This document shows positions 1-56,413 of a DNA stretch of 56,413 bases, one piece after another (position 1 is the first letter of the stretch; each line of letters opens with the position of its first letter). A program made the position numbers and the translations under genes. Origin of the DNA: Pseudomonadales bacterium (GTDB taxonomy: Bacteria; Pseudomonadota; Gammaproteobacteria; Pseudomonadales; Azotimanducaceae). The notes beneath the pieces are model-generated. The model saw nothing but the letters and a program-made list of their open reading frames with translations. It ran no database searches and was not told the DNA's origin. The DNA lies in assembly GCA_019090615.1 (NCBI GenBank), contig JAHRVQ010000010.1, forward strand, positions 1-56,413, in the 5' to 3' direction.

Positions 1-549
1 ACCGGCATTATCTGCGTCATTCATATTCCAGATATAACCAGCATTATCTGCGTCACTCATATTCCAGATATAACCGGCATTATCTGCGTCACTCATATTC
101 CAGATATAACCGGCATTATCTGCATCATTCATATTCCAGATATAACCGGCATTATCTGCATCACTCATATTCCAGATATAACCCATACTCAGTGTACTCC
201 CCATATTCCAGATATAACCAGTACTGGATTGACGCTGACCACTACTAACAGGATTCATAACATGGTTTTCAGCATCTGAGCTTATTAATTCACTTTCGTT
301 TTCCGCAGCATCATCCTCCTCACCCGTCGCAGCCATATTCCAGATATAGCCATCTTGTTCGAGTTGCGCCATGTTCCAGATATAGCCGTTACTCTCAAAA
401 TCACTCATATTCCAAATATAACCGTTATTTTCTAATTCGCTCATATTCCAGATATAGCCCATATTCCATATGTAACCCATATTCCAGATATAACCCATAT
501 TCCATATGTAACCATTAGTATAGGTATCACTCATATTCCAGATATAACC
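1..549 (-). repeat. Tandem array encoding at least 14 GYIWNM units (36-bp period at the left end)
   Basis: On the minus strand the sequence encodes GYIWNM at least 14 times. The first units (549 down to about 340) are irregular: some are directly adjacent (18-bp period), others carry linkers such as SELENN, SDFESN and AQLEQD. An acidic spacer follows at about 220-340. From 216 down to 1 there are six nearly identical 36-bp units (GYIWNM plus SDADNA or NDADNA), and the array continues past the window edge. The GYIWNM core is invariant while the linkers vary, which points to selection on the hexapeptide. Confidence 0.95.
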
Positions 550-2613
550 GTCTGTGGATGACAGGTAATAATCACCCTCTGTAGTCAGGTTGGCTGGACC
601 CCCATAATGCTCAACGCCAGCCAGGTCTTTATTCAGGTCAAGGCCCAAATTCACGCAACCACTCGACTCACTATAAACAGCATCCCAGGCATTAATAAGT
701 CCTGCCCCCTGTTGAAACACGCTATAAGCCATTGAACCATCCGCTTTTACGGCAGCTTTCGCCGATGCCATTAATCGACATTTGACATCATCAGGGGTCA
801 GGCTTGAATCCTCCTGTAGCATCAACGCAGCCACGCCACTCGCGACCGCAGAAGCCTGAGAAGTTCCCGACATTAAAAAATAGGAATAGCCATCATGAAA
901 TTCGGGATACTCATCAGCAATAGTGGTATTTAAGCTCATTTGCGCCATGATATGTCCACCAGGCGCCGTGATTTCCGGTTTGACAAAACCTTCCATGGTG
1001 GGACCCGCCGATGAAAAGGTAGCCAGGTAATCATCCTCTAAATCATCAGGGGTATAATGATCTGTCATCGCACCCACTGTCACGACGTAGGGCACATTAC
1101 CAGGCACACCAACTGTCATAGGGTCTGGTCCATGATTACCAGAAGATACAACAACTACAATACCCGCTTGCCAGGCTGCCATCACAGCAAGATTAAGTGG
1201 GTCCTGCCAGTAATGAGACATCGGAGTTGCGCTAAACGAGAGGTTAAGTACACGTATATTATGTTCATCTTTATGCGCTACGACGTAGGCTATAGCCCTA
1301 ATCACATCCATATAACGACCACTACCTTCGGCGCCAAACGCTTTAATAATAATCAAATTGGCATCCGGCGCAATGCCATGATAACTACCCGGCAGATTAC
1401 CCGCCAGGTCCAAAGTTCGCTTTGAACTCGCGACCACACTCGCGATATGTGTGCCATGACCATTTTCATCACTCAGTGGCAGCGTAGTACGGTTCTTTAT
1501 GGCATCATAGTAAGCTGTAATTCGCGCCTCGCCACTGGTATTCTTAGTGATTGCTTTTCTATTCCAGCTACCTGTATCGATAATCGCAACACCAACATTT
1601 TTACCGGTAATTCCCTTAACATGGAGCAGATCCGCGTCTATCAAAGTCGGATAAAAAGTATCTCGGCGACGGCCTTGAACAGGTAGGCTGGCATGATAAC
1701 TATAAGCCAGTGTCAAACCCTGATCGAAAATAGCGGTTATGCTATAAGCTTCCTGATCTTTAGAAGACACCTCACTAAACTCCAATGTTATAACTGCCGC
1801 AGCTTTTCTTGATAGCCTGGCCTTATCGACCGAGATACTAATGCTATTTGACCTTGCGCCTTCAAATACCAGCCGATTACCAATTCTCACCGCAGTTAGC
1901 ACACCATTTTCATTCGGCCAGGTAATGTCCAGTTGTTCGAAACCCAATTTCTTACGGCCAATATTATATAGGCTCCAACTAACAGAATGACCATCAATCG
2001 ATAATTCAGCGCTGCCCTTTGCAGAATACATCAGAGTGGCAGTTTTCACGTGCTGATCCTGGATAATCGAAATAACATTTTTCTGCCCTTTCAATTGCTC
2101 CACCTGCTTATCGTTAAGCCTTACACCAATAGCACGAATCAACGCGAACTCTTCGATGATATCCGCATTAATCGCTTTTAGCTGACGTCTTAATTCTGCG
2201 AGGTCTGCGCCAACAACAATATACTCTATGGTGGTCATAGTAATCCCACTATCACCTGAAGATGCGATCACATGATAAGCACTCTGGCCAGACTTTGGTT
2301 TATCCCATAAAAGCTCATCGATAATTTCATTGGCCATTGCATCGCTATTTTCTTCAGCTGCTGCGACTAAATTATCCGCACCAGAATGCACACTTTTGCT
2401 TTCGCCTTGCTCAGCATGCCTATTGGTTTCCTCCCATAGATAAGACGCCAGGGTCGGCGTTTTAATAGTATTGGTAGAACCGTCACGCTGCGCTATGTAA
2501 TTTTCGACCGCCATTACACGGCTATTCGACGAGGCATTCTGCCCTGGTCCCGCCATAGTCGCTGTCGCCCAAAGGCAACAGACTACAAATACGAGTCGTT
2601 TATCACTGGTCAT
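1..2613 (-). CDS. Secreted S8 (subtilisin-like) serine protease with C-terminal GYIWNM repeats, 3' end missing
   Basis: An open frame of 871 codons starts at ATG 2613, with AGGAG seven bases upstream, and runs off the left edge without a stop, so the C-terminus is missing. Residues 1-21 look like a signal peptide (hydrophobic core, then ATMA). Around residues 150-220 is an inhibitor/propeptide-like segment, followed by a beta-rich insert. The S8 catalytic domain spans about 335-640: Asp346 in AIIDTGSW, His386 in NGHGTHIAS, oxyanion Asn493 in SSGNHGP and Ser585 in MSGTSQAS. All catalytic residues are present, so it should be an active exported endopeptidase. From residue 689 to the end the chain is an array of GYIWNM units separated by acidic/Asn-rich linkers. 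Export by the type II system encoded at 44000-52149 is plausible but only inferred. The repeat's role is unknown to me. Confidence 0.9.
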   Translation of the reverse strand, partial: MTSDKRLVFVVCCLWATATMAGPGQNASSNSRVMAVENYIAQRDGSTNTIKTPTLASYLWEETNRHAEQGESKSVHSGADNLVAAAEENSDAMANEIIDELLWDKPKSGQSAYHVIASSGDSGITMTTIEYIVVGADLAELRRQLKAINADIIEEFALIRAIGVRLNDKQVEQLKGQKNVISIIQDQHVKTATLMYSAKGSAELSIDGHSVSWSLYNIGRKKLGFEQLDITWPNENGVLTAVRIGNRLVFEGARSNSISISVDKARLSRKAAAVITLEFSEVSSKDQEAYSITAIFDQGLTLAYSYHASLPVQGRRRDTFYPTLIDADLLHVKGITGKNVGVAIIDTGSWNRKAITKNTSGEARITAYYDAIKNRTTLPLSDENGHGTHIASVVASSKRTLDLAGNLPGSYHGIAPDANLIIIKAFGAEGSGRYMDVIRAIAYVVAHKDEHNIRVLNLSFSATPMSHYWQDPLNLAVMAAWQAGIVVVVSSGNHGPDPMTVGVPGNVPYVVTVGAMTDHYTPDDLEDDYLATFSSAGPTMEGFVKPEITAPGGHIMAQMSLNTTIADEYPEFHDGYSYFLMSGTSQASAVASGVAALMLQEDSSLTPDDVKCRLMASAKAAVKADGSMAYSVFQQGAGLINAWDAVYSESSGCVNLGLDLNKDLAGVEHYGGPANLTTEGDYYLSSTDGYIWNMSDTYTNGYIWNMGYIWNMGYIWNMGYIWNMSELENNGYIWNMSDFESNGYIWNMAQLEQDGYIWNMAATGEEDDAAENESELISSDAENHVMNPVSSGQRQSSTGYIWNMGSTLSMGYIWNMSDADNAGYIWNMNDADNAGYIWNMSDADNAGYIWNMSDADNAGYIWNMNDADNAG

Positions 2614-3133
2614 AGTTCACTCCTGGTTTTTCTTTATGATCCGGCATTCCACCAACATGAACCTTATTGGCCGCATCCAAATTGAGCCAGCCTATAAATT
2701 TGCATATTTACCAATGAAGGCTACACTCATCTTTCGGTAGTTAAAGATTGCACGCCATGCACGCCAGCCAGACGCATGTTTTTAAGGCTGCAATCTTCTA
2801 CAGAAACAATGCATATAAAACAATCCAACAGTTAGTCTCTTTGATATTAAAAATGGTTGAATACCGGTACTTTTATTCGCTCCATATCTGCGTAAATAAT
2901 CTGCGTAAATAATCTGCGTGAAAAATCTGCCTAATAAGGCCGAAACCCCAATGGAGCGGTATATTATTAGAAGCATAATTTATACCAATATAAGCCAATG
3001 CTGAAAAAAGCCTGTTCCATTGCCTTTATTGGAATGTTGGGCGGGGTATTAAAAATAAACGAAATATCTGACGAAAAATAGCTGCGTCTAGCGCCATATA
3101 TTTTCGCCAAATATTTCCGTGAAGTGAAAATTA
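2614..3133. other. Intergenic region, 520 bp, upstream of the S8 protease
   Basis: No supported gene. It lies between the protease start and the 3' end of the response regulator, both on the minus strand, so it should contain the protease promoter; I could not place one convincingly. It contains two short tandem duplications: a 9-bp unit (CACGCCATG-like) near 2750-2766 and a 13-bp unit at 2888-2926. Confidence 0.5.
2888..2931. repeat. 13-bp tandem repeat, three copies
   Basis: CTGCGTAAATAAT occurs at 2888-2900 and 2901-2913, with a diverged third copy at 2914-2926 and a partial fourth. It is noncoding. It belongs to the family of short tandem duplications spread through this window. Confidence 0.9.
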
Positions 3134-6040
3134 CTACGAAGCAGAGGTCAGCCGCCGGTAGGTTGGCAACGAAACCCCCATCAAACTAGCAGCATCTTTT
3201 TTACTAAGCTGACGGGACTCCAACTCTTTGACGAGAACCATTGATACTAGTTCAAAGACAGTTTGTCGACGTTGTTGCGACAAGCTGATAACTTCATCCA
3301 TCACAAAATGTACGGCCCCCCAGTCAGTAGGACGAGGTGGTGTATCGGCCCCGTGTATTTCACGCATTCGTGCGACTTTTCTTCGCAAAGTAGACTCCGG
3401 TATACCCAGGGTCTGTGCTGCGCGGTTAAGTATTTCCGAATTAAGCGCCAGGCTTTTTAATATTAAATCTTCTTCCAACCATTGACCGAGTGGCACAAGG
3501 TCATTTTTATTCTGACTAAAACCATCCGCCAAACAGGAATCAACTAACTGTTTTATCCAGAGTTCAACCGAATTTTCCTGCTGACCTTGAGTATCATTGT
3601 TAAGCGCTTGGGTTTCTATTTCGCCTCGGGGAAATAGACCGAGGTGAATGGTACTCAAACGCGAATCGCGGCAAAGTATCACGCCGCGATTAATAACATT
3701 AATCAGCTCTCTGATATTCCCAGGCCAGTCATATTCCAACAACGCCTGTTCCGCATCAGAGGTAAAGCCAAATATATTTTTATTATAACCGTCTGAATAA
3801 ATGCCCAGATAATGATTGGCTATCAACATTATGTCATCTACTCGATCTCGCAAAGGCGGAGAATCAATGGTAAAAACATTAAGCCGATAATAAAGATCCT
3901 GCCTGAATCCACCACTATCTACCAGCGCCTTGAGGTTTCGATGCGTGGCAGCGATAATCCTTGTATCAATAGTTTCATATCGAGTACTGCCGACCCGTGC
4001 GATTTCCCGATTTTGCACATAGCGTAGCAATTTCACCTGCACCTCTAACGACAGTTCGCCAATTTCATCTAGTAATATAGTTCCGCCATCAGCCTCTTTC
4101 AGACGACCTGTAGAACGTTTATCTGCTCCCGTAAAGGCACCCTTTTCGTGACCGAATAATTCACTTTCTATTAAACTGCTCACCACCGCACCACAATCTA
4201 CAATAATGAAAGGCTTACCCCTGCGGTCACTAACATCATGAATCGTTCGCGCCAACAATTCTTTGCCTGTACCCGATTCTCCGGTTATTAAAACTGTTGC
4301 ATCTGTTGGGGCTACCAGCTCAATACTTTCATAGATGCGCCGCATACTGGCGGCACGATAAATTAACGCCCCTTGCTCTACAGTCTGGTGAATATCTGTC
4401 GACGGCTGATCAAAACGTGCTATCCCTGTAGCAAAATAAGCCACCAGACTCATTAGAAATTCCAGATCACTCTGACTAAGCTCAACACCGGCTTGAACAT
4501 AGAGCACTTTTTCTGTACTCAATTTAAACAAATATATTTTTTCCACCTGGACATAATCAGAATCGGATTGCAGTAGATCACGGGTTTTAGCAAAGTGAAT
4601 TTCGGAATAGTCTAAATCCTGCATACCATTAAAATTAGACCGGCCATTAATTGACCCCGATATCGGGGCAAATGCCGCATTTCGATTAGCAAGCACAGCA
4701 ACTTTTTCAAAATTAAATGATAAACGTAGATGACCACAGACTTTCTGACTAACCTCTTTAAGCTCTGAGGCCTTCGCAACAACATTGAGCACATTCCATA
4801 GCAACACCAGATTATGATATTCACGTTGTTTTTCTATATCGGTACTAACCGCCAGCGGTTTATTTTCCAACGCATCACTCCAAAGTATCACTTTGCCACC
4901 ACCAGAGTCGCGTGCAACATTTAACGCCCAACTGGCTCGCCTGAACAATTCGAACGGCTCCTGGTCACCTGCAATGCTATACGACAGGCCAATACAAAAA
5001 TCCTGATTGGCCTGGCTGAACTGAGTCTGCAGACCACGCATAACAGAATCAGCTATTTGTCGACCCTCTGCCAGCGCAGTATAAGGCATACTAACGGACA
5101 CCTGCGAACCGGCATAAACGCTAACTAGATCAGTTGAGCGTAATAATTGCTTAAGCAAGACAAGTAACTCATCCATAACCAACGCGTCACCCTCAACCTT
5201 TGGCGCAACAAGTAACTGGCACATCACTGATTCAGCAGACTGAACGGCCTCGGTGCCATTCTCCTCATTTAGCTCAGCGGGTAATGTCAGGGTTTCAATC
5301 GGATCGCTGATTTCAGTGAGTTGACGTAAAATCAAAACACCGCCACGCTTCATTGGACCGACAATACCATCGACTAATTTGGGGTTATTAAGAGCTGAAT
5401 TTACAATAAAAGGCGCAAGCTTAACGACATCATTGCCACCTAGCGCCGCCTGAAATTTATTTTGAATGGAACTGCCGGTAATCGAAAACACATCCATCCA
5501 GGAACTGTTCAGGGCATCCTGGCGAGTGGTATTCAGTATCCTTTCAGCATCATCGTTTAAATCACTAATAACACCTGACTGATCCACAAAGACAATGGCA
5601 CTACCGATACCTGTCAGGGCCATTTGTAGCAGCTTTTGTGTTTGCCTCAATTCATTCTCAATACCAAACTTGTACATCGCCATATCAATGGCAATCTGCA
5701 GCTCACGATTTTCAACTGGCTTAATGATATAACCGTAAGGAGTCACTTCTTTAGCGCGAGATACAGTATCTTCATCCGAATAAGCCGTTAGAAAAACCAC
5801 GGGGACATCACGCTCTGATCTTATTTTTTGCGCCAACTCAATGCCATCTTCACCGTCTTTCAGGTGAATATCTGAGAGCAACAAATCAGGATTAGTGTCG
5901 CGCGCTAGCTCAATGGCTTCTTTGCCATAGGCAATACCCACCACCTCACAACCCATATTTGTAAGTCGGCTTTTTAGCTCACGCGCAACAAGCGCTTCAT
6001 CTTCTATGATGAGGATTTTTGGGTTTTTCTCTTCTGACAT
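3134..6040 (-). CDS. Sigma-54-type response regulator: REC-PAS-degenerate GGDEF-GAF-AAA+-HTH
   Basis: 968 residues, unusually long for an NtrC-family activator. REC domain 1-125 has acidic residues IEDE and phospho-acceptor Asp in LLLSDIHL. A PAS-like segment covers about 130-250. Residues about 275-400 resemble a GGDEF domain with a destroyed active site (AGSQVS where GGDEF belongs, then ALNVARDSGGGKV). A GAF-like segment covers about 410-560. The AAA+ sigma-54 interaction domain (about 560-800) has Walker A GESGTGKE near 588, the GAFTGA loop near 636 and Walker B GTILLDEIGEL near 657. Two helix-turn-helix segments follow: a Fis-like one near 880 (NRAAQTLGIPESTLRRK) and another in the last 25 residues. 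It is expected to activate sigma-54 promoters by ATP hydrolysis. Its targets and sensor kinase are not visible. It lies downstream of glcB in the same orientation, 163 bp away. Confidence 0.88.
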   Translation of the reverse strand: MSEEKNPKILIIEDEALVARELKSRLTNMGCEVVGIAYGKEAIELARDTNPDLLLSDIHLKDGEDGIELAQKIRSERDVPVVFLTAYSDEDTVSRAKEVTPYGYIIKPVENRELQIAIDMAMYKFGIENELRQTQKLLQMALTGIGSAIVFVDQSGVISDLNDDAERILNTTRQDALNSSWMDVFSITGSSIQNKFQAALGGNDVVKLAPFIVNSALNNPKLVDGIVGPMKRGGVLILRQLTEISDPIETLTLPAELNEENGTEAVQSAESVMCQLLVAPKVEGDALVMDELLVLLKQLLRSTDLVSVYAGSQVSVSMPYTALAEGRQIADSVMRGLQTQFSQANQDFCIGLSYSIAGDQEPFELFRRASWALNVARDSGGGKVILWSDALENKPLAVSTDIEKQREYHNLVLLWNVLNVVAKASELKEVSQKVCGHLRLSFNFEKVAVLANRNAAFAPISGSINGRSNFNGMQDLDYSEIHFAKTRDLLQSDSDYVQVEKIYLFKLSTEKVLYVQAGVELSQSDLEFLMSLVAYFATGIARFDQPSTDIHQTVEQGALIYRAASMRRIYESIELVAPTDATVLITGESGTGKELLARTIHDVSDRRGKPFIIVDCGAVVSSLIESELFGHEKGAFTGADKRSTGRLKEADGGTILLDEIGELSLEVQVKLLRYVQNREIARVGSTRYETIDTRIIAATHRNLKALVDSGGFRQDLYYRLNVFTIDSPPLRDRVDDIMLIANHYLGIYSDGYNKNIFGFTSDAEQALLEYDWPGNIRELINVINRGVILCRDSRLSTIHLGLFPRGEIETQALNNDTQGQQENSVELWIKQLVDSCLADGFSQNKNDLVPLGQWLEEDLILKSLALNSEILNRAAQTLGIPESTLRRKVARMREIHGADTPPRPTDWGAVHFVMDEVISLSQQRRQTVFELVSMVLVKELESRQLSKKDAASLMGVSLPTYRRLTSAS

Positions 6041-6125
6041 CGCCGGATACTGAAGATTTAAACTGTATATTTAGTAACCTAACAGAACTCCGTTTAACAT
6101 TAAAGAACAGCGAAATATTTATTCT

Positions 6126-6153
6126 CTATTGCCAACTATCTATTACCAACTAT
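6126..6153. repeat. 14-bp tandem duplication
   Basis: CTATTGCCAACTAT is followed directly by CTATTACCAACTAT, one base different. It lies in the 163-bp gap between glcB and the response regulator. Confidence 0.85.
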
Positions 6154-6203
6154 CAACCAGGTTAATTGAATCCTATGGCAATTTTCCCCAATGCCTAAAC
6201 AAG

Positions 6204-8381
6204 CTATTCTCCATAACGTTGCTTGGCCTCTTTACGCCGAGCATGCAATACAGGTTCAGTATAGCCGTTAGGTTGATCCACACCTTTAAAAATCAGGTCG
6301 CAGGCAGCCTGAAATGCCACGCTTTGGTCAAAATCTGGCGCCATTGTCCGGTACTTACCATCAGTAATATTTTGTTGATCAACAATGGCTGCCATGCGCT
6401 GCAAGGTTTCCATGACCTGCTGGTCGGTACAAACGCCATGCTGCAACCAGTTAGCAATATGTTGACTTGATATTCTTAAAGTAGCTCTGTCTTCCATTAA
6501 TCCTACATCATTGATATCGGGTACGGTTGAACAACCAATTCCCTGATCGATCCAGCGCACCACATAGCCTAAAATACCCTGCGCATTATTATCCAGCTCC
6601 TGCTGGATGTCCGCTGCGGAAAGATTAATACCCCCTAAAGCAGGTATCGTTAACAGGTCATCGAGGCGAGCCTTGACCCGTGTTTTTAACTCCTCCTGAC
6701 GACTGGCTACCGACACCTGATGATAATGCATTGCGTGTAATGTCGCGGCAGTGGGCGACGGCACCCAGGCGGTATTAGCACCCGCTTCTGGATGGCCAAT
6801 TTTGGCCGCCATCATTTGCTGCATTTCATCTGGCATAGCCCACATACCTTTACCAATCTGCGCTTTACCTTTAAGCCCTGCAGCAAGCCCCACATCAACA
6901 TTCCAGTCCTCATAAGCCAGCATCCAGGTTTCCTGCCTCATCAGCGTTTTACGGACCATCGCGCCGGCCTGCATGCTGGTATGGATTTCGTCGCCGGTTC
7001 GGTCAAGAAACCCAGTATTAATAAAAATAACTCGCTCTTTAGCGACCCTAATACACTCCTTGAGATTAAGCGTCGTTCGCCTTTCTTCATCCATAATCCC
7101 GATTTTCAAGGTATTCAGTGGCAAACCAAGCGCAGCTTCAATACGTGCAAATAAGTCCACGGCAAATTGCACTTCTTCCGGCCCATGCATTTTTGGCTTA
7201 ACGATATACACGCTGCCTTGACGAGAATTACGGATAGGACCGTTACTGTTAAGATCATGCATCGCACATAAACTTGTTATCATGCCGTCAAGTATGCCTT
7301 CAGGTATTTCCTCACCTTTATACAACACAGCGTCCGTAGTCATTAAATGTCCGACATTTCTTACCAGCAATAAGCTTCGCCCATGCAGACATAACTCGGA
7401 ACCATCAGGTTTTTTATATAACCGGTCAGGGTTTAACGCCCGTCGAACAACAGCACCACCCTTCTCGAACTCTTCAACAAGGTCGCCTTTCATCAGTCCT
7501 AGCCAATTGGCATAGACTACTGCCTTGTCCTGCGCATCCACAGCCGACACCGAATCTTCGCAATCCTGAATCGTTGAAACTGCCGATTCAAGCAAGATAT
7601 CATCAACGCCTGCTAGCTCATCTTTCCCGTTTGGCCCCTGACGATCGACCTGAATTTCAATATGCAAACCATTGTTGCATAACAACACCGCGCTCGGCGC
7701 CGCTGTTTCACCGTTATAACCAACGAATTGTTCAGGTTTTAGTAAACCAGTAGAACTGCCATCCTCAAGTGTTAAAACCAGTTGGCCGGCTTTGACCGCA
7801 TACAGAACAACATCTTGATGTGACTGATTTGCCAACGGGGCATAGCTATTAAGAAAACCCGCCCCATATTGAATAACTTTTGCGCCCCTTACAGGATTAT
7901 GCTGGCCACCGCCTCGGTGCGCACCATTGGCCTCATCAATTACATCGGTGCCATAAAGCGAATTATATAAACTACCCCAACGCGCATTGGCAGCATTAAG
8001 CGCAAATCGTGCATTCATCACAGGCACCACAAGCTGCGGTCCTGCCATAGTGGCTATTTCTTCATCAACGTTTTCAGTTTCAATATCAAAATCGTCACCT
8101 TCAGCCTGCAAATAATTAATCTCCCGTAAGAACGCTTCATAAGCGCGAGGGTCATGTTTTTGCGTCTTTCTTTGCTGGTGCCAAACATCCAGTTTGGCCT
8201 GAATTTCATCCCGTTTTTTTAGCAAGGTCCGATTTATCGGCACCATATCATGTAAAATTTCTTCAAATTGCGCCCAGAAACCGGCCGTTTCAATACCCGT
8301 ACCCGGCATAATATTCTTGACTATAAGATCGTAAAGTACCTTCTCGATCTGGAGTCCGCCTATTGAAATTTTTTCTGTCAT
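6204..8381 (-). CDS. glcB: Malate synthase G
   Basis: 725 residues, the usual length for the monomeric G isoform. The enzyme condenses glyoxylate with acetyl-CoA to give malate, in the glyoxylate shunt and glycolate use, in the cytoplasm. Recognisable features are the N-terminal domain ending in the [25 protein letters not shown] region, the TIM-barrel segment [13 protein letters not shown], the Mg-binding region with [18 protein letters not shown], and the conserved [14 protein letters not shown]. Start ATG 8381. No isocitrate lyase or glycolate oxidase gene is adjacent. The gene is divergent from cytochrome b561 across about 208 bp and precedes the sigma-54-type regulator on the same strand, which raises the possibility that the regulator responds to the same metabolic state (inference). 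Confidence 0.97.
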
Positions 8382-8589
8382 TTGATTAGTCTCTGCCTAT
8401 CCAGTTATTTAACTACGAACCTTTTGAAGATGCGCAATGCTACGCGATATTGTTACTTTGTTCATGTATTTCAAGGGCCATTGTTGCCCTTTTTGACAGC
8501 AGGCCGATCTTTATATTCAATAACGGCAATTGAGCCAAATATTGGCCGCCAATCAAACCTACAAACCACCACACAGCGGGAACTTTGCT

Positions 8590-9168
8590 ATGCAAAACCA
8601 TCATTTAGCAAACCAGCCTTTAAATGTAAAGAGTACAGATACCTATGATATATGGAGCAAGTTATTCCATTGGATAAGCGGAACCTTGATATTGCTGCTG
8701 TTGTCGCTCGGTTTTTATATGACAGGACTCGACTACTACGACAAAAATTACAACCTTGCTTATACCAGCCATAAGTACCTTGGGTTATTGGCATTGTTGT
8801 TCGGCCTGGCACAACTGTGCTGGTTGTTTATTCGAAAGACACGAACAGCAGAGAGGTTCGTCCCTGGCCTTCCAAAATGGCAACTAGTCGCTGCCCAAAT
8901 AATGCACATAGGCCTTTTAATAATGATCCTGCTGATACCCGTCAGCGGTTATATGATCATCACTTCGAACAGCCAGGAATTCTTCATTTTTGATTTATTC
9001 CCTCTACCGGCAGTACTACCAGAAAACCTGGTGAGTGACTCAATGGTAGTCTGCTTACACTTTTCTCTGGCCTATACCACCGCATGCCTTGCGCTATTAC
9101 ACCTTTTCGCTGCCCTGAAGCACCACTTTATAGACAAAGATGATACCCTGCGCCGGATACTTTTTTAA
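8590..9168 (+). CDS. Cytochrome b561 family protein
   Basis: 192 residues from ATG 8590; a TTG 60 bases upstream would add 20 residues with no family similarity, so the ATG is preferred. Four membrane helices are visible: about ISGTLILLLLSLGFYMTGL, KYLGLLALLFGLAQLCWLFI, MHIGLLIMILLIPVSGYMII and VVCLHFSLAYTTACLALLHL. Candidate haem-ligand histidines are in KLFHWIS, YTSHKYLG, QIMHIGL and ALLHLFAALKHH. It is a diheme inner-membrane cytochrome thought to move electrons between quinol and periplasmic partners. A YceI-family gene follows 103 bp downstream, the same pairing as E. coli yceJ-yceI, which supports the assignment. Confidence 0.92.
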   Translation: MQNHHLANQPLNVKSTDTYDIWSKLFHWISGTLILLLLSLGFYMTGLDYYDKNYNLAYTSHKYLGLLALLFGLAQLCWLFIRKTRTAERFVPGLPKWQLVAAQIMHIGLLIMILLIPVSGYMIITSNSQEFFIFDLFPLPAVLPENLVSDSMVVCLHFSLAYTTACLALLHLFAALKHHFIDKDDTLRRILF

Positions 9169-9210
9169 TTGGACGCGTTCTATCTCGCATTCCCGTTCTA
9201 GCAGACTAGT

Positions 9211-9233
9211 GTGTCAGACGGATTGTGTCAGAC
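9211..9233. repeat. Short direct repeat, 14-bp spacing
   Basis: GTGTCAGAC occurs at 9211-9219 and 9225-9233, between cytochrome b561 and yceI. Confidence 0.7.
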
Positions 9234-9271
9234 TGGTTGTCACTAGCAATTACATGAAAAAAGGATAAGCC

Positions 9272-9943
9272 ATGTTTACCAGAACACCTAAAGCACATGT
9301 TGCAAAAGAAAATTTGGTGGCCAACAGGCCATTCTCCAAAGCCAGGAAAATACCAATCCATAGAAAACATATTAAGTTAAAACAAGCTGCCAAAAGTCTA
9401 TTTCTGGTTATTCTGACGATAATTACAACTAACATACAGGCGGCGCAGTATAAGTTGGACCCAACCCATTCTTTTATAAACTTTAAAATTTCTCACCTCG
9501 GCTATAGCTGGCTAATTGGACGTTTTAATCAACTAGACGGTGAATTCACCTACGACCCTAAAGCACTCCAGACAACCCAAATTAAAATATCCATCGACAC
9601 CAACAGCCTGGATTCAAATCATACTGAGCGAAACAGCCATATAAAAGGCGAAAAATATCTGGATGTCGCAACATACCCGCAGGCGATATTCCACAGTACC
9701 GGTTTTGCGGGTGACGCCAGCGGCGGAATTTTATCTGGCGAGTTAGAATTACACGGCGTCAAACAACAAATTTCTTTTCCGATAAAGAAAATTGGCGCAG
9801 GACCCGACCCCTGGGGTGGTCATCGCGCCGGCTTTGAAGGCTCTGTGACCATCAAAAGGACAGATTTTGGTATGAAATCAAACCTTGGCCCCCTTGCCAA
9901 CAAGGTTTATCTTGAGCTGTTCATAGAGGGCATTAGGCTATAA
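9272..9943 (+). CDS. YceI-family periplasmic lipid-binding protein
   Basis: 223 residues; start ATG 9272 has AAGGA seven bases upstream. The first 40 residues are an unusual basic extension, followed by a hydrophobic segment (SLFLVILTIITTNIQA) and a probable signal-peptidase site after IQAA, giving a mature protein of about 180 residues. The YceI lipocalin-like beta barrel follows, with the typical start QYKLDPTHSFINFKISHLG and the conserved GVKQQISFP and WGGHRAGF segments. Family members bind isoprenoid lipids such as polyprenols in the periplasm. It is likely cotranscribed with cytochrome b561. The long n-region is odd for a Sec signal and may reflect an internal start in reality. Confidence 0.92.
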   Translation: MFTRTPKAHVAKENLVANRPFSKARKIPIHRKHIKLKQAAKSLFLVILTIITTNIQAAQYKLDPTHSFINFKISHLGYSWLIGRFNQLDGEFTYDPKALQTTQIKISIDTNSLDSNHTERNSHIKGEKYLDVATYPQAIFHSTGFAGDASGGILSGELELHGVKQQISFPIKKIGAGPDPWGGHRAGFEGSVTIKRTDFGMKSNLGPLANKVYLELFIEGIRL

Positions 9944-10015
9944 TCAAGGCAACAGAAAACAGGCGCAACTTTTCTAGCCTCCGCAAATAACCTCACTCCT
10001 CACTATGCACTATGC

Positions 10016-10049
10016 ACTGTTACTATCATGATGCGCTGATAGTAACAGT
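10016..10049. promoter_or_regulatory. Perfect 13-bp inverted repeat (hairpin or operator)
   Basis: ACTGTTACTATCA (10016-10028) and its exact reverse complement TGATAGTAACAGT (10037-10049) flank an 8-base loop. It lies between yceI and the MFS gene, 70 bp before the latter's start. There is no T-run after it, so it is not a classical intrinsic terminator for yceI. It could be a binding site for a dimeric regulator of the transporter or an RNA hairpin. Confidence 0.75.
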
Positions 10050-10118
10050 TGAAAACAGTAAGTAGCAGACAGTACGCAGACTGGATTCAAAAACGAGCGC
10101 ATGCACTATTCTTAATAC

Positions 10119-11375
10119 ATGCAAAGTTACATGCAAAGAATGGCATTATGCTTCGTTTTTATGACCGCCCTCATTGATTCCATAGGGTTTGGCATCATAC
10201 TGCCGGTATTACCTAACCTAATCGGCCAGATTACTGGCGAGCCGATCTCCGTAACAGTTCTATATAGTGGCTGGCTTATGTTTGTTTTTGCAGTGATGCA
10301 ATTTCTGTTCGCACCTATAATAGGTAACTTGTCTGACAGTTTCGGTCGACGACCCATCTTGCTTGGCTCATTGTTTGTCATAGGCATAAACTACCTACTA
10401 ATGGGTTTAGCCGAGAGTCTGACCCTGCTGTTTATCGGCAGAATCATTTGCGGCATTGGTTCAGCAACCCGGTCTACCTGTAATGCCTATATTGCCGATA
10501 TATCCCCCACTGACCAACGCGCACAAAACTTCGGCCTGATGGGCGCAGCCTTTGGGCTGGGTTTTGTCATCGGACCCGTATTGGGTGGAATTCTTGGCGA
10601 GTTTGGTCCTCGTATACCATTTTTTGCTGCTGCTCTACTGTCCTTCGCCAATATGCTTTTTGGCACCCTTGTACTCAAAGAATCATTGCAACGCAAAAGT
10701 CGTCGTGTATTCGATATTAAACGCGCCAATCCGATTAGTGCCATTATAGAATTAAGGACCGCGCCCATTATCACCGGTCTGCTGCTGGTCATATTCATCC
10801 TGAATATCGGCCAACATGCACTACCAACGATCTGGAGTTTTTGGGGTATCGTGCAATTTGGCTGGAGCCCTGCTGAAATTGGCTATAGCCTTGGTTTTAT
10901 CGGTATCTGTATGGTGTTGGTACAGGGCTTTTTAATCCGCTGGATAATCCCAAGGACGGGCCTCCGGATAGCCGGTTGGCTGGGCATTGGCTGCACACTT
11001 TTAGCTTTTATTGGTTATGCCACAGCAAGCCAAACCTGGATGGTATACCTGGCCATGATCCCAGGCGCATTAGGCGGACTTGCCGGCCCAGCAATGCAAG
11101 GTATCGCGGCAAACCATATAGCAGCAAATCAACAAGGAAAACTACAGGGTAGTTTAGCTAGCATCATGGCCTTAGCTGCTATTATCAGTCCCTTCCTGAT
11201 GACACAAACTTTTAGTACCTTCACGCAACCCAACGCCAGTCTGTATTTCCCAGGCGCGGCATTTCTTCTTTCTGCCAGCTTAACCTTACTCGCACTCATT
11301 ATTTATCTCCGAGTGACGGACAATATTCCAAAACCAGTTGTTGCACAAAAAAAGCGACCTGTGCCTATCACCTAG
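10119..11375 (+). CDS. MFS transporter of the TetA (TCR/12-TMS drug:H+ antiporter) type
   Basis: 418 residues with 12 predicted membrane helices. The N-terminal DSIGFGIILPVLP is characteristic of TetA-like DHA1 exporters, and loop 2-3 has the motif A pattern GNLSDSFGRRPILL. Helix 5 shows the motif C-like GAAFGLGFVIGPVLGGIL. The protein is expected to export a small hydrophobic molecule in exchange for protons; the substrate cannot be told, and it should not be called a tetracycline-resistance gene on this evidence. Three in-frame ATGs exist (10119, 10131, 10140) inside a 12-bp duplication (ACATGCAAAGTT-like). The third gives the usual family N-terminus. A perfect inverted repeat precedes the gene. 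Confidence 0.9.
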   Translation: MQSYMQRMALCFVFMTALIDSIGFGIILPVLPNLIGQITGEPISVTVLYSGWLMFVFAVMQFLFAPIIGNLSDSFGRRPILLGSLFVIGINYLLMGLAESLTLLFIGRIICGIGSATRSTCNAYIADISPTDQRAQNFGLMGAAFGLGFVIGPVLGGILGEFGPRIPFFAAALLSFANMLFGTLVLKESLQRKSRRVFDIKRANPISAIIELRTAPIITGLLLVIFILNIGQHALPTIWSFWGIVQFGWSPAEIGYSLGFIGICMVLVQGFLIRWIIPRTGLRIAGWLGIGCTLLAFIGYATASQTWMVYLAMIPGALGGLAGPAMQGIAANHIAANQQGKLQGSLASIMALAAIISPFLMTQTFSTFTQPNASLYFPGAAFLLSASLTLLALIIYLRVTDNIPKPVVAQKKRPVPIT

Positions 11376-11390
11376 GGTTTACGAGCTTGG

Positions 11391-11429
11391 TGTAAGAACT
11401 AAGTATAAGAACTAGGTATAAGAACTAGG
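11391..11429. repeat. 13-bp tandem repeat, three copies
   Basis: Copies TGTAAGAACTAAG, TATAAGAACTAGG and TATAAGAACTAGG are end to end just after the MFS gene. Noncoding. Confidence 0.9.
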
Positions 11430-11565
11430 GGGGGAGGAGCCACTCTTCATTATATAAAACCGTCAGAATTCATCTAATCCGAATTTTAATCCACCAGAAT
11501 AAAATATGATTGAGAACCCAGTCCGACTGACATAGAGTGTGGCGCATCATCTAAGGGAGAGAAAA

Positions 11566-12318
11566 ATGAAACTAGCCGACGTAAAACATATCGGAGTAGT
11601 GGGTGGAGGCATCATGGGTGCAGGCATTGCGCAGGTACTGGCAGTGGCTGGATATCAGGTCACTATTCGTGATTTAACCGATCCAATAATAAGCGATATC
11701 AAAGATTCACTCATTGAAGGTAAATGGGGTGTTAAACGCGCCGTGGAAAAGGGCAAAATCGGTTTTGATACTGCCAGCCAGGTGATCGACCTGGTGAGTT
11801 TTACAACGGATATCCAGGACCTCAAAAATTGCGATGTTATTATTGAAGCCGTTCCAGAAAAGCTGGCATTAAAGCAGGAAATTTTTGCCGAACTCGACAA
11901 TATCATTAAACCCGAGGCTATTTTTACCTCAAATACTTCAGGTCTGGTCATTGAGGAAATATCTAGTAGCGTCTCTGCACAACGCAAGCAACAATTCGTC
12001 GGTATGCATTTTTCAAATCCAGTGCCCGTAATGAGCATGTGCGAAATAATAACCACTGACGCGGCCAGCATCGACACCGTAGAAGCAGTCGTTGGCATTG
12101 CTAAAGCATCAAAACGCGCCATTAGTATGGTCAAAGACCAACCCGGCACCTATGGATTTATTCTAAACAGGGTTTTCGCGGCGGCCTACAAAGAAGCCAA
12201 GAAAATTGTCGATGACGGCCTGGCAACCCCTGAAGACGTAGATAAGGCAATGATAACCGGGCGCAACTGGCCTGCTGCCTTCTTTGGTAATCGCGGCGGC
12301 ATCGGTAAAGAATGGTAG
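11566..12318 (+). CDS. 3-hydroxyacyl-CoA dehydrogenase family protein, short form
   Basis: 250 residues from ATG 11566, which has a strong GGGAGAG six bases upstream; the longer GTG start at 11539 is less likely. The N-terminal Rossmann domain has the NAD motif GVVGGGIMGAGIAQ, the catalytic His in VGMHFSNPVPVM, the conserved SNTSG, and the domain boundary DQPGTYGFILNRV. Family members oxidise 3-hydroxyacyl-CoA to 3-ketoacyl-CoA. The C-terminal helical domain is cut short: it ends in AFFGNRGGIGKEW about 30-40 residues before the usual 280-290-residue end. A clean terminator follows, so the short form appears natural rather than a recent truncation. Substrate unknown. Confidence 0.85.
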   Translation: MKLADVKHIGVVGGGIMGAGIAQVLAVAGYQVTIRDLTDPIISDIKDSLIEGKWGVKRAVEKGKIGFDTASQVIDLVSFTTDIQDLKNCDVIIEAVPEKLALKQEIFAELDNIIKPEAIFTSNTSGLVIEEISSSVSAQRKQQFVGMHFSNPVPVMSMCEIITTDAASIDTVEAVVGIAKASKRAISMVKDQPGTYGFILNRVFAAAYKEAKKIVDDGLATPEDVDKAMITGRNWPAAFFGNRGGIGKEW

Positions 12319-12342
12319 GAGTAAATACCACCTAGAAACTAA

Positions 12343-12377
12343 GGCCTGGATAAAGACTTTTTACCCAGGCCGTTTTT
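12343..12377 (+). terminator. Rho-independent terminator
   Basis: GGCCTGG at 12343-12349 pairs with CCAGGCC at 12365-12371, followed by GTTTTT. It lies 25 bases after the dehydrogenase stop. Confidence 0.8.
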
Positions 12378-12390
12378 ATACGCACTTTTA

Positions 12391-12412
12391 TTAAGCTCTT
12401 TTTAAGCTCTCA
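12391..12412. repeat. 11-bp tandem duplication
   Basis: TTAAGCTCTTT followed by TTAAGCTCTCA, noncoding, just after the terminator. Confidence 0.75.
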
Positions 12413-12445
12413 TATAAGCGCCAGAGCTGGCACTAACAGGTGCAG

Positions 12446-12841
12446 TTAGCTGCTCGGCGGCAACATAACAGTTTTATCATCTTCGACTGTTAACGAGTAC
12501 GCTTCATTTAATGTATAAAACACGCCACCGTCACGCCGGCCACGACCCATAAAACCCATAAGAGCAATTTGTTCAAGGCGATAGTATAATTCTCGATCGG
12601 GGATAAAAGAAAACTTTTCCTGGAGTTGTTCGATAGTTTGTTCCCGCTGCGCCTCCATATACTGCAAAATTTGCATTTGCGTACCCGTCAATGTTTTACG
12701 CAACTCCCACCATTTCGGCGTAGGCGCAACTGGCTCTGTTATTGCTTCAATTTTAGAACGACCCGCTAAAATATAGGTAATCGCACCGCCTACAACAAGC
12801 CCAACTATCAATGCGATACTTAGCCCTACCCAGTTCTCCAT
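12446..12841 (-). CDS. Small membrane-anchored protein with a winged-helix-like domain
   Basis: 131 residues. Residues 4-25 form one membrane helix (VGLSIALIVGLVVGGAITYIL). After a Pro-rich linker, residues 45-115 look like a winged helix: TGTQMQILQYMEAQREQTIEQLQEKF, a second helix with LYYRLEQIALMGFMGRG, and a beta wing VFYTLNEAYSL. I do not recognise a named family. A tethered DNA- or protein-binding role is possible but unproved. It stands alone on the minus strand between a terminator and a 355-bp gap. Confidence 0.7.
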   Translation of the reverse strand: MENWVGLSIALIVGLVVGGAITYILAGRSKIEAITEPVAPTPKWWELRKTLTGTQMQILQYMEAQREQTIEQLQEKFSFIPDRELYYRLEQIALMGFMGRGRRDGGVFYTLNEAYSLTVEDDKTVMLPPSS

Positions 12842-13196
12842 CCAAACAACCCTTGTTTAACTAATCACTCACGGCAAGAGTAAGCCATTGCGCGTAATGA
12901 ATCCATCTTTGATTGATAGATTACGCTTTTATTGAATCATCAATGCTGAATCCACAACCCGACGATAGCTTCAAGGCAACATTGCTGATATTTTAACCAA
13001 TCTTCAGCAGATGAAAATCAATATGCGGGATATTTGGTTTGTCGAAACTGGCCCGGGCTCCCGGACGGACCATCCGAAAACATATTCAACTCGCTTTCGA
13101 ATACCGCACCAACCCAGAATTACCAACCCGCTTCGACTAACAACCTTCTTCACCCATCTGAAGCCACAGACCTATATCTACAAAACATTATTGCGT
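12842..13196. other. Intergenic region, 355 bp, no gene recognised
   Basis: Lies between two minus-strand genes. Short frames at 13011-13265 and 13034-13225 on the plus strand have no recognisable protein character and overlap the DUF169 gene end, so they are not called. No repeats or hairpins stand out. Confidence 0.5.
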
Positions 13197-13976
13197 TTAA
13201 TACGATACACCCATGCCCGCCCTGACATCATTATTTACGCCATAGGGTGCAATAGGGAAACGTAAACCATTCTTCGACAAAGCCTCTAGCCCAACAATTA
13301 TTTTAGGCAAAAATTTTGGCGGCAACGCAATCAACATTTCATCATCCATAACACCGCCATAACGGCGTTCAGCAAAACAGGGAATCGACAGGCTAGGCTC
13401 ACCGGTTTTTAATGCACGACCCCAGGAGTCCGCACAGGCACTCTCGCCAACACAGCTAAAATCGAGCTTTTTATAACCCAACCATTGCAACCCGTTGATG
13501 AACAATATCATCTGCGCCGGGGTCGCATATATCAAACAAATATCAGGCGGGTTTAACCTGCCAGCGGCCAACGGACTAACAGCCATGGCCTGGTTTTCTC
13601 CATATTTGGGCAGATCCATCGCGGCCTGATGCGCAGCGGCATCTTCTTGGGTACCATACCAGACACCCGTCATTCGATCGCCTGACAACCATTCTTCGCT
13701 TCGCTCGTGCAAACCAAGTACGGCACCACATTGCGCCCCCACCAAATCCTGCATAGTAATACCTACCGTCCAGCCATTACGGCAGGCCTGACCAACAATC
13801 TGATCCGTAGTATGAACATCGCTGGGCCGACGAATACGTGGTACTGCTTCCATTTCAGCAACGGTTGCAAACATTTTCATGCCAATGGGTGTTGCGCGTA
13901 ATCTTAACAACCGATTAAGGTCAGCAACTATCTGCGGAAAATCAAAACTGGTTTCATCTGTAGCAATAACCGTCAT
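13197..13976 (-). CDS. DUF169 family protein
   Basis: 259 residues from ATG 13976, preceded by GGAG; an upstream ATG at 14033 would add 19 residues with no ribosome site. The sequence matches the DUF169 pattern: an N-terminal region LNRLLRLRATPIGMKMF, then QACRNGWTVGITMQDLVGAQCGAVLG, the segment PDICLIYATPAQMILFINGLQW, Cys-containing FSCVGESACADSWGRA, and IPCFAERRYGGVMDDEMLIALP. Several conserved cysteines suggest redox or metal binding, but the family's function is not established. It is a stand-alone gene. Confidence 0.85.
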   Translation of the reverse strand: MTVIATDETSFDFPQIVADLNRLLRLRATPIGMKMFATVAEMEAVPRIRRPSDVHTTDQIVGQACRNGWTVGITMQDLVGAQCGAVLGLHERSEEWLSGDRMTGVWYGTQEDAAAHQAAMDLPKYGENQAMAVSPLAAGRLNPPDICLIYATPAQMILFINGLQWLGYKKLDFSCVGESACADSWGRALKTGEPSLSIPCFAERRYGGVMDDEMLIALPPKFLPKIIVGLEALSKNGLRFPIAPYGVNNDVRAGMGVSY

Positions 13977-14121
13977 ACTTTTCTCCATAAAGAACGTCGA
14001 GCCAATTAAACGCCTTCGCATAATACTTTGCACTTAATTTGTCGCAAAATGTCATAACGATTAGTTTTCATGTCCTTTACTTAGCGAAAAAACAAACCTG
14101 CAGGATTAATTTTATCGTGAT

Positions 14122-15036
14122 TTAAGCCACCCAGCCTGGTTGCGAAACATTTTTCAGGTCTTGCAGATAAGGCTGCATCTTCTCAAAAGCCTTCTTTTCA
14201 ATCTGCCTTATACGTTCTATCGAAACACCATAAACCTGGCTTAGATCCTTTAACGCTAATTTTTCAGAACCCAACCAACGACTTTCAACAATATGCCTGG
14301 CGCGATCATCAAGCGCCTGCAATGCAGTAGCAAGGCCACTATTTTGCTGTGCTACAATTTCCTGATCTGCCGCAACGGTAGCTGGGTCGTCAGTCGCACC
14401 GAGGGTAAGATAATTGACCGGCGCCTTTATGGTTTCCTCGTCAGCGCCCGCCGGCAAATCAAAACTCTCATCAAAATTAGCCAGCCTTGATTCCATCTCC
14501 AATACTTCTTCGGGCTTTACCTTCAAGTCTTTAGACACAGCATCAAGTTCGTCTTGATTAAACCAACCCAAACGCGCCTTGGCTTTTCGTAAATTAAAAA
14601 ATAATTTTCGCTGCGCTTTAGTCGTTGCCACCTTAACGATTTTCCAGTTTTTCAGGATAAACTCGTGAATTTCAGCCTTTATCCAATGCACCGCAAAGGT
14701 TACCAACCTGACCTCATGTTGCAGATTGAATTTTTTTACGGACTTCATCAAGCCCAGATTACCCTGCTGAATTATATCCTCAAGTGGCAATCCATAACCC
14801 GCGTAACTTCTGGCGACATAGGCCACATATCGTAGATGGGATAATACAATAGTACGTACCGCAGCAAGGTCATTGGATTCCTGGTATGCAACAAATAATT
14901 CTATTTCTTGCTCACGACTCAATACCGGAACAGCCTGAATCGAATCAAGATATCCAGCTAAACTGGCAGTACTCAATACCGGCATAGTTTGAGTATTTAC
15001 TACGGAATGACTTGTTTGATCAATCACCTGAGACAT
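14122..15036 (-). CDS. rpoH: RNA polymerase heat-shock sigma factor, sigma-32 type
   Basis: 304 residues. Region 2 includes RTIVLSHLRYVAYVARSY, the core-binding LPLEDIIQQGNLGLMKSVKKF and the -10 recognising segment LVTFAVHWIKAEIHEFILKNW. The RpoH box follows as QRKLFFNLRKAK, a signature separating sigma-32 from other group-3 sigma factors. Region 4 is at the end with LSQVYGVSIERIRQIEKKAFEKM. It directs RNA polymerase to heat-shock promoters. In many gammaproteobacteria rpoH follows ftsYEX; that context is absent, so this may be a relocated gene or a second copy. The 441-bp upstream region could hold its regulated promoters. Confidence 0.95.
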   Translation of the reverse strand: MSQVIDQTSHSVVNTQTMPVLSTASLAGYLDSIQAVPVLSREQEIELFVAYQESNDLAAVRTIVLSHLRYVAYVARSYAGYGLPLEDIIQQGNLGLMKSVKKFNLQHEVRLVTFAVHWIKAEIHEFILKNWKIVKVATTKAQRKLFFNLRKAKARLGWFNQDELDAVSKDLKVKPEEVLEMESRLANFDESFDLPAGADEETIKAPVNYLTLGATDDPATVAADQEIVAQQNSGLATALQALDDRARHIVESRWLGSEKLALKDLSQVYGVSIERIRQIEKKAFEKMQPYLQDLKNVSQPGWVA

Positions 15037-15478
15037 GATCTACCCTACCCCTACGTTCATTTACTCAATATAGTTAATTTTCACCGGCAGCCTTTTCTTA
15101 TTAACCAAGGCTGCTTACAGTAGGCGTTTAACAGAATGTGTTTAAAGCCACCGTCTATATTCTTTATTTAGGGCCATAAATAATCTTTTCAAGCGTCTAA
15201 CCGAAAATTTTTTCAAAGTACGAATAGAACCCTAAGTCATTGTATCTATTAGCTAATAACCTGTTGAATGCAATTAATTTAATTCTAAGCGACCGTGATG
15301 GCAATTTTTTCAACCAATGCTTTATTGCGAATCCTCCAACACACGCTTCATAATCATCCTCACGGCCCGTACTCATAGCCGGTACTAATAGACGGTACTA
15401 ATAGACGGTACTCGGAGCAATAACCAGCAAAAGTTAAAGTCACCGCACTGGATATTCAGCGCAAGATATTGGAGAACT
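15037..15478. other. Divergent intergenic region, 441 bp, between rpoH and the FBP-domain gene
   Basis: No gene seen. It must contain promoters for both directions. On the minus strand TTGAAA (15187-15192) lies 16 bases from TAAATA (15165-15170), a weak rpoH promoter candidate. It also holds a 13-bp tandem repeat at 15381-15406. Confidence 0.45.
15381..15412. repeat. 13-bp tandem repeat
   Basis: GGTACTAATAGAC at 15381-15393 and 15394-15406, then a partial third copy GGTACT. Noncoding. Confidence 0.9.
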
Positions 15479-15964
15479 ATGCAATCAATCAGCCGTAGCA
15501 AAATTCAATCGCTCTACCCAGTAGATCAACAACCGCTATATATCCCGCCACTACAATACGTTGACTGGGCGGTACTGGACTATTTTGGCTGGGTTCAACC
15601 CTCACACCATGTAGGCTATGTGGTCGCGCCACTTGCAGGCAATAACGATTTAAGAGGAATTACACTCCAGCGTGCCAGTAGTTCGAAGGAAAAACCCCGC
15701 TACGAAATGTGCTCCTGGTGCAACCACGTTCATCCCACTAACGGCACAGCAATGTTCAGTATGAAAGTCCGCGGCTCAGATGACCGCAAAAGTTTTGGCA
15801 ATGCGCTCTGCCGTAACCTGGACTGCAGTTTACGTATCCGCAATTTGGCTTCAGATCCACCCAGCTATATGAATGAAACGATTAATTTGGCTAACAAAGT
15901 CCAACGCTTGCAGAATTCCATTTATCGATGGTTATATCGTTCAAATTGTCTCTACGAAACCTGA
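15479..15964 (+). CDS. FBP-domain (treble-clef zinc-finger) protein
   Basis: 161 residues; ATG 15479 has GGAG five bases upstream. The C-terminal half matches the treble-clef zinc finger of the FBP family: CSWCNHVHP near residue 80 and the second Cys pair in NALCRNLDCSLRIRN, with the downstream helix ETINLANKVQRL. The family is related to the C-terminal zinc finger of fibronectin-binding/EF-G-binding proteins that act on ribosomes stalled with EF-G; that role is inferred here. The Nudix gene starts 3 bases after its stop, so the two are almost certainly cotranslated. Confidence 0.8.
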   Translation: MQSISRSKIQSLYPVDQQPLYIPPLQYVDWAVLDYFGWVQPSHHVGYVVAPLAGNNDLRGITLQRASSSKEKPRYEMCSWCNHVHPTNGTAMFSMKVRGSDDRKSFGNALCRNLDCSLRIRNLASDPPSYMNETINLANKVQRLQNSIYRWLYRSNCLYET

Positions 15965-15967
15965 ATT

Positions 15968-16519
15968 ATGAAAATTGATAATATCAACTGGCAATCTTGG
16001 CAGGCAGATCAATATTGCACTCTGATGTTTGTTCAACAACAGGGGCAGGTATTGCTTATTAGAAAATTACGCGGTCTTGGCGCCGGTAATATCAATGGCC
16101 CAGGTGGTCACATAGAAAAGGGCGAAACACCCATACAGGGTGCCATTAGAGAAACCCAGGAAGAGCTCTGTATTACCCCGCTTAATGTCCAACTAGCGGC
16201 TGAGCTATTCTTTCATGCCGATGATATGCCTAAAATTCACGCCTACGTTTTTACCGCCGATGCTTTTATGGGTATTCCCACAACCACCGCCGAAGCCATT
16301 CCACTCTGGACGCCAATTAACCAGATCCCCTATGATGAAATGTGGCAGGACGACCAATACTGGTTACCTAGCGTCCTGCAAGGAAACTATTTGCATGGCT
16401 GGTTCAGTTTTGCCGGAGACACCCTGCTTGATCATAAAATTTTGTTAAAACCCCCGACCGATGCAGATCTTTCGGCAGCAAGATGCTGCTTTCCAGTCAA
16501 CGGAATAATTATTGATTAA
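15968..16519 (+). CDS. Nudix hydrolase, 8-oxo-dGTP diphosphatase-like
   Basis: 183 residues. The complete Nudix box lies near residues 45-67: GGHIEKGE, then AIRETQEELCI (GX5EX7REUXEEXGU with Cys in place of the last Gly). The segment before it (RGLGAGNINGPGG) and the WTPINQIPYDEMWQDDQYW region resemble MTH1-type enzymes that clean oxidised purine nucleotides. The exact substrate is inference. It begins 3 bases after the FBP-domain gene with no strong ribosome site of its own, suggesting translational coupling. Confidence 0.88.
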   Translation: MKIDNINWQSWQADQYCTLMFVQQQGQVLLIRKLRGLGAGNINGPGGHIEKGETPIQGAIRETQEELCITPLNVQLAAELFFHADDMPKIHAYVFTADAFMGIPTTTAEAIPLWTPINQIPYDEMWQDDQYWLPSVLQGNYLHGWFSFAGDTLLDHKILLKPPTDADLSAARCCFPVNGIIID

Positions 16520-16600
16520 TGCTTACACAGCCACTAAGCGTCGAGCAAACGTCAATCAAACATCATTCAAAAACGACAACCCGTCAACGGCCCATTTGAA

Positions 16601-16632
16601 TTAAAGGATTGAGTTAAAGGATTGAGTTAAAG
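16601..16632. repeat. 13-bp tandem repeat
   Basis: TTAAAGGATTGAG at 16601-16613 and 16614-16626, then TTAAAG. It lies in the 163-bp gap before gloB. Confidence 0.9.
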
Positions 16633-16682
16633 ATAGGTAATGGTTATCGTAGCGCTTCAACTCGCACTGCACGGACACTATT

Positions 16683-17447
16683 ATGCTTGAGGTTCATCAA
16701 ATCCCCTGTTTATCAGATAATTATGGCTATCTGATCCACGATACCGATTCCGACCTGACAGCGTCTATCGACACCCCGGAAGTTGGTCCTATCAATGCAG
16801 CGCTGGCACAACGAGGCTGGTCGTTAACCCATATCCTGAATACTCATCATCATTTTGACCATGCTGGTGGCAACCTTGAACTGAAACAAAAATGGGATTG
16901 CACAATCGTTGGTAGTCGATCGGATGCCGATCGAATCCCTGGCATTGATATCGAGGTTGACGATGGCGATAGCTTTACCTTTGGCAGTCATCAAGCGCAG
17001 GTATTTAATGTATCAGGACATACCATCGGGCATATCGCCTACTATTTTGACCAGGCCGATGCGCTCTTTTGTGGCGATGCATTATTTGCTTTAGGTTGCG
17101 GTCGACTATTTGAAGGGACACCGGAACAAATGTGGCATAGTCTGTCCAAATTTATCGCCTTACCCGATAGTACTGCTGTCTACTGTGCCCATGAGTATAC
17201 TCAAAGTAACGCATTATTTGCGCTTTCTGTGGAACCGGAAAACCAGGCACTGGTGGCACGCAGCAAAGAAATTGACCAATTGCGCGCCAAAGGGTTGCCC
17301 ACAGTGCCGTCGCTAATTGGCCTGGAAAAAGCGACCAATCCCTTCTTAAGGCCCGCCAGCCTTGATCTACAGCGCAACGTTGGTCTTGAGGGCGCCGAAC
17401 TAGTGAATGTCTTTGCGGAAACTCGACGCCGAAAAGATCATTTCTAA
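16683..17447 (+). CDS. gloB: Hydroxyacylglutathione hydrolase (glyoxalase II)
   Basis: 254 residues, the normal length. The N-terminal metallo-beta-lactamase fold has LSDNYGYLI, the metal-binding THHHFDHAGGN, His in VSGHTIGHIAYYF and Asp in LFCGDALFALGCGRLFEG, plus CAHEYTQSN. The C-terminal HAGH domain follows and ends in RRRKDHF, the usual glyoxalase II terminus. It hydrolyses S-lactoylglutathione to lactate and glutathione, completing methylglyoxal detoxification in the cytoplasm. It converges with the MBL-fold hydrolase gene, stops 10 bases apart. Confidence 0.97.
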   Translation: MLEVHQIPCLSDNYGYLIHDTDSDLTASIDTPEVGPINAALAQRGWSLTHILNTHHHFDHAGGNLELKQKWDCTIVGSRSDADRIPGIDIEVDDGDSFTFGSHQAQVFNVSGHTIGHIAYYFDQADALFCGDALFALGCGRLFEGTPEQMWHSLSKFIALPDSTAVYCAHEYTQSNALFALSVEPENQALVARSKEIDQLRAKGLPTVPSLIGLEKATNPFLRPASLDLQRNVGLEGAELVNVFAETRRRKDHF

Positions 17448-17457
17448 CCCCAGGCGC

Positions 17458-18483
17458 TCAATTCGCAATAGGCACTAAATTTACAGCAGGCACTGCCTGC
17501 AAAGCTCGATCTATTTGTTGCTGATCATGGGAAACTAATACGTCTATATCAGTTTCTTCGGCCAGCATTTTGAGCCAGCGGCGAGCCCGTTCAAGCTGGC
17601 TTAAATTTTCCGGCGTCACCAGCAAGCTATACCAGTTCGGCTTACTAATATTATAGGTAATGCCGGCACCGTGATTAACCAGGTCACCGGCAAGGATATA
17701 AGTATGCACCTTACCGGCCTGCATAACCGGCACTACAAACACCTGGCTGCCCGGTGTATGACCCGCCACATGAATAATTTTCAATCCGGCAAAGCCACTC
17801 ACCGATTTAAGCCGTAAGGTATCCTTAATAATAAAGCGCTGACCACATTCCAGGCCCGCTAGCACGGCTTCAGCGGGCTGGGTCAGATAATTACCCGTAC
17901 TAAATTGCTCCGCCGTCTGCACCATCAATATGGGCTTGCCAGGCAACCGTTTAGCTGATGGCATACATAATGCCTCTGCACCCAGCACATGGTCCTTATG
18001 TAAATGGGTAAAACCAATACCAGCAATCTTGTTTACATCAACCAGCTTATCCAGACTACCATTAAAAACCATTGGCTCAGCGCCCAGCAACTCTGCAGAT
18101 TTACCAAAACTGGCAGCTTCCTGTCTTGATAAACCAGCATCAACAATAAACTTGCGGCCATCGGCCCAACTGATAATAAAAACTGGAAAGGACATGTCAT
18201 ACAGACCTTCCGGTTGCAGACCAGTACCGCTGAAGTCATCAAGTACTGAACTCAGCGGCGATCGTTGACTGGCTGACAGGGCCACTTCAATGGAAACCGG
18301 CAAATCCGCACCTGGACTAGCACTATTTTTGACCGCAAAAATTGCCGCACGGATTTCTGCCATCGACGGCAATGGCGGATTAATACTATCAATCTGCCTA
18401 TGGGCCTTATACAGAAAGCTGCCTGCCACAGTAAAAACCGATAGCAACAACAACACTACCACCCACATTATCCATTTCAACAT
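17458..18483 (-). CDS. Membrane-anchored MBL-fold metallo-hydrolase
   Basis: 341 residues. Residues 2-24 are a membrane helix or uncleaved signal (WIMWVVVLLLLSVFTVAG), placing the domain in the periplasm. The metallo-beta-lactamase metal motif is THLHKDHVLG (HxHxDH), then His in HVAGHTPGSQVFV, Asp in ILAGDLVNH and a late His in VLVSHDQQQ. The fold is like the lactonase/glyoxylase group of the superfamily. The substrate is unknown; a lactone, for instance an acyl-homoserine lactone, is possible but the sequence does not decide it. Confidence 0.85.
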   Translation of the reverse strand: MLKWIMWVVVLLLLSVFTVAGSFLYKAHRQIDSINPPLPSMAEIRAAIFAVKNSASPGADLPVSIEVALSASQRSPLSSVLDDFSGTGLQPEGLYDMSFPVFIISWADGRKFIVDAGLSRQEAASFGKSAELLGAEPMVFNGSLDKLVDVNKIAGIGFTHLHKDHVLGAEALCMPSAKRLPGKPILMVQTAEQFSTGNYLTQPAEAVLAGLECGQRFIIKDTLRLKSVSGFAGLKIIHVAGHTPGSQVFVVPVMQAGKVHTYILAGDLVNHGAGITYNISKPNWYSLLVTPENLSQLERARRWLKMLAEETDIDVLVSHDQQQIDRALQAVPAVNLVPIAN

Positions 18484-18575
18484 CTTTGCCTAACACCCTG
18501 ATTAAGTTCTATCAACATTTCATCGACGCGGCTTTGCCTCACAGCTTTGTATAGCAACTTCACATCAATGTATGT

Positions 18576-20300
18576 TTAGTCATGTTTATTTACCAATTCG
18601 TGTAAAGCTATATCTGTGGTAAAAAAAATCTCACCCCGCATATGCGCTAAAAAATCGGTTTTACCCAGTTGATCCATTACCGGACCTTTGACCTCTGCCA
18701 GGTGCAACGTCACACCCACTTCCTGAAGGTTTTTATCCAGTAGTTCCAACATTTCAAGACCACTTATATCAATAAAATTAGTAGCAGTACAAATCAATAA
18801 AATATGTTCCAGTGCTGGTGAGTCAGCAACTTTATTTAATAAAAAGGTTTCTATATACCGGCTATTGACGAAATACAAACTTTCGTCAATTCGAACACTA
18901 AGGATCGCTGGGTAGGTCTCAACCTCATGCCGCAACACGTTTCTAAAATGTTCTGTATTTTGCCAACGACCCACCACTGCAATATGCGGTTTACTACTAT
19001 CTCTAATCAACAACACAAATGAAATTACAATACCAATCAGAACACCTGATTCCACCCCAAGCGCCAACACCCCCATAAAAGTAAAACTAAACGTCACTGC
19101 ATCGATTCGGTTAAAGGAAAAAATCTTTTTTATATTCTGCCAGTCAATCAGTTGTACTGCCGACACCACAATAATGGCTGACAGGACACTCTTCGGCAGG
19201 TAGTAAAACAAGGGGGTTAACCACAGCACAGTAATAACCACCAACAATGCGGTAATCAATGCTGCGACCTGGCTTACTGCACCGGCGCTATGATTAACGA
19301 TAGTTCGAGCAAAACTACCTGCAACGGGGAATCCACCCGCAAAAGCGGCACTAATATTAGCGAAACCCAGACCCACCAGCTCCTGGTTCGGGTTTATTTT
19401 TTCGCGCCGCTTACTGGCGACCGCCGAACCAATAGAGGTACTCTCCATAAAAACTACCATTGCAATCAACAAAGCCGATGGGGACAGCATTTTTATCTCG
19501 GCCATTGATATATCAAGGTACTGCAAAGTGGGTAAGCTGGCGGGTATATGGCCGACAATTGCAACAGCATTGGTACTATCCAGGTCAGCTAGAAAAACGA
19601 TCAAAACAGAAAATATAACCGCATACATAGGTGCTGATCGAGTTAATGCGCTGATCAACAGCTCCGAAAGGCCAATTTTTTCCAGCTGATTTGCCAGACC
19701 AAACCGGCACCAGATCAATAATAATATAGTCCCGCCACCAATAATGAAGGTTGCTGGATTAAGTGCTCTAAACCCAGTTATTAAATGCTGAAGCACAGTT
19801 ACCACGTCCGTCGCTGGACTGCTTGCAATACCTATCACCGCTGGCAGCTGATTAGTAATAATCAATATTGCCGCCGCCGTAATAAAACCGCTTATCACCG
19901 CATGGCTAAGAAAACTGATGATCGCACCAAAATTAATTAGCCGTAGTAGCAACAGCGTCATTCCAGTAATCAGACCTAGCTTCATAGCGACATGGCCATA
20001 TGCAGCAGTGCCTGGGCTTGAATACTCAGATGCAGCTTCAAGCGTCATCATGGCAATAATTGCCGTTGGACCTACAGCCAGCGTGCGACTACTGCCAACC
20101 ACCGCGTAACAAACCAGGGCCACTATTACAGCGTAAAGGCCAGCCTCAGCAGGCATGCCGGCCAAATAAGCATAAGCAATAACCTGCGGCACCGTAATAA
20201 ATAACACCACCAAACCAGCAATAGAATCAGCAATAAAATCAATGCCTTTATAATCGCGTAAGCCTTCTACAAGAGGAAATATTTGACGAAATAAGAACAT
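18576..20300 (-). CDS. SulP/SLC26-family anion transporter with STAS domain
   Basis: 574 residues from ATG 20300; longer starts at 20348 or 20378 add residues unlike the family and lack ribosome sites, so the start is uncertain. The transporter domain (about 1-430) has the SulP signature region VPQVIAYAYLAGMPAEAGLYA, VVGSSRTLAVGPTAI, and GLGFANISAAFAGGFPVAGSFARTIVN. The C-terminal STAS domain (about 450-570) contains LICTATNFIDISGLEMLELL. Such proteins move sulfate, bicarbonate or dicarboxylates across the inner membrane; no adjacent carbonic anhydrase or sulfate gene helps choose. The gene is divergent from a small membrane protein gene. Confidence 0.93.
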   Translation of the reverse strand: MFLFRQIFPLVEGLRDYKGIDFIADSIAGLVVLFITVPQVIAYAYLAGMPAEAGLYAVIVALVCYAVVGSSRTLAVGPTAIIAMMTLEAASEYSSPGTAAYGHVAMKLGLITGMTLLLLRLINFGAIISFLSHAVISGFITAAAILIITNQLPAVIGIASSPATDVVTVLQHLITGFRALNPATFIIGGGTILLLIWCRFGLANQLEKIGLSELLISALTRSAPMYAVIFSVLIVFLADLDSTNAVAIVGHIPASLPTLQYLDISMAEIKMLSPSALLIAMVVFMESTSIGSAVASKRREKINPNQELVGLGFANISAAFAGGFPVAGSFARTIVNHSAGAVSQVAALITALLVVITVLWLTPLFYYLPKSVLSAIIVVSAVQLIDWQNIKKIFSFNRIDAVTFSFTFMGVLALGVESGVLIGIVISFVLLIRDSSKPHIAVVGRWQNTEHFRNVLRHEVETYPAILSVRIDESLYFVNSRYIETFLLNKVADSPALEHILLICTATNFIDISGLEMLELLDKNLQEVGVTLHLAEVKGPVMDQLGKTDFLAHMRGEIFFTTDIALHELVNKHD

Positions 20301-20485
20301 CCGGTAATTATCTAATAAATATTGCAGCAGGCATAATCTATATCGCATTTGATAACATCTAACCGCATTGCACTGCATTGCACAAAATTACTGAAATGCC
20401 GTGGCGGCTCTACAAAAAAACAGGGCGACTTTAATCAAACACGTCACAAATTCTTCAACAAATAGTTTCTTTACAAGACGAGCAA

Positions 20486-20758
20486 ATGAAAGGTAGCAGT
20501 TTTATGAAAAAATTTAGTTTTGCCCTACTGTGGTTTATGGTGCTTTCTTTCAGCTGTTTATTTCTTGGCGGCCTGATCGTAGGCGCCATTGCCGGCAATA
20601 GCGATCCTGCCAACAGTACCGCCGCTGGCGCTGCAGCCGGTCAGGCATTTTCTGAAAAGTACACTGGCAGGATATTCCTGCTTACCTTAGTGACTGTTTC
20701 AATTGGTACGCTCAATGGTTGGTTGCCCGGCACAAAATCTACTACTGAGGCAGACTGA
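20486..20758 (+). CDS. Small hypothetical membrane protein
   Basis: 90 residues from ATG 20486, or 84 from ATG 20504. Two hydrophobic helices flank a small-residue linker: FALLWFMVLSFSCLFLGGLIVGAIAG and IFLLTLVTVSIGTLNGWLP, with AAGAAAGQAFSEKYTG between. No named family recognised. It is followed by a DUF1801 gene 67 bp downstream. Confidence 0.6.
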   Translation: MKGSSFMKKFSFALLWFMVLSFSCLFLGGLIVGAIAGNSDPANSTAAGAAAGQAFSEKYTGRIFLLTLVTVSIGTLNGWLPGTKSTTEAD

Positions 20759-20825
20759 AACAATATTAATACCCCGTACAATGCGTATTAATATTGAGAA
20801 TTTATCGCCTACCCAGAGAGATAGT

Positions 20826-21272
20826 ATGGTAAATAACAAGACACGACCCACCAAAGCTTCGGTAGGTCGTTTTATCGGCAAATTAAATAACGCTCGTCGA
20901 GCTGCTGATGCGCAAACCTGTCTTGCTATCTATAAAGATATAACTGGCTTACCTCCTATCATGTGGGGACCTGCCATCATCGGTTTTGGTTCACACGGCG
21001 TAGCTTATGCGTTCGGACGTAAAACCACATTGCCTGCAGCCAGCTTTTCCCCGCGAAAGACCAACATGACATTATATGTTGGCGATGAGTTTGAAGGCGC
21101 TGCAACACTCTACGCCCAGCTCGGCAAACACAGGAAATCAATTGCCTGTTTGTATATTAATAAATTCGAAGATGTCGACCTGGATATTTTGAAGGAAATT
21201 ATTAGTCGTCAATATAAAAGACTCCTCACCTCAAACCAGCCACTCACTAATAGTCACCACAACCCTGAGTAG
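20826..21272 (+). CDS. DUF1801 domain protein
   Basis: 148 residues from ATG 20826, with GAGAG upstream; the frame is open further 5' but overlaps the preceding gene and lacks family similarity there. The conserved DUF1801 segments are visible: AAAQTCL-like helix (ADAQTCLAIYKDITG), PPIMWGPAIIGFGSHGVAYAFGRK, and FSPRKTNMTLYVG, ending with LGKHRKSIACLYINKFEDVDLDILKEII. Biochemical role of the family is not established. It lies directly upstream of the dnaE2 SOS box but ends before it. Confidence 0.82.
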   Translation: MVNNKTRPTKASVGRFIGKLNNARRAADAQTCLAIYKDITGLPPIMWGPAIIGFGSHGVAYAFGRKTTLPAASFSPRKTNMTLYVGDEFEGAATLYAQLGKHRKSIACLYINKFEDVDLDILKEIISRQYKRLLTSNQPLTNSHHNPE

Positions 21273-21310
21273 CTCCTGTCAGTTTTTATTAGTTTTTGCA
21301 TTTCTCATTA

Positions 21311-21330
21311 TGCTGTATATAATTACAGTA
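21311..21330 (+). promoter_or_regulatory. LexA (SOS) box upstream of dnaE2, overlapping a -10 element
   Basis: TGCTGTATATAATTACAGTA matches the E. coli LexA operator (CTGT-N8-ACAG) and sits 30 bases before the dnaE2 start. A perfect -10 hexamer TATAAT (21329-21334) abuts it. The dyad extends outwards, TTTCTCATTATG on the left and TATAATGAGAAA on the right, giving a palindrome of about 40 bases with very few mismatches. Confidence 0.92.
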
Positions 21331-21359
21331 TAATGAGAAAACTCTAATCTTATCCCTTC

Positions 21360-24300
21360 ATGAAAATATCAACCAAACATGATCACTTTATCAACCAAGG
21401 CACTATAAATCAGAGCACTATAAATCAGAGCACTATAAATCAGGATCGTATAAACCAGGACAGTTACGCAGAATTACACTGTATCAGTAATTTTTCATTT
21501 TTACGCGGCGCATCCCATCCAGACGAGCTTGTTAAGCAGGCCAGCAACCTTGGTTATGCAGCAATCGCCATCACTGACGAGTGCTCTATGGCGGGCATTG
21601 TTAAAGCCCATGTTGCCGCTAAAGAATGCCAGATAAAATTAATTGCCGGTAGTGAATTTCACCTGGATGAAGGTATACACCTGGTACTACTGGCTGCTAA
21701 TCGAATCGCTTATGGTCAAATTTGTAATCTTATTACTCTCGGCCGACGACGAGCTAACAAGGGCGAATACCAGCTTAGCGTCAAAGACCTTTGTTTTGGT
21801 ATGGACCAATGCCTGGCTATCTGGCTACCAGACAGGTCTGACAACCTCTCTCTTAGTCACAAACACAGCCACAGTTATAGCAACATAAATTATAGCAACA
21901 TAAATCGTCTCTCTAGCACAGACAACGCCGGACAGGATAAAACCCAGACAGGGATGACACTTAAACGCCTTTTTAAGCAACAATTATGGCTCGGCATTGA
22001 GATATTTCCTGACGGTCATGAAATGCCTCACTATCAACAGGCATTTCATCTGAGTGAAGCATTACAGGTCAATATGGTAGCGATGGGCGATGTACATATG
22101 CACCATCCAGACAGAAAAGCCTTACAGGATGTATTAGCAGCACTACGCATGGGGCAATCTGTGCGGCTAGCAGGAAAATTATTATTTGCTAATAGAGAAA
22201 AATATTTGCGTCCAGTATCTGTTATCAGTCAGTTCTATCCGGCTTCTTTATTGGCAGAATCCCTCCATATTGCCGATTTATGCGAATTTTCTCTGGATGA
22301 ATTACGCTATGAATACCCTAAGGAGCTGGTTCCCGCACATATGAACCCCAGCGAGTATCTGCGCTTACTGGTTGAAACCGGTGCCAAAACTCGCTGGCCT
22401 GCAGGCATCAAACCCGCAGTACAGGAAACTATTGAGAAAGAACTACAACTGATTGCCGAACTCAGTTATGAATATTACTTTTTAACCGTATTTGATGTGG
22501 TGCATTTTGCCCGTAACCAAAATATTCTTTGTCAGGGGCGAGGTTCAGCCGCTAACAGCGCAGTATGTTTTTGTTTACAGATTACCGAGGTCGACCCAGC
22601 AAAGGCCAGTCTGTTATTCGAACGATTTATCTCCAAAGAGCGGGATGAGCCACCGGATATTGATGTTGACTTCGAGCATGAACGGCGCGAGGAGGTCATT
22701 CAATATATTTATAAAAAATATGGCCGCGACCGTGCTGCGCTGGCTGCCACTGTTATCACTTATCGACCTAAAAGTGCGGTCCGTGACGTTGGCAAAGCCC
22801 TGGGCATGGACCCCCAACTAATAGAACAACTCGCTAAATCCCTTTCCTGGTGGGATAAACGAGAGCAGTTACTTGAGCGTTTCACGGCAGCCGGCGTCAA
22901 TCCACGCAGCCCGCTAATCGGCCAATTTATGGCACTAGTCAACGAAATCCTTGGTTTCCCAAGGCATTTATCCCAGCATGTAGGTGGTTTTATTATTTCC
23001 CAGGGGCCTCTTTCCCACCTGGTACCGGTCGAAAATGCCGCGATGGAGAAGCGCACCATTATTCAATGGGATAAAAATGACCTTGAGGCATTAGGCTTAC
23101 TTAAAATTGATGTACTAGCACTTGGTATGTTAACTGCCATTCGCAAAAGTCTGGATATGATCAACCAGTACCGAGGTTATACCAGTCAGAGCAAGCAAAA
23201 TAAAAACCGCCAGCTAACCATTGCAAACATCCCCGCAGAAGACCCACAAACTTATCAAATGTTACAGGCCGGTGATAGCGTGGGAGTATTCCAGGTTGAA
23301 TCCAGAGCGCAAATTTCCATGTTACCACGACTGAAACCACGCTGTTTTTATGACCTTGTTATCCAGGTTGCGATTGTTCGACCAGGCCCAATCCAGGGCA
23401 AAATGGTACACCCTTATCTCAAACGTCGTAATGGCGAAGAAGCCGTCAGTTATGCCAATGACGCAATCAAATCCGTATTGGGCCGCACCCTTGGCGTACC
23501 CATCTTTCAGGAGCAGGTAATTAAACTGGCAGTCGTGGCGGCAGGTTTTACGCCTGGTGAGGCAGACCAGTTAAGACGCGCCATGGCCGCCTGGAAACGC
23601 AAAGGCGGACTAGAAATATTTCAGCAAAAACTCATCAGCGGTATGCTCGAACGCGGCCATGACCTTGAGTTTGCAGAACGTATATTCGAGCAAATAAAGG
23701 GTTTTGGTGATTATGGTTTTCCTGAGTCCCATGCTGCCAGCTTTGCCCTGCTGGTGTATTTTTCAGCCTGGTTAAAATGCCACGAACCAGCGGCCTTTTA
23801 TTGTGGTTTGCTAAATAGCCAACCCATGGGTTTTTATTCAGCCTCACAACTGGTTCAGGATGCCAGGCGACATGGCGTTGAAATCAAACCTGTAGATATT
23901 TCTACCAGTGACTGGGAATCAATTCTGGTGCCTCCCTCAACCACCTGTTCTGAAGTAGAAGCCAGGCCCACCGAACCTGCCAGCCAAAACATTCTCAATG
24001 AGCGCAAAAATGCCCAAAAAGATGAGCAAAGAATTAACAAACCAACAACCCTCAAACCTCAGCCAGCAATTCGCCTGGGGTTTCAACGTATTAAGGGTTT
24101 TAAACAAACCACAGCGCAACGAATTATTACCATCAGAGCGAACCCAACAAGTAAACAGCAGCCGGTCAAAGATCTACAGACATTCGCTCAACAAGCTCAA
24201 CTGGATCGAGGAGACCTTCAGCGTTTGACCGAAGCTGGCGCCTTACGCTCTCTTTCAGGGCATCGCTATCAAACCCATTGGGAAACCAAAGGTATGCTAA

Positions 24301-24806
24301 CCCACCCCAACGGGCCCAGCCAGAACAGCCTTTTGACCGATTTCAATACCGTTGCTGAAAAACATAAGGTCTACCTGCCCCCGCCAACAGAAGAAGATGA
24401 TTTGCGGGCCGATTATACCAGTACTGGCCTGACCTTAGGCCGCCACCCAATGGCGATGTTAAGACAGAAAGCACCCTTTAGAAAATTAACAACGGCGACT
24501 GAACTTGAGCAGCTAAATCATGGCCGATTTGTCCAGGTTGCTGGTATCGTTACCGGCAGGCAACGGCCAGCATCAGCCACAGGGGTTTTATTCCTTACTC
24601 TCGAAGATGAAACCAACAATATTAATGTGGTTGTATGGAATCAGGTACTGGAAACATTCCGTGCCGCCGTTGTTCAGGGCCGACTACTTAAAATCAAAGG
24701 CATTATGGAACGACAACGATCAGTCATCCATGTAATTGCTGGTCATGTGGAAGACCTCAGCCAGCACCTGGAACATTTTTCATTAAAATCAAGGGACTTT
24801 CGATAA
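21360..24806 (+). CDS. dnaE2: Error-prone DNA polymerase DnaE2 (ImuC)
   Basis: 1148 residues. Family landmarks are AELHCISNFSFLRGASHPDELV at the start of the PHP domain, catalytic aspartates in DEPPDIDVDFEHERR, then ALAATVITYRPKSAVRDVGKALG, SQHVGGFIISQGPLS, VGVFQVESRAQISMLPRLKP and GFGDYGFPESHAASFA. A C-terminal OB fold carries the RQRPASATGVLFLTLEDE segment. It acts as a translesion polymerase under SOS, matching the LexA box upstream. Unusually, residues 10-35 are an extension made by a 15-bp tandem repeat (INQST/INQDR), and another duplicated insert lies near residue 175 (YSNINYSNIN). The usual partners imuA and imuB are not adjacent. Confidence 0.96.
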   Translation: MKISTKHDHFINQGTINQSTINQSTINQDRINQDSYAELHCISNFSFLRGASHPDELVKQASNLGYAAIAITDECSMAGIVKAHVAAKECQIKLIAGSEFHLDEGIHLVLLAANRIAYGQICNLITLGRRRANKGEYQLSVKDLCFGMDQCLAIWLPDRSDNLSLSHKHSHSYSNINYSNINRLSSTDNAGQDKTQTGMTLKRLFKQQLWLGIEIFPDGHEMPHYQQAFHLSEALQVNMVAMGDVHMHHPDRKALQDVLAALRMGQSVRLAGKLLFANREKYLRPVSVISQFYPASLLAESLHIADLCEFSLDELRYEYPKELVPAHMNPSEYLRLLVETGAKTRWPAGIKPAVQETIEKELQLIAELSYEYYFLTVFDVVHFARNQNILCQGRGSAANSAVCFCLQITEVDPAKASLLFERFISKERDEPPDIDVDFEHERREEVIQYIYKKYGRDRAALAATVITYRPKSAVRDVGKALGMDPQLIEQLAKSLSWWDKREQLLERFTAAGVNPRSPLIGQFMALVNEILGFPRHLSQHVGGFIISQGPLSHLVPVENAAMEKRTIIQWDKNDLEALGLLKIDVLALGMLTAIRKSLDMINQYRGYTSQSKQNKNRQLTIANIPAEDPQTYQMLQAGDSVGVFQVESRAQISMLPRLKPRCFYDLVIQVAIVRPGPIQGKMVHPYLKRRNGEEAVSYANDAIKSVLGRTLGVPIFQEQVIKLAVVAAGFTPGEADQLRRAMAAWKRKGGLEIFQQKLISGMLERGHDLEFAERIFEQIKGFGDYGFPESHAASFALLVYFSAWLKCHEPAAFYCGLLNSQPMGFYSASQLVQDARRHGVEIKPVDISTSDWESILVPPSTTCSEVEARPTEPASQNILNERKNAQKDEQRINKPTTLKPQPAIRLGFQRIKGFKQTTAQRIITIRANPTSKQQPVKDLQTFAQQAQLDRGDLQRLTEAGALRSLSGHRYQTHWETKGMLTHPNGPSQNSLLTDFNTVAEKHKVYLPPPTEEDDLRADYTSTGLTLGRHPMAMLRQKAPFRKLTTATELEQLNHGRFVQVAGIVTGRQRPASATGVLFLTLEDETNNINVVVWNQVLETFRAAVVQGRLLKIKGIMERQRSVIHVIAGHVEDLSQHLEHFSLKSRDFR
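21401..21460 (+). repeat. 15-bp tandem repeat inside the dnaE2 5' end
   Basis: CACTATAAATCAGAG at 21401 and 21416, then CACTATAAATCAGGA at 21431 and TCGTATAAACCAGGA at 21446. In frame, it encodes a TINQS-like pentapeptide repeat ahead of the PHP domain. Confidence 0.95.
21875..21904 (+). repeat. 15-bp tandem duplication inside dnaE2
   Basis: TTATAGCAACATAAA at 21875-21889 and again at 21890-21904. In frame, it creates the YSNINYSNIN insert. Confidence 0.9.
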
Positions 24807-24844
24807 ATGAGTTTTGCTACCAGGTGCCAAACTAAATAGCCGCA

Positions 24845-25519
24845 TTAAAAATCCTGAAGATTAAGTATCAACGGCCTCGAATGGTGATAAGCAATAATAG
24901 CCACCAGCGCCTGGCCCAGGTCTATATTGGCAAACTGCCAGTTGCCCAGGTGCCGGGGGTTTTTCTCATCTGCCACTAACCCCATATCCAGACTACCACT
25001 ACCAACGACAACACTAAACCGCGCAAAACCATAACGATAACCCTCACCAATGGCTTTGGTATAGGCTTCTTTTTGGCTCCAGATGCGATAGAACATAGGT
25101 TCTTGTTCAGCTGCAGGCAACGCTGCCAAAGCCGTTTGCTCCAGCACAGAAAAACTACGCGCCGCCATCGGCCGCCAATCCACTGCTTGCTCCACAAGGC
25201 TTAAATCCACGCCCACCTCAACTTGTCTGCTGACAGCAATCAACACCCAATCACCTGCATGAGATAGATTAAAATGACAGCCTGCTACTTCAGGTCGACC
25301 ATGCTCGTTGTACTGAAATACCAGACTATTTGCAGGTTTAAGTAAATAACTGGCTAATATTTGTCGCAACGCCGTGCGCGTTTTAACAAACCGGTTTTGA
25401 TCAACAGCAAAAACAAATTTGTTAGCCCGAACCAGTTCATCATCCGACAAATATTCAATGCTCAGCGGTCGATGATCTGCGATATCAACTCGCCAAAGCT
25501 CAATGGTCGCCGCATTCAT
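24845..25519 (-). CDS. pfaE: Sfp-type 4'-phosphopantetheinyl transferase, PfaE role
   Basis: 224 residues from ATG 25519; an upstream TTG at 25579 would overlap pfaC by 35 bases and add 20 residues. Sfp/AcpT motifs are clear: HFNLSHAGDWVLIAVS, the Mg-binding VGVDLSLVEQ, and RIWSQKEAYTKAIGEGYRYGF (W-x-x-KEAxxK). It transfers phosphopantetheine from CoA to the serines of carrier proteins; the natural substrates are the four ACPs of PfaA. It is the last gene of the pfa operon, and its start lies 25 bases after the pfaC stop. It converges with dnaE2. Confidence 0.93.
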   Translation of the reverse strand: MNAATIELWRVDIADHRPLSIEYLSDDELVRANKFVFAVDQNRFVKTRTALRQILASYLLKPANSLVFQYNEHGRPEVAGCHFNLSHAGDWVLIAVSRQVEVGVDLSLVEQAVDWRPMAARSFSVLEQTALAALPAAEQEPMFYRIWSQKEAYTKAIGEGYRYGFARFSVVVGSGSLDMGLVADEKNPRHLGNWQFANIDLGQALVAIIAYHHSRPLILNLQDF

Positions 25520-25544
25520 TGACACATAATGCCAGCAACCCACA

Positions 25545-28500
25545 TCATTCTCTGCTATCACCCAACAGCCGTAAGGCAATCACTTCTGCCGGATTTAATT
25601 TTTTCGCCAGCTCTGTACCCAACTCACCAACTGAACTTTTTCCATCCAGCCTGGCATCGGAAAGTCCTAACTTAGCTAATAAAAGTTCCATTTTATCCCC
25701 AACGACTGGTAACGCCTGAACAGCAGACAAAATGGCTTTTTGCACATTAGAACGCTGATCTGCCTGACTAGCCACCTTAGCGGCGAAAACAGCGTCTGCT
25801 GGTAACGGCAGATCGGCCAAACCATCAGGGCCAAGATTATTAATGCCATCCAGAATTATTTGACTACGCGCCTTATAATTTAACCCAGCCAGTACCTGAG
25901 GTGTTATCGCCGCGCCAATATAATGATCCTGTTGGCCAAAACCTACTGGAAAATCAAATTTTTCATAACCAGCTGAGCGTTTATTTGGCTGACTCGGCAG
26001 ACCACCAGAAAAACGTACTGGGACGATAGGCAATCCACAATCAATGGCCAGGTCGGCAAATACTGAGCTGACTTTTTCTGTCTGCTGTCCGCCCTGTATG
26101 GCCCTGGTACCTTCAACATGGACCAACAACGAATGTGGCTTTGTAGCCACTGTTTGACGAAATTCCTTTAATATCTGCAATAGATGTTGTGGGTTTTCGC
26201 GATCAAGAAAAAGGATCTTAAGCGGACTGGCGGCACCCATTTCCACTTCTGCTAATTGATCTATGTCACCAATCCAGCCAGTTTGATGCTGTTTTTTGGC
26301 GATGGCAGAGGTCGGTATACCGGTTAAACCCACAATCGCACTCAAAAACAAAAATGACTCTGCATAGGTTTGATGGTTGGCAAGGTAGATAGCAGGTTGA
26401 TTAAGCCGTTGATTAAAACCCTGTGGATCTTCCAGTACAATATGACGCACAAACTGGCGAATAAGAGCATTACCCAGGTCAAACATCAGATGCTGCTCGC
26501 CGCTCGCTAATCCCAACCAGTATTCTTTTATCCGCTGCCAATTAATCGCTGAGGCCGTTCCAGACGCTGTTGCAGATGTTGCGTTAGCTTTAGACACATA
26601 ATTAATCTGCAACTGATTAAAAGGCAAGTTAAGACATCGCCCCTCTACATCCGTTTGCACTCTCGCGGGATGAATACGGATTATCCGCGCCGCATGTTCT
26701 GCGACCGCTACCCTTTCTAGCAATTGATCTTGCGATTTTAGCGCATCTTCTGGCGTAAAAGCGTACGCACGCTCCATACTGCCAGGCAACCAGTTACTTG
26801 CCGCTATAGCGCTCGCTTGAAGCGTGGTTTGCTGACCATCAAAACCGCCCAGGCCCGCACCTTCAATATATCGTTCTCCGACTAGAAATTGTCGTCGTGA
26901 ATGCGCCGGCAAGCTACCAATCGGACCTTTTGGCATCAACACTTCAGTGATTATAAATTCTGCAAATTGCTTATCATCCTGCAACAGCCAAAGCTGCGTT
27001 CGAGCTAATCGTCCACCTGATAAGGCAATATATCGTGCTTCAACCCGCACCAAACCGGTCTCAGGAACAGGCCGAAAAAACTTCAATGATTCGATTTTCA
27101 AAGGATATGCTGCATGCTCAGGTGAAATAGCCTCATCCCATAATTGCATTTGATCATGGGGCATACAATGCAACGCAGCATCTAACAGACCAGGATTGAT
27201 GCATCCTGTTGGCACATGATTATTAGCCAGGTCGAGCACTGCACTGGCACCATTGGTGCCCAATTGCAGCTCAATCATCAACTGAAAGGCCGGCCCATGA
27301 AACAGGCGCCCAGACTGATAAAATCCCGTCACAGGTTTTGCATCCCGCAGTGGCTGGATTTCAGCCAATTGCGGCGCACTATAAGTATCGGCCAGATGAA
27401 AACGCGCATTGCCGATCAGAGATTCAATGCGATCAGCGTTTTCTTTATCAACTGAGACAGCGTCCGCTATGACAGTATCACTACGATACAACTGCACATC
27501 AAAAATATTATCATCCTGCGCTTGCACTGAGCTTCTACCACGTTTAATCGGCTCATCAAATATCAGCCAGGATTTAACGCTAGCTTGCGAAATTTCCCCA
27601 AGGACCCTGTCTGGCGTAATGTCAGACGCTCGGCTTGTTACAGCTGAAGCGCCTATGACTGCCGCCGCCATCATATCCAGCTCTACCATCATAGGTAAGG
27701 CCGGTAAGGTATAGGTAGGACAATGATCAGCTATCCAGCTTGATTCATCTATATTCAGTTGCCAGGGATATCCCACCATAGCTTGCTTACTAACAACGGC
27801 ATCATTAATTGCAACAACAGCGTCAGCAACCGGTTGATGGCTGAGCTGCGCAGAATCTGCCAGTATTTTCATTCCAATTCGGGGCGCAGAATATATTTTC
27901 AAGCCATCAGCCCACAATCGAGCCTCACCGATCACCCAACAACCTGTTTCATCCGCGGCTACTTCGGTACACTCAAAATCAACCCGTATAAGACTTTTCT
28001 CTGGTGTCACCTGACCCCGATAATGCCATTCAGCTTCTTCACCAATGATTATCGGCTCAAACCTTGGATGCTCGAAACCCTGCTGCATATTTTGACTTAA
28101 CATAAATGCCTGGATCAATTGCAACATGGCTTCAATACCCAACGAACCCGGTTGAACTGGATCCTGAAAGAAATGGGCTTTAAAGAACCATTCGTCTATT
28201 GCAACGTCCTTTTCTCCCAGGATACGCCCCAGGCCCTTTTCGCCTGCTGTTGCATCCAAAAAGTTTATCCGATCCAGCATTAATAATTTGGAATCAGGTA
28301 GATGCAGGCTGGGATGAGAAAAATATTCGGCTGGGCGCTGTACAAGGTCAATCTGAATATTCGCCGGTGCATCAAAGATCAGTCGTTCTTTGTCATTAAT
28401 AGCCAGACCCTTCTGGGCTTTCATAGCGTCGGGCGGGAAAAAGCCAAATACGGTTTCTACGGTATAAACTTCTTCGCCATCAATACTACAAACAACCTTG

Positions 28501-31500
28501 AAATTTTCTATTATCAGTTCGCCGATCTGGGACACTGAAGTTAAAGAGGCCACAGTTTTAAGCGTTGTATCACCAGGCACGATTTCTCGATGCTGCACAG
28601 CAGTGCCATCAAGATTACGAAATAACAGATCACTATCAGCATAATCCCGTGCCAACGTATAAGACGCCAGCCAGCCACAAGGTTGAAGCGCAATTTCCAA
28701 CAGCACACAGTTAGGCATAGTAGAGGAGCTATTTTCACGGAAATACCAGGCGTCAGGTTCAATATCGTATAGGACCTCAACCCTGCCGCCCGCTTTCATA
28801 CTGGCCATTTCACCTTCTAACAAGACTATCCTGGTCATAAAATGATACGGCGGACCTGGCAAGCGCGGGCTTCTTAAAGGCCCATCATAATGGGCAAAAC
28901 CCTCACCAAATGCCAATGAAGGTTTACCCCATGCACAGTTTAATAAAGATGCATAGTCCAGCGGAAAATCATCTATATATGCGAGTGGCCGATTATCATC
29001 AACCACATCCAATAACTCTGGCATGCTGGACAGAGGCCAGTCAGGCACGAGTTCCAAACCAAGACTCTCACATAAAAAAGCCTTCCGTCCATCAACCGAA
29101 CACAACACATGAGCGAATATTTTCGGCTGCTGATCAACAAACTCTGCGTCTATAAACACCTCATAGACCAGTTGTTGGGAACTGGGTAACGCCTGACCAC
29201 GACAGACAAACTGATATGCAATATCTTTCACTGGCTGAAACCGCCAACCATCCCGTTGCAAACTATAACCTCGCGCACTCATATAAAATGCCATCGCCTG
29301 TAAACAGGCATCCGCCATTAACGTACCCGGCATACAGGGGTCATTTTTAAAGTGACCGGAAAAAAACCAGTCGGCCTCGCTAAGATCCTTAACAATCCGC
29401 AAATAGCCTCTTCCCTCAGGCCCCCCTTGCGGTTCAAAATGCGTCACTTCACCTAGAAAATTACCTTGTTCAGAGGGTGAAACTGGCGTTCGGGTATGGG
29501 TCTGGGCGAGATTAAATTCTGATCCAAAACAAAGCTGCAAATCACCTTTAAGATACGCGGCAATATCGTTTTGACTAAAGCTGGTTTTATTACATAAGGC
29601 TACTGGCGCAACCGCTTCAAAGCCTGGTCGATAACTAGCCTCTGCAGGATCCCATAATACTCCTGCTGAATCGGCTAATTCTGCGGGGGTAAAAAATCCA
29701 GCCTGACCATTGCGAACTGATATGCAGGTTTTACCATTACGCATACAATCGTAATGAAAGAAAAATAGTCGTACATCACCCTGCTGAGCATGGCCGTCGA
29801 CTTTAATTTCATAACCCAGCGTATCACCTGGCTCCGGTAAATCTTCATGAAAAACCAGCTCACAGCCTAACAGGCGATACGCCCGCTCCCCCTGATTATG
29901 AAAATCTATACCTAACCAGGAAATAAGCAGTAAATCGGCCTGGCCGCATTCAATAAAAATACCTGGTGGCATGCGGCCCTGATGTAAATACCAGCTATCT
30001 TTTGCCACATCAGTTTCAGTCCATATGGTGCCTTTACCCATAGAACCCGCTTCGCCCTCGATGCCTAAAACGCGATCACAGAGTAACAATGGCGGCTCCG
30101 GCATACGCACCTGGATATCATATTGATCCTGACATTCAAACAACTCGCCGAAGATAGAAGATATTTTACCGCCAGCCAACACTTCTAATTGCTGACGAGT
30201 AAATGCAGGCCCAGGATATGTAGGCGCTACGATATCAATTTCCGCCTCTGCGGCGACTGCTTTTAAAACAGTAGCTGTGACTGGCTTTTTTGCCAGCGAT
30301 TTAAACAATTGATCGGTTTTATTCGGCTGTGGCACCTGATTAGGCTGTGGCACCTGATTAGGCTGTGGCACCTGCCTCACAACAGGCACGGGTTCAGTCA
30401 GCGGCTGACCAGCGGTCAGTTGTACGCTGGCTGTTTCAGCACCAGCAAATAGATGTGTCTGAATGCGCTGCATAGATTCTGCATAGGCCTGTTGCGCCTG
30501 TTGCTGGGCAGTAAGAAAGGCCTGATGGCCTTCCAGCATTTTTTGATGGCCTGATAACAATAATTGATATTGTGCAGGCAAACCGGAATTAACTTTGGGT
30601 TGTTCAGTCGTTACTTTATTTACCACAGCATTTACAGCAAGGTTCTTTGCGAGCACTGGATTTTCAAGCACTGGGTTTTCAAGCAACGGGTTTTCAAGCA
30701 CTGGTTCTTTTTGCCGAGTAGTCAATGGCGTCTGTCGCTCTGGATGCTTTAATTCAACTGCCAGGGCAGGACGCTCGACTACCTTAGCTACTGCCAATGT
30801 TTCTATTGGCTGCTCTGATAAGCCTGAAGCTATCGATGAATCCACAACCAATGGCTCCAAAGGTTGTGCATTGGTATATGCCAGAAGTGGCGCTGCGGGC
30901 ATTAACAAACCCTGTTCAGGGCCAACAGCACTCACTGGTGGGCGATAACATGGGGCATCATTTAGCAAAGACATTCTATTCACCACAGCATCACTTTTCG
31001 ATGTTTGTTTCGCAGCAACTGGCGGCAGCCTTAATGCAAAAGACAATTTCTTTTCATTGGCTTCTATTGCTGGGTTTTTATTAGGCCCAGACTGTTCATC
31101 CGGCTCAGGCTGTTTATTAAGCTCAAGCTGGGACAGATCAATATCCACACCGGCACACCAGAGGCTTGCTGCAGCTCGATAAAGCTGGGTAACAGAGGGC
31201 ACAGCGGGATGATCCAGCGAAACAACCAGATGCTCTTTATCACCCAGGATATCGCTAATGGACGCCGACAGACTATTACGCGGTCCATGTTCTACAAAAA
31301 TTCTTACCCCTTCCTGCCAGGCCAAATTAACAATATGCGGAAAATCAACAGTTTGGAGGGCTTGACCTGTCAATGCCTCGGCAACTGATGTATCTGTTAG
31401 CTGATAGACACCGCCCAAATAGTTAGAATAAAAACGAATATTATCAGGTGCGACAGTTTCTCGGGTATGCAAACTCCGCCAGCTGGACTCGAAAGGTTTT

Positions 31501-34500
31501 ACCACTTCGCAGTGAACTGCCAGATCATGTCCCAACGGAATGACCTCCGGTTTCCCGAGTTTTGCAAGCACTGCCTCACAGGCACTGGGTTTACCCCCAA
31601 TAACCAGATCACCGTTAGATTGAATAATAGTTATATAGGCAAATTTCTGTTCCGCAACGGCAGCCTTAACTGCTTCAACCGGCGCCAATATACGCAAATT
31701 TACCCAATCAACAATTTCTCCCGCTGCAAGCCCCCATGCTTCCCGCACTGAAGTAAATTCTTCTGCCAGCGCAGACTGATACAGGTTTGATCCAGCTATA
31801 TCTTCGAGTAATGAATCCATATTTTGCCAGGCACCAAAAGCAAACATTGCATTGGTTTCTCCTGAAGATAAGCCAATGGCATCGGTAGCCGTTAATCCCA
31901 ACAGTTTACTACTGAGTTGATAATGCAATTGACATAAATAAGAGCAACCCGCGAGCTGAAAGTAAGGCAGCCTATGTCGATCATCGGCAGGATTAAAGGC
32001 AACTTGCATCGCTGCGGCGGCCTTTGGCATTTGACTAGCCAGGGCAGCTGCTTGCAGCGGAAAACCAAAAAACAAGTCACGCCCCATGCCGGGATAGGCA
32101 GCTGCAGCACCTGTAAATACCGCCGCTATTCGTGGTTGTTGGTTAGCCTTATCAATTTTGATACATAAAGAGCTTTCGGAAAAGCTGATTCCATCCAGTG
32201 ACCAAGACTTTAATTCTGGTTTTGCCAGCAGCCATTCAATGGCACGCTGTCGCAATTTATCTAAACCCTGGCCATTTCCCACCAGCGCAACACGACAATT
32301 ACCGTTAGTAGACCTAATGCCTGCTTTTAATGCTTTAACTAAAAGCGACCTGGTCTCGGCCGCGTAAGTGTTTATATGTGGCTTATCTGTAACCGCAAAA
32401 GCCTTTTGCCCACCCAATCCAGGCATCAAACGCCATGCTTGTTGCTCGCCAAAAATTGATCTGTTATGAATTAACGTTGATTCAGGCTTGATGCCTCTTG
32501 CTGCAGTTTCACCGGGTCTAAGACCTGCACGCAGCTGTTGAATGCCTGCCGCCAGGTTATATAAACCCGCAGCCGCATGGGCTGCGGTAAATTCTGTAGG
32601 TGGCCTGTTAAATTCCGCGACACCAACTAACGGCTCCAATGATGGCTCTTCTGATGATGGCTCTTCAGATGATAGCTGGGCATTGATTTCTGCTTCATCT
32701 ACCTCAACTGCCACTACCTGAGCTAGTATCTGATCACCATCCTGCTTAGCCTGCGCGACAGATTTAACTGCCAGCAACACCGCAGCATCCTGAACCACAG
32801 TTGTTGAAACAATATTAGAATGCTTCGATTCAGGTGTTACAATTTCACCACGGACAGTTGAAATTGCTGTTTGATGGACAGGTTCAGCCGACAAATCTAC
32901 AGCGCCAACCAGGGCTACATCTATCTCATTATTCTGAATCGCGGTAATTGCAAGTTCCAGTGCACCATCACCTGATAACTCTTCTCTTGATACAGCAAAT
33001 CCAGGGCCGGTAATATTAAGCAGCAAGTTTAGCCGATTTGCGGGTATATTTGGCATCTTGCCTAAAACGCCCGCAGCGGTTAACGGCGGCAGTGTCGTTT
33101 CATCAATATCAAGTCCCAATTCCGACGCCCGCCAACGTAGACCGTAGCGACATACTTCAGCATCCGTCTGCATGCCAATATAAATACCACACCGATCTTT
33201 ATCGATGCCGTCCAGAGCAGATTGCACCTCAGGTAATAGTTCCAGTAATACCAATTGCTGGCCTAAGGCTTCTTTTAGATCATTTGGCGGAAATACTAAC
33301 CCCGAGGTAGAAATTGACACTGCATTTTTTGAGGTTTTTTCCTGCGCCAAAGGCACTGCTGGTGAAGGTGATAATGCACAAATGCGCTCAGCAAATTGAT
33401 CCGCCGTATTATCCCTGTCTGTCTTCACTGCTAGCGCCACAATCGCCACCGGCACTTTATTTTGCGTCCCTGGAGTCGCTTCCAACAATAAGTCTTCGTA
33501 CTCTTGCTGAACGATTAAATGCGCGTTATTACCACCAAAACCAAAACTGCTGACCGCCGCCGTTCTTGGACCATCACTATGCCAGGGCCGACTATTTTCA
33601 GGCACTTCAAAACCGTTAGTTGTCACTGCTGCAATAGTAGGATGGGCATTTGCCGTAGCAGGAATCGTCTCATGCTCAAAAGCCAACAACATTTTTAACA
33701 GGCCTGCAACGCCAGACGCCGTAATGAGGTGCCCTAAATTGCCTTTGAGCGAACCAATCGGCAAATTTTTACTGGTATCAAACACCTCAGCCATACTCTT
33801 AAGCTCAATACCATCACCTGTTTCCGTGCCCGTAGCATGACATTCAACATATTGTACTGATGCAGGGGTCATAGCGGCCATACGGTAAGCATTTTTCATA
33901 CAGGTTATCTGCCCAGCAGCAGAAGGCGATAAAAAACCGCCGCTACGACCATCATTCGATAGACCAACACCTCGAATAACACCATATATTTGATCACCGT
34001 CATTCCGAGCATCTGCCAGTCGTTTTAGCGCCACAAAGGCTGAGCCTTCAGCAGGCACCAGCCCATCCGCCTGTTCATGAAAAGGTCGGCTGATACCTTT
34101 TTGACTTAACGCATTAAGAGCGCTGAAACCCATGTGAATAAATAACGGATCAGCGGCGTTAGTCCCACCTGCCAGCATCAAATCAGCACTTCCATCCTGT
34201 AGCCGATCACAGGCTATCTTGATGGCATATAGCCCCGATGCACAGGCTGCATCAATAGCGAGGCTATTTCCCTGTAATTCCAGACCTTGCGCGACTAACA
34301 TGGCCGGTAAGCCAGACATAAAGCGATTATCGGCTGCAACATTAATACCGCCTGCTTTCGCTTTCCCAGACAACCCTAGCTCAGACAACCAGGTCTCCTC
34401 GGCTAGTTGGCTAAGGGCTCTGGTTGGATAAGATAAATTACCCATTACAACTCCAGCTCGATCTCGACTCGTAATACTGCTGGTTTCGGCCAGTGCCTGA

Positions 34501-34832
34501 CGTGCAGCTTCGAGGGACCACTGAAATACAGGATCCAGTTGATCTAATCTATTGGCAGCAAGTGCAAATTGATCAACATCAAAATGCTGATCAAAATCAC
34601 GAATATAGCCACCATGGCTAGACCAGAAACGATCTGATACAAATTTTCCCGGTTCCTCACTGGTTAATCTTTTTTGATCCACCCGCCAGTCATCCGTTGC
34701 AGCCGATCCTGTTGCAACCTTGCCGTCTACTATGGTCTGCCACAAATCCTGTACTGAAAAACACCCAGGCAAAATGCAGCCACGACCGACAACAGCGATC
34801 GGCTGAAATATTTGATTTTTTGAAACTGACAT
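25545..34832 (-). CDS. pfaC: PUFA synthase subunit PfaC-like, fused: KS-CLF-AT-DH-DH-PKS DH-acyltransferase
   Basis: 3095 residues. KS 10-460 has Cys197 (DAACASG) and HATGTETGDG. A chain-length-factor-like KS (about 480-860) has REELSG in place of the cysteine. An acyltransferase-like domain (about 905-1220) has Ser989 in GLSSGE. A Pro/Gln linker with 18-bp repeats follows (about 1340-1530). Two FabA-type double hotdog dehydratases follow: catalytic His1827 (FFSGHFKNDP) and His2220 (FFKAHFFQDP), each preceded by a degenerate half. A PKS-type dehydratase (about 2345-2640) has His2370, LFHGPAF and LLDAALH. A PlsC/AGPAT domain (about 2770-2990) has NHQTYAE (His2820, Glu2825) and VEGTR. It elongates and dehydrates the PUFA chain and may transfer it to lysophosphatidate. 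The fusion of AT and AGPAT resembles myxobacterial Pfa3, not marine PfaC. Start ATG 34832 is 12 bases after pfaA. Confidence 0.93.
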   Translation of the reverse strand: MSVSKNQIFQPIAVVGRGCILPGCFSVQDLWQTIVDGKVATGSAATDDWRVDQKRLTSEEPGKFVSDRFWSSHGGYIRDFDQHFDVDQFALAANRLDQLDPVFQWSLEAARQALAETSSITSRDRAGVVMGNLSYPTRALSQLAEETWLSELGLSGKAKAGGINVAADNRFMSGLPAMLVAQGLELQGNSLAIDAACASGLYAIKIACDRLQDGSADLMLAGGTNAADPLFIHMGFSALNALSQKGISRPFHEQADGLVPAEGSAFVALKRLADARNDGDQIYGVIRGVGLSNDGRSGGFLSPSAAGQITCMKNAYRMAAMTPASVQYVECHATGTETGDGIELKSMAEVFDTSKNLPIGSLKGNLGHLITASGVAGLLKMLLAFEHETIPATANAHPTIAAVTTNGFEVPENSRPWHSDGPRTAAVSSFGFGGNNAHLIVQQEYEDLLLEATPGTQNKVPVAIVALAVKTDRDNTADQFAERICALSPSPAVPLAQEKTSKNAVSISTSGLVFPPNDLKEALGQQLVLLELLPEVQSALDGIDKDRCGIYIGMQTDAEVCRYGLRWRASELGLDIDETTLPPLTAAGVLGKMPNIPANRLNLLLNITGPGFAVSREELSGDGALELAITAIQNNEIDVALVGAVDLSAEPVHQTAISTVRGEIVTPESKHSNIVSTTVVQDAAVLLAVKSVAQAKQDGDQILAQVVAVEVDEAEINAQLSSEEPSSEEPSLEPLVGVAEFNRPPTEFTAAHAAAGLYNLAAGIQQLRAGLRPGETAARGIKPESTLIHNRSIFGEQQAWRLMPGLGGQKAFAVTDKPHINTYAAETRSLLVKALKAGIRSTNGNCRVALVGNGQGLDKLRQRAIEWLLAKPELKSWSLDGISFSESSLCIKIDKANQQPRIAAVFTGAAAAYPGMGRDLFFGFPLQAAALASQMPKAAAAMQVAFNPADDRHRLPYFQLAGCSYLCQLHYQLSSKLLGLTATDAIGLSSGETNAMFAFGAWQNMDSLLEDIAGSNLYQSALAEEFTSVREAWGLAAGEIVDWVNLRILAPVEAVKAAVAEQKFAYITIIQSNGDLVIGGKPSACEAVLAKLGKPEVIPLGHDLAVHCEVVKPFESSWRSLHTRETVAPDNIRFYSNYLGGVYQLTDTSVAEALTGQALQTVDFPHIVNLAWQEGVRIFVEHGPRNSLSASISDILGDKEHLVVSLDHPAVPSVTQLYRAAASLWCAGVDIDLSQLELNKQPEPDEQSGPNKNPAIEANEKKLSFALRLPPVAAKQTSKSDAVVNRMSLLNDAPCYRPPVSAVGPEQGLLMPAAPLLAYTNAQPLEPLVVDSSIASGLSEQPIETLAVAKVVERPALAVELKHPERQTPLTTRQKEPVLENPLLENPVLENPVLAKNLAVNAVVNKVTTEQPKVNSGLPAQYQLLLSGHQKMLEGHQAFLTAQQQAQQAYAESMQRIQTHLFAGAETASVQLTAGQPLTEPVPVVRQVPQPNQVPQPNQVPQPNKTDQLFKSLAKKPVTATVLKAVAAEAEIDIVAPTYPGPAFTRQQLEVLAGGKISSIFGELFECQDQYDIQVRMPEPPLLLCDRVLGIEGEAGSMGKGTIWTETDVAKDSWYLHQGRMPPGIFIECGQADLLLISWLGIDFHNQGERAYRLLGCELVFHEDLPEPGDTLGYEIKVDGHAQQGDVRLFFFHYDCMRNGKTCISVRNGQAGFFTPAELADSAGVLWDPAEASYRPGFEAVAPVALCNKTSFSQNDIAAYLKGDLQLCFGSEFNLAQTHTRTPVSPSEQGNFLGEVTHFEPQGGPEGRGYLRIVKDLSEADWFFSGHFKNDPCMPGTLMADACLQAMAFYMSARGYSLQRDGWRFQPVKDIAYQFVCRGQALPSSQQLVYEVFIDAEFVDQQPKIFAHVLCSVDGRKAFLCESLGLELVPDWPLSSMPELLDVVDDNRPLAYIDDFPLDYASLLNCAWGKPSLAFGEGFAHYDGPLRSPRLPGPPYHFMTRIVLLEGEMASMKAGGRVEVLYDIEPDAWYFRENSSSTMPNCVLLEIALQPCGWLASYTLARDYADSDLLFRNLDGTAVQHREIVPGDTTLKTVASLTSVSQIGELIIENFKVVCSIDGEEVYTVETVFGFFPPDAMKAQKGLAINDKERLIFDAPANIQIDLVQRPAEYFSHPSLHLPDSKLLMLDRINFLDATAGEKGLGRILGEKDVAIDEWFFKAHFFQDPVQPGSLGIEAMLQLIQAFMLSQNMQQGFEHPRFEPIIIGEEAEWHYRGQVTPEKSLIRVDFECTEVAADETGCWVIGEARLWADGLKIYSAPRIGMKILADSAQLSHQPVADAVVAINDAVVSKQAMVGYPWQLNIDESSWIADHCPTYTLPALPMMVELDMMAAAVIGASAVTSRASDITPDRVLGEISQASVKSWLIFDEPIKRGRSSVQAQDDNIFDVQLYRSDTVIADAVSVDKENADRIESLIGNARFHLADTYSAPQLAEIQPLRDAKPVTGFYQSGRLFHGPAFQLMIELQLGTNGASAVLDLANNHVPTGCINPGLLDAALHCMPHDQMQLWDEAISPEHAAYPLKIESLKFFRPVPETGLVRVEARYIALSGGRLARTQLWLLQDDKQFAEFIITEVLMPKGPIGSLPAHSRRQFLVGERYIEGAGLGGFDGQQTTLQASAIAASNWLPGSMERAYAFTPEDALKSQDQLLERVAVAEHAARIIRIHPARVQTDVEGRCLNLPFNQLQINYVSKANATSATASGTASAINWQRIKEYWLGLASGEQHLMFDLGNALIRQFVRHIVLEDPQGFNQRLNQPAIYLANHQTYAESFLFLSAIVGLTGIPTSAIAKKQHQTGWIGDIDQLAEVEMGAASPLKILFLDRENPQHLLQILKEFRQTVATKPHSLLVHVEGTRAIQGGQQTEKVSSVFADLAIDCGLPIVPVRFSGGLPSQPNKRSAGYEKFDFPVGFGQQDHYIGAAITPQVLAGLNYKARSQIILDGINNLGPDGLADLPLPADAVFAAKVASQADQRSNVQKAILSAVQALPVVGDKMELLLAKLGLSDARLDGKSSVGELGTELAKKLNPAEVIALRLLGDSRE

Positions 34833-34844
34833 AAGGCCTGCTAT

Positions 34845-37800
34845 TTAAGCTTGTGAATACTTTCCGTTGAAGGCATGTATATTCACATCTTCCATCGTGG
34901 CAATAATTTGTTTTTCAACATTGGTGAATACGATTGACCAGGTAGCAGCAAGTTCGGTTGCCTTTTGCAACATCAATTCACACACTACGGGCCCTTCTGC
35001 CTGTTCTTCTCGATGCCAGCGCAATCGTCCCAACCGGGTCGGCAGCGACGCAAGCCCTGAGCGATTCCTTTCCCATAAAAGCGCCAATTGTAAACCGCCA
35101 TCAAGCAAGGCCACACGCCATCTTTCAAGGTCTGATTCATTGGGCATTTGTAACATGCCACTACAACCATCAGGAGAAATCCCAACTAATTTTTTCACTA
35201 CCTGTAAAGCTTCCCCGTGAAACAGAAAGTCTTTATATATTTTTTCCGGGCCCCATTCCCAGCGTGACATTTGACTATCTGCTGATCTCTCAGGGGCGAT
35301 ATACTCTTCTGTCAGAGCATTCTTTGACACATCAATAGTCAATTGATAATGGGGCACGGCATTTTCACCAAACAACTTAAATTGCATAAGGTCTGACGCT
35401 TCGTCAAAACTCCAGTTCACATCCAGCCAATCACCTTCAGTTTCATAGGTATTTAGCTGGATACCCTTCAGTACATTAAGATCTCTGACGCCAACAACAT
35501 TCCCCTGTGGATTGAGTGCAGCTGCAATAGCCAAACACCATTCATTCACCATTACCAGCGGTACAACAGGTCTACCCTGGATAAGATGGCTGGCAATTTG
35601 TGGATGATTTGAGACATGCACACGAATAGACATATTTTTATGTTCAAACAGGTTTTGAACAACCGGGCCGCCGCCATAAACAATTTCCACACACTCGCCC
35701 CGTCGGTTCTCCACCTCATCGGCAAATAGACAAGCGCCATCAGGAATGGGAATCAGGTCCACCCCCTGCGATTTAAATAGTGTCGCTAGCGATGGGTCCA
35801 CCATACCGCCTGCCCAGGGACCCCAGCCAATCGATTTAGCAATAAAACCGTCACCTCGGCTTACTTGTTCTGCCTGACAGATTCTACTCAGAATCTCATT
35901 AGCCATCGCATAATCCACCTGTCCCTGGTTACCCAATCGGGCCGAAACAGACGAGAAACAAATCAAACGAGATAAGGGGTCGGTTTGTGTTGCCTTGAGT
36001 AAATTATCCAGCCCTCTCACTTTAGTATCAAAAACCCGATCAAACTGCGCATCAGTTTTTTTCTGAATTTCTTTATCCGCCAGAACCCCAGCGCCGTGAA
36101 CGATCATATTTATCGGTCCAAAGGCCTTGCGAATCTCATCCACAGAATGCTCCACGGATGCAAGCGCTGTTATATCCGTTGGCAAATATAAAACCGTAGA
36201 ACCCATTTCTTCGAGCTTTTTAATATTAGCGCGTACTTCGCGGCCATTCAGAATTGCGCCTACTGCGCTATTCAACGCCATCGGTGTAACCTGCTTTCCC
36301 GCCTGTTGATAGCTTTTGAGTAACTGCTGTTTTAGATCCGCATCCGTTAAATAACCGGCTAATTCTGCCGGCTCTGCTGTTAAGGCTGTACGCCCAAGAA
36401 TAGCCAGCTTAAGCTGCGTTCGGCCAGCTAGTTCAGCAATACAGGCACTGGTCACACCTCTCGCACCACCACTAATAACCACAACACTGCCTGGCGCCAG
36501 GTTCTGTACAGGAGCCTCAGCGCCATCATTTGCCTCAGCGTTATTAACGGGTTCAGCCAGCAAGGTAATTCTTCGCTCCCTGGTTAGACCCACTTCAAGT
36601 TCTGGCCCACCAGCAATCAATTCAGAAAACAGACTAGTCGCAATCTGCATCTCACCTAAACGCTCGGTATCGATATCAATCGCTTTGACAGAAACCTCTG
36701 GCCATTCTTTGGCAGCTGTTTTAGAGAGTGCGGCAATACCCGTCGCATAACATAACTGAACAGACTTGCCTGACAACCCAAAGTCACCATGAGTTGCCTG
36801 TACCGTTACAAAAAGTTTACCGTTGCTAGCCATTTCGGCTGCGCAGGCTCGGCTCTGTGCAAAGGCCTCTTTATTCAATTCGATAAGCTCATCAACACTT
36901 GAGTCAGCAGAAATATTCAATCCGGTTAGCAGCACCACCGAACGTGCATCGGCAGGTGCATTGGCCGTGATTTTATATTTAATACCGGCCTCTGCTAACA
37001 ACTCGCCCAGGTGCTGAGCAACCCCTGATCGATCGCCAACCAGATAAAGCGGGGCGGCATGCCGGATATCACCTAAAGCGATACCCGCAGCTGGGCAAGG
37101 TTTTGCCTTTATCTCGTAACGCATAAGGTTCGGTGCTGTTTCATCTAAGCTGGTATTCACAGGGGTTTGCGCAGCACCAGACTCACCAGCGTTTGTTGTT
37201 TCAACTGTTGCCGTGGCAAAAGTAATAATTTCAGCGAGCGTATTAAGCTCTGCAAGTGCTGCGGTATCCATCTCACCCAGATGCGGTACCTGATCCTGTA
37301 ATGCCGAGAGGATTTCCACCCGTTTAATAGAATCAATACCAAGGCCGGCTTCCAGTTCCATATCCAGGCTTAACATCTCTTTTGGGTAACCGGTTTTTTC
37401 CGCCACCACGTCTAACAGCATCTGTTCAAAATCAAGCGCTGATGTCACTGTTTGAGTACTGCCCGCCGGCACCCCAGACGCCGCCATTTGCGGCTCGGCA
37501 GCACCAGCAAAGGTAATGATTTCCCCCAGCGTATTAAGTTCTGCAAGTGCTGCAGTATCCATCTCACCCAGATGCGGTACCTGATCCTGTAATGCCGAGA
37601 GGATTTCCACCCGTTTAATGGAATCAATACCAAGGCCTGCTTCAAGCTCCATATCCAGGCTTAACATCTCTTTTGGGTAACCGGTTTTTTCCGCCACCAC
37701 GTCTAACAGCATCTGCTCAAAATCAAGCGCTGATGTCACTGTTTGAGTACTGCCCGCCTGCTCCTCAGAAGCCGTCATTTGCGGCTCGGCAGCACCAGCA

Positions 37801-40800
37801 AAAGTGATGATTTCTCCTAGCGTATTAAGCTCAGCAAGTGCTGCGGTATCCATCTCACCCAGATGCGGAACCTGATCCTGTAACGCCGAGAGGATTTCCA
37901 CCCGTTTAATGGAATCAATACCAAGGCCGGCTTCAAGCTCCATATCCAGGCTTAGCATTTCTTTCGGGTAACCGGTTTTCTCAGCCACCACGTCTAGCAG
38001 CATTTGTTCAAAATCAATTGTCGATGTTACCCCTTGAGCAGGGCTCGGCTGCTCCTCAGCACCGGCCATTTGTGAGCCAGCCTCACCTGCAAAGGCGATG
38101 ATCTCTCCCAGGGTATTCAGTTCCGCTAACGCGGCTGTATCCAGTTCGCCCAACTGGGGCACCTGATCCTGAAGCGCAGAAAGTATTTCAACCCGTTTAA
38201 TCGAATCAATACCCAGCCCTGCTTCCAGTTCCATATCCAGACTCAACATTTCCTCTGGATACCCTGTTTTCTCTGCCACTATTGCCAATAGTAACGCTGC
38301 AAAATCAATATTTGACGCAACCGCTGGAGGCTGATTCGGCACTACACTCTGTGAATTAGAATCCACGTTAGCAGCAACGATTGGCTGGGCTTGTGGAATA
38401 GCTTGTGGAATAGCTTGTGGAATAGTTGCCCGCATAGCGTCTGGCGCAACCACATCTTGAGATGTAGCATCAGCAACCCTGTTTGCAGCTAGAACACCGC
38501 CAGGCACGACAGCCGCCGCGGGGATAACGGGGTTGCTAGCCGTCAAAGGCGAAATAGCGGCGATGCCTCCCAATTGTGCAAATGCGACTTCACTGGCCTG
38601 TAAAAAAGCCTTGTGGGCGTCACCTAAAGTATCCTGGAAAGACTTTTGTGCTGCCAGTGTATGTTCTTGCAAACTCTGAAATGCTGCCACCCATTCGGCA
38701 TTTAACGCAGGTTGCTGATCCGCTAACGAAGTAGCTGGCTGAACGGACTGCTGAATCGGTTGTACCGGTGACTGTACATCTACCTGAGATATCTTGCTTG
38801 CTGCCAAATCTGGGGCTGACGCTACCTGCGCTGGATTAACCAGTGGATTGAGTGACGCCGGCACTGCCGCTGGGTTCGCCGAAGTAGTTGGGTTTGCCGA
38901 AGCCGTTGGGTTTGCCGGAGTAGTTGGACTCTCCGGATTAGGTGCAGACAAACCAGCCGCGCCGTTCACCGGAGGGTATGGCTTACCATGGTTAGTGCCA
39001 TTTAATTTCACCGTCACTGGCGAGCGTTTAATAGACGCGGGATGCGGCTCAAGCGCAACAAAATCCTGCCAAAGCGCGGCAAAATCAAGCGCGATACCAG
39101 TGGCAGACAGGTCGCCAAGTGCATTCCAGAATGCTGCGCGACCATCAAGTTTTTTACTATCCATAGCAATGACTTTAATATCTTTACCTTGCAGACAGTC
39201 GCGCACCATGCCGGTTAACAGGGCGCCAGGGCCAACTTCGAGAAACACTCGGATACCGTCGCTGTACATTTGCTGTACCATTTCTTCAAATCGCACCGGA
39301 TTGGCCAATTGCCACGCTAATTGCCGCTGAATATCAGCAGGCGCTAGCGGATATTCAGCGGCGCTAGTATTCGCATAAACGGGTAGCTGTGGTTGTTGCA
39401 GTGAAAAGTCCTGCAAAAATTCAAAAAATGGCTCGGCACCAGGACTTACAATATCCGTATGGAAAGCCGTCGCCACTGGTAAACGGCGATAAGTCTCGCC
39501 AGCCGCAGCCAATAACTTTTCAGCCTTTTCTATTTCTCCAGTCTCGCCAGCGATCACAACCTGACCAGGACCATTAATATTCGCCACGGTAACGGCACAA
39601 TCCCATTCATCCAGATAGGCCTGCATAGACGCATTATTGGCTCTTACTGCGGTCATGGAACCCGATGTGGCAGCGGCGGCTTCAGCCATTAATTCACCAC
39701 GGCGTCGAGCAATAGAAAGCAGACCTTCGGCTGAATCAATCACACCAGCCGCATACAATGCGGTCACTTCACCAAAACTATGCCCGCCGACGGCATCAGC
39801 TTTTAAATCCAGCGTCGCCAATAAATTCAACATTGACAGGCTGGTACAACCAATTGCCGGCTGGGCCCAGTCTGTGCGGGTTAATAACGATTCCTGCTGC
39901 GCCAGGTCAGTATCAGTAAAAACCGGAACAGGAAATACAACCTGATCCAATCTTTGTTCAGTACTCAAATTAATGCCACTTGCTCGGTCCCAGGCATGCC
40001 GCGCCTGATCAAATTCGCAAGCAAGTTCAGAGCCCATATTCACATATTGACTACCTTGACCGGGGAATAAAAAGGCTGTTTTTTGTGCCGCTTTACCCGT
40101 ACCAAAATGAATCAATTGCGGTACTGAGAATGCCTTTTCAGGCTCGGACTGTATTTTTTTCAATGCCTGAGCCACCTGAGCAGCAGCGGCATCTTTATCC
40201 TTGGCCATGATCGCCAGGCGATAATTACTGGCAGCGCTAAAAGCTAACTGTAAGCGTCTGGCCAATGTGGCTAAAACTGTCTGATCAAGCTCTGCCACTG
40301 CCGCCTGAGTGATTTCTACTAGCGCATCCACTGAGTCTGCAGCAAAGAGTAACAGTTCCACCGGCGAGCTATGATAACGGTCTGAACTACCCGTTGACGG
40401 TATATGTTCTTCCAGTGCCACATGAAAATTGCTACCGCCAAAACCAAAAGAGCTCACAGAACCTTTGCGGGTATTGCCTGGCGCTTTGATCCACGGTCTG
40501 GAGTGGGTGTTCAGGTAAAAAGGACTTTGGTCAATTTTCAAGTCTGGGTTGGGTGCTTTAACCTTAATGGTGCCAGGCAATACTTTATGATGCAGCGCCA
40601 TAACAACTTTAAACAACGATGCTGCACCAGCTGCCGATTTAGTATGCCCAATCTGCGATTTCACACTGCCGAGAGCGCACCATTGGCCTTTATCTTCGGC
40701 AGCATCTTCAAAGGCATAACACAGACCGGCAAACTCAGCGGCATCACCCGCTTTGGTGGCGGTACCATGCGCCTCGATAAGCTCGACATCTGTAACAGAA

Positions 40801-41804
40801 TAATCAGTTTTATCATAAGCCCGTCTAATGGCAAGGGCCTGGCCTTTTGATTCTGGCGCATAAATACTCCCTGAGCGACCATCGGACGAGGAACCAATGC
40901 CACGAATAACCGAATAAACGCGGTCGCCATCACGGAGCGCATCATCAAGCCGGCGCAAGGCCACCATACCAATGCCTTCGCCCAACATGGTGCCATCAGC
41001 CTCGCTGGAAAACGGGCGACAATCACCCGTCGGGGATAACGCCGGCGTTTGGCTAAAACACATATACATAAAAGGGTCATTCAAAGCATCCACACCACCG
41101 CTGATCACCAGGTCACTGGTACCCGCCTGAAGCTCCTGAATGGCCATCGCAACCGCACCCAAACTACTTGCACAGGCTGCATCCACGACGCAGTTGGTGC
41201 CGCCTAAATCGAGACGATTGGCAATTCGACCGGCGACGACGTTACCCAGTAGGCCAGGAAATGTGCTTTCGTCCCATTCCGCATAAGTGGCTTCAATTCC
41301 ATCGCAGACCTGACGTACTTTACTCTCCGCAATGCCGGCATTTCTCAGGGCCTCAACCCAATGCGGACGTTGTATCCTTGAAACCATCTGACCGACCATT
41401 TCAGTGGCCGAGGCAACCCCTAAAATGACGCTAATATCGCTTTTATTCACCTTGCCAAATTGCACACTGGCAGCATCCTGCAACACTTTATTGGCCACAA
41501 TCAAGGCTAGAAGCTGCGCCGTATCGGTGGTTGATAATTGTTTTGGCGGCATGCCAAATTCCATCGGATCGAAATCGATGTTAGGAATAAAAGCGCCTCG
41601 ATCCGCATATATTTTGCCTTTTTTACCCGGCTCAGCGTCATAAAAATCTTCAATCAACCAGTGATCGGCAGGCACTTGCTGCATAAAATCTTCGCCAGCA
41701 AGAATATTGCGCCAGAAAGATTGACCATCCAGTGAGCCCGGAAATAATCCGCTCGCACCGACAACCGCAATTGGGCTAAAACTGGTTTCTTTTAATTTAG
41801 TCAT
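34845..41804 (-). CDS. pfaA: PUFA synthase subunit PfaA: KS-AT-ACPx4-KR-DH
   Basis: 2319 residues. KS 1-450 has active Cys211 (DAACASS), EAHGTATKAGD and VKSQIGHTKSAAG. The malonyl-CoA acyltransferase (about 550-870) has FLFPGQGSQ and Ser676 in GGHSFGE. A Pro/Ala-rich linker leads to four ACPs with phosphopantetheine serines at 1201, 1298, 1395 and 1492 in LGIDSIKR. The ketoreductase (about 1770-2000) has VISGGARGVTSA and SARLGNQGQVDYAMANE. A PKS-type dehydratase closes the chain (from about 2060) with HLIQGRPVVP, FHGEALQ and DGGLQLA. It performs condensation, loading, ketoreduction and carriage of the growing chain. A good ribosome site (CCAGGAGC) precedes ATG 41804. Together with PfaC, PfaD and the PPTase it forms the operon. 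The product chain length cannot be read from the sequence. Confidence 0.96.
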   Translation of the reverse strand: MTKLKETSFSPIAVVGASGLFPGSLDGQSFWRNILAGEDFMQQVPADHWLIEDFYDAEPGKKGKIYADRGAFIPNIDFDPMEFGMPPKQLSTTDTAQLLALIVANKVLQDAASVQFGKVNKSDISVILGVASATEMVGQMVSRIQRPHWVEALRNAGIAESKVRQVCDGIEATYAEWDESTFPGLLGNVVAGRIANRLDLGGTNCVVDAACASSLGAVAMAIQELQAGTSDLVISGGVDALNDPFMYMCFSQTPALSPTGDCRPFSSEADGTMLGEGIGMVALRRLDDALRDGDRVYSVIRGIGSSSDGRSGSIYAPESKGQALAIRRAYDKTDYSVTDVELIEAHGTATKAGDAAEFAGLCYAFEDAAEDKGQWCALGSVKSQIGHTKSAAGAASLFKVVMALHHKVLPGTIKVKAPNPDLKIDQSPFYLNTHSRPWIKAPGNTRKGSVSSFGFGGSNFHVALEEHIPSTGSSDRYHSSPVELLLFAADSVDALVEITQAAVAELDQTVLATLARRLQLAFSAASNYRLAIMAKDKDAAAAQVAQALKKIQSEPEKAFSVPQLIHFGTGKAAQKTAFLFPGQGSQYVNMGSELACEFDQARHAWDRASGINLSTEQRLDQVVFPVPVFTDTDLAQQESLLTRTDWAQPAIGCTSLSMLNLLATLDLKADAVGGHSFGEVTALYAAGVIDSAEGLLSIARRRGELMAEAAAATSGSMTAVRANNASMQAYLDEWDCAVTVANINGPGQVVIAGETGEIEKAEKLLAAAGETYRRLPVATAFHTDIVSPGAEPFFEFLQDFSLQQPQLPVYANTSAAEYPLAPADIQRQLAWQLANPVRFEEMVQQMYSDGIRVFLEVGPGALLTGMVRDCLQGKDIKVIAMDSKKLDGRAAFWNALGDLSATGIALDFAALWQDFVALEPHPASIKRSPVTVKLNGTNHGKPYPPVNGAAGLSAPNPESPTTPANPTASANPTTSANPAAVPASLNPLVNPAQVASAPDLAASKISQVDVQSPVQPIQQSVQPATSLADQQPALNAEWVAAFQSLQEHTLAAQKSFQDTLGDAHKAFLQASEVAFAQLGGIAAISPLTASNPVIPAAAVVPGGVLAANRVADATSQDVVAPDAMRATIPQAIPQAIPQAQPIVAANVDSNSQSVVPNQPPAVASNIDFAALLLAIVAEKTGYPEEMLSLDMELEAGLGIDSIKRVEILSALQDQVPQLGELDTAALAELNTLGEIIAFAGEAGSQMAGAEEQPSPAQGVTSTIDFEQMLLDVVAEKTGYPKEMLSLDMELEAGLGIDSIKRVEILSALQDQVPHLGEMDTAALAELNTLGEIITFAGAAEPQMTASEEQAGSTQTVTSALDFEQMLLDVVAEKTGYPKEMLSLDMELEAGLGIDSIKRVEILSALQDQVPHLGEMDTAALAELNTLGEIITFAGAAEPQMAASGVPAGSTQTVTSALDFEQMLLDVVAEKTGYPKEMLSLDMELEAGLGIDSIKRVEILSALQDQVPHLGEMDTAALAELNTLAEIITFATATVETTNAGESGAAQTPVNTSLDETAPNLMRYEIKAKPCPAAGIALGDIRHAAPLYLVGDRSGVAQHLGELLAEAGIKYKITANAPADARSVVLLTGLNISADSSVDELIELNKEAFAQSRACAAEMASNGKLFVTVQATHGDFGLSGKSVQLCYATGIAALSKTAAKEWPEVSVKAIDIDTERLGEMQIATSLFSELIAGGPELEVGLTRERRITLLAEPVNNAEANDGAEAPVQNLAPGSVVVISGGARGVTSACIAELAGRTQLKLAILGRTALTAEPAELAGYLTDADLKQQLLKSYQQAGKQVTPMALNSAVGAILNGREVRANIKKLEEMGSTVLYLPTDITALASVEHSVDEIRKAFGPINMIVHGAGVLADKEIQKKTDAQFDRVFDTKVRGLDNLLKATQTDPLSRLICFSSVSARLGNQGQVDYAMANEILSRICQAEQVSRGDGFIAKSIGWGPWAGGMVDPSLATLFKSQGVDLIPIPDGACLFADEVENRRGECVEIVYGGGPVVQNLFEHKNMSIRVHVSNHPQIASHLIQGRPVVPLVMVNEWCLAIAAALNPQGNVVGVRDLNVLKGIQLNTYETEGDWLDVNWSFDEASDLMQFKLFGENAVPHYQLTIDVSKNALTEEYIAPERSADSQMSRWEWGPEKIYKDFLFHGEALQVVKKLVGISPDGCSGMLQMPNESDLERWRVALLDGGLQLALLWERNRSGLASLPTRLGRLRWHREEQAEGPVVCELMLQKATELAATWSIVFTNVEKQIIATMEDVNIHAFNGKYSQA
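37201..38290 (-). repeat. Four-fold ACP repeat in pfaA, 291-bp period
   Basis: The GAATCAAT tract of the DSIKR codons occurs at 37330, 37621, 37912 and 38203, exactly 291 bp (97 codons) apart. The three C-terminal copies are almost identical in DNA; the first is more diverged. This fits recent duplication or gene conversion. Confidence 0.95.
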
Positions 41805-41963
41805 CAGATAATGCTCCTGGCCTCTAAAAGATTCAGGTAATTAATCAGAGTATTGTTCGACTCAAATCTTAAACAGATTGAAAGTTAACTATTTCAGGCC
41901 TGCCAGGCAAAGCCTGGTAGTTTGAATGTCGCTCATCTAGGTAGCGCATCCTCCGTCAGGTCC

Positions 41964-43655
41964 CTAAGTACGTATAACTGTGGGGGTAAAATTCATTGCA
42001 TCCTGGGCCATAGCCAGGCCAAACGTTCGCAATTGATGTACGCGTGTAACCTGCGCTGCCCCTTCTAATAGATTCAGCGCAATTTGTTGCACTGTTCGCT
42101 GCTCTGGTGCTTGCAAAAAACTACCCGCTACCCAGCGATTAAAAGCGCCCATTGCTGGTCCGCACCATAGCTGATAATCGATTTGACGAGATACTTCACC
42201 ACTAATTGGCCACTGACTCGAATTACCGATATACCATCGAAATATTAATGCCATCTTATGTTTAGGGTTCTGCAGCGCACGTTCAAGCTGGGCCGGGTTT
42301 GATTGCTTAAAAAAACGTTCAGTCTGCTGCCAAATTTCATCAAGTGACTGGCGAAATATATTCTTCTCAATATTTTCTCGCTGCGCAATGGGAATATCAT
42401 CGATTGAATCATATCGCGTATAGAGATCATAAAGTTGATTACCCCTCACCGCCATCATGGTACCACGCTGTAATACCTGTACCTTGACCCCTAGTTCAAA
42501 CATATCCGCTGAAGCGGTCATAGCAACATCGGCCAATTCTGCTTTAGCAAGCAGTTCACGACCGCTGTCTGATATACCTGATTCAACCGCAGATTGATGC
42601 ACCGAGCCTAGCAACACAAACGCCGCACCCAGAGAATATGCCGCAGCGACACTGACTGGTGTCCCCAGACTACCCGCAGCACCCAGCCTGATGGGCCGAT
42701 TATATCCAAAACTAGCACTGAGTTGATCACGCAATGTCATAATCGCAGGGAACAGGGCATTTAATGGCCTGTTGTCGGTATGCCCACCAGAATCAGACTC
42801 TACTATTATATCTTCTGATAAAGGCAGTTCAGCGGCGATTTCTGCTTCTTCAGCCGTGATCAGATTATCTGCTAGTAGTTGTTGCAGGATCTTCTGCGGT
42901 GCCGGCGATAAAAAGTGTTTAGCAACTTCCTCCCGTGAAATTTTCGCAAATATGTAGTTTTTACGTATCACGGCACCATCTTCGCTTCGTTGTAGTCCAC
43001 TACAGGCGTATCGAACAATCGCCGGAGTAAGAGACATATAAGCAGAGGCTGAGACTTTACGCACCCCACAGCGCAGATACAGTGCAACGATGTCATTTTC
43101 AAGCGCTGGTTCATTGGGTGAATGAATAAGGTTACTACCCCAGGGCAAGCCTAATGGATCAAGTGCAGCAGCAATTTCTGTAATGGCGGCCTCAACCACT
43201 TTTGGCGCCAGACCCGCAGCCCCGAACATGCCCATCGCACCCATCTGACCGAGCGCGATAACTAATTTAGCAGAAGCAATACCCCGCGCCATCGCGCCGC
43301 CAACATAGGCAAAGCGTAAGCCATGGGTTTCCTGAAAACCACGATCACCAAGCCACTCTGGATAAAGGGGCGGCAATATACCTAAGAGGGGAAATGTTTG
43401 CTGGCCGGCTGATGTTTTACTGGTTGATGTTTTACCTGTTGATGTGCCATAGGATACTTCACCCCCTGTGGCCAGACCATAACGCTGTTTATCAGGATCG
43501 TATAAAAGGTGGCCAGGTTGCCGAATAGACGCATGGACGGTACCAGCGGTTAACGGCAAAAATGTAGCATCTGCGCTATTACCTACCCAGACACCTATAC
43601 TTGGAGGGACATTCATATCCGATGACTGATCAGCCAACATTGTTTTAGAGGTCAT
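41964..43655 (-). CDS. pfaD: PUFA synthase enoyl reductase PfaD
   Basis: 563 residues. It has the FMN-dependent TIM-barrel fold of the nitronate monooxygenase/enoyl reductase superfamily as used in PUFA synthases: an N-terminal segment with ATGGEVSYG, then LRFAYVGGAMARGIAS, MGMFGAAGL, NLIHSPNEPALE, the signature VESDSGGHTDNRPLNALFPAI, IRLGAAGSLGTPVSVAAAYSLGAAFVLLGSVHQS, and MFELGVKVQVLQRGTMMAVR. It reduces enoyl-ACP intermediates, removing those double bases that are not kept. It is the first gene of the operon (D-A-C-E order), 159 bp before pfaA; marine clusters usually end with pfaD, myxobacterial clusters start with it. Confidence 0.96.
   Translation of the reverse strand: MTSKTMLADQSSDMNVPPSIGVWVGNSADATFLPLTAGTVHASIRQPGHLLYDPDKQRYGLATGGEVSYGTSTGKTSTSKTSAGQQTFPLLGILPPLYPEWLGDRGFQETHGLRFAYVGGAMARGIASAKLVIALGQMGAMGMFGAAGLAPKVVEAAITEIAAALDPLGLPWGSNLIHSPNEPALENDIVALYLRCGVRKVSASAYMSLTPAIVRYACSGLQRSEDGAVIRKNYIFAKISREEVAKHFLSPAPQKILQQLLADNLITAEEAEIAAELPLSEDIIVESDSGGHTDNRPLNALFPAIMTLRDQLSASFGYNRPIRLGAAGSLGTPVSVAAAYSLGAAFVLLGSVHQSAVESGISDSGRELLAKAELADVAMTASADMFELGVKVQVLQRGTMMAVRGNQLYDLYTRYDSIDDIPIAQRENIEKNIFRQSLDEIWQQTERFFKQSNPAQLERALQNPKHKMALIFRWYIGNSSQWPISGEVSRQIDYQLWCGPAMGAFNRWVAGSFLQAPEQRTVQQIALNLLEGAAQVTRVHQLRTFGLAMAQDAMNFTPTVIRT
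43420..43446 (-). repeat. 15-bp tandem duplication inside pfaD
   Basis: GTTTTACTGGTTGAT is followed by GTTTTACCTGTTGAT, in frame near the N-terminus, giving the STSKTS-rich loop (GKTSTSKTSAG). Confidence 0.85.
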
Positions 43656-43748
43656 TATTTCGTTTTATTCCGCAAGTTCAAGTCACCACACTGATAAAAA
43701 TTCATTTAGCGCGGAAAATAACATCTTGTACTCACGCATTAAAGCGGA

Positions 43749-43754
43749 ATTATA
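43749..43754 (-). promoter_or_regulatory. Candidate -10 element for the pfa operon
   Basis: Minus-strand TATAAT inside TTATATAATTCC. No convincing -35 at 16-18 bases, so this rests on the hexamer and position only. Confidence 0.4.
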
Positions 43755-43899
43755 TAAGAAACAACGCAACAAACCCATTTTTACATAAAGCGGATTTGTA
43801 CAGCCTTTTTTTCAGGTAATGGGCACGATTTAATATTAAATTTATTTGATCCAGTGCAGCACTGCTGAATGGCCGATTTACATCGGCTATTTACATTGC

Positions 43900-43951
43900 G
43901 CATTTAAATCGTGCATTTAAATCGTGCATTTAAATCGTGCATTTAAATCGT
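43900..43951. repeat. Four 13-bp repeats, each with an ATTTAAAT palindrome
   Basis: GCATTTAAATCGT repeats four times; ATTTAAAT cores start at 43902, 43915, 43928 and 43941. Lies about 245-295 bp upstream of pfaD and just downstream of gspM. Confidence 0.9.
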
Positions 43952-43999
43952 AAGGGCGCCTATATCGTAGGCACGTTTAATCAACCCGACCCTATGACT

Positions 44000-44506
44000 T
44001 TAGTTGTGGAATATAATCCGCGCATTCACCAGACCCGGGGCTTCTTCTCGATCTATAGCAATTTGGCCAATAATAATACCCTGTTGGTTGAGGACTTCCA
44101 GCCAGGCTACCAGGCCATCAAAAGCAACATCATCAAACCAGACACTGACACCCACTGCACCTTCTGGCTGAATCCGATCCGGTCGTATTCCCGCATTGCC
44201 AGCCAGGCTTGAAATCGTCTGCAACAGCGGCTGGGCAGCACTAGTGGTCGTTGATAGCTGTGAAACTGCACGCGCCTTATCCTCAGTGGACCGCAAATAC
44301 TGGATTATTTCTAATTGGCGTTCATGATTAAGTTTACTGTCAGCATAGAAATTATTAGCTGGGGACCATACCAATGCATAAACTAGCAATAAAAACATGA
44401 ACCCAGCCAGGCATAAAACGGCAATCCGTTCACGACTTTCAAGGTTCTGATATTGCTGCGCTAATTGTTGATAGCGCGGATTAGACTGAAGTAAGCTGGC
44501 GAACAT
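44000..44506 (-). CDS. gspM: Type II secretion system protein GspM
   Basis: 168 residues. Short cytoplasmic N-terminus with the usual ESRERIAVLCLAGFMFLLLVYALVWSP (one membrane helix at about 31-48) followed by a periplasmic ferredoxin-like domain with coiled-coil start (ERQLEIIQYLRSTEDKA) and VSVWFDDVAFDGLVAWLEVLNQQGI. It is a component of the inner-membrane assembly platform with GspL. The start overlaps the gspL stop by one base. It is the last gene of the gsp set here; no gspN follows. Confidence 0.92.
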   Translation of the reverse strand: MFASLLQSNPRYQQLAQQYQNLESRERIAVLCLAGFMFLLLVYALVWSPANNFYADSKLNHERQLEIIQYLRSTEDKARAVSQLSTTTSAAQPLLQTISSLAGNAGIRPDRIQPEGAVGVSVWFDDVAFDGLVAWLEVLNQQGIIIGQIAIDREEAPGLVNARIIFHN

Positions 44507-45765
44507 CAGGAACCCTCCGCCGTTTTTATTTTTATACTGCCGCGCACAGCGCCCTCGACCTGATTAATGGTGCCGATTTCCGCACTCAAGCCCATTTTAA
44601 CCAGCGTTTCCGAAAAACGGATTAATTCATCACTGCGCGGGGTTTCAAGTTGTAGCACCAGGTCGCCTCGGCTTTCATTAAAATTAACATTATTGAGTTG
44701 TAAACTGGAACCTGGGATATGCCCTGCGGTTGAGGCAAATAAACTCAGAAATTGCCCACCAGTAACTTCACTGCCTTTTCCCAAATGGGCCCGCCAACGG
44801 CGCAGAATATCGTGTACACGACGATCGTTGGGAAATATATCCTGATAGATTTGTCGGGAGCTGGCTTCATATTCCAAGGCCCGTATATCCAGAAAAATAC
44901 CCTGTCCAAGCAGTAGTGCTATATGGAGTGCAAATACAGACGCAGCTAAAATCATCACCGAACGCCAGCTACCTGGCCTGTTTCGTTTTACCTGCTCAAC
45001 CTTATAATCACCCTGCAGTAAATTTATGGCGGTGCTAGCACCAGAACCCACCAACATTTCACGACAGAGTACTTCGAAAGGGGAATAATCAAGCTGAACA
45101 ATCTTAATATCATCCACCTGCTCAGCATTAATTTGTGCAATAAGCAACGCACTGGCTTCTTGTTCTGCCGCACAAACCGCGAGTGACAGGTTTTCTTTAT
45201 CAGCATCGGGTAAAAGGTTAATAGTGGTCGCCAGCAAATCTGTTGGCACCACCAGCCCAGTCGACGTGCACTGGCGAATAAGCGCCCTTTCACTGTCTAA
45301 CATAATCGAACAATCTGTTTCACAAGGAACAGACTGTGTATCGACGGTAACAAAATCAGGTTTAATACCGAGGTTTTTAATTGCCTCCAACCAATATTGC
45401 ATTCTTTCGGAGGCAATCACGGCAACATTCAACAAACCTGCGTCGTCTCTGCCGCCCATTGCAAAATGGCAATGATCTACATCAGTAGCAAGGTTTTCTT
45501 CCACCATAAAAGGCACAGCACGTTGAATTTGCCGTTGTTGTTTGCTGGGTATATCCACTAATGTAAGCAGTACTTCCTCACCTGCCAACATGACATAAGT
45601 TCTGCCATTCCAGTCTAAATCTACTAATAATGTAGTAAATTCCGACGGTTCACTTGAACCTCGAAAACGTACGATGCCGGATGTTTCATCAAGTAACATC
45701 CATTCAATTAATTGCTCTGCGCAGTCTGGCTTTTCACTTAGCCGCAGGAAAAGGTGCTCAGCCAT
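44506..45765 (-). CDS. gspL: Type II secretion system protein GspL
   Basis: 419 residues. Residues 1-250 are the cytoplasmic actin-like domain that binds GspE; its PSKQQRQIQRAVPFMVEENLATDVDHCHFA segment is typical. One membrane helix near 268-290 (SVMILAASVFALHIALLLGQG) leads to a periplasmic domain with a ferredoxin-like fold. It links the secretion ATPase to the inner-membrane platform. Gap to gspK is 3 bases and it overlaps gspM by one base. Confidence 0.93.
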   Translation of the reverse strand: MAEHLFLRLSEKPDCAEQLIEWMLLDETSGIVRFRGSSEPSEFTTLLVDLDWNGRTYVMLAGEEVLLTLVDIPSKQQRQIQRAVPFMVEENLATDVDHCHFAMGGRDDAGLLNVAVIASERMQYWLEAIKNLGIKPDFVTVDTQSVPCETDCSIMLDSERALIRQCTSTGLVVPTDLLATTINLLPDADKENLSLAVCAAEQEASALLIAQINAEQVDDIKIVQLDYSPFEVLCREMLVGSGASTAINLLQGDYKVEQVKRNRPGSWRSVMILAASVFALHIALLLGQGIFLDIRALEYEASSRQIYQDIFPNDRRVHDILRRWRAHLGKGSEVTGGQFLSLFASTAGHIPGSSLQLNNVNFNESRGDLVLQLETPRSDELIRFSETLVKMGLSAEIGTINQVEGAVRGSIKIKTAEGS

Positions 45766-45768
45766 AAA

Positions 45769-46797
45769 CTAAACCTCCTCCACAATAGGCGGTATTTTAG
45801 TACTCTGATTGCGATATATAACGCGCATCAATCCATCCGTTGAATTTCTTTGTATAACACTGGTGAGATAACCGATTCGGTCCTGGTATCTCGCCCTGAT
45901 ACTGACCTTAAAAAAGCTTGATTGTACACTAAGTCCAGTCACAACTATGTTGCCGGCGGTATTTGTATTAAAAGCCGGATCAGCCGTAAAATCAGACACC
46001 TGTTGATAAGGCTGGCCTGCTTCACGGTTTGATACAATGCCCTCCGCAACAGCTTGACTAACCCCTGGCGCTACAATTTGAATGACGGCCGCCGAGGCAG
46101 TATTAACATTAATCATTGACGTCGGATCAGCTATGACCGTCACATAAGATGCCAGAATAGCGTACATTTGCTGGTCTAATTCAAGAATAAGGCGTAACTC
46201 AGTGGGGTCAATCATGGCCTGGTCGCCAGTCCTATAGGGTCGATCAAGGCCTAAATAGTTATAGTCCTCAGCCCCCAATGGCAACACTGAGTTGTCACTA
46301 TCAAGCCAGTCAATCAAGCGATCAGTAAGCGCTGCATCAAGACCGAGTTCAGCCACTAAATTAGCAAAGCGTTGCTTCGCCAGAAGCCCTTCAGCACCTG
46401 CTTGAACCAGCGAATTTAGATTGAACTTCGCCTGCAGGTCTTCTATGTGTAATTGAATTTCACCTTCTTCAAAGTCAAACTTCATCGCCTGATCAGCCCA
46501 GGCTTCCTGCAGATGATCCACATTCGGCGCATTGATAAAATCTTCATGCAGTATTTGCCTGGCGAGTTCTTCGCCACCCAACGCATATTGCCTGACTTTA
46601 CCCTGATCAAAAAAAGACCGGGCTCGATTAATAGAAAAATTCTGCTCGGTGGCCATCGAAACACCCAGTACCGTAGCAATTGCCACCACCAGCAATATGG
46701 TGATCAGGGCGACACCCCGCTGCAAAGAGTATGAACAAGGCCCTTGCACTATCGTTTTTCTCCTAAACACCCATCGTTCCGTATCACCATCCTGCAT
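45769..46797 (-). CDS. gspK: Type II secretion minor pseudopilin GspK
   Basis: 342 residues. A prepilin signal ends at RG|VALITILLVVAIA near residue 28; the fifth mature residue is Thr instead of Glu, as is usual for GspK, the pilus-tip pseudopilin. The large globular domain includes NLNSLVQ, LIDWLDSDNSVLPLGAEDYNYLG and INVNTASAAVIQIVAPG, standard GspK segments. Leader is long and the ATG at 46797 lacks a clear ribosome site, so the start is uncertain. A 269-bp gap separates it from gspJ, odd in an otherwise tight operon. Confidence 0.93.
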   Translation of the reverse strand: MQDGDTERWVFRRKTIVQGPCSYSLQRGVALITILLVVAIATVLGVSMATEQNFSINRARSFFDQGKVRQYALGGEELARQILHEDFINAPNVDHLQEAWADQAMKFDFEEGEIQLHIEDLQAKFNLNSLVQAGAEGLLAKQRFANLVAELGLDAALTDRLIDWLDSDNSVLPLGAEDYNYLGLDRPYRTGDQAMIDPTELRLILELDQQMYAILASYVTVIADPTSMINVNTASAAVIQIVAPGVSQAVAEGIVSNREAGQPYQQVSDFTADPAFNTNTAGNIVVTGLSVQSSFFKVSIRARYQDRIGYLTSVIQRNSTDGLMRVIYRNQSTKIPPIVEEV

Positions 46798-47066
46798 TAA
46801 TTAAAAACCAATAGAACCTGGCTATGGCACGCAAAATAAGCACGTATAATAAAGCGCCATCATCTCAAACTCTGGTGTAAAAGTAGAGCGGACAGTCATC
46901 TGGACAGGGTTATTTGAAAGATAATGCACTTCTATTTGAATCCAAGTATTAATAATAGTGGCTATCAATGGCTTTGCAGAATAAGCCACGCAGAATATCC
47001 AGCTGCTATAAGCCCGCCAACAATAATATCGCCAACAATAACACCGCCAACAACAGCTGATTCTAA
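46798..47066. other. 269-bp gap within the gsp operon between gspJ and gspK
   Basis: No supported gene. Near 47010-47060 short GCCAACAATAA-like repeats with 15-bp spacing occur. Read on the minus strand directly after the gspJ stop they would encode a hydrophobic Gly/Val/Ile-rich stretch, but no start codon fits. It may contain an internal promoter for gspK-L-M. Confidence 0.5.
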
Positions 47067-47948
47067 CTAGCGTATACGCGCATCAGCCCCACCTGTTCTT
47101 CCTGATGTATTTCCTCGCCCTGGCGATGGCCTTCCTTGCGCACCTGATGTCGGTCCTACAGCACCCGAAGTACTGCCAGGAGCACTGCCTGGACTGCCCG
47201 ATGTAGCGCCAGGAGTAGCGCCAGGAGTAGCACCAGCAGTCCCGCCTTTGACCGCTAGTTCAGGAAACACAAATACCTTTCTTATTTCGCCTAATTGCTC
47301 ACTAACAATAAAAATTTCTGCCGCTGCTGGTAACGCATCTAACGCATTGGTTGCGGGCCATACCTGCACTGTGCCGCCGTTCGCGTCAATCAGGCCAATA
47401 CGAAAATCTTCAATACCTGTTAGTAGCGTTTGCTCAATGGGTTCACTATCTTCGGCCCGATCCATTACCAGCCAAAAATAGCGTTTTAATTCACCATCAT
47501 CCGATAACTGATAGGCAATACGTTGCAGGCTACTACGATTTAACTGCGCCGGGTTATTCCAGCCGGCACGGCTGAGTTCCACCATATACTCACCAGATGC
47601 AACCATTAAAGCAGGTAAAAGTTCACCATATTCATCTTTAACGGGGCGCGGCACAGCCTGACTAAAGTCCCGTTGCAGGACACTAAAAGCTTTTGTAAAA
47701 GCAGAGAAATTATCCACCTGAGTCATTACACGTTCATGAGTTGTGATAACCGTGCGTAACATTTGGCTTGCACCCAGACCGATTAAGGCAAATATAGACA
47801 TAGCGACCAATACTTCTAACAGGGTGAAACCTGTCTGCGCAAATCCACGCCGAACCGGCCCCATAGCGGCTAATTTAGGTACACTTAAATGGGCAGCTAT
47901 GGATTTAGAAGCTATGGTTTTAGAAGCTATGGATGTAGACACGGGCAA
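47067..47948 (-). CDS. gspJ: Type II secretion minor pseudopilin GspJ with low-complexity tail
   Basis: Up to 293 residues. The start is unsure: TTG 47948, GTG 47942 (AGG six bases upstream) or ATG 47864; the last gives a normal 12-residue prepilin leader, MGPVRRGFAQTG|FTLLEVLVAMSIFALIG, with Glu at +5. The pseudopilin core runs to about residue 235. The C-terminus is an unusual 55-residue tail rich in Gly, Ser, Thr, Pro with ATPG repeats (12-bp DNA repeat near 47205-47240). The extra N-terminus holds a 15-bp duplication (IASKTIASKS). GspJ forms the pilus tip with GspI and GspK. Confidence 0.9.
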   Translation of the reverse strand: MPVSTSIASKTIASKSIAAHLSVPKLAAMGPVRRGFAQTGFTLLEVLVAMSIFALIGLGASQMLRTVITTHERVMTQVDNFSAFTKAFSVLQRDFSQAVPRPVKDEYGELLPALMVASGEYMVELSRAGWNNPAQLNRSSLQRIAYQLSDDGELKRYFWLVMDRAEDSEPIEQTLLTGIEDFRIGLIDANGGTVQVWPATNALDALPAAAEIFIVSEQLGEIRKVFVFPELAVKGGTAGATPGATPGATSGSPGSAPGSTSGAVGPTSGAQGRPSPGRGNTSGRTGGADARIR

Positions 47949-47949
47949 C

Positions 47950-48336
47950 CTAAAACCTGCCTATAAAACCAGCAAGTTGTGCCACTTCACGTTGTGCATC
48001 CTGGCTAGAATACACCTTAACAACGACCCGCCGCATATCTTTGTTTTCAGTTGCCTCAACCGCCAGCACCACTTCCCAGTCTCGACCTGCTAGGGTGACA
48101 GCCACGCGTTCTGAACCGATTGCTGGATAATTTTTACTAATCCGAGGTTTCAGGCGTAACTGATTAATTTGATTTTCTGCGATCCAGTAGGCCAATGTAC
48201 GCTCCTGGATAATACCTGTTTGATTCACGGCTTGCGCCGCATTACGTATTAACGCGGCTGAGACTACTGCAAAAATAGCCATCGCAATCATCACCTCAAG
48301 CAAAGTGAAGCCAGCATGTTGGGATCTATTCGTCAT
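47950..48336 (-). CDS. gspI: Type II secretion minor pseudopilin GspI
   Basis: 128 residues from ATG 48336, which overlaps the gspH end by 11 bases; an earlier ATG at 48369 would add 11 residues. The leader ends HAG|FTLLEVMIAMAIFAVVSAAL with Glu at +5, then the conserved YWIAENQINQLRL typical of GspI. It nucleates the pseudopilus tip together with GspJ and GspK. Overlap with gspH indicates translational coupling. Confidence 0.93.
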   Translation of the reverse strand: MTNRSQHAGFTLLEVMIAMAIFAVVSAALIRNAAQAVNQTGIIQERTLAYWIAENQINQLRLKPRISKNYPAIGSERVAVTLAGRDWEVVLAVEATENKDMRRVVVKVYSSQDAQREVAQLAGFIGRF

Positions 48337-48859
48337 CTTCCTGTAACCATACAATATCGCCATACCCATCTGAACGCATTGATCGGCTCAGCTCACGCCC
48401 CTGCGACAAGGTCAGTGTAAAGGGGGTTATTTCTCCACTGGACAACAACAACAATGGCGGCACACCGCCTTTATTTTTAGTATCCAGCGCAAAAGCTGAT
48501 TTTTCAATCTCCAGATCTAATTGCATCGATTCAGGTATGCTACGTTTCTGAAACGGCGCTAGCTGGTATTCAGCCCAATTTTGTTCGAATTCGTTATAAA
48601 CAAAAAATGCGTAGCTATCGCGGCTCGGTTTAAACCCAAACTCAACCGCCTGACTCAGAGATTCTTCACGGGCCAGGTCTAACAGCAGTTTTATTCTTCT
48701 GGTTTCCTGGTCAAAGTCTCCTGTCTGGGCAAATCGAGGTAGATTGGCGATGCCGATACCCGACATGATCGAGACAATAAACAGCACGATCATCAGCTCG
48801 ATCAGGGTAAACCCCTTTAACCAACGCTGCGCCTGTATCGACCTTAACCGCTTATTCAC
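48326..48859 (-). CDS. gspH: Type II secretion minor pseudopilin GspH
   Basis: 177 residues. Prepilin segment KG|FTLIELMIVLFIVSIMSGIGI with Glu at +5, then the GspH segment LLLDLAREESLSQAVEFGFKPSRDSYAFFVY. It joins the pseudopilus below the tip. Starts 9 bases after the gspG stop. Confidence 0.93.
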   Translation of the reverse strand: MNKRLRSIQAQRWLKGFTLIELMIVLFIVSIMSGIGIANLPRFAQTGDFDQETRRIKLLLDLAREESLSQAVEFGFKPSRDSYAFFVYNEFEQNWAEYQLAPFQKRSIPESMQLDLEIEKSAFALDTKNKGGVPPLLLLSSGEITPFTLTLSQGRELSRSMRSDGYGDIVWLQEDDE

Positions 48860-48868
48860 TTGCTGAGT

Positions 48869-49294
48869 CTAACCGTCAGATGAACTTAGATCTGCATCGA
48901 TGGATTCGCCGCCTTCTTTTCGATCAGCACCATACGAATATATTTCATAAGATCTGGCTTCGCTGAAATACAGATACGGCTCATCCCAGGGATCAACGGG
49001 TAACTTTTTCAGATAGCCCTCTTCATTCCAGTGTCGCGCTTCAGGAAAACCACTGGGCTCATTAACCAGCGCATCTAAGCCCTGATCGGTGCTGGGATAA
49101 ACACCATTATCCAATCGATATAATTCAAGTGCTGAACCGATTGACTCTATATCAGACTGAGCGGCAACTACCCGCGCCTGATCCGTACGACCAAAGATAT
49201 TCTGTACCACAAGGCTGCCTAAAATGCCCAGTATAACCACTACAATCATAATCTCGATGAGCGTGAAACCGGCACTGCGGTTAGTGTTTAACAT
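48869..49294 (-). CDS. gspG: Type II secretion major pseudopilin GspG
   Basis: 141 residues from ATG 49294, which has AGGTAAG about eight bases upstream; ATG 49321 is also in frame but lacks a ribosome site. Prepilin segment AG|FTLIEIMIVVVILGILGSLVV with Glu at +5, then the GspG hallmark LELYRLDNGVYPSTDQGLDALV and calcium-loop region with GYLKKLPVDPWDEPYLYFS and YGADRKEGGE. It is the main subunit of the secretion pseudopilus. Confidence 0.96.
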   Translation of the reverse strand: MLNTNRSAGFTLIEIMIVVVILGILGSLVVQNIFGRTDQARVVAAQSDIESIGSALELYRLDNGVYPSTDQGLDALVNEPSGFPEARHWNEEGYLKKLPVDPWDEPYLYFSEARSYEIYSYGADRKEGGESIDADLSSSDG

Positions 49295-49370
49295 ATTTGA
49301 CTTACCTGAAAATTGATCCATTAAAAGCGCCCGTTAGCTATCGCCACTAGTATACCTGAGTTCTACTATA

Positions 49371-49402
49371 TCCCAGCATCCCAGCATCCCAGCATCCCAG
49401 CA
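49371..49402. repeat. 8-bp tandem repeat, four copies
   Basis: TCCCAGCA repeated four times in the 150-bp gap between gspG and gspF. Confidence 0.92.
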
Positions 49403-49444
49403 CTTGACTGCTTTGTCCCTGAAAATTTTGTTCCTGAGTGCCGC

Positions 49445-50662
49445 TCAACTCACCAATTGATTCAGATTCATAATCGGTAGCAATATTGCCATAACAATCA
49501 CAAATACCGCCCCACCCATCACCAACAGCATAAAGGGTCCAAATAAACTCAGCATCAATGCCAGTATCAACTCGACATCCTGCTGCATACTTTTTGCCAC
49601 TCGAGCAAGCATATCGTCGAGTTCGCCGCTTGCTTCACCGCTAGCAATCATATGCAACATCATTGGCGGAAAATAACCACTTTGTTCCAGCGCCAGATTC
49701 AAGCTGGAACCCTCACTGACCTTCAGCGTCGCCTCGGCTACTTTTTTCTGTAACCAGCTATTACTGAGTACCTGGCCAGCAATCCGCATGGCTTCAACCA
49801 GCGGCACACCACTGGCAGACAGGATACTTAAGGTGCTCGCAAACTGTGCAGTATTCATGCCTCGACTAATCTTGGCGATTAACGGCAAATGTAATAATCG
49901 GCGATCATATTTAAGCTTAATGGTGGGCACCAACAAGGCCCGCTTGCCAGCAAAAACCAGAGCGCCGATCAGCAAAAATAACCCCAGCCCATAATTTTTA
50001 ACCAGATCACTCAGCGAAATAATAACCACCGTCAGTGTTGGCAATGCCTGGCCTGTATCAGAAAATACTTTGACAATATCAGGTACCACAAAACCTAATA
50101 AACCGGCAAGAATGGCTATGGTCAGGACAAATAAAATCACTGGATAGATCATCGCCTGTTGAACTCGAGCCCGAGATTCCTGCTGCGATTCAGTAAAATC
50201 TGCCAATCGATTCAGCACCAGGTCCAGATGCCCTGCGGTTTCACCGGCGGCAACGGTTGCGCGATATAAACCAGGAAAGGCGCGCGGATACTCGGCAAAA
50301 CTTTTTGCCAATGAAAAACCTTCCATCACCTTACCCCGCACTGACAACATCATGGCCTTGGTCCTGGGGTTCTCACTTTGTTTTGAGACGGCTAATAAAG
50401 CTTCTTCAATGGGCAGGCTGGCCGCTATCAACGTTGCCAGCTGACGCGTGATCAGCGCCAGTTCACGCACTGACAGCGATGGCTGATAAAAATTGCTAAA
50501 AAAGTTTGTGCCGGCTTTTTTTTCCCGAGTGGTTGCCACCGACAACGGAGCCAGCCCCTTATCACGCAACATTTGCCGTACCTGACGCGACGAATCGGCT
50601 TCAAGAACACCCTTTTCTTCCCGACCCTTTGGGGTCAGCGCAATGTATTCAAATGCAGCCAC
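49445..50662 (-). CDS. gspF: Type II secretion inner-membrane protein GspF
   Basis: 405 residues. Two repeated cytoplasmic T2SSF domains and three membrane helices: near 170-195 (MIYPVILFVLTIAILAGLLGFVVP), 220-240 (GLGLFLLIGALVFAG) and the C-terminal LILALMLSLFGPFMLLVMGGAVFVIVMAILLPI. Conserved FAEYPRAFPGLYRATVAAGETAGHLD and MIASGEASGELDDML are present. Start GTG 50662 shares one base with the gspE stop (TAGTG), a coupled arrangement. It is the platform protein driven by GspE. Confidence 0.95.
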   Translation of the reverse strand: MAAFEYIALTPKGREEKGVLEADSSRQVRQMLRDKGLAPLSVATTREKKAGTNFFSNFYQPSLSVRELALITRQLATLIAASLPIEEALLAVSKQSENPRTKAMMLSVRGKVMEGFSLAKSFAEYPRAFPGLYRATVAAGETAGHLDLVLNRLADFTESQQESRARVQQAMIYPVILFVLTIAILAGLLGFVVPDIVKVFSDTGQALPTLTVVIISLSDLVKNYGLGLFLLIGALVFAGKRALLVPTIKLKYDRRLLHLPLIAKISRGMNTAQFASTLSILSASGVPLVEAMRIAGQVLSNSWLQKKVAEATLKVSEGSSLNLALEQSGYFPPMMLHMIASGEASGELDDMLARVAKSMQQDVELILALMLSLFGPFMLLVMGGAVFVIVMAILLPIMNLNQLVS

Positions 50663-52149
50663 TAGTCTTCCGTTGTCACTCTAAGTACTTCATCAATTGA
50701 AGTTGTGCCGGCCAAAACCTTGGCCCTGCCGTCTTCTCTTATCCCTGGGGTGCGGCTTCGCGCCTGTTTTTCCATGGCTAACTCTGATTCACCACCATGA
50801 ATCATGCGTCGCAGCGTATCATCAATTAATACTATTTCATAAATACCCTGACGACCGCGATAACCTTCCTGGGCACACTTATCACAGCCCACTTCTCTGT
50901 ATATCTGTGGCGGATCGGCTTTATCTAACTTTAGAAACTCACATTCATAGGCATCGGCGCGATAGGGCTTACGACAATGCGTGCATAATACTCGAACCAG
51001 TCGCTGCGCCACCAGACCAACAATACTGTTACTTAATAAATACGGCTGTACACCCATGTTTTCTAACCGCGTTAATGCCCCTATCGCGGTATTGGTATGT
51101 ATTGTTGATAATACCAGATGCCCCGTTAAGCTCGCCTGAACAGAAATATCAGCTGTTTCAAAATCTCGAATTTCACCCACCATCACCACATCAGGGTCCT
51201 GTCGCAAAATAGCCCGCAACCCCTTGGCAAAGGTCATTTCTGCTTTGGCATTTACCTGGGTCTGACCAATGCCTTCAACGTCATACTCAATTGGGTCTTC
51301 AACTGTCAGAATATTTCGCGAGCGATCATTAAGCTGATCAAGGCAGGCATACAGGGTAGTGGATTTACCTGAGCCAGTTGGACCCGTGACCAGAATGATC
51401 CCGTGCGGCTTTTTAACCAGTTGTTGCATAGACGTCAGGTTTTCGGCGCTCATACCCATATTCTTTAAATCACGCCGCCCTTCCTGTTTATCGAGCAAAC
51501 GCATTACCACGCGTTCGCCGTTACTTGCCGGGATGGTTGATACCCGCACATCAACTTCCTTACCACCCACGCGTAAAGAAATACGGCCATCCTGTGGCAA
51601 ACGTTTCTCTGCGATATCAAGCTTGGCCATCACCTTAATTCTGGACACCAGCAATGGTGCCAGTGCGCGCCTGGGGCTAACCACCTCACGTAATACCCCA
51701 TCAACACGAAACCGTACTACTAGCCGAGTTTCATAGGTTTCTATATGTATATCGGACGCATCAACTTTAATGGCTTCTGTGAGCAGGCTGTTGATCAATT
51801 TAATGATTGGCGCATCGTCTTCCTGCTCAAGTAGATCACCAGTATCCGGAATAGCATCTACCAGGCTATCAAGATCCATTTCTTCACCTAAGCCCTCAAT
51901 CATCTGCATCGCTTCACCAGAATCATCCTGATAGGTAAGCGACAGATGTCGATCGAAGGTTGCCACATCAACTTCTTTACAGGCAAAAGAAGCCCCAATA
52001 AACCGACGTATTTCAGCCATCACCTGTGGGCTCATACCCGGTTTAAAAACCACCTCTCTTGGCGTTTCATCATTACGCGGCAACAGCAGTACCCCATGCC
52101 TTTTAGCAAAGGTGAAGGGTAAACGCCGGTTTAAATCCATTTGACTCAT
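50662..52149 (-). CDS. gspE: Type II secretion ATPase GspE
   Basis: 495 residues. N1E-type domain, then the ATPase with Walker [10 protein letters not shown], Asp box [14 protein letters not shown], Walker [17 protein letters not shown] and His box [13 protein letters not shown]. The four-Cys zinc element is CTHC and CDKC about 40-50 residues apart. It powers pseudopilus assembly from the cytoplasm. It is the first gene of this gsp set; gspC and gspD, which usually come before it, are absent here and must be elsewhere. A promoter candidate lies 48-75 bp upstream. Confidence 0.97.
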
Positions 52150-52196
52150 ATTCTTATCTAATCCCGTTTATAGATAAAACACCTATCCAGTTGATA

Positions 52197-52224
52197 ACTA
52201 TAGACTAATAAGCCTTGTTTCCAA
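52197..52224 (-). promoter_or_regulatory. Candidate sigma-70 promoter for the gsp operon
   Basis: Minus-strand TTGGAA (52224-52219) and TATAGT (52202-52197) are separated by 16 bases, 48 bases before the gspE start. Confidence 0.5.
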
Positions 52225-52487
52225 ACTTGTTAGAGGCGACAACAGCCTGTTTCTCAAGGCAAGCTTAGTTGCCCGATCACCAGATAGAAAGCCCTAAAGG
52301 TTAGAAAACGCAGACTATAAAATAGCCAGTAACATAACAGACCGTCACCCAAAGGCAGGACACAGCCAGGGCGGCAAATGATTCTACCTGATAAACTTTA
52401 TATTACTAAATTGGGCGCGACTAAACTCAGTATAACTAACGGTTTGCTGGCTGCCGGAGCAGATTTATGTTGCAGCGGTGATACCAT

Positions 52488-52523
52488 CAGTAACCCAGCC
52501 AGTAACCCAGCCAGCAACCCAAC
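52488..52523. repeat. 12-bp tandem repeat, three copies
   Basis: CAGTAACCCAGC twice and CAGCAACCCAAC once, noncoding, just beyond the 3' end of the amidotransferase gene. Confidence 0.9.
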
Positions 52524-52528
52524 CAGCG

Positions 52529-53302
52529 TCAGGACATGCCGACTGACTGCCCCAGCTTAAATACCCGCAATTCCTTGCTGGCCATTTTTTGCCAGTTTTC
52601 ATTTGAGGTCAACGGTTCCGTGGCAACAACAGTGACAACATCGTCTGGGGTGGTATGGTCAGCAAAGTTCACTTCGATATCAGCATCAAGTAGTTTAGCT
52701 TCACCAAACGGCGCGCGTCTGGTCAACCAATGCAGGCTGGTACTGCAATGCGCGTAAAGCACTGCAGAGTCGCTCATCAATATATTGAACACGCCTAAAG
52801 AGGACAAATCAGATATTAACTCACGAATAAATGACTGTAATGTTTTAGGGTTTTTTTGGCCTTTTGGAAATCGTTGCCGAATTTGATCAAGTAACCAGCA
52901 AAAAGCGTATTCGCTATCTGTGGTACCGACCACCTGATAAAAATTTAACGGTCTTTTTTTTATCCCTTTCAATTGGCCATTGTGAGCAAAGGTCCAGACT
53001 TTACCCCAAAGTTCACGGGAAAAAGGATGAGTGTTTTCAAGGCAAACTCGGCCTCGGTTGGCCTTGCGAATATGGCAAATAACATTGGTACTTTTTATTG
53101 AGTAGCTCTGCATAAAACGCGCAATTTCCGAATCTGCGCTGGCACCTGGGTCATGAAAGGCACGATATCCAGCACCCTCGTAAAAAGCCATGCCCCATCC
53201 GTCACGGTGTGGGCCAGTGGCACCACCGCGCCGCATTAAACCCGCAAAACTGAAACAAATATCCGTCGGGACGCTAGCGCTCATACCAAGAAGTTCACAC
53301 AT
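52529..53302 (-). CDS. Class II glutamine amidotransferase, YafJ type
   Basis: 257 residues. Cys2 directly after the initiator Met (MCELLGM) is the N-terminal nucleophile. Other Ntn-amidotransferase landmarks are GPHRDGWGMAFYE, HIRKANRGRVCLENTHPF, TFAHNGQLKG and VGTTDSEYAFCWLLDQI. The enzyme would release ammonia from glutamine or hydrolyse a related amide; YafJ substrates are not settled. It has no synthetase domain, and the neighbours do not suggest a pathway. Confidence 0.92.
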   Translation of the reverse strand: MCELLGMSASVPTDICFSFAGLMRRGGATGPHRDGWGMAFYEGAGYRAFHDPGASADSEIARFMQSYSIKSTNVICHIRKANRGRVCLENTHPFSRELWGKVWTFAHNGQLKGIKKRPLNFYQVVGTTDSEYAFCWLLDQIRQRFPKGQKNPKTLQSFIRELISDLSSLGVFNILMSDSAVLYAHCSTSLHWLTRRAPFGEAKLLDADIEVNFADHTTPDDVVTVVATEPLTSNENWQKMASKELRVFKLGQSVGMS

Positions 53303-53413
53303 TGGGTGTCATTAATTATCCCTGCTTTGCAACAAGATTATGGCTGACCACTGATAATAGTACATTTGCCTCCTGGCATTACCTTCAATACCAATCATCT
53401 GTAAAATAGCGCG

Positions 53414-54571
53414 TTAGCGCTGCGCAAACAAAGTTGATAATTGCTCCGCTGCGATTGACCGATCATAACGTTGCGCGTCTATTTTAGCCTGTTTAGCGAT
53501 TGACGCCCGAAGCTGCGGGTTGTTGATCAACTGGATTAGTGCCTCGCGCCATTGATCATCAGTTGTTGCCAGCAAGCCGTTACTGCCATGTTGTATCTGC
53601 TCTGCGCAAACACCAACCGGCGATGAAATACAGGCAATACCAAGTGCCATATACTGGATATTTTTGAACCCACATTTACCCCGAGTAAAACGATTATCCG
53701 CCAGTGGATTAATGCCTATGTCGAAGCCACACAGATCCTGCAATTCGTGTTTCAACTGCCAGGGTTTAGTGGTGATATATGGATGATGAAAATTTTTTTC
53801 GATACCAACAAGTTCAATTCGTAGGTGCTCATACTGAGCCAGCAATTGTTTTAACAAGGGCATTTTTTCTTCAATGAAACTTGCAGTGCCCGGTCCGCCG
53901 ATCCAGCCAATAACAATTTTCCTGGCTTTTGTTGAGGTGTTTTTTGTGGTCAGTTTTTGTGTCGCTAATTGTTTCTCTGCGGCGGCGGCATTGTATGCGG
54001 CCAGATTCACGGTGGTGGGAATAATTTCAACTTTCGGATTATAGTCTTTCGCATAGTCAGCAAGATTGGCATTGCCAACAATCACCTGATCAGCCAGTCG
54101 AACTAGCTTTCTGGTTCGATAAGCATTCATTTTTAAAGGCGCAAGCCATTGGTTGACGGCTGTATCTGGGTTAATAAATATGGCGTCATCAAAATCGTAA
54201 ACAACTCGTTTACCCGCCCACCTGGCTATAGTTTCTAACCACGGGGGACCAAAGGGCGCGATATTTCGATGAATAAAAACCACGCGGGAATGATAAAGGG
54301 CTGCAAAATATGCAGGCAAAAACATCAGCAGATCAATCACCAGGCTGGCGATTTTTTGGGGTATCAAACCTTGCTTGTCTTTGAGTTGATAAGACCGTTC
54401 GGATAAAAACGATAAATGTCTAACTTGATAATGGGCACACCAACAAGGTATAAAGTCAATAGCACGAAGGCGGGAACTGGCGCCGGAGACAGGTTCTGGC
54501 GTGATTATCAACAATCCCGGTTTGGCTTGACTATTCATCGATTTAAAAATGCACCTATTTTGAGCAGGCAA
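53414..54571 (-). CDS. Glycosyltransferase, GT4-like (group 1)
   Basis: 385 residues from ATG 54571, or 374 from ATG 54538 (MNSQAKPGLLII), which better matches the usual Rossmann start. N-terminal domain has PVSGASSRLRAIDF and VVFIHRNIAPFGPPWLE. The hinge is at KARKIVIGWIGGPGTASFIEEK, and the C-terminal nucleotide-sugar domain has CGFDIGINPLADNRFTRGKCGFKNIQYMALGIACISSPVGV, a variant of the GT4 EX7E region with Lys-Cys-Gly-Phe-Lys. It presumably adds a sugar in surface polysaccharide synthesis, but stands alone, with no polysaccharide locus in view. Confidence 0.88.
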   Translation of the reverse strand: MPAQNRCIFKSMNSQAKPGLLIITPEPVSGASSRLRAIDFIPCWCAHYQVRHLSFLSERSYQLKDKQGLIPQKIASLVIDLLMFLPAYFAALYHSRVVFIHRNIAPFGPPWLETIARWAGKRVVYDFDDAIFINPDTAVNQWLAPLKMNAYRTRKLVRLADQVIVGNANLADYAKDYNPKVEIIPTTVNLAAYNAAAAEKQLATQKLTTKNTSTKARKIVIGWIGGPGTASFIEEKMPLLKQLLAQYEHLRIELVGIEKNFHHPYITTKPWQLKHELQDLCGFDIGINPLADNRFTRGKCGFKNIQYMALGIACISSPVGVCAEQIQHGSNGLLATTDDQWREALIQLINNPQLRASIAKQAKIDAQRYDRSIAAEQLSTLFAQR

Positions 54572-54618
54572 GTATTTTAGTCGGTATTTTTCATGGATTG
54601 CAAAAACATCCTGACCGG

Positions 54619-55010
54619 TTATTCACCGCCCACACTTAACCGGACTAACCGGACACGCGGTTTGCCCGCATTCGGCTTTCCGATGTTCTTCTTCCCTAAA
54701 CATGCACACCTTTCCAGACTGCAGTAGTTGAGACTGTTAACGATCACATCAATCGGCACGGGGGTCATTTGCCGGCGAGTGAAGTGCTTGATTCTCAGCT
54801 TTAGCCAACCCATTGCTTTGTCAGATGGCTCAACCAGTGGAAAATTCCTTCTGGACCGGGCGCCTTGACAAGGCCAGCGCTAAAACCTAAAAATTCAAAC
54901 CGCGCCGCACGGGCGTCCCTGATTTGCGTCTTCTCCTGCTTAAGCTTGAGATCAAGCCGTTCCAGGATGGCCTGCAAAATTGCAAAGGGTCGCGCTGTAT
55001 CTCTAGCGCA
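54619..55010 (-). pseudogene. Decayed group II intron reverse transcriptase/maturase, C-terminal fragment
   Basis: The minus strand around 54990-54890 encodes ILERLDLKLKQEKTQIRDAR followed by RFEFLGFSAG, the segment that follows the YADD active site in group II intron RTs (LGL..EKT.I.DAR...FLGF). That frame stops at TAA about 54810. A different frame from 54813 continues with the maturase-like GWLKLRIKHFTRRQMTPVPID and VNSLN, ending at 54619. The two parts are out of frame, and the RT active site and N-terminus are missing, so this is a remnant. It lies just behind intI; group II introns of class C often target integron attC sites (known biology), so the location is telling. Confidence 0.75.
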
Positions 55011-55053
55011 CAGGATATTTACTCTGGCACTTTACTTCGACCCCAAAAATTTT

Positions 55054-56034
55054 TCAGGTATCTATTGGGCTTATTACAGGTCGCTGAAGTTGTTTAACTA
55101 CGTGAGTATAAATTTCGGTGGTTTTGACATCGGAATGACCGAGGAATTCTTGAATAGTACGAAGATCGTATCCAGCTTCTAAGAGTCGTGTAGCAAAGCT
55201 GTGTCGGAACGTGTGGCTGCTCGCGTGCTTATGAATATTTGCCTTACGAATTGCGACTTTAATCTTTCTCTGCACCGTTTGAGAATAGAGATGATGGCGC
55301 CGCAACTCACCTGTACGCGGGTCGGTAGACAATTTAGATGCAGAAAACAAGTACTTCCAGGCGAGTGATTTGGAAGCCGCCGGATATTTTCGTTCCAAAG
55401 CATCCGGCATAAAAACGCTTCCGACGCCGTTAAGAAGATCTTCTTCATGTCTTAAGCGAGTCAGCGCTATAGCTTTAGCAATCTCTGATTTCAAGGATGT
55501 GGGTAAAATAGTTACACGATCCTTATTGCCTTTACCGCTTCTAACTAGCAGCTGATTCATGCCAAAGTCGACATCCTTTACTCTTAATCGAAGGCATTCA
55601 GAAATCCTTAAACCTGATCCATATAAGATTTGTGCAATGAGCTTGTCAAAACTCAGCAATTGGTCAATAACGGACAATGCTTCTTCATGTGTAAAGACCA
55701 CTAGGATTTTCGCAGGACGTCGTGCATAGGTGTATTTTAAGCTAACCTCACGTTGCAAAAATTGCCTGTAGAGGAAAATTAATGCGTTTAAAGCTGTTTT
55801 TTGAGTGTTTGCTGAGCAGTTTCTACGCACTGACAGGTGATCTAGAAATGATTCAATGTCTCTGTCATTTAATTCTTCTGGGTGCCTAAACTTGTGAAAA
55901 CGAATAAAACGCACCACCCAACCTACATAGGTCTTTTCTGTTGCGTAGCTGAGATTATTCGACCTAATGTGCTGACGAAACCGATCAACAAACCGAATTG
56001 GCCTGGCCGGAATAATGGGAGCGATACCTTCCAT
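55054..56034 (-). CDS. intI: Integron integrase IntI (tyrosine recombinase)
   Basis: 326 residues; ATG 56034 has AAGGTG eight to nine bases upstream. N-terminal SAM-like core-binding domain (SYATEKTYVGWVVRFIRFH). The catalytic domain has Arg in YGSGLRISECLRLRVKDVDF, then SGKGNKDRVTILP, HTFRHSFATRLLEAGYDLRTIQEFLGHSDVKTTEIYTHV with the HxxR, late His and Tyr nucleophile. The IntI-only insert is present: VFMPDALERKYPAA...STDPRTGELRRHHLY, which separates integron integrases from XerC/D. All catalytic residues are intact. It catalyses attI x attC recombination to capture cassettes. A LexA box lies 21 bases upstream of the start. Confidence 0.95.
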   Translation of the reverse strand: MEGIAPIIPARPIRFVDRFRQHIRSNNLSYATEKTYVGWVVRFIRFHKFRHPEELNDRDIESFLDHLSVRRNCSANTQKTALNALIFLYRQFLQREVSLKYTYARRPAKILVVFTHEEALSVIDQLLSFDKLIAQILYGSGLRISECLRLRVKDVDFGMNQLLVRSGKGNKDRVTILPTSLKSEIAKAIALTRLRHEEDLLNGVGSVFMPDALERKYPAASKSLAWKYLFSASKLSTDPRTGELRRHHLYSQTVQRKIKVAIRKANIHKHASSHTFRHSFATRLLEAGYDLRTIQEFLGHSDVKTTEIYTHVVKQLQRPVISPIDT

Positions 56035-56054
56035 GGGATCAACACCTTACTTAA

Positions 56055-56074
56055 TACTGTTTTTTTATACAGTA
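56055..56074 (-). promoter_or_regulatory. LexA (SOS) box upstream of intI
   Basis: TACTGTTTTTTTATACAGTA fits CTGT-N8-ACAG with conserved flanking TA and TA, 21 bases before the intI start. SOS control of integron integrases is known from Vibrio and class 1 systems. Confidence 0.92.
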
Positions 56075-56213
56075 TAACAATATGGTTAAGAACTCAATAG
56101 ATGCGCCCAGTTCATCGGCCTATGCCGCTTTTCATTCACGAAAATTATTCAAACGTCATAAGGTGTTGATTTACCGCACTTTATTTCCTCACCAAATCCA
56201 TACATAGAGGTAT

Positions 56214-56354
56214 TACTCGGCGACAAGATACTCAGCAACAGCCGAGTATCTGCAGAAAAAAGTAAAGCAATTGCTGTAAATCTTTGATTTAATGGGAAAA
56301 ATGATTGGAGAAGCTTTATGGCTTCAGAATTATCCGGCAAAGAGATACTCGGCT
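56214..56354. repeat. Repeated ATACTCGGC motif in the integron leader
   Basis: TACTCGGC at 56214-56221, GATACTCAGC at 56227-56236, inverted GCCGAGTATC at 56241-56250 and GATACTCGGC at 56344-56353. AGCCGAGTATCT (56240-56251) and AGATACTCGGCT (56343-56354) form a perfect 12-bp inverted repeat; a shorter hairpin forms inside 56228-56250. Confidence 0.8.
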
Positions 56355-56364
56355 GGTGCATTAG

Positions 56365-56379
56365 AATTAACTGTTAAAT
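56365..56379 (+). other. Candidate attI recombination core
   Basis: AATTAAC (56365-56371), one base, then GTTAAAT (56373-56379). GTTAAAT fits the GTTRRRY crossover consensus, and AATTAAC is a near-inverted partner with one mismatch, as expected for the paired IntI-binding boxes of attI. It lies 339 bp upstream of intI, on the side where the cassette array should start. No flanking cassette is visible to confirm it. Confidence 0.5.
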
Positions 56380-56413
56380 TTGCCGGCATAGCTATCGCTA
56401 GACCGGAGCTTTA

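Follow-up and report, generated by a model that had tools for sequence, protein, structure and literature searches.

We describe a four-gene cluster in a window of 56,413 nucleotides (the whole stretch of DNA analysed here, contig JAHRVQ010000010.1 of a Pseudomonadales bacterium). This cluster is probably a complete Type L PUFA synthase of the Minicystis rosea layout that makes an LC-PUFA; it probably also belongs to a distinct lineage, mostly of gammaproteobacteria, and was inserted between dnaE and gspM as a laterally mobile unit.

Genes and domains of the cluster

An earlier, sequence-only reading had proposed an enoyl reductase gene, pfaA, a giant fused pfa3 and a PPTase gene, and all four stand at the coordinates it gave, on the minus strand and in a tight operon, with family matches far above chance expectation. 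The first gene of the operon, pfaD or pfa1 (41964..43655), encodes a trans enoyl reductase (ER) of 563 amino acids that scores 614 bits against TIGR02814 (cut-off 449), and the whole genome contains no further site at this PfaD cut-off. The second, pfaA or pfa2 (34845..41804; 2319 amino acids), scores 1532 bits against TIGR02813 (cut-off 1010) and is organized as KS-MAT-ACP4-KR-DH1 according to domain HMMs. The third, pfa3 (25545..34832; 3095 amino acids), is recognized by profile and domain HMMs as a fusion of pfaB and pfaC with an acyltransferase. The last, a pfaE-like PPTase gene (24845..25579), adjoins the cluster and scores 47.5 bits against PF01648 (cut-off 25); judged from the sequence, its start is probably the ATG at 25519 rather than the listed TTG at 25579. 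The PPTase has motifs P1a (HGRP) and P1b (FNLSH), and an imperfect P0 (LRQILA) in which A replaces the final S. A scan for promoters and terminators yielded no more than shuffled sequences did.

The domain HMMs, which we made ourselves, reproduce the published architecture of the M. rosea synthase. In PfaA, the KS (40410..41774, active-site DAACA) and the malonyl transferase (MAT; 39153..40082, GHSFG) were identified by motif and domain HMM; they are followed by four tandem ACP domains with a 291-bp repeat unit and GIDSI in each (37218..38306), by a ketoreductase (KR; 35787..36491, domain HMM) and, at the end of the protein, by the PKS-type dehydratase DH1 (34920..35627), which was detected by our own HMMs and matches Pfam PF21089 below that family's cut-off. 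Pfa3 reads KS-CLF-AT-DH'-DH2-DH'-DH3-DH4-AGPAT-tail. Its KS (33504..34808; motif and domain HMM) also carries DAACA, and the DxAC motif was sought and not found in the chain-length factor (CLF; 32541..33305, domain HMM). The PfaB-like acyltransferase AT (31161..32129) has GLSSGE, with Ser989 and His1107 (motif definitions from PMC12895367); it was assigned by domain HMM and by TIGR02816, which residues 893–1196 match with 77 bits, under the cut-off of 144. The FabA-type dehydratase block DH'-DH2-DH'-DH3 (27864..30212) has His1827 in DH2 and His2220 in DH3. Between DH3 and the C-terminal acyltransferase lies DH4, a second PKS-type dehydratase (26916..27743; His2370/Asp2551), detected by its domain HMM and by PF14765 above cut-off. 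In its AlphaFold model (pLDDT 89.5), DH4 is folded as a PKS dehydratase, the top PDB match being the CurJ DH (3kg8, E 2.6e-16). DH1 and DH4 were both absent from the domain list of the sequence-only reading. The C-terminal AGPAT/PlsC-like acyltransferase (25986..26480) matches PF01553 with 31 bits (cut-off 23) and carries HX4E (His2820, Glu2825) and EGTR. Read from the sequence, the catalytic motifs are in place across both KS domains, MAT, ACPs, AT, DH2, DH3, DH4 and the acyltransferase.

Relation to known synthases and predicted product

The gene and domain order of the cluster is identical to that of the AA/DTA-type synthase of M. rosea (pfa1-pfa2-pfa3), AT and DH4 included, so that the myxobacterial-type layout proposed from the sequence is an exact match; Pfa3 follows the M. 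rosea pattern KS-CLF-AT-DH2-DH3-DH4-AGPAT. The two systems share their catalytic motifs, HX4E of the AGPAT domain among them, but the M. rosea PPTase is encoded at a separate locus while that of the window is in the operon, and M. rosea has three ACPs where the window has four. Identity per domain is 32–68% (PfaA KS 66%, AT 42%, AGPAT 39%, DH4 32%). Sorangium So ce26 has the same layout as the window. Before the myxobacterial work, the Type L secondary-lipid synthases had been described, with an uncharacterised product, in Sorangium, Plesiocystis, Streptomyces, Nakamurella and Saccharophagus, with the PPTase most often close by (Shulse and Allen, 2011; PMC3098273). As in Type L, the pfaD homologue of the window stands 5'-most in its cluster, pfaB and pfaC form one gene and the PPTase has P1b; the published Type L order is KS-CLF-DH2-AT, whereas the window has AT between CLF and DH, and a PlsC-like transferase at the C-terminus. 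For Saccharophagus, this comparison rests on the published description. The cluster thus fits a known kind, and a gammaproteobacterium with the myxobacterial layout is no novelty: the host and the operon PPTase, both taken as unusual in the sequence-only reading, have precedents in Type L, which includes the gammaproteobacterium Saccharophagus degradans (PMC3098273), and Tahibacter is also named among the hosts (PMC8436480). That reading had also asked whether the architecture is common in relatives; it is widespread across bacteria, but in the close family it is patchy, with 7 of 150 genomes, our own included, carrying the cluster.

In the mechanism that we propose, the PPTase would arm the four ACPs and MAT would load malonyl units; together with KS and KS-CLF, KR and the trans ER PfaD, the dehydratases of FabA type (DH2 and DH3) and of PKS type (DH1 and DH4) would then work iteratively and independently of oxygen to build an acyl chain of C20–C24 that contains several cis double bonds, and the fused AT and the PlsC-like C-terminal acyltransferase would terminate the process and hand the chain to glycerolipid. 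The M. rosea synthase yields ARA/DTA when expressed in Yarrowia. On the strength of published DH4 work, a product less unsaturated than DHA (ARA/DTA or EPA/DPA) is more likely. Counting against our reading of the cluster are the departure of the acyltransferase from HX4D, the moderate identity to M. rosea and a published experiment in which the insertion of DH4 alone left DHA among the two major products. It is unlikely that the cluster is a Type L-like synthase for another specialised long-chain lipid instead of LC-PUFA (saturated, hydroxy- or few-double-bond C22–C30, or a hydrocarbon precursor): many Pfa homologues do produce other lipids, Type L is listed without a characterised product and the window clade is far from every characterised member, but the cluster has AT, PPTase, the two PKS-type DHs and both FabA-type DHs with their His, the DHs and AT are as in the proven M. 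rosea synthase, and no type III PKS or NRPS gene linked to the cluster was found among the window proteins scanned.

Lineage, distribution and insertion site

The nearest relatives of the window cluster are gammaproteobacterial MAGs and one Caulobacteraceae MAG. Sequence comparison supports the window clade as a distinct, mostly gammaproteobacterial lineage, apart from the marine-type clusters (on the DH region) and from M. rosea and So ce26, and the suggestion of a distinct lineage made in the sequence-only reading is borne out. The locus of the Caulobacteraceae MAG RYN_455, sister to the window clade, has AT, DH4, AGPAT and an adjacent PPTase as in the window; its contig ends inside the KS, and the domains that it holds whole are 42–74% identical to those of the window. 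More distant relatives occur across many phyla. In the KS tree the window is on the same side as the Sorangium and Streptomyces rows, with weak deep branches and with the 2011 Type L members only partly included; a weak link of the window clade to Paenibacillus in one tree vanished in a later one, and the sister is not placed there.

The cluster occupies the segment 24807..43999, between the convergent stops of dnaE (24806) and gspM (44000), and these two genes are directly adjacent in all three assessable congeners (G079, G001 and G038). In the genus, such a cluster occurs in two of five genomes, our own included, and the relative in G038 is at a different genomic place. The empty site in congeners and the patchy occurrence lead us to infer that the cluster is laterally mobile and was inserted between dnaE and gspM by lateral transfer. 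The GC3 of the four genes (0.39–0.44) is within the range of the flanks (mean 0.437, sd 0.034), and is therefore of no use as evidence for a foreign origin; no direct repeats of at least 10 bases were found between 24700–24950 and 43500–44120.

Lateral transfer, raised in the sequence-only reading, is consistent with these observations, but a recent transfer from a myxobacterium to this gammaproteobacterium is very improbable. The layout is common to M. rosea and So ce26, and 27 of 108 genomes of the So ce26 family (So ce26 included) have a relative, but the tests reject a single clade that unites the window clade with M. rosea and So ce26, both for KS (AU test, p 0.009) and for the DH region (p 1e-40), the closest relatives are the MAGs mentioned above, and GC3 is host-like. 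A myxobacterial transfer would suit another member of the family, G031, whose DH region falls within those of Myxococcota, though a KS clade of window and G031 is not rejected (AU test, p 0.077).

Marine Type A/B clusters (pfaABCDE) have homologous KS, ACP array, KR, CLF, DH and ER, but they differ in having a separate pfaB and pfaD last, in lacking DH4 and AGPAT, and in a DH-region clade far from the window; the window has neither a separate pfaB nor the A-B-C-D order, in contrast with G589. In our trees, where marine-type rows are labelled by layout and the named marine species (Shewanella, Moritella and Photobacterium clusters) are left out, seven such rows split from the window at 100/100 on KS, and the PfaA and PfaC rows both separate from it at support 100. 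The expectation that the KS would fall outside marine PfaA holds for this split; the AU test on KS does not reject a clade of window and marine-type (by layout) (p 0.19), whereas the test on the DH region does (p 0.0005). That the cluster is an ordinary marine-type pfaABCD minus pfaB is hardly credible: it has in its favour the gammaproteobacterial host, a pfaA-B-C-D cluster in the same order (G589) and the KS test, and against it the rejection on the DH region, the separation of the marine-type rows and the absence of AGPAT and DH4 from all seven marine-type PfaC loci of the tree.

The HX4E transferase and the DH4-less relatives

HX4D is the catalytic motif of the PlsC-type AGPAT family. The AGPAT domain of Pfa3 has HX4E instead in 65 of 65 loci, as well as in all 53 aligned AGPAT rows, while EGTR is exact in 41 of the 65 loci. 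Five other PF01553 hits (L254–L258) are present in the genome, and by eye four of them (L254–L257) show the HX4D pattern. The acyltransferase has a profile match to PlsC (5kym, E 4.5e-4) and a fold match to GPAT1 (8e4y, E 1e-4, with a query TM of only 0.33). A limited search found no mention of HX4E in the 10 papers listed out of 1,498 on acyltransferases and AGPAT, and no pairing of a PUFA synthase with HX4D or NHX4D; an earlier report of the motif may nevertheless exist. The invariant HX4E flags the terminal transferase as a candidate worth biochemical attention.

Within the family, the relatives in G064, G082 and G038 lack DH4, their Pfa3 being KS-CLF-AT-DH-DH-AGPAT; ER and PfaA precede Pfa3 in G064 and G082, and in G038 the contig breaks off inside PfaA. 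Their domains are 51–84% identical to those of the window, and their Pfa3 layout is that described for the DHA synthase of Aetherobacter fasciculatus (PMC6731297). Groupings that imply one or two losses of DH4 in the sister loci fit equally (both p about 0.6, with rows that we selected). Published domain swaps implicate DH1, DH4 and AGPAT in chain length and double-bond number (PMC6731297, PMC13063552). It is tempting to go further and propose an undescribed mobile lineage of the family, in which a clean deletion of DH4 in sisters would naturally switch between PUFA with few and with many double bonds, and in which a His-Glu rather than His-Asp transferase would form a separate class taking the chain straight from the synthase ACP; we hold this extended proposal as doubtful. 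The control of chain length and double bonds in PUFA synthases is unsettled, and one family with DH4-plus and DH4-minus versions provides a natural comparison that is closer than the pair of myxobacterial synthases in the published swaps; LC-PUFA synthases of new hosts are also useful for oil production.

Layout of the operon and its domains

The window is the entire contig C6 of a 4.88-Mb genome in 92 contigs, and it carries a tight operon of four minus-strand genes, in the order that the sequence-only reading had given. pfaD (43655..41964), assigned by a profile match, is separated by 159 bases from pfaA (41804..34845; KS-MAT-ACP4-KR-DH1), itself 12 bases from pfa3 (34832..25545; KS-CLF-AT-DH'-DH2-DH'-DH3-DH4-AGPAT and a 146-residue tail). 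The PPTase gene, downstream of pfa3, ends at 24845 and, from the sequence, probably starts at the ATG 25 bases past the pfa3 end. The fused AT and acyltransferase of the earlier domain list are present, but DH1 and DH4 had been overlooked. The PfaD family cut-off was reached nowhere else in a scan of the whole genome.

The domain models were made from the window itself, and an independent published case, the Minicystis rosea locus, was used as control. They read this locus as ER; KS-MAT-ACP3-KR-DH1; KS-CLF-AT-DH'-DH2-DH'-DH3-DH4-AGPAT-tail, an order of genes and domains equal to that of the window except that Pfa2 has ACP3 instead of ACP4, which bears out the myxobacterial-like layout proposed earlier. 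The primary paper on the myxobacterial synthase is reportedly Gemperlein 2014. The M. rosea architecture described in PMC6731297 agrees with the readout of the models, while the domain list in PMC8436480 gives identical Pfa3 domains but without DH4. The AT motif is GYSSG in M. rosea and GLSSG in the window, where Leu precedes Ser as in eukaryotic PfaB, in contrast with the Tyr of bacterial PfaB, by the motif definitions in PMC12895367. The predicted model of DH4 (pLDDT 89.5) matches PKS dehydratases, the top match being CurJ (3kg8). That of the C-terminal transferase (pLDDT 89.0) has a single PDB fold match at E <=0.001, human GPAT1 (8e4y; E 1e-4, query TM only 0.33), and the domain has one sequence-profile match, PlsC (5kym; E 4.5e-4).

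Distribution and phylogenetic placement

Relatives were collected by searching named genomes with an alignment that covers CLF, AT and DH; the best 80 of 519 confirmed relatives, from 587 candidate stretches, span Myxococcota, Actinomycetota, Bacillota, Acidobacteriota, sulfate reducers, Planctomycetota, several Pseudomonadota and others. Where KS and AGPAT share an ORF (47 loci after removal of four duplicates; KS is cut in L052 and L075), AT and DH4 occur together in 14, counting the window, M. rosea and Sorangium So ce26, DH4 without AT in 22, AT without DH4 in 9 and neither in 2; 8/47 have a PPTase above 60 bits no more than 1.5 kb away, with many loci cut by contig ends. A plasmid of Azospirillum lipoferum 4B encodes ER, PfaA and a complete AT+DH4+AGPAT Pfa3, and no DH1 was detected in its PfaA. 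Relatives are present in 27 of 108 genomes of the So ce26 family (So ce26 counted). PfaA exceeds the cut-off in 11 of 369 gammaproteobacterial genomes of a class-wide sample, and a strong Pfa3 relative is found in 7 of 150 genomes of the window's family, its own counted both times (for the family G000, G064, G104, G038, G097, G082 and G031), and in two of five of its genus. Of 390 genomes sampled across the order, 12 had matches beyond E 1e-60, 11 of them partial (35-38%), the only whole match being in the window's own genome.

Several variants were observed among these loci. Five of Actinomycetota (L050, L083, L119, L121, L102) have a PKS-type dehydratase DH1 at the Pfa3 C-terminus, not at the PfaA end; two of the window's order (L191, L193) have a separate PfaB-like gene plus an AT within PfaC. 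Downstream of pfa3 in G082, a 141-aa PPTase ORF with the C-terminal ACPS part (L040:1605-2030) is possibly a truncated pfaE.

The sequence-only reading had set the locus apart from marine synthases and proposed a KS phylogeny as the check, which upheld this in part. In a tree of the PfaA KS (56 rows), the window falls within a starred clade of five gammaproteobacterial loci, and seven marine-type rows, including the pfaA-B-C-D cluster of G589, separate at 100/100; marine-type is here a label from layout and model score, several of the seven have a fused or extra AT, and named marine producers are absent. However, in clade tests for which some groups were picked after the trees were seen, a single clade of the window's group and marine-type rows was not rejected on KS (p 0.19); it was rejected on the DH region (p 0.0005). 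A clade of the window's group with M. rosea and So ce26 was rejected on both (p 0.009 on KS, 1e-40 on the DH region).

In a quick DH-region tree of Pfa3 (91 rows), marine-type rows are again distant, and the window groups with G104, G082, G064, G038 and MAG M_MetaBat.218 (support 100). A Caulobacteraceae MAG joins this clade (99), and a Verrucomicrobia MAG is next, less firmly. Adding Algibacter, Brocadiia and a further gamma MAG gives a group supported at 100, lying outside a large assemblage, for the most part myxobacterial and actinobacterial, whose own support is weak (83). A careful tree of 38 rows recovers the clade of six at 100/100, joined by one further Pseudomonadota row (97/99). The DH region places G031, of the window's family, inside Myxococcota (100); on KS its partner is a myxobacterial MAG (96/93), and a clade of G031 with the window was not rejected there (p 0.077). 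From this placement, two lineages of Type L-like synthase seem to coexist in the window's family. Beside the Type L-like cluster of G031 (L042/L103) lies a divergent PPTase that belongs to another subtype (with a 4PPT_N domain).

The site between dnaE and gspM

The convergent genes dnaE and gspM are separated in the window by 19.2 kb, with the pfa operon inside. In the congeners G079 and G001 their stops are 16 and 54 bases apart; in the congener G038 they adjoin, with the dnaE frame broken near its end, and the DH4-less cluster of that genome lies on a different contig with different neighbours. The congener G061 (gspL at contig end, no dnaE match) was outside this comparison. G064 and G082, which belong to another genus, have ~9 and ~14 kb between the two genes, and since the largest ORF is <=545 aa, neither pfaA nor pfa3 is there. 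The empty site in congeners and the location of the G038 cluster suggest that the pfa unit moved or arrived; the GC3 of its four genes falls inside the flank range, and the source would have been of like composition or the event long ago. The two junction stretches that were compared share no direct repeat of at least 10 bases.

An integron integrase (TIGR02249, 406 bits against a cut-off of 265) is encoded at 55054-56034 on the minus strand, beyond the T2SS operon, and another (L247:562-1575, 413 bits) directly before dnaE in G001, close to the empty site. Short tandem repeats occur in 10 of the 20 intergenic gaps >40 bp of the window (for example 11389-11429, 15369-15412, 43876-43951, 47014-47053 and 49370-49402), with units of 8-15 bp that differ each time, in ~2-6 copies; over 20 rounds of base-shuffling, the number of gaps with one averaged 0.1 and peaked at 1. 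A repeat array around CATATTCCAGATATAACC (18/36 bp) occupies positions 1-549 and extends to the contig start.

The terminal transferase and DH4

HX4D is the PlsC motif. Two of the five other PF01553 matches in the window's genome (L254, L255) have NHQSxxD and two (L256, L257) an HX4D pattern by eye, the fifth being L258. NHQxxxE is present in each of the 65 AGPAT loci examined, those of the window and M. rosea among them; this invariance across phyla, and the M. rosea synthase that works, argue for a functional HX4E transferase. In PMC4882568 and PMC8436480 the domain is termed AGPAT and regarded as unique to myxobacterial Type L, which is too narrow, given relatives in many phyla.

The Pfa3 proteins of G064, G082 and G038 lack DH4 but are collinear elsewhere, with a linker ahead of AGPAT that is similar by eye. 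Outside the window clade DH4 is present in 13 of 15 hand-picked rows; the other two, L061 and L090, whose Pfa3 ends 2-4 residues past DH3, without DH4 and AGPAT, were left unscored; some further loci likewise stop at DH3. As DH4 is present in the window, G104 and the Caulobacteraceae MAG, its loss in the three sister loci would be the simplest reading. According to the results given in PMC6731297, M. rosea DH4 put into the A. fasciculatus DHA synthase moved its output to n-3 DPA and DHA, mutation of the DH4 His to Ala reversed the product shift, and DH1 swaps altered n-3/n-6; in those of PMC13063552, DH4 plus AGPAT jointly gave a shift to EPA/DPA. Of 58 DH4 loci, 57 have the His motif (the exception is L154), His and Asp are both invariant in 42 aligned rows chosen from 56, and the window DH4 retains both residues. 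With the published shifts, this makes it more likely that the predicted product is less unsaturated than DHA.

The window locus falls within a known kind of synthase, the Type L class being defined in PMC3098273, and it offers two useful sidelights, natural variation of DH4 and the HX4E transferase motif.
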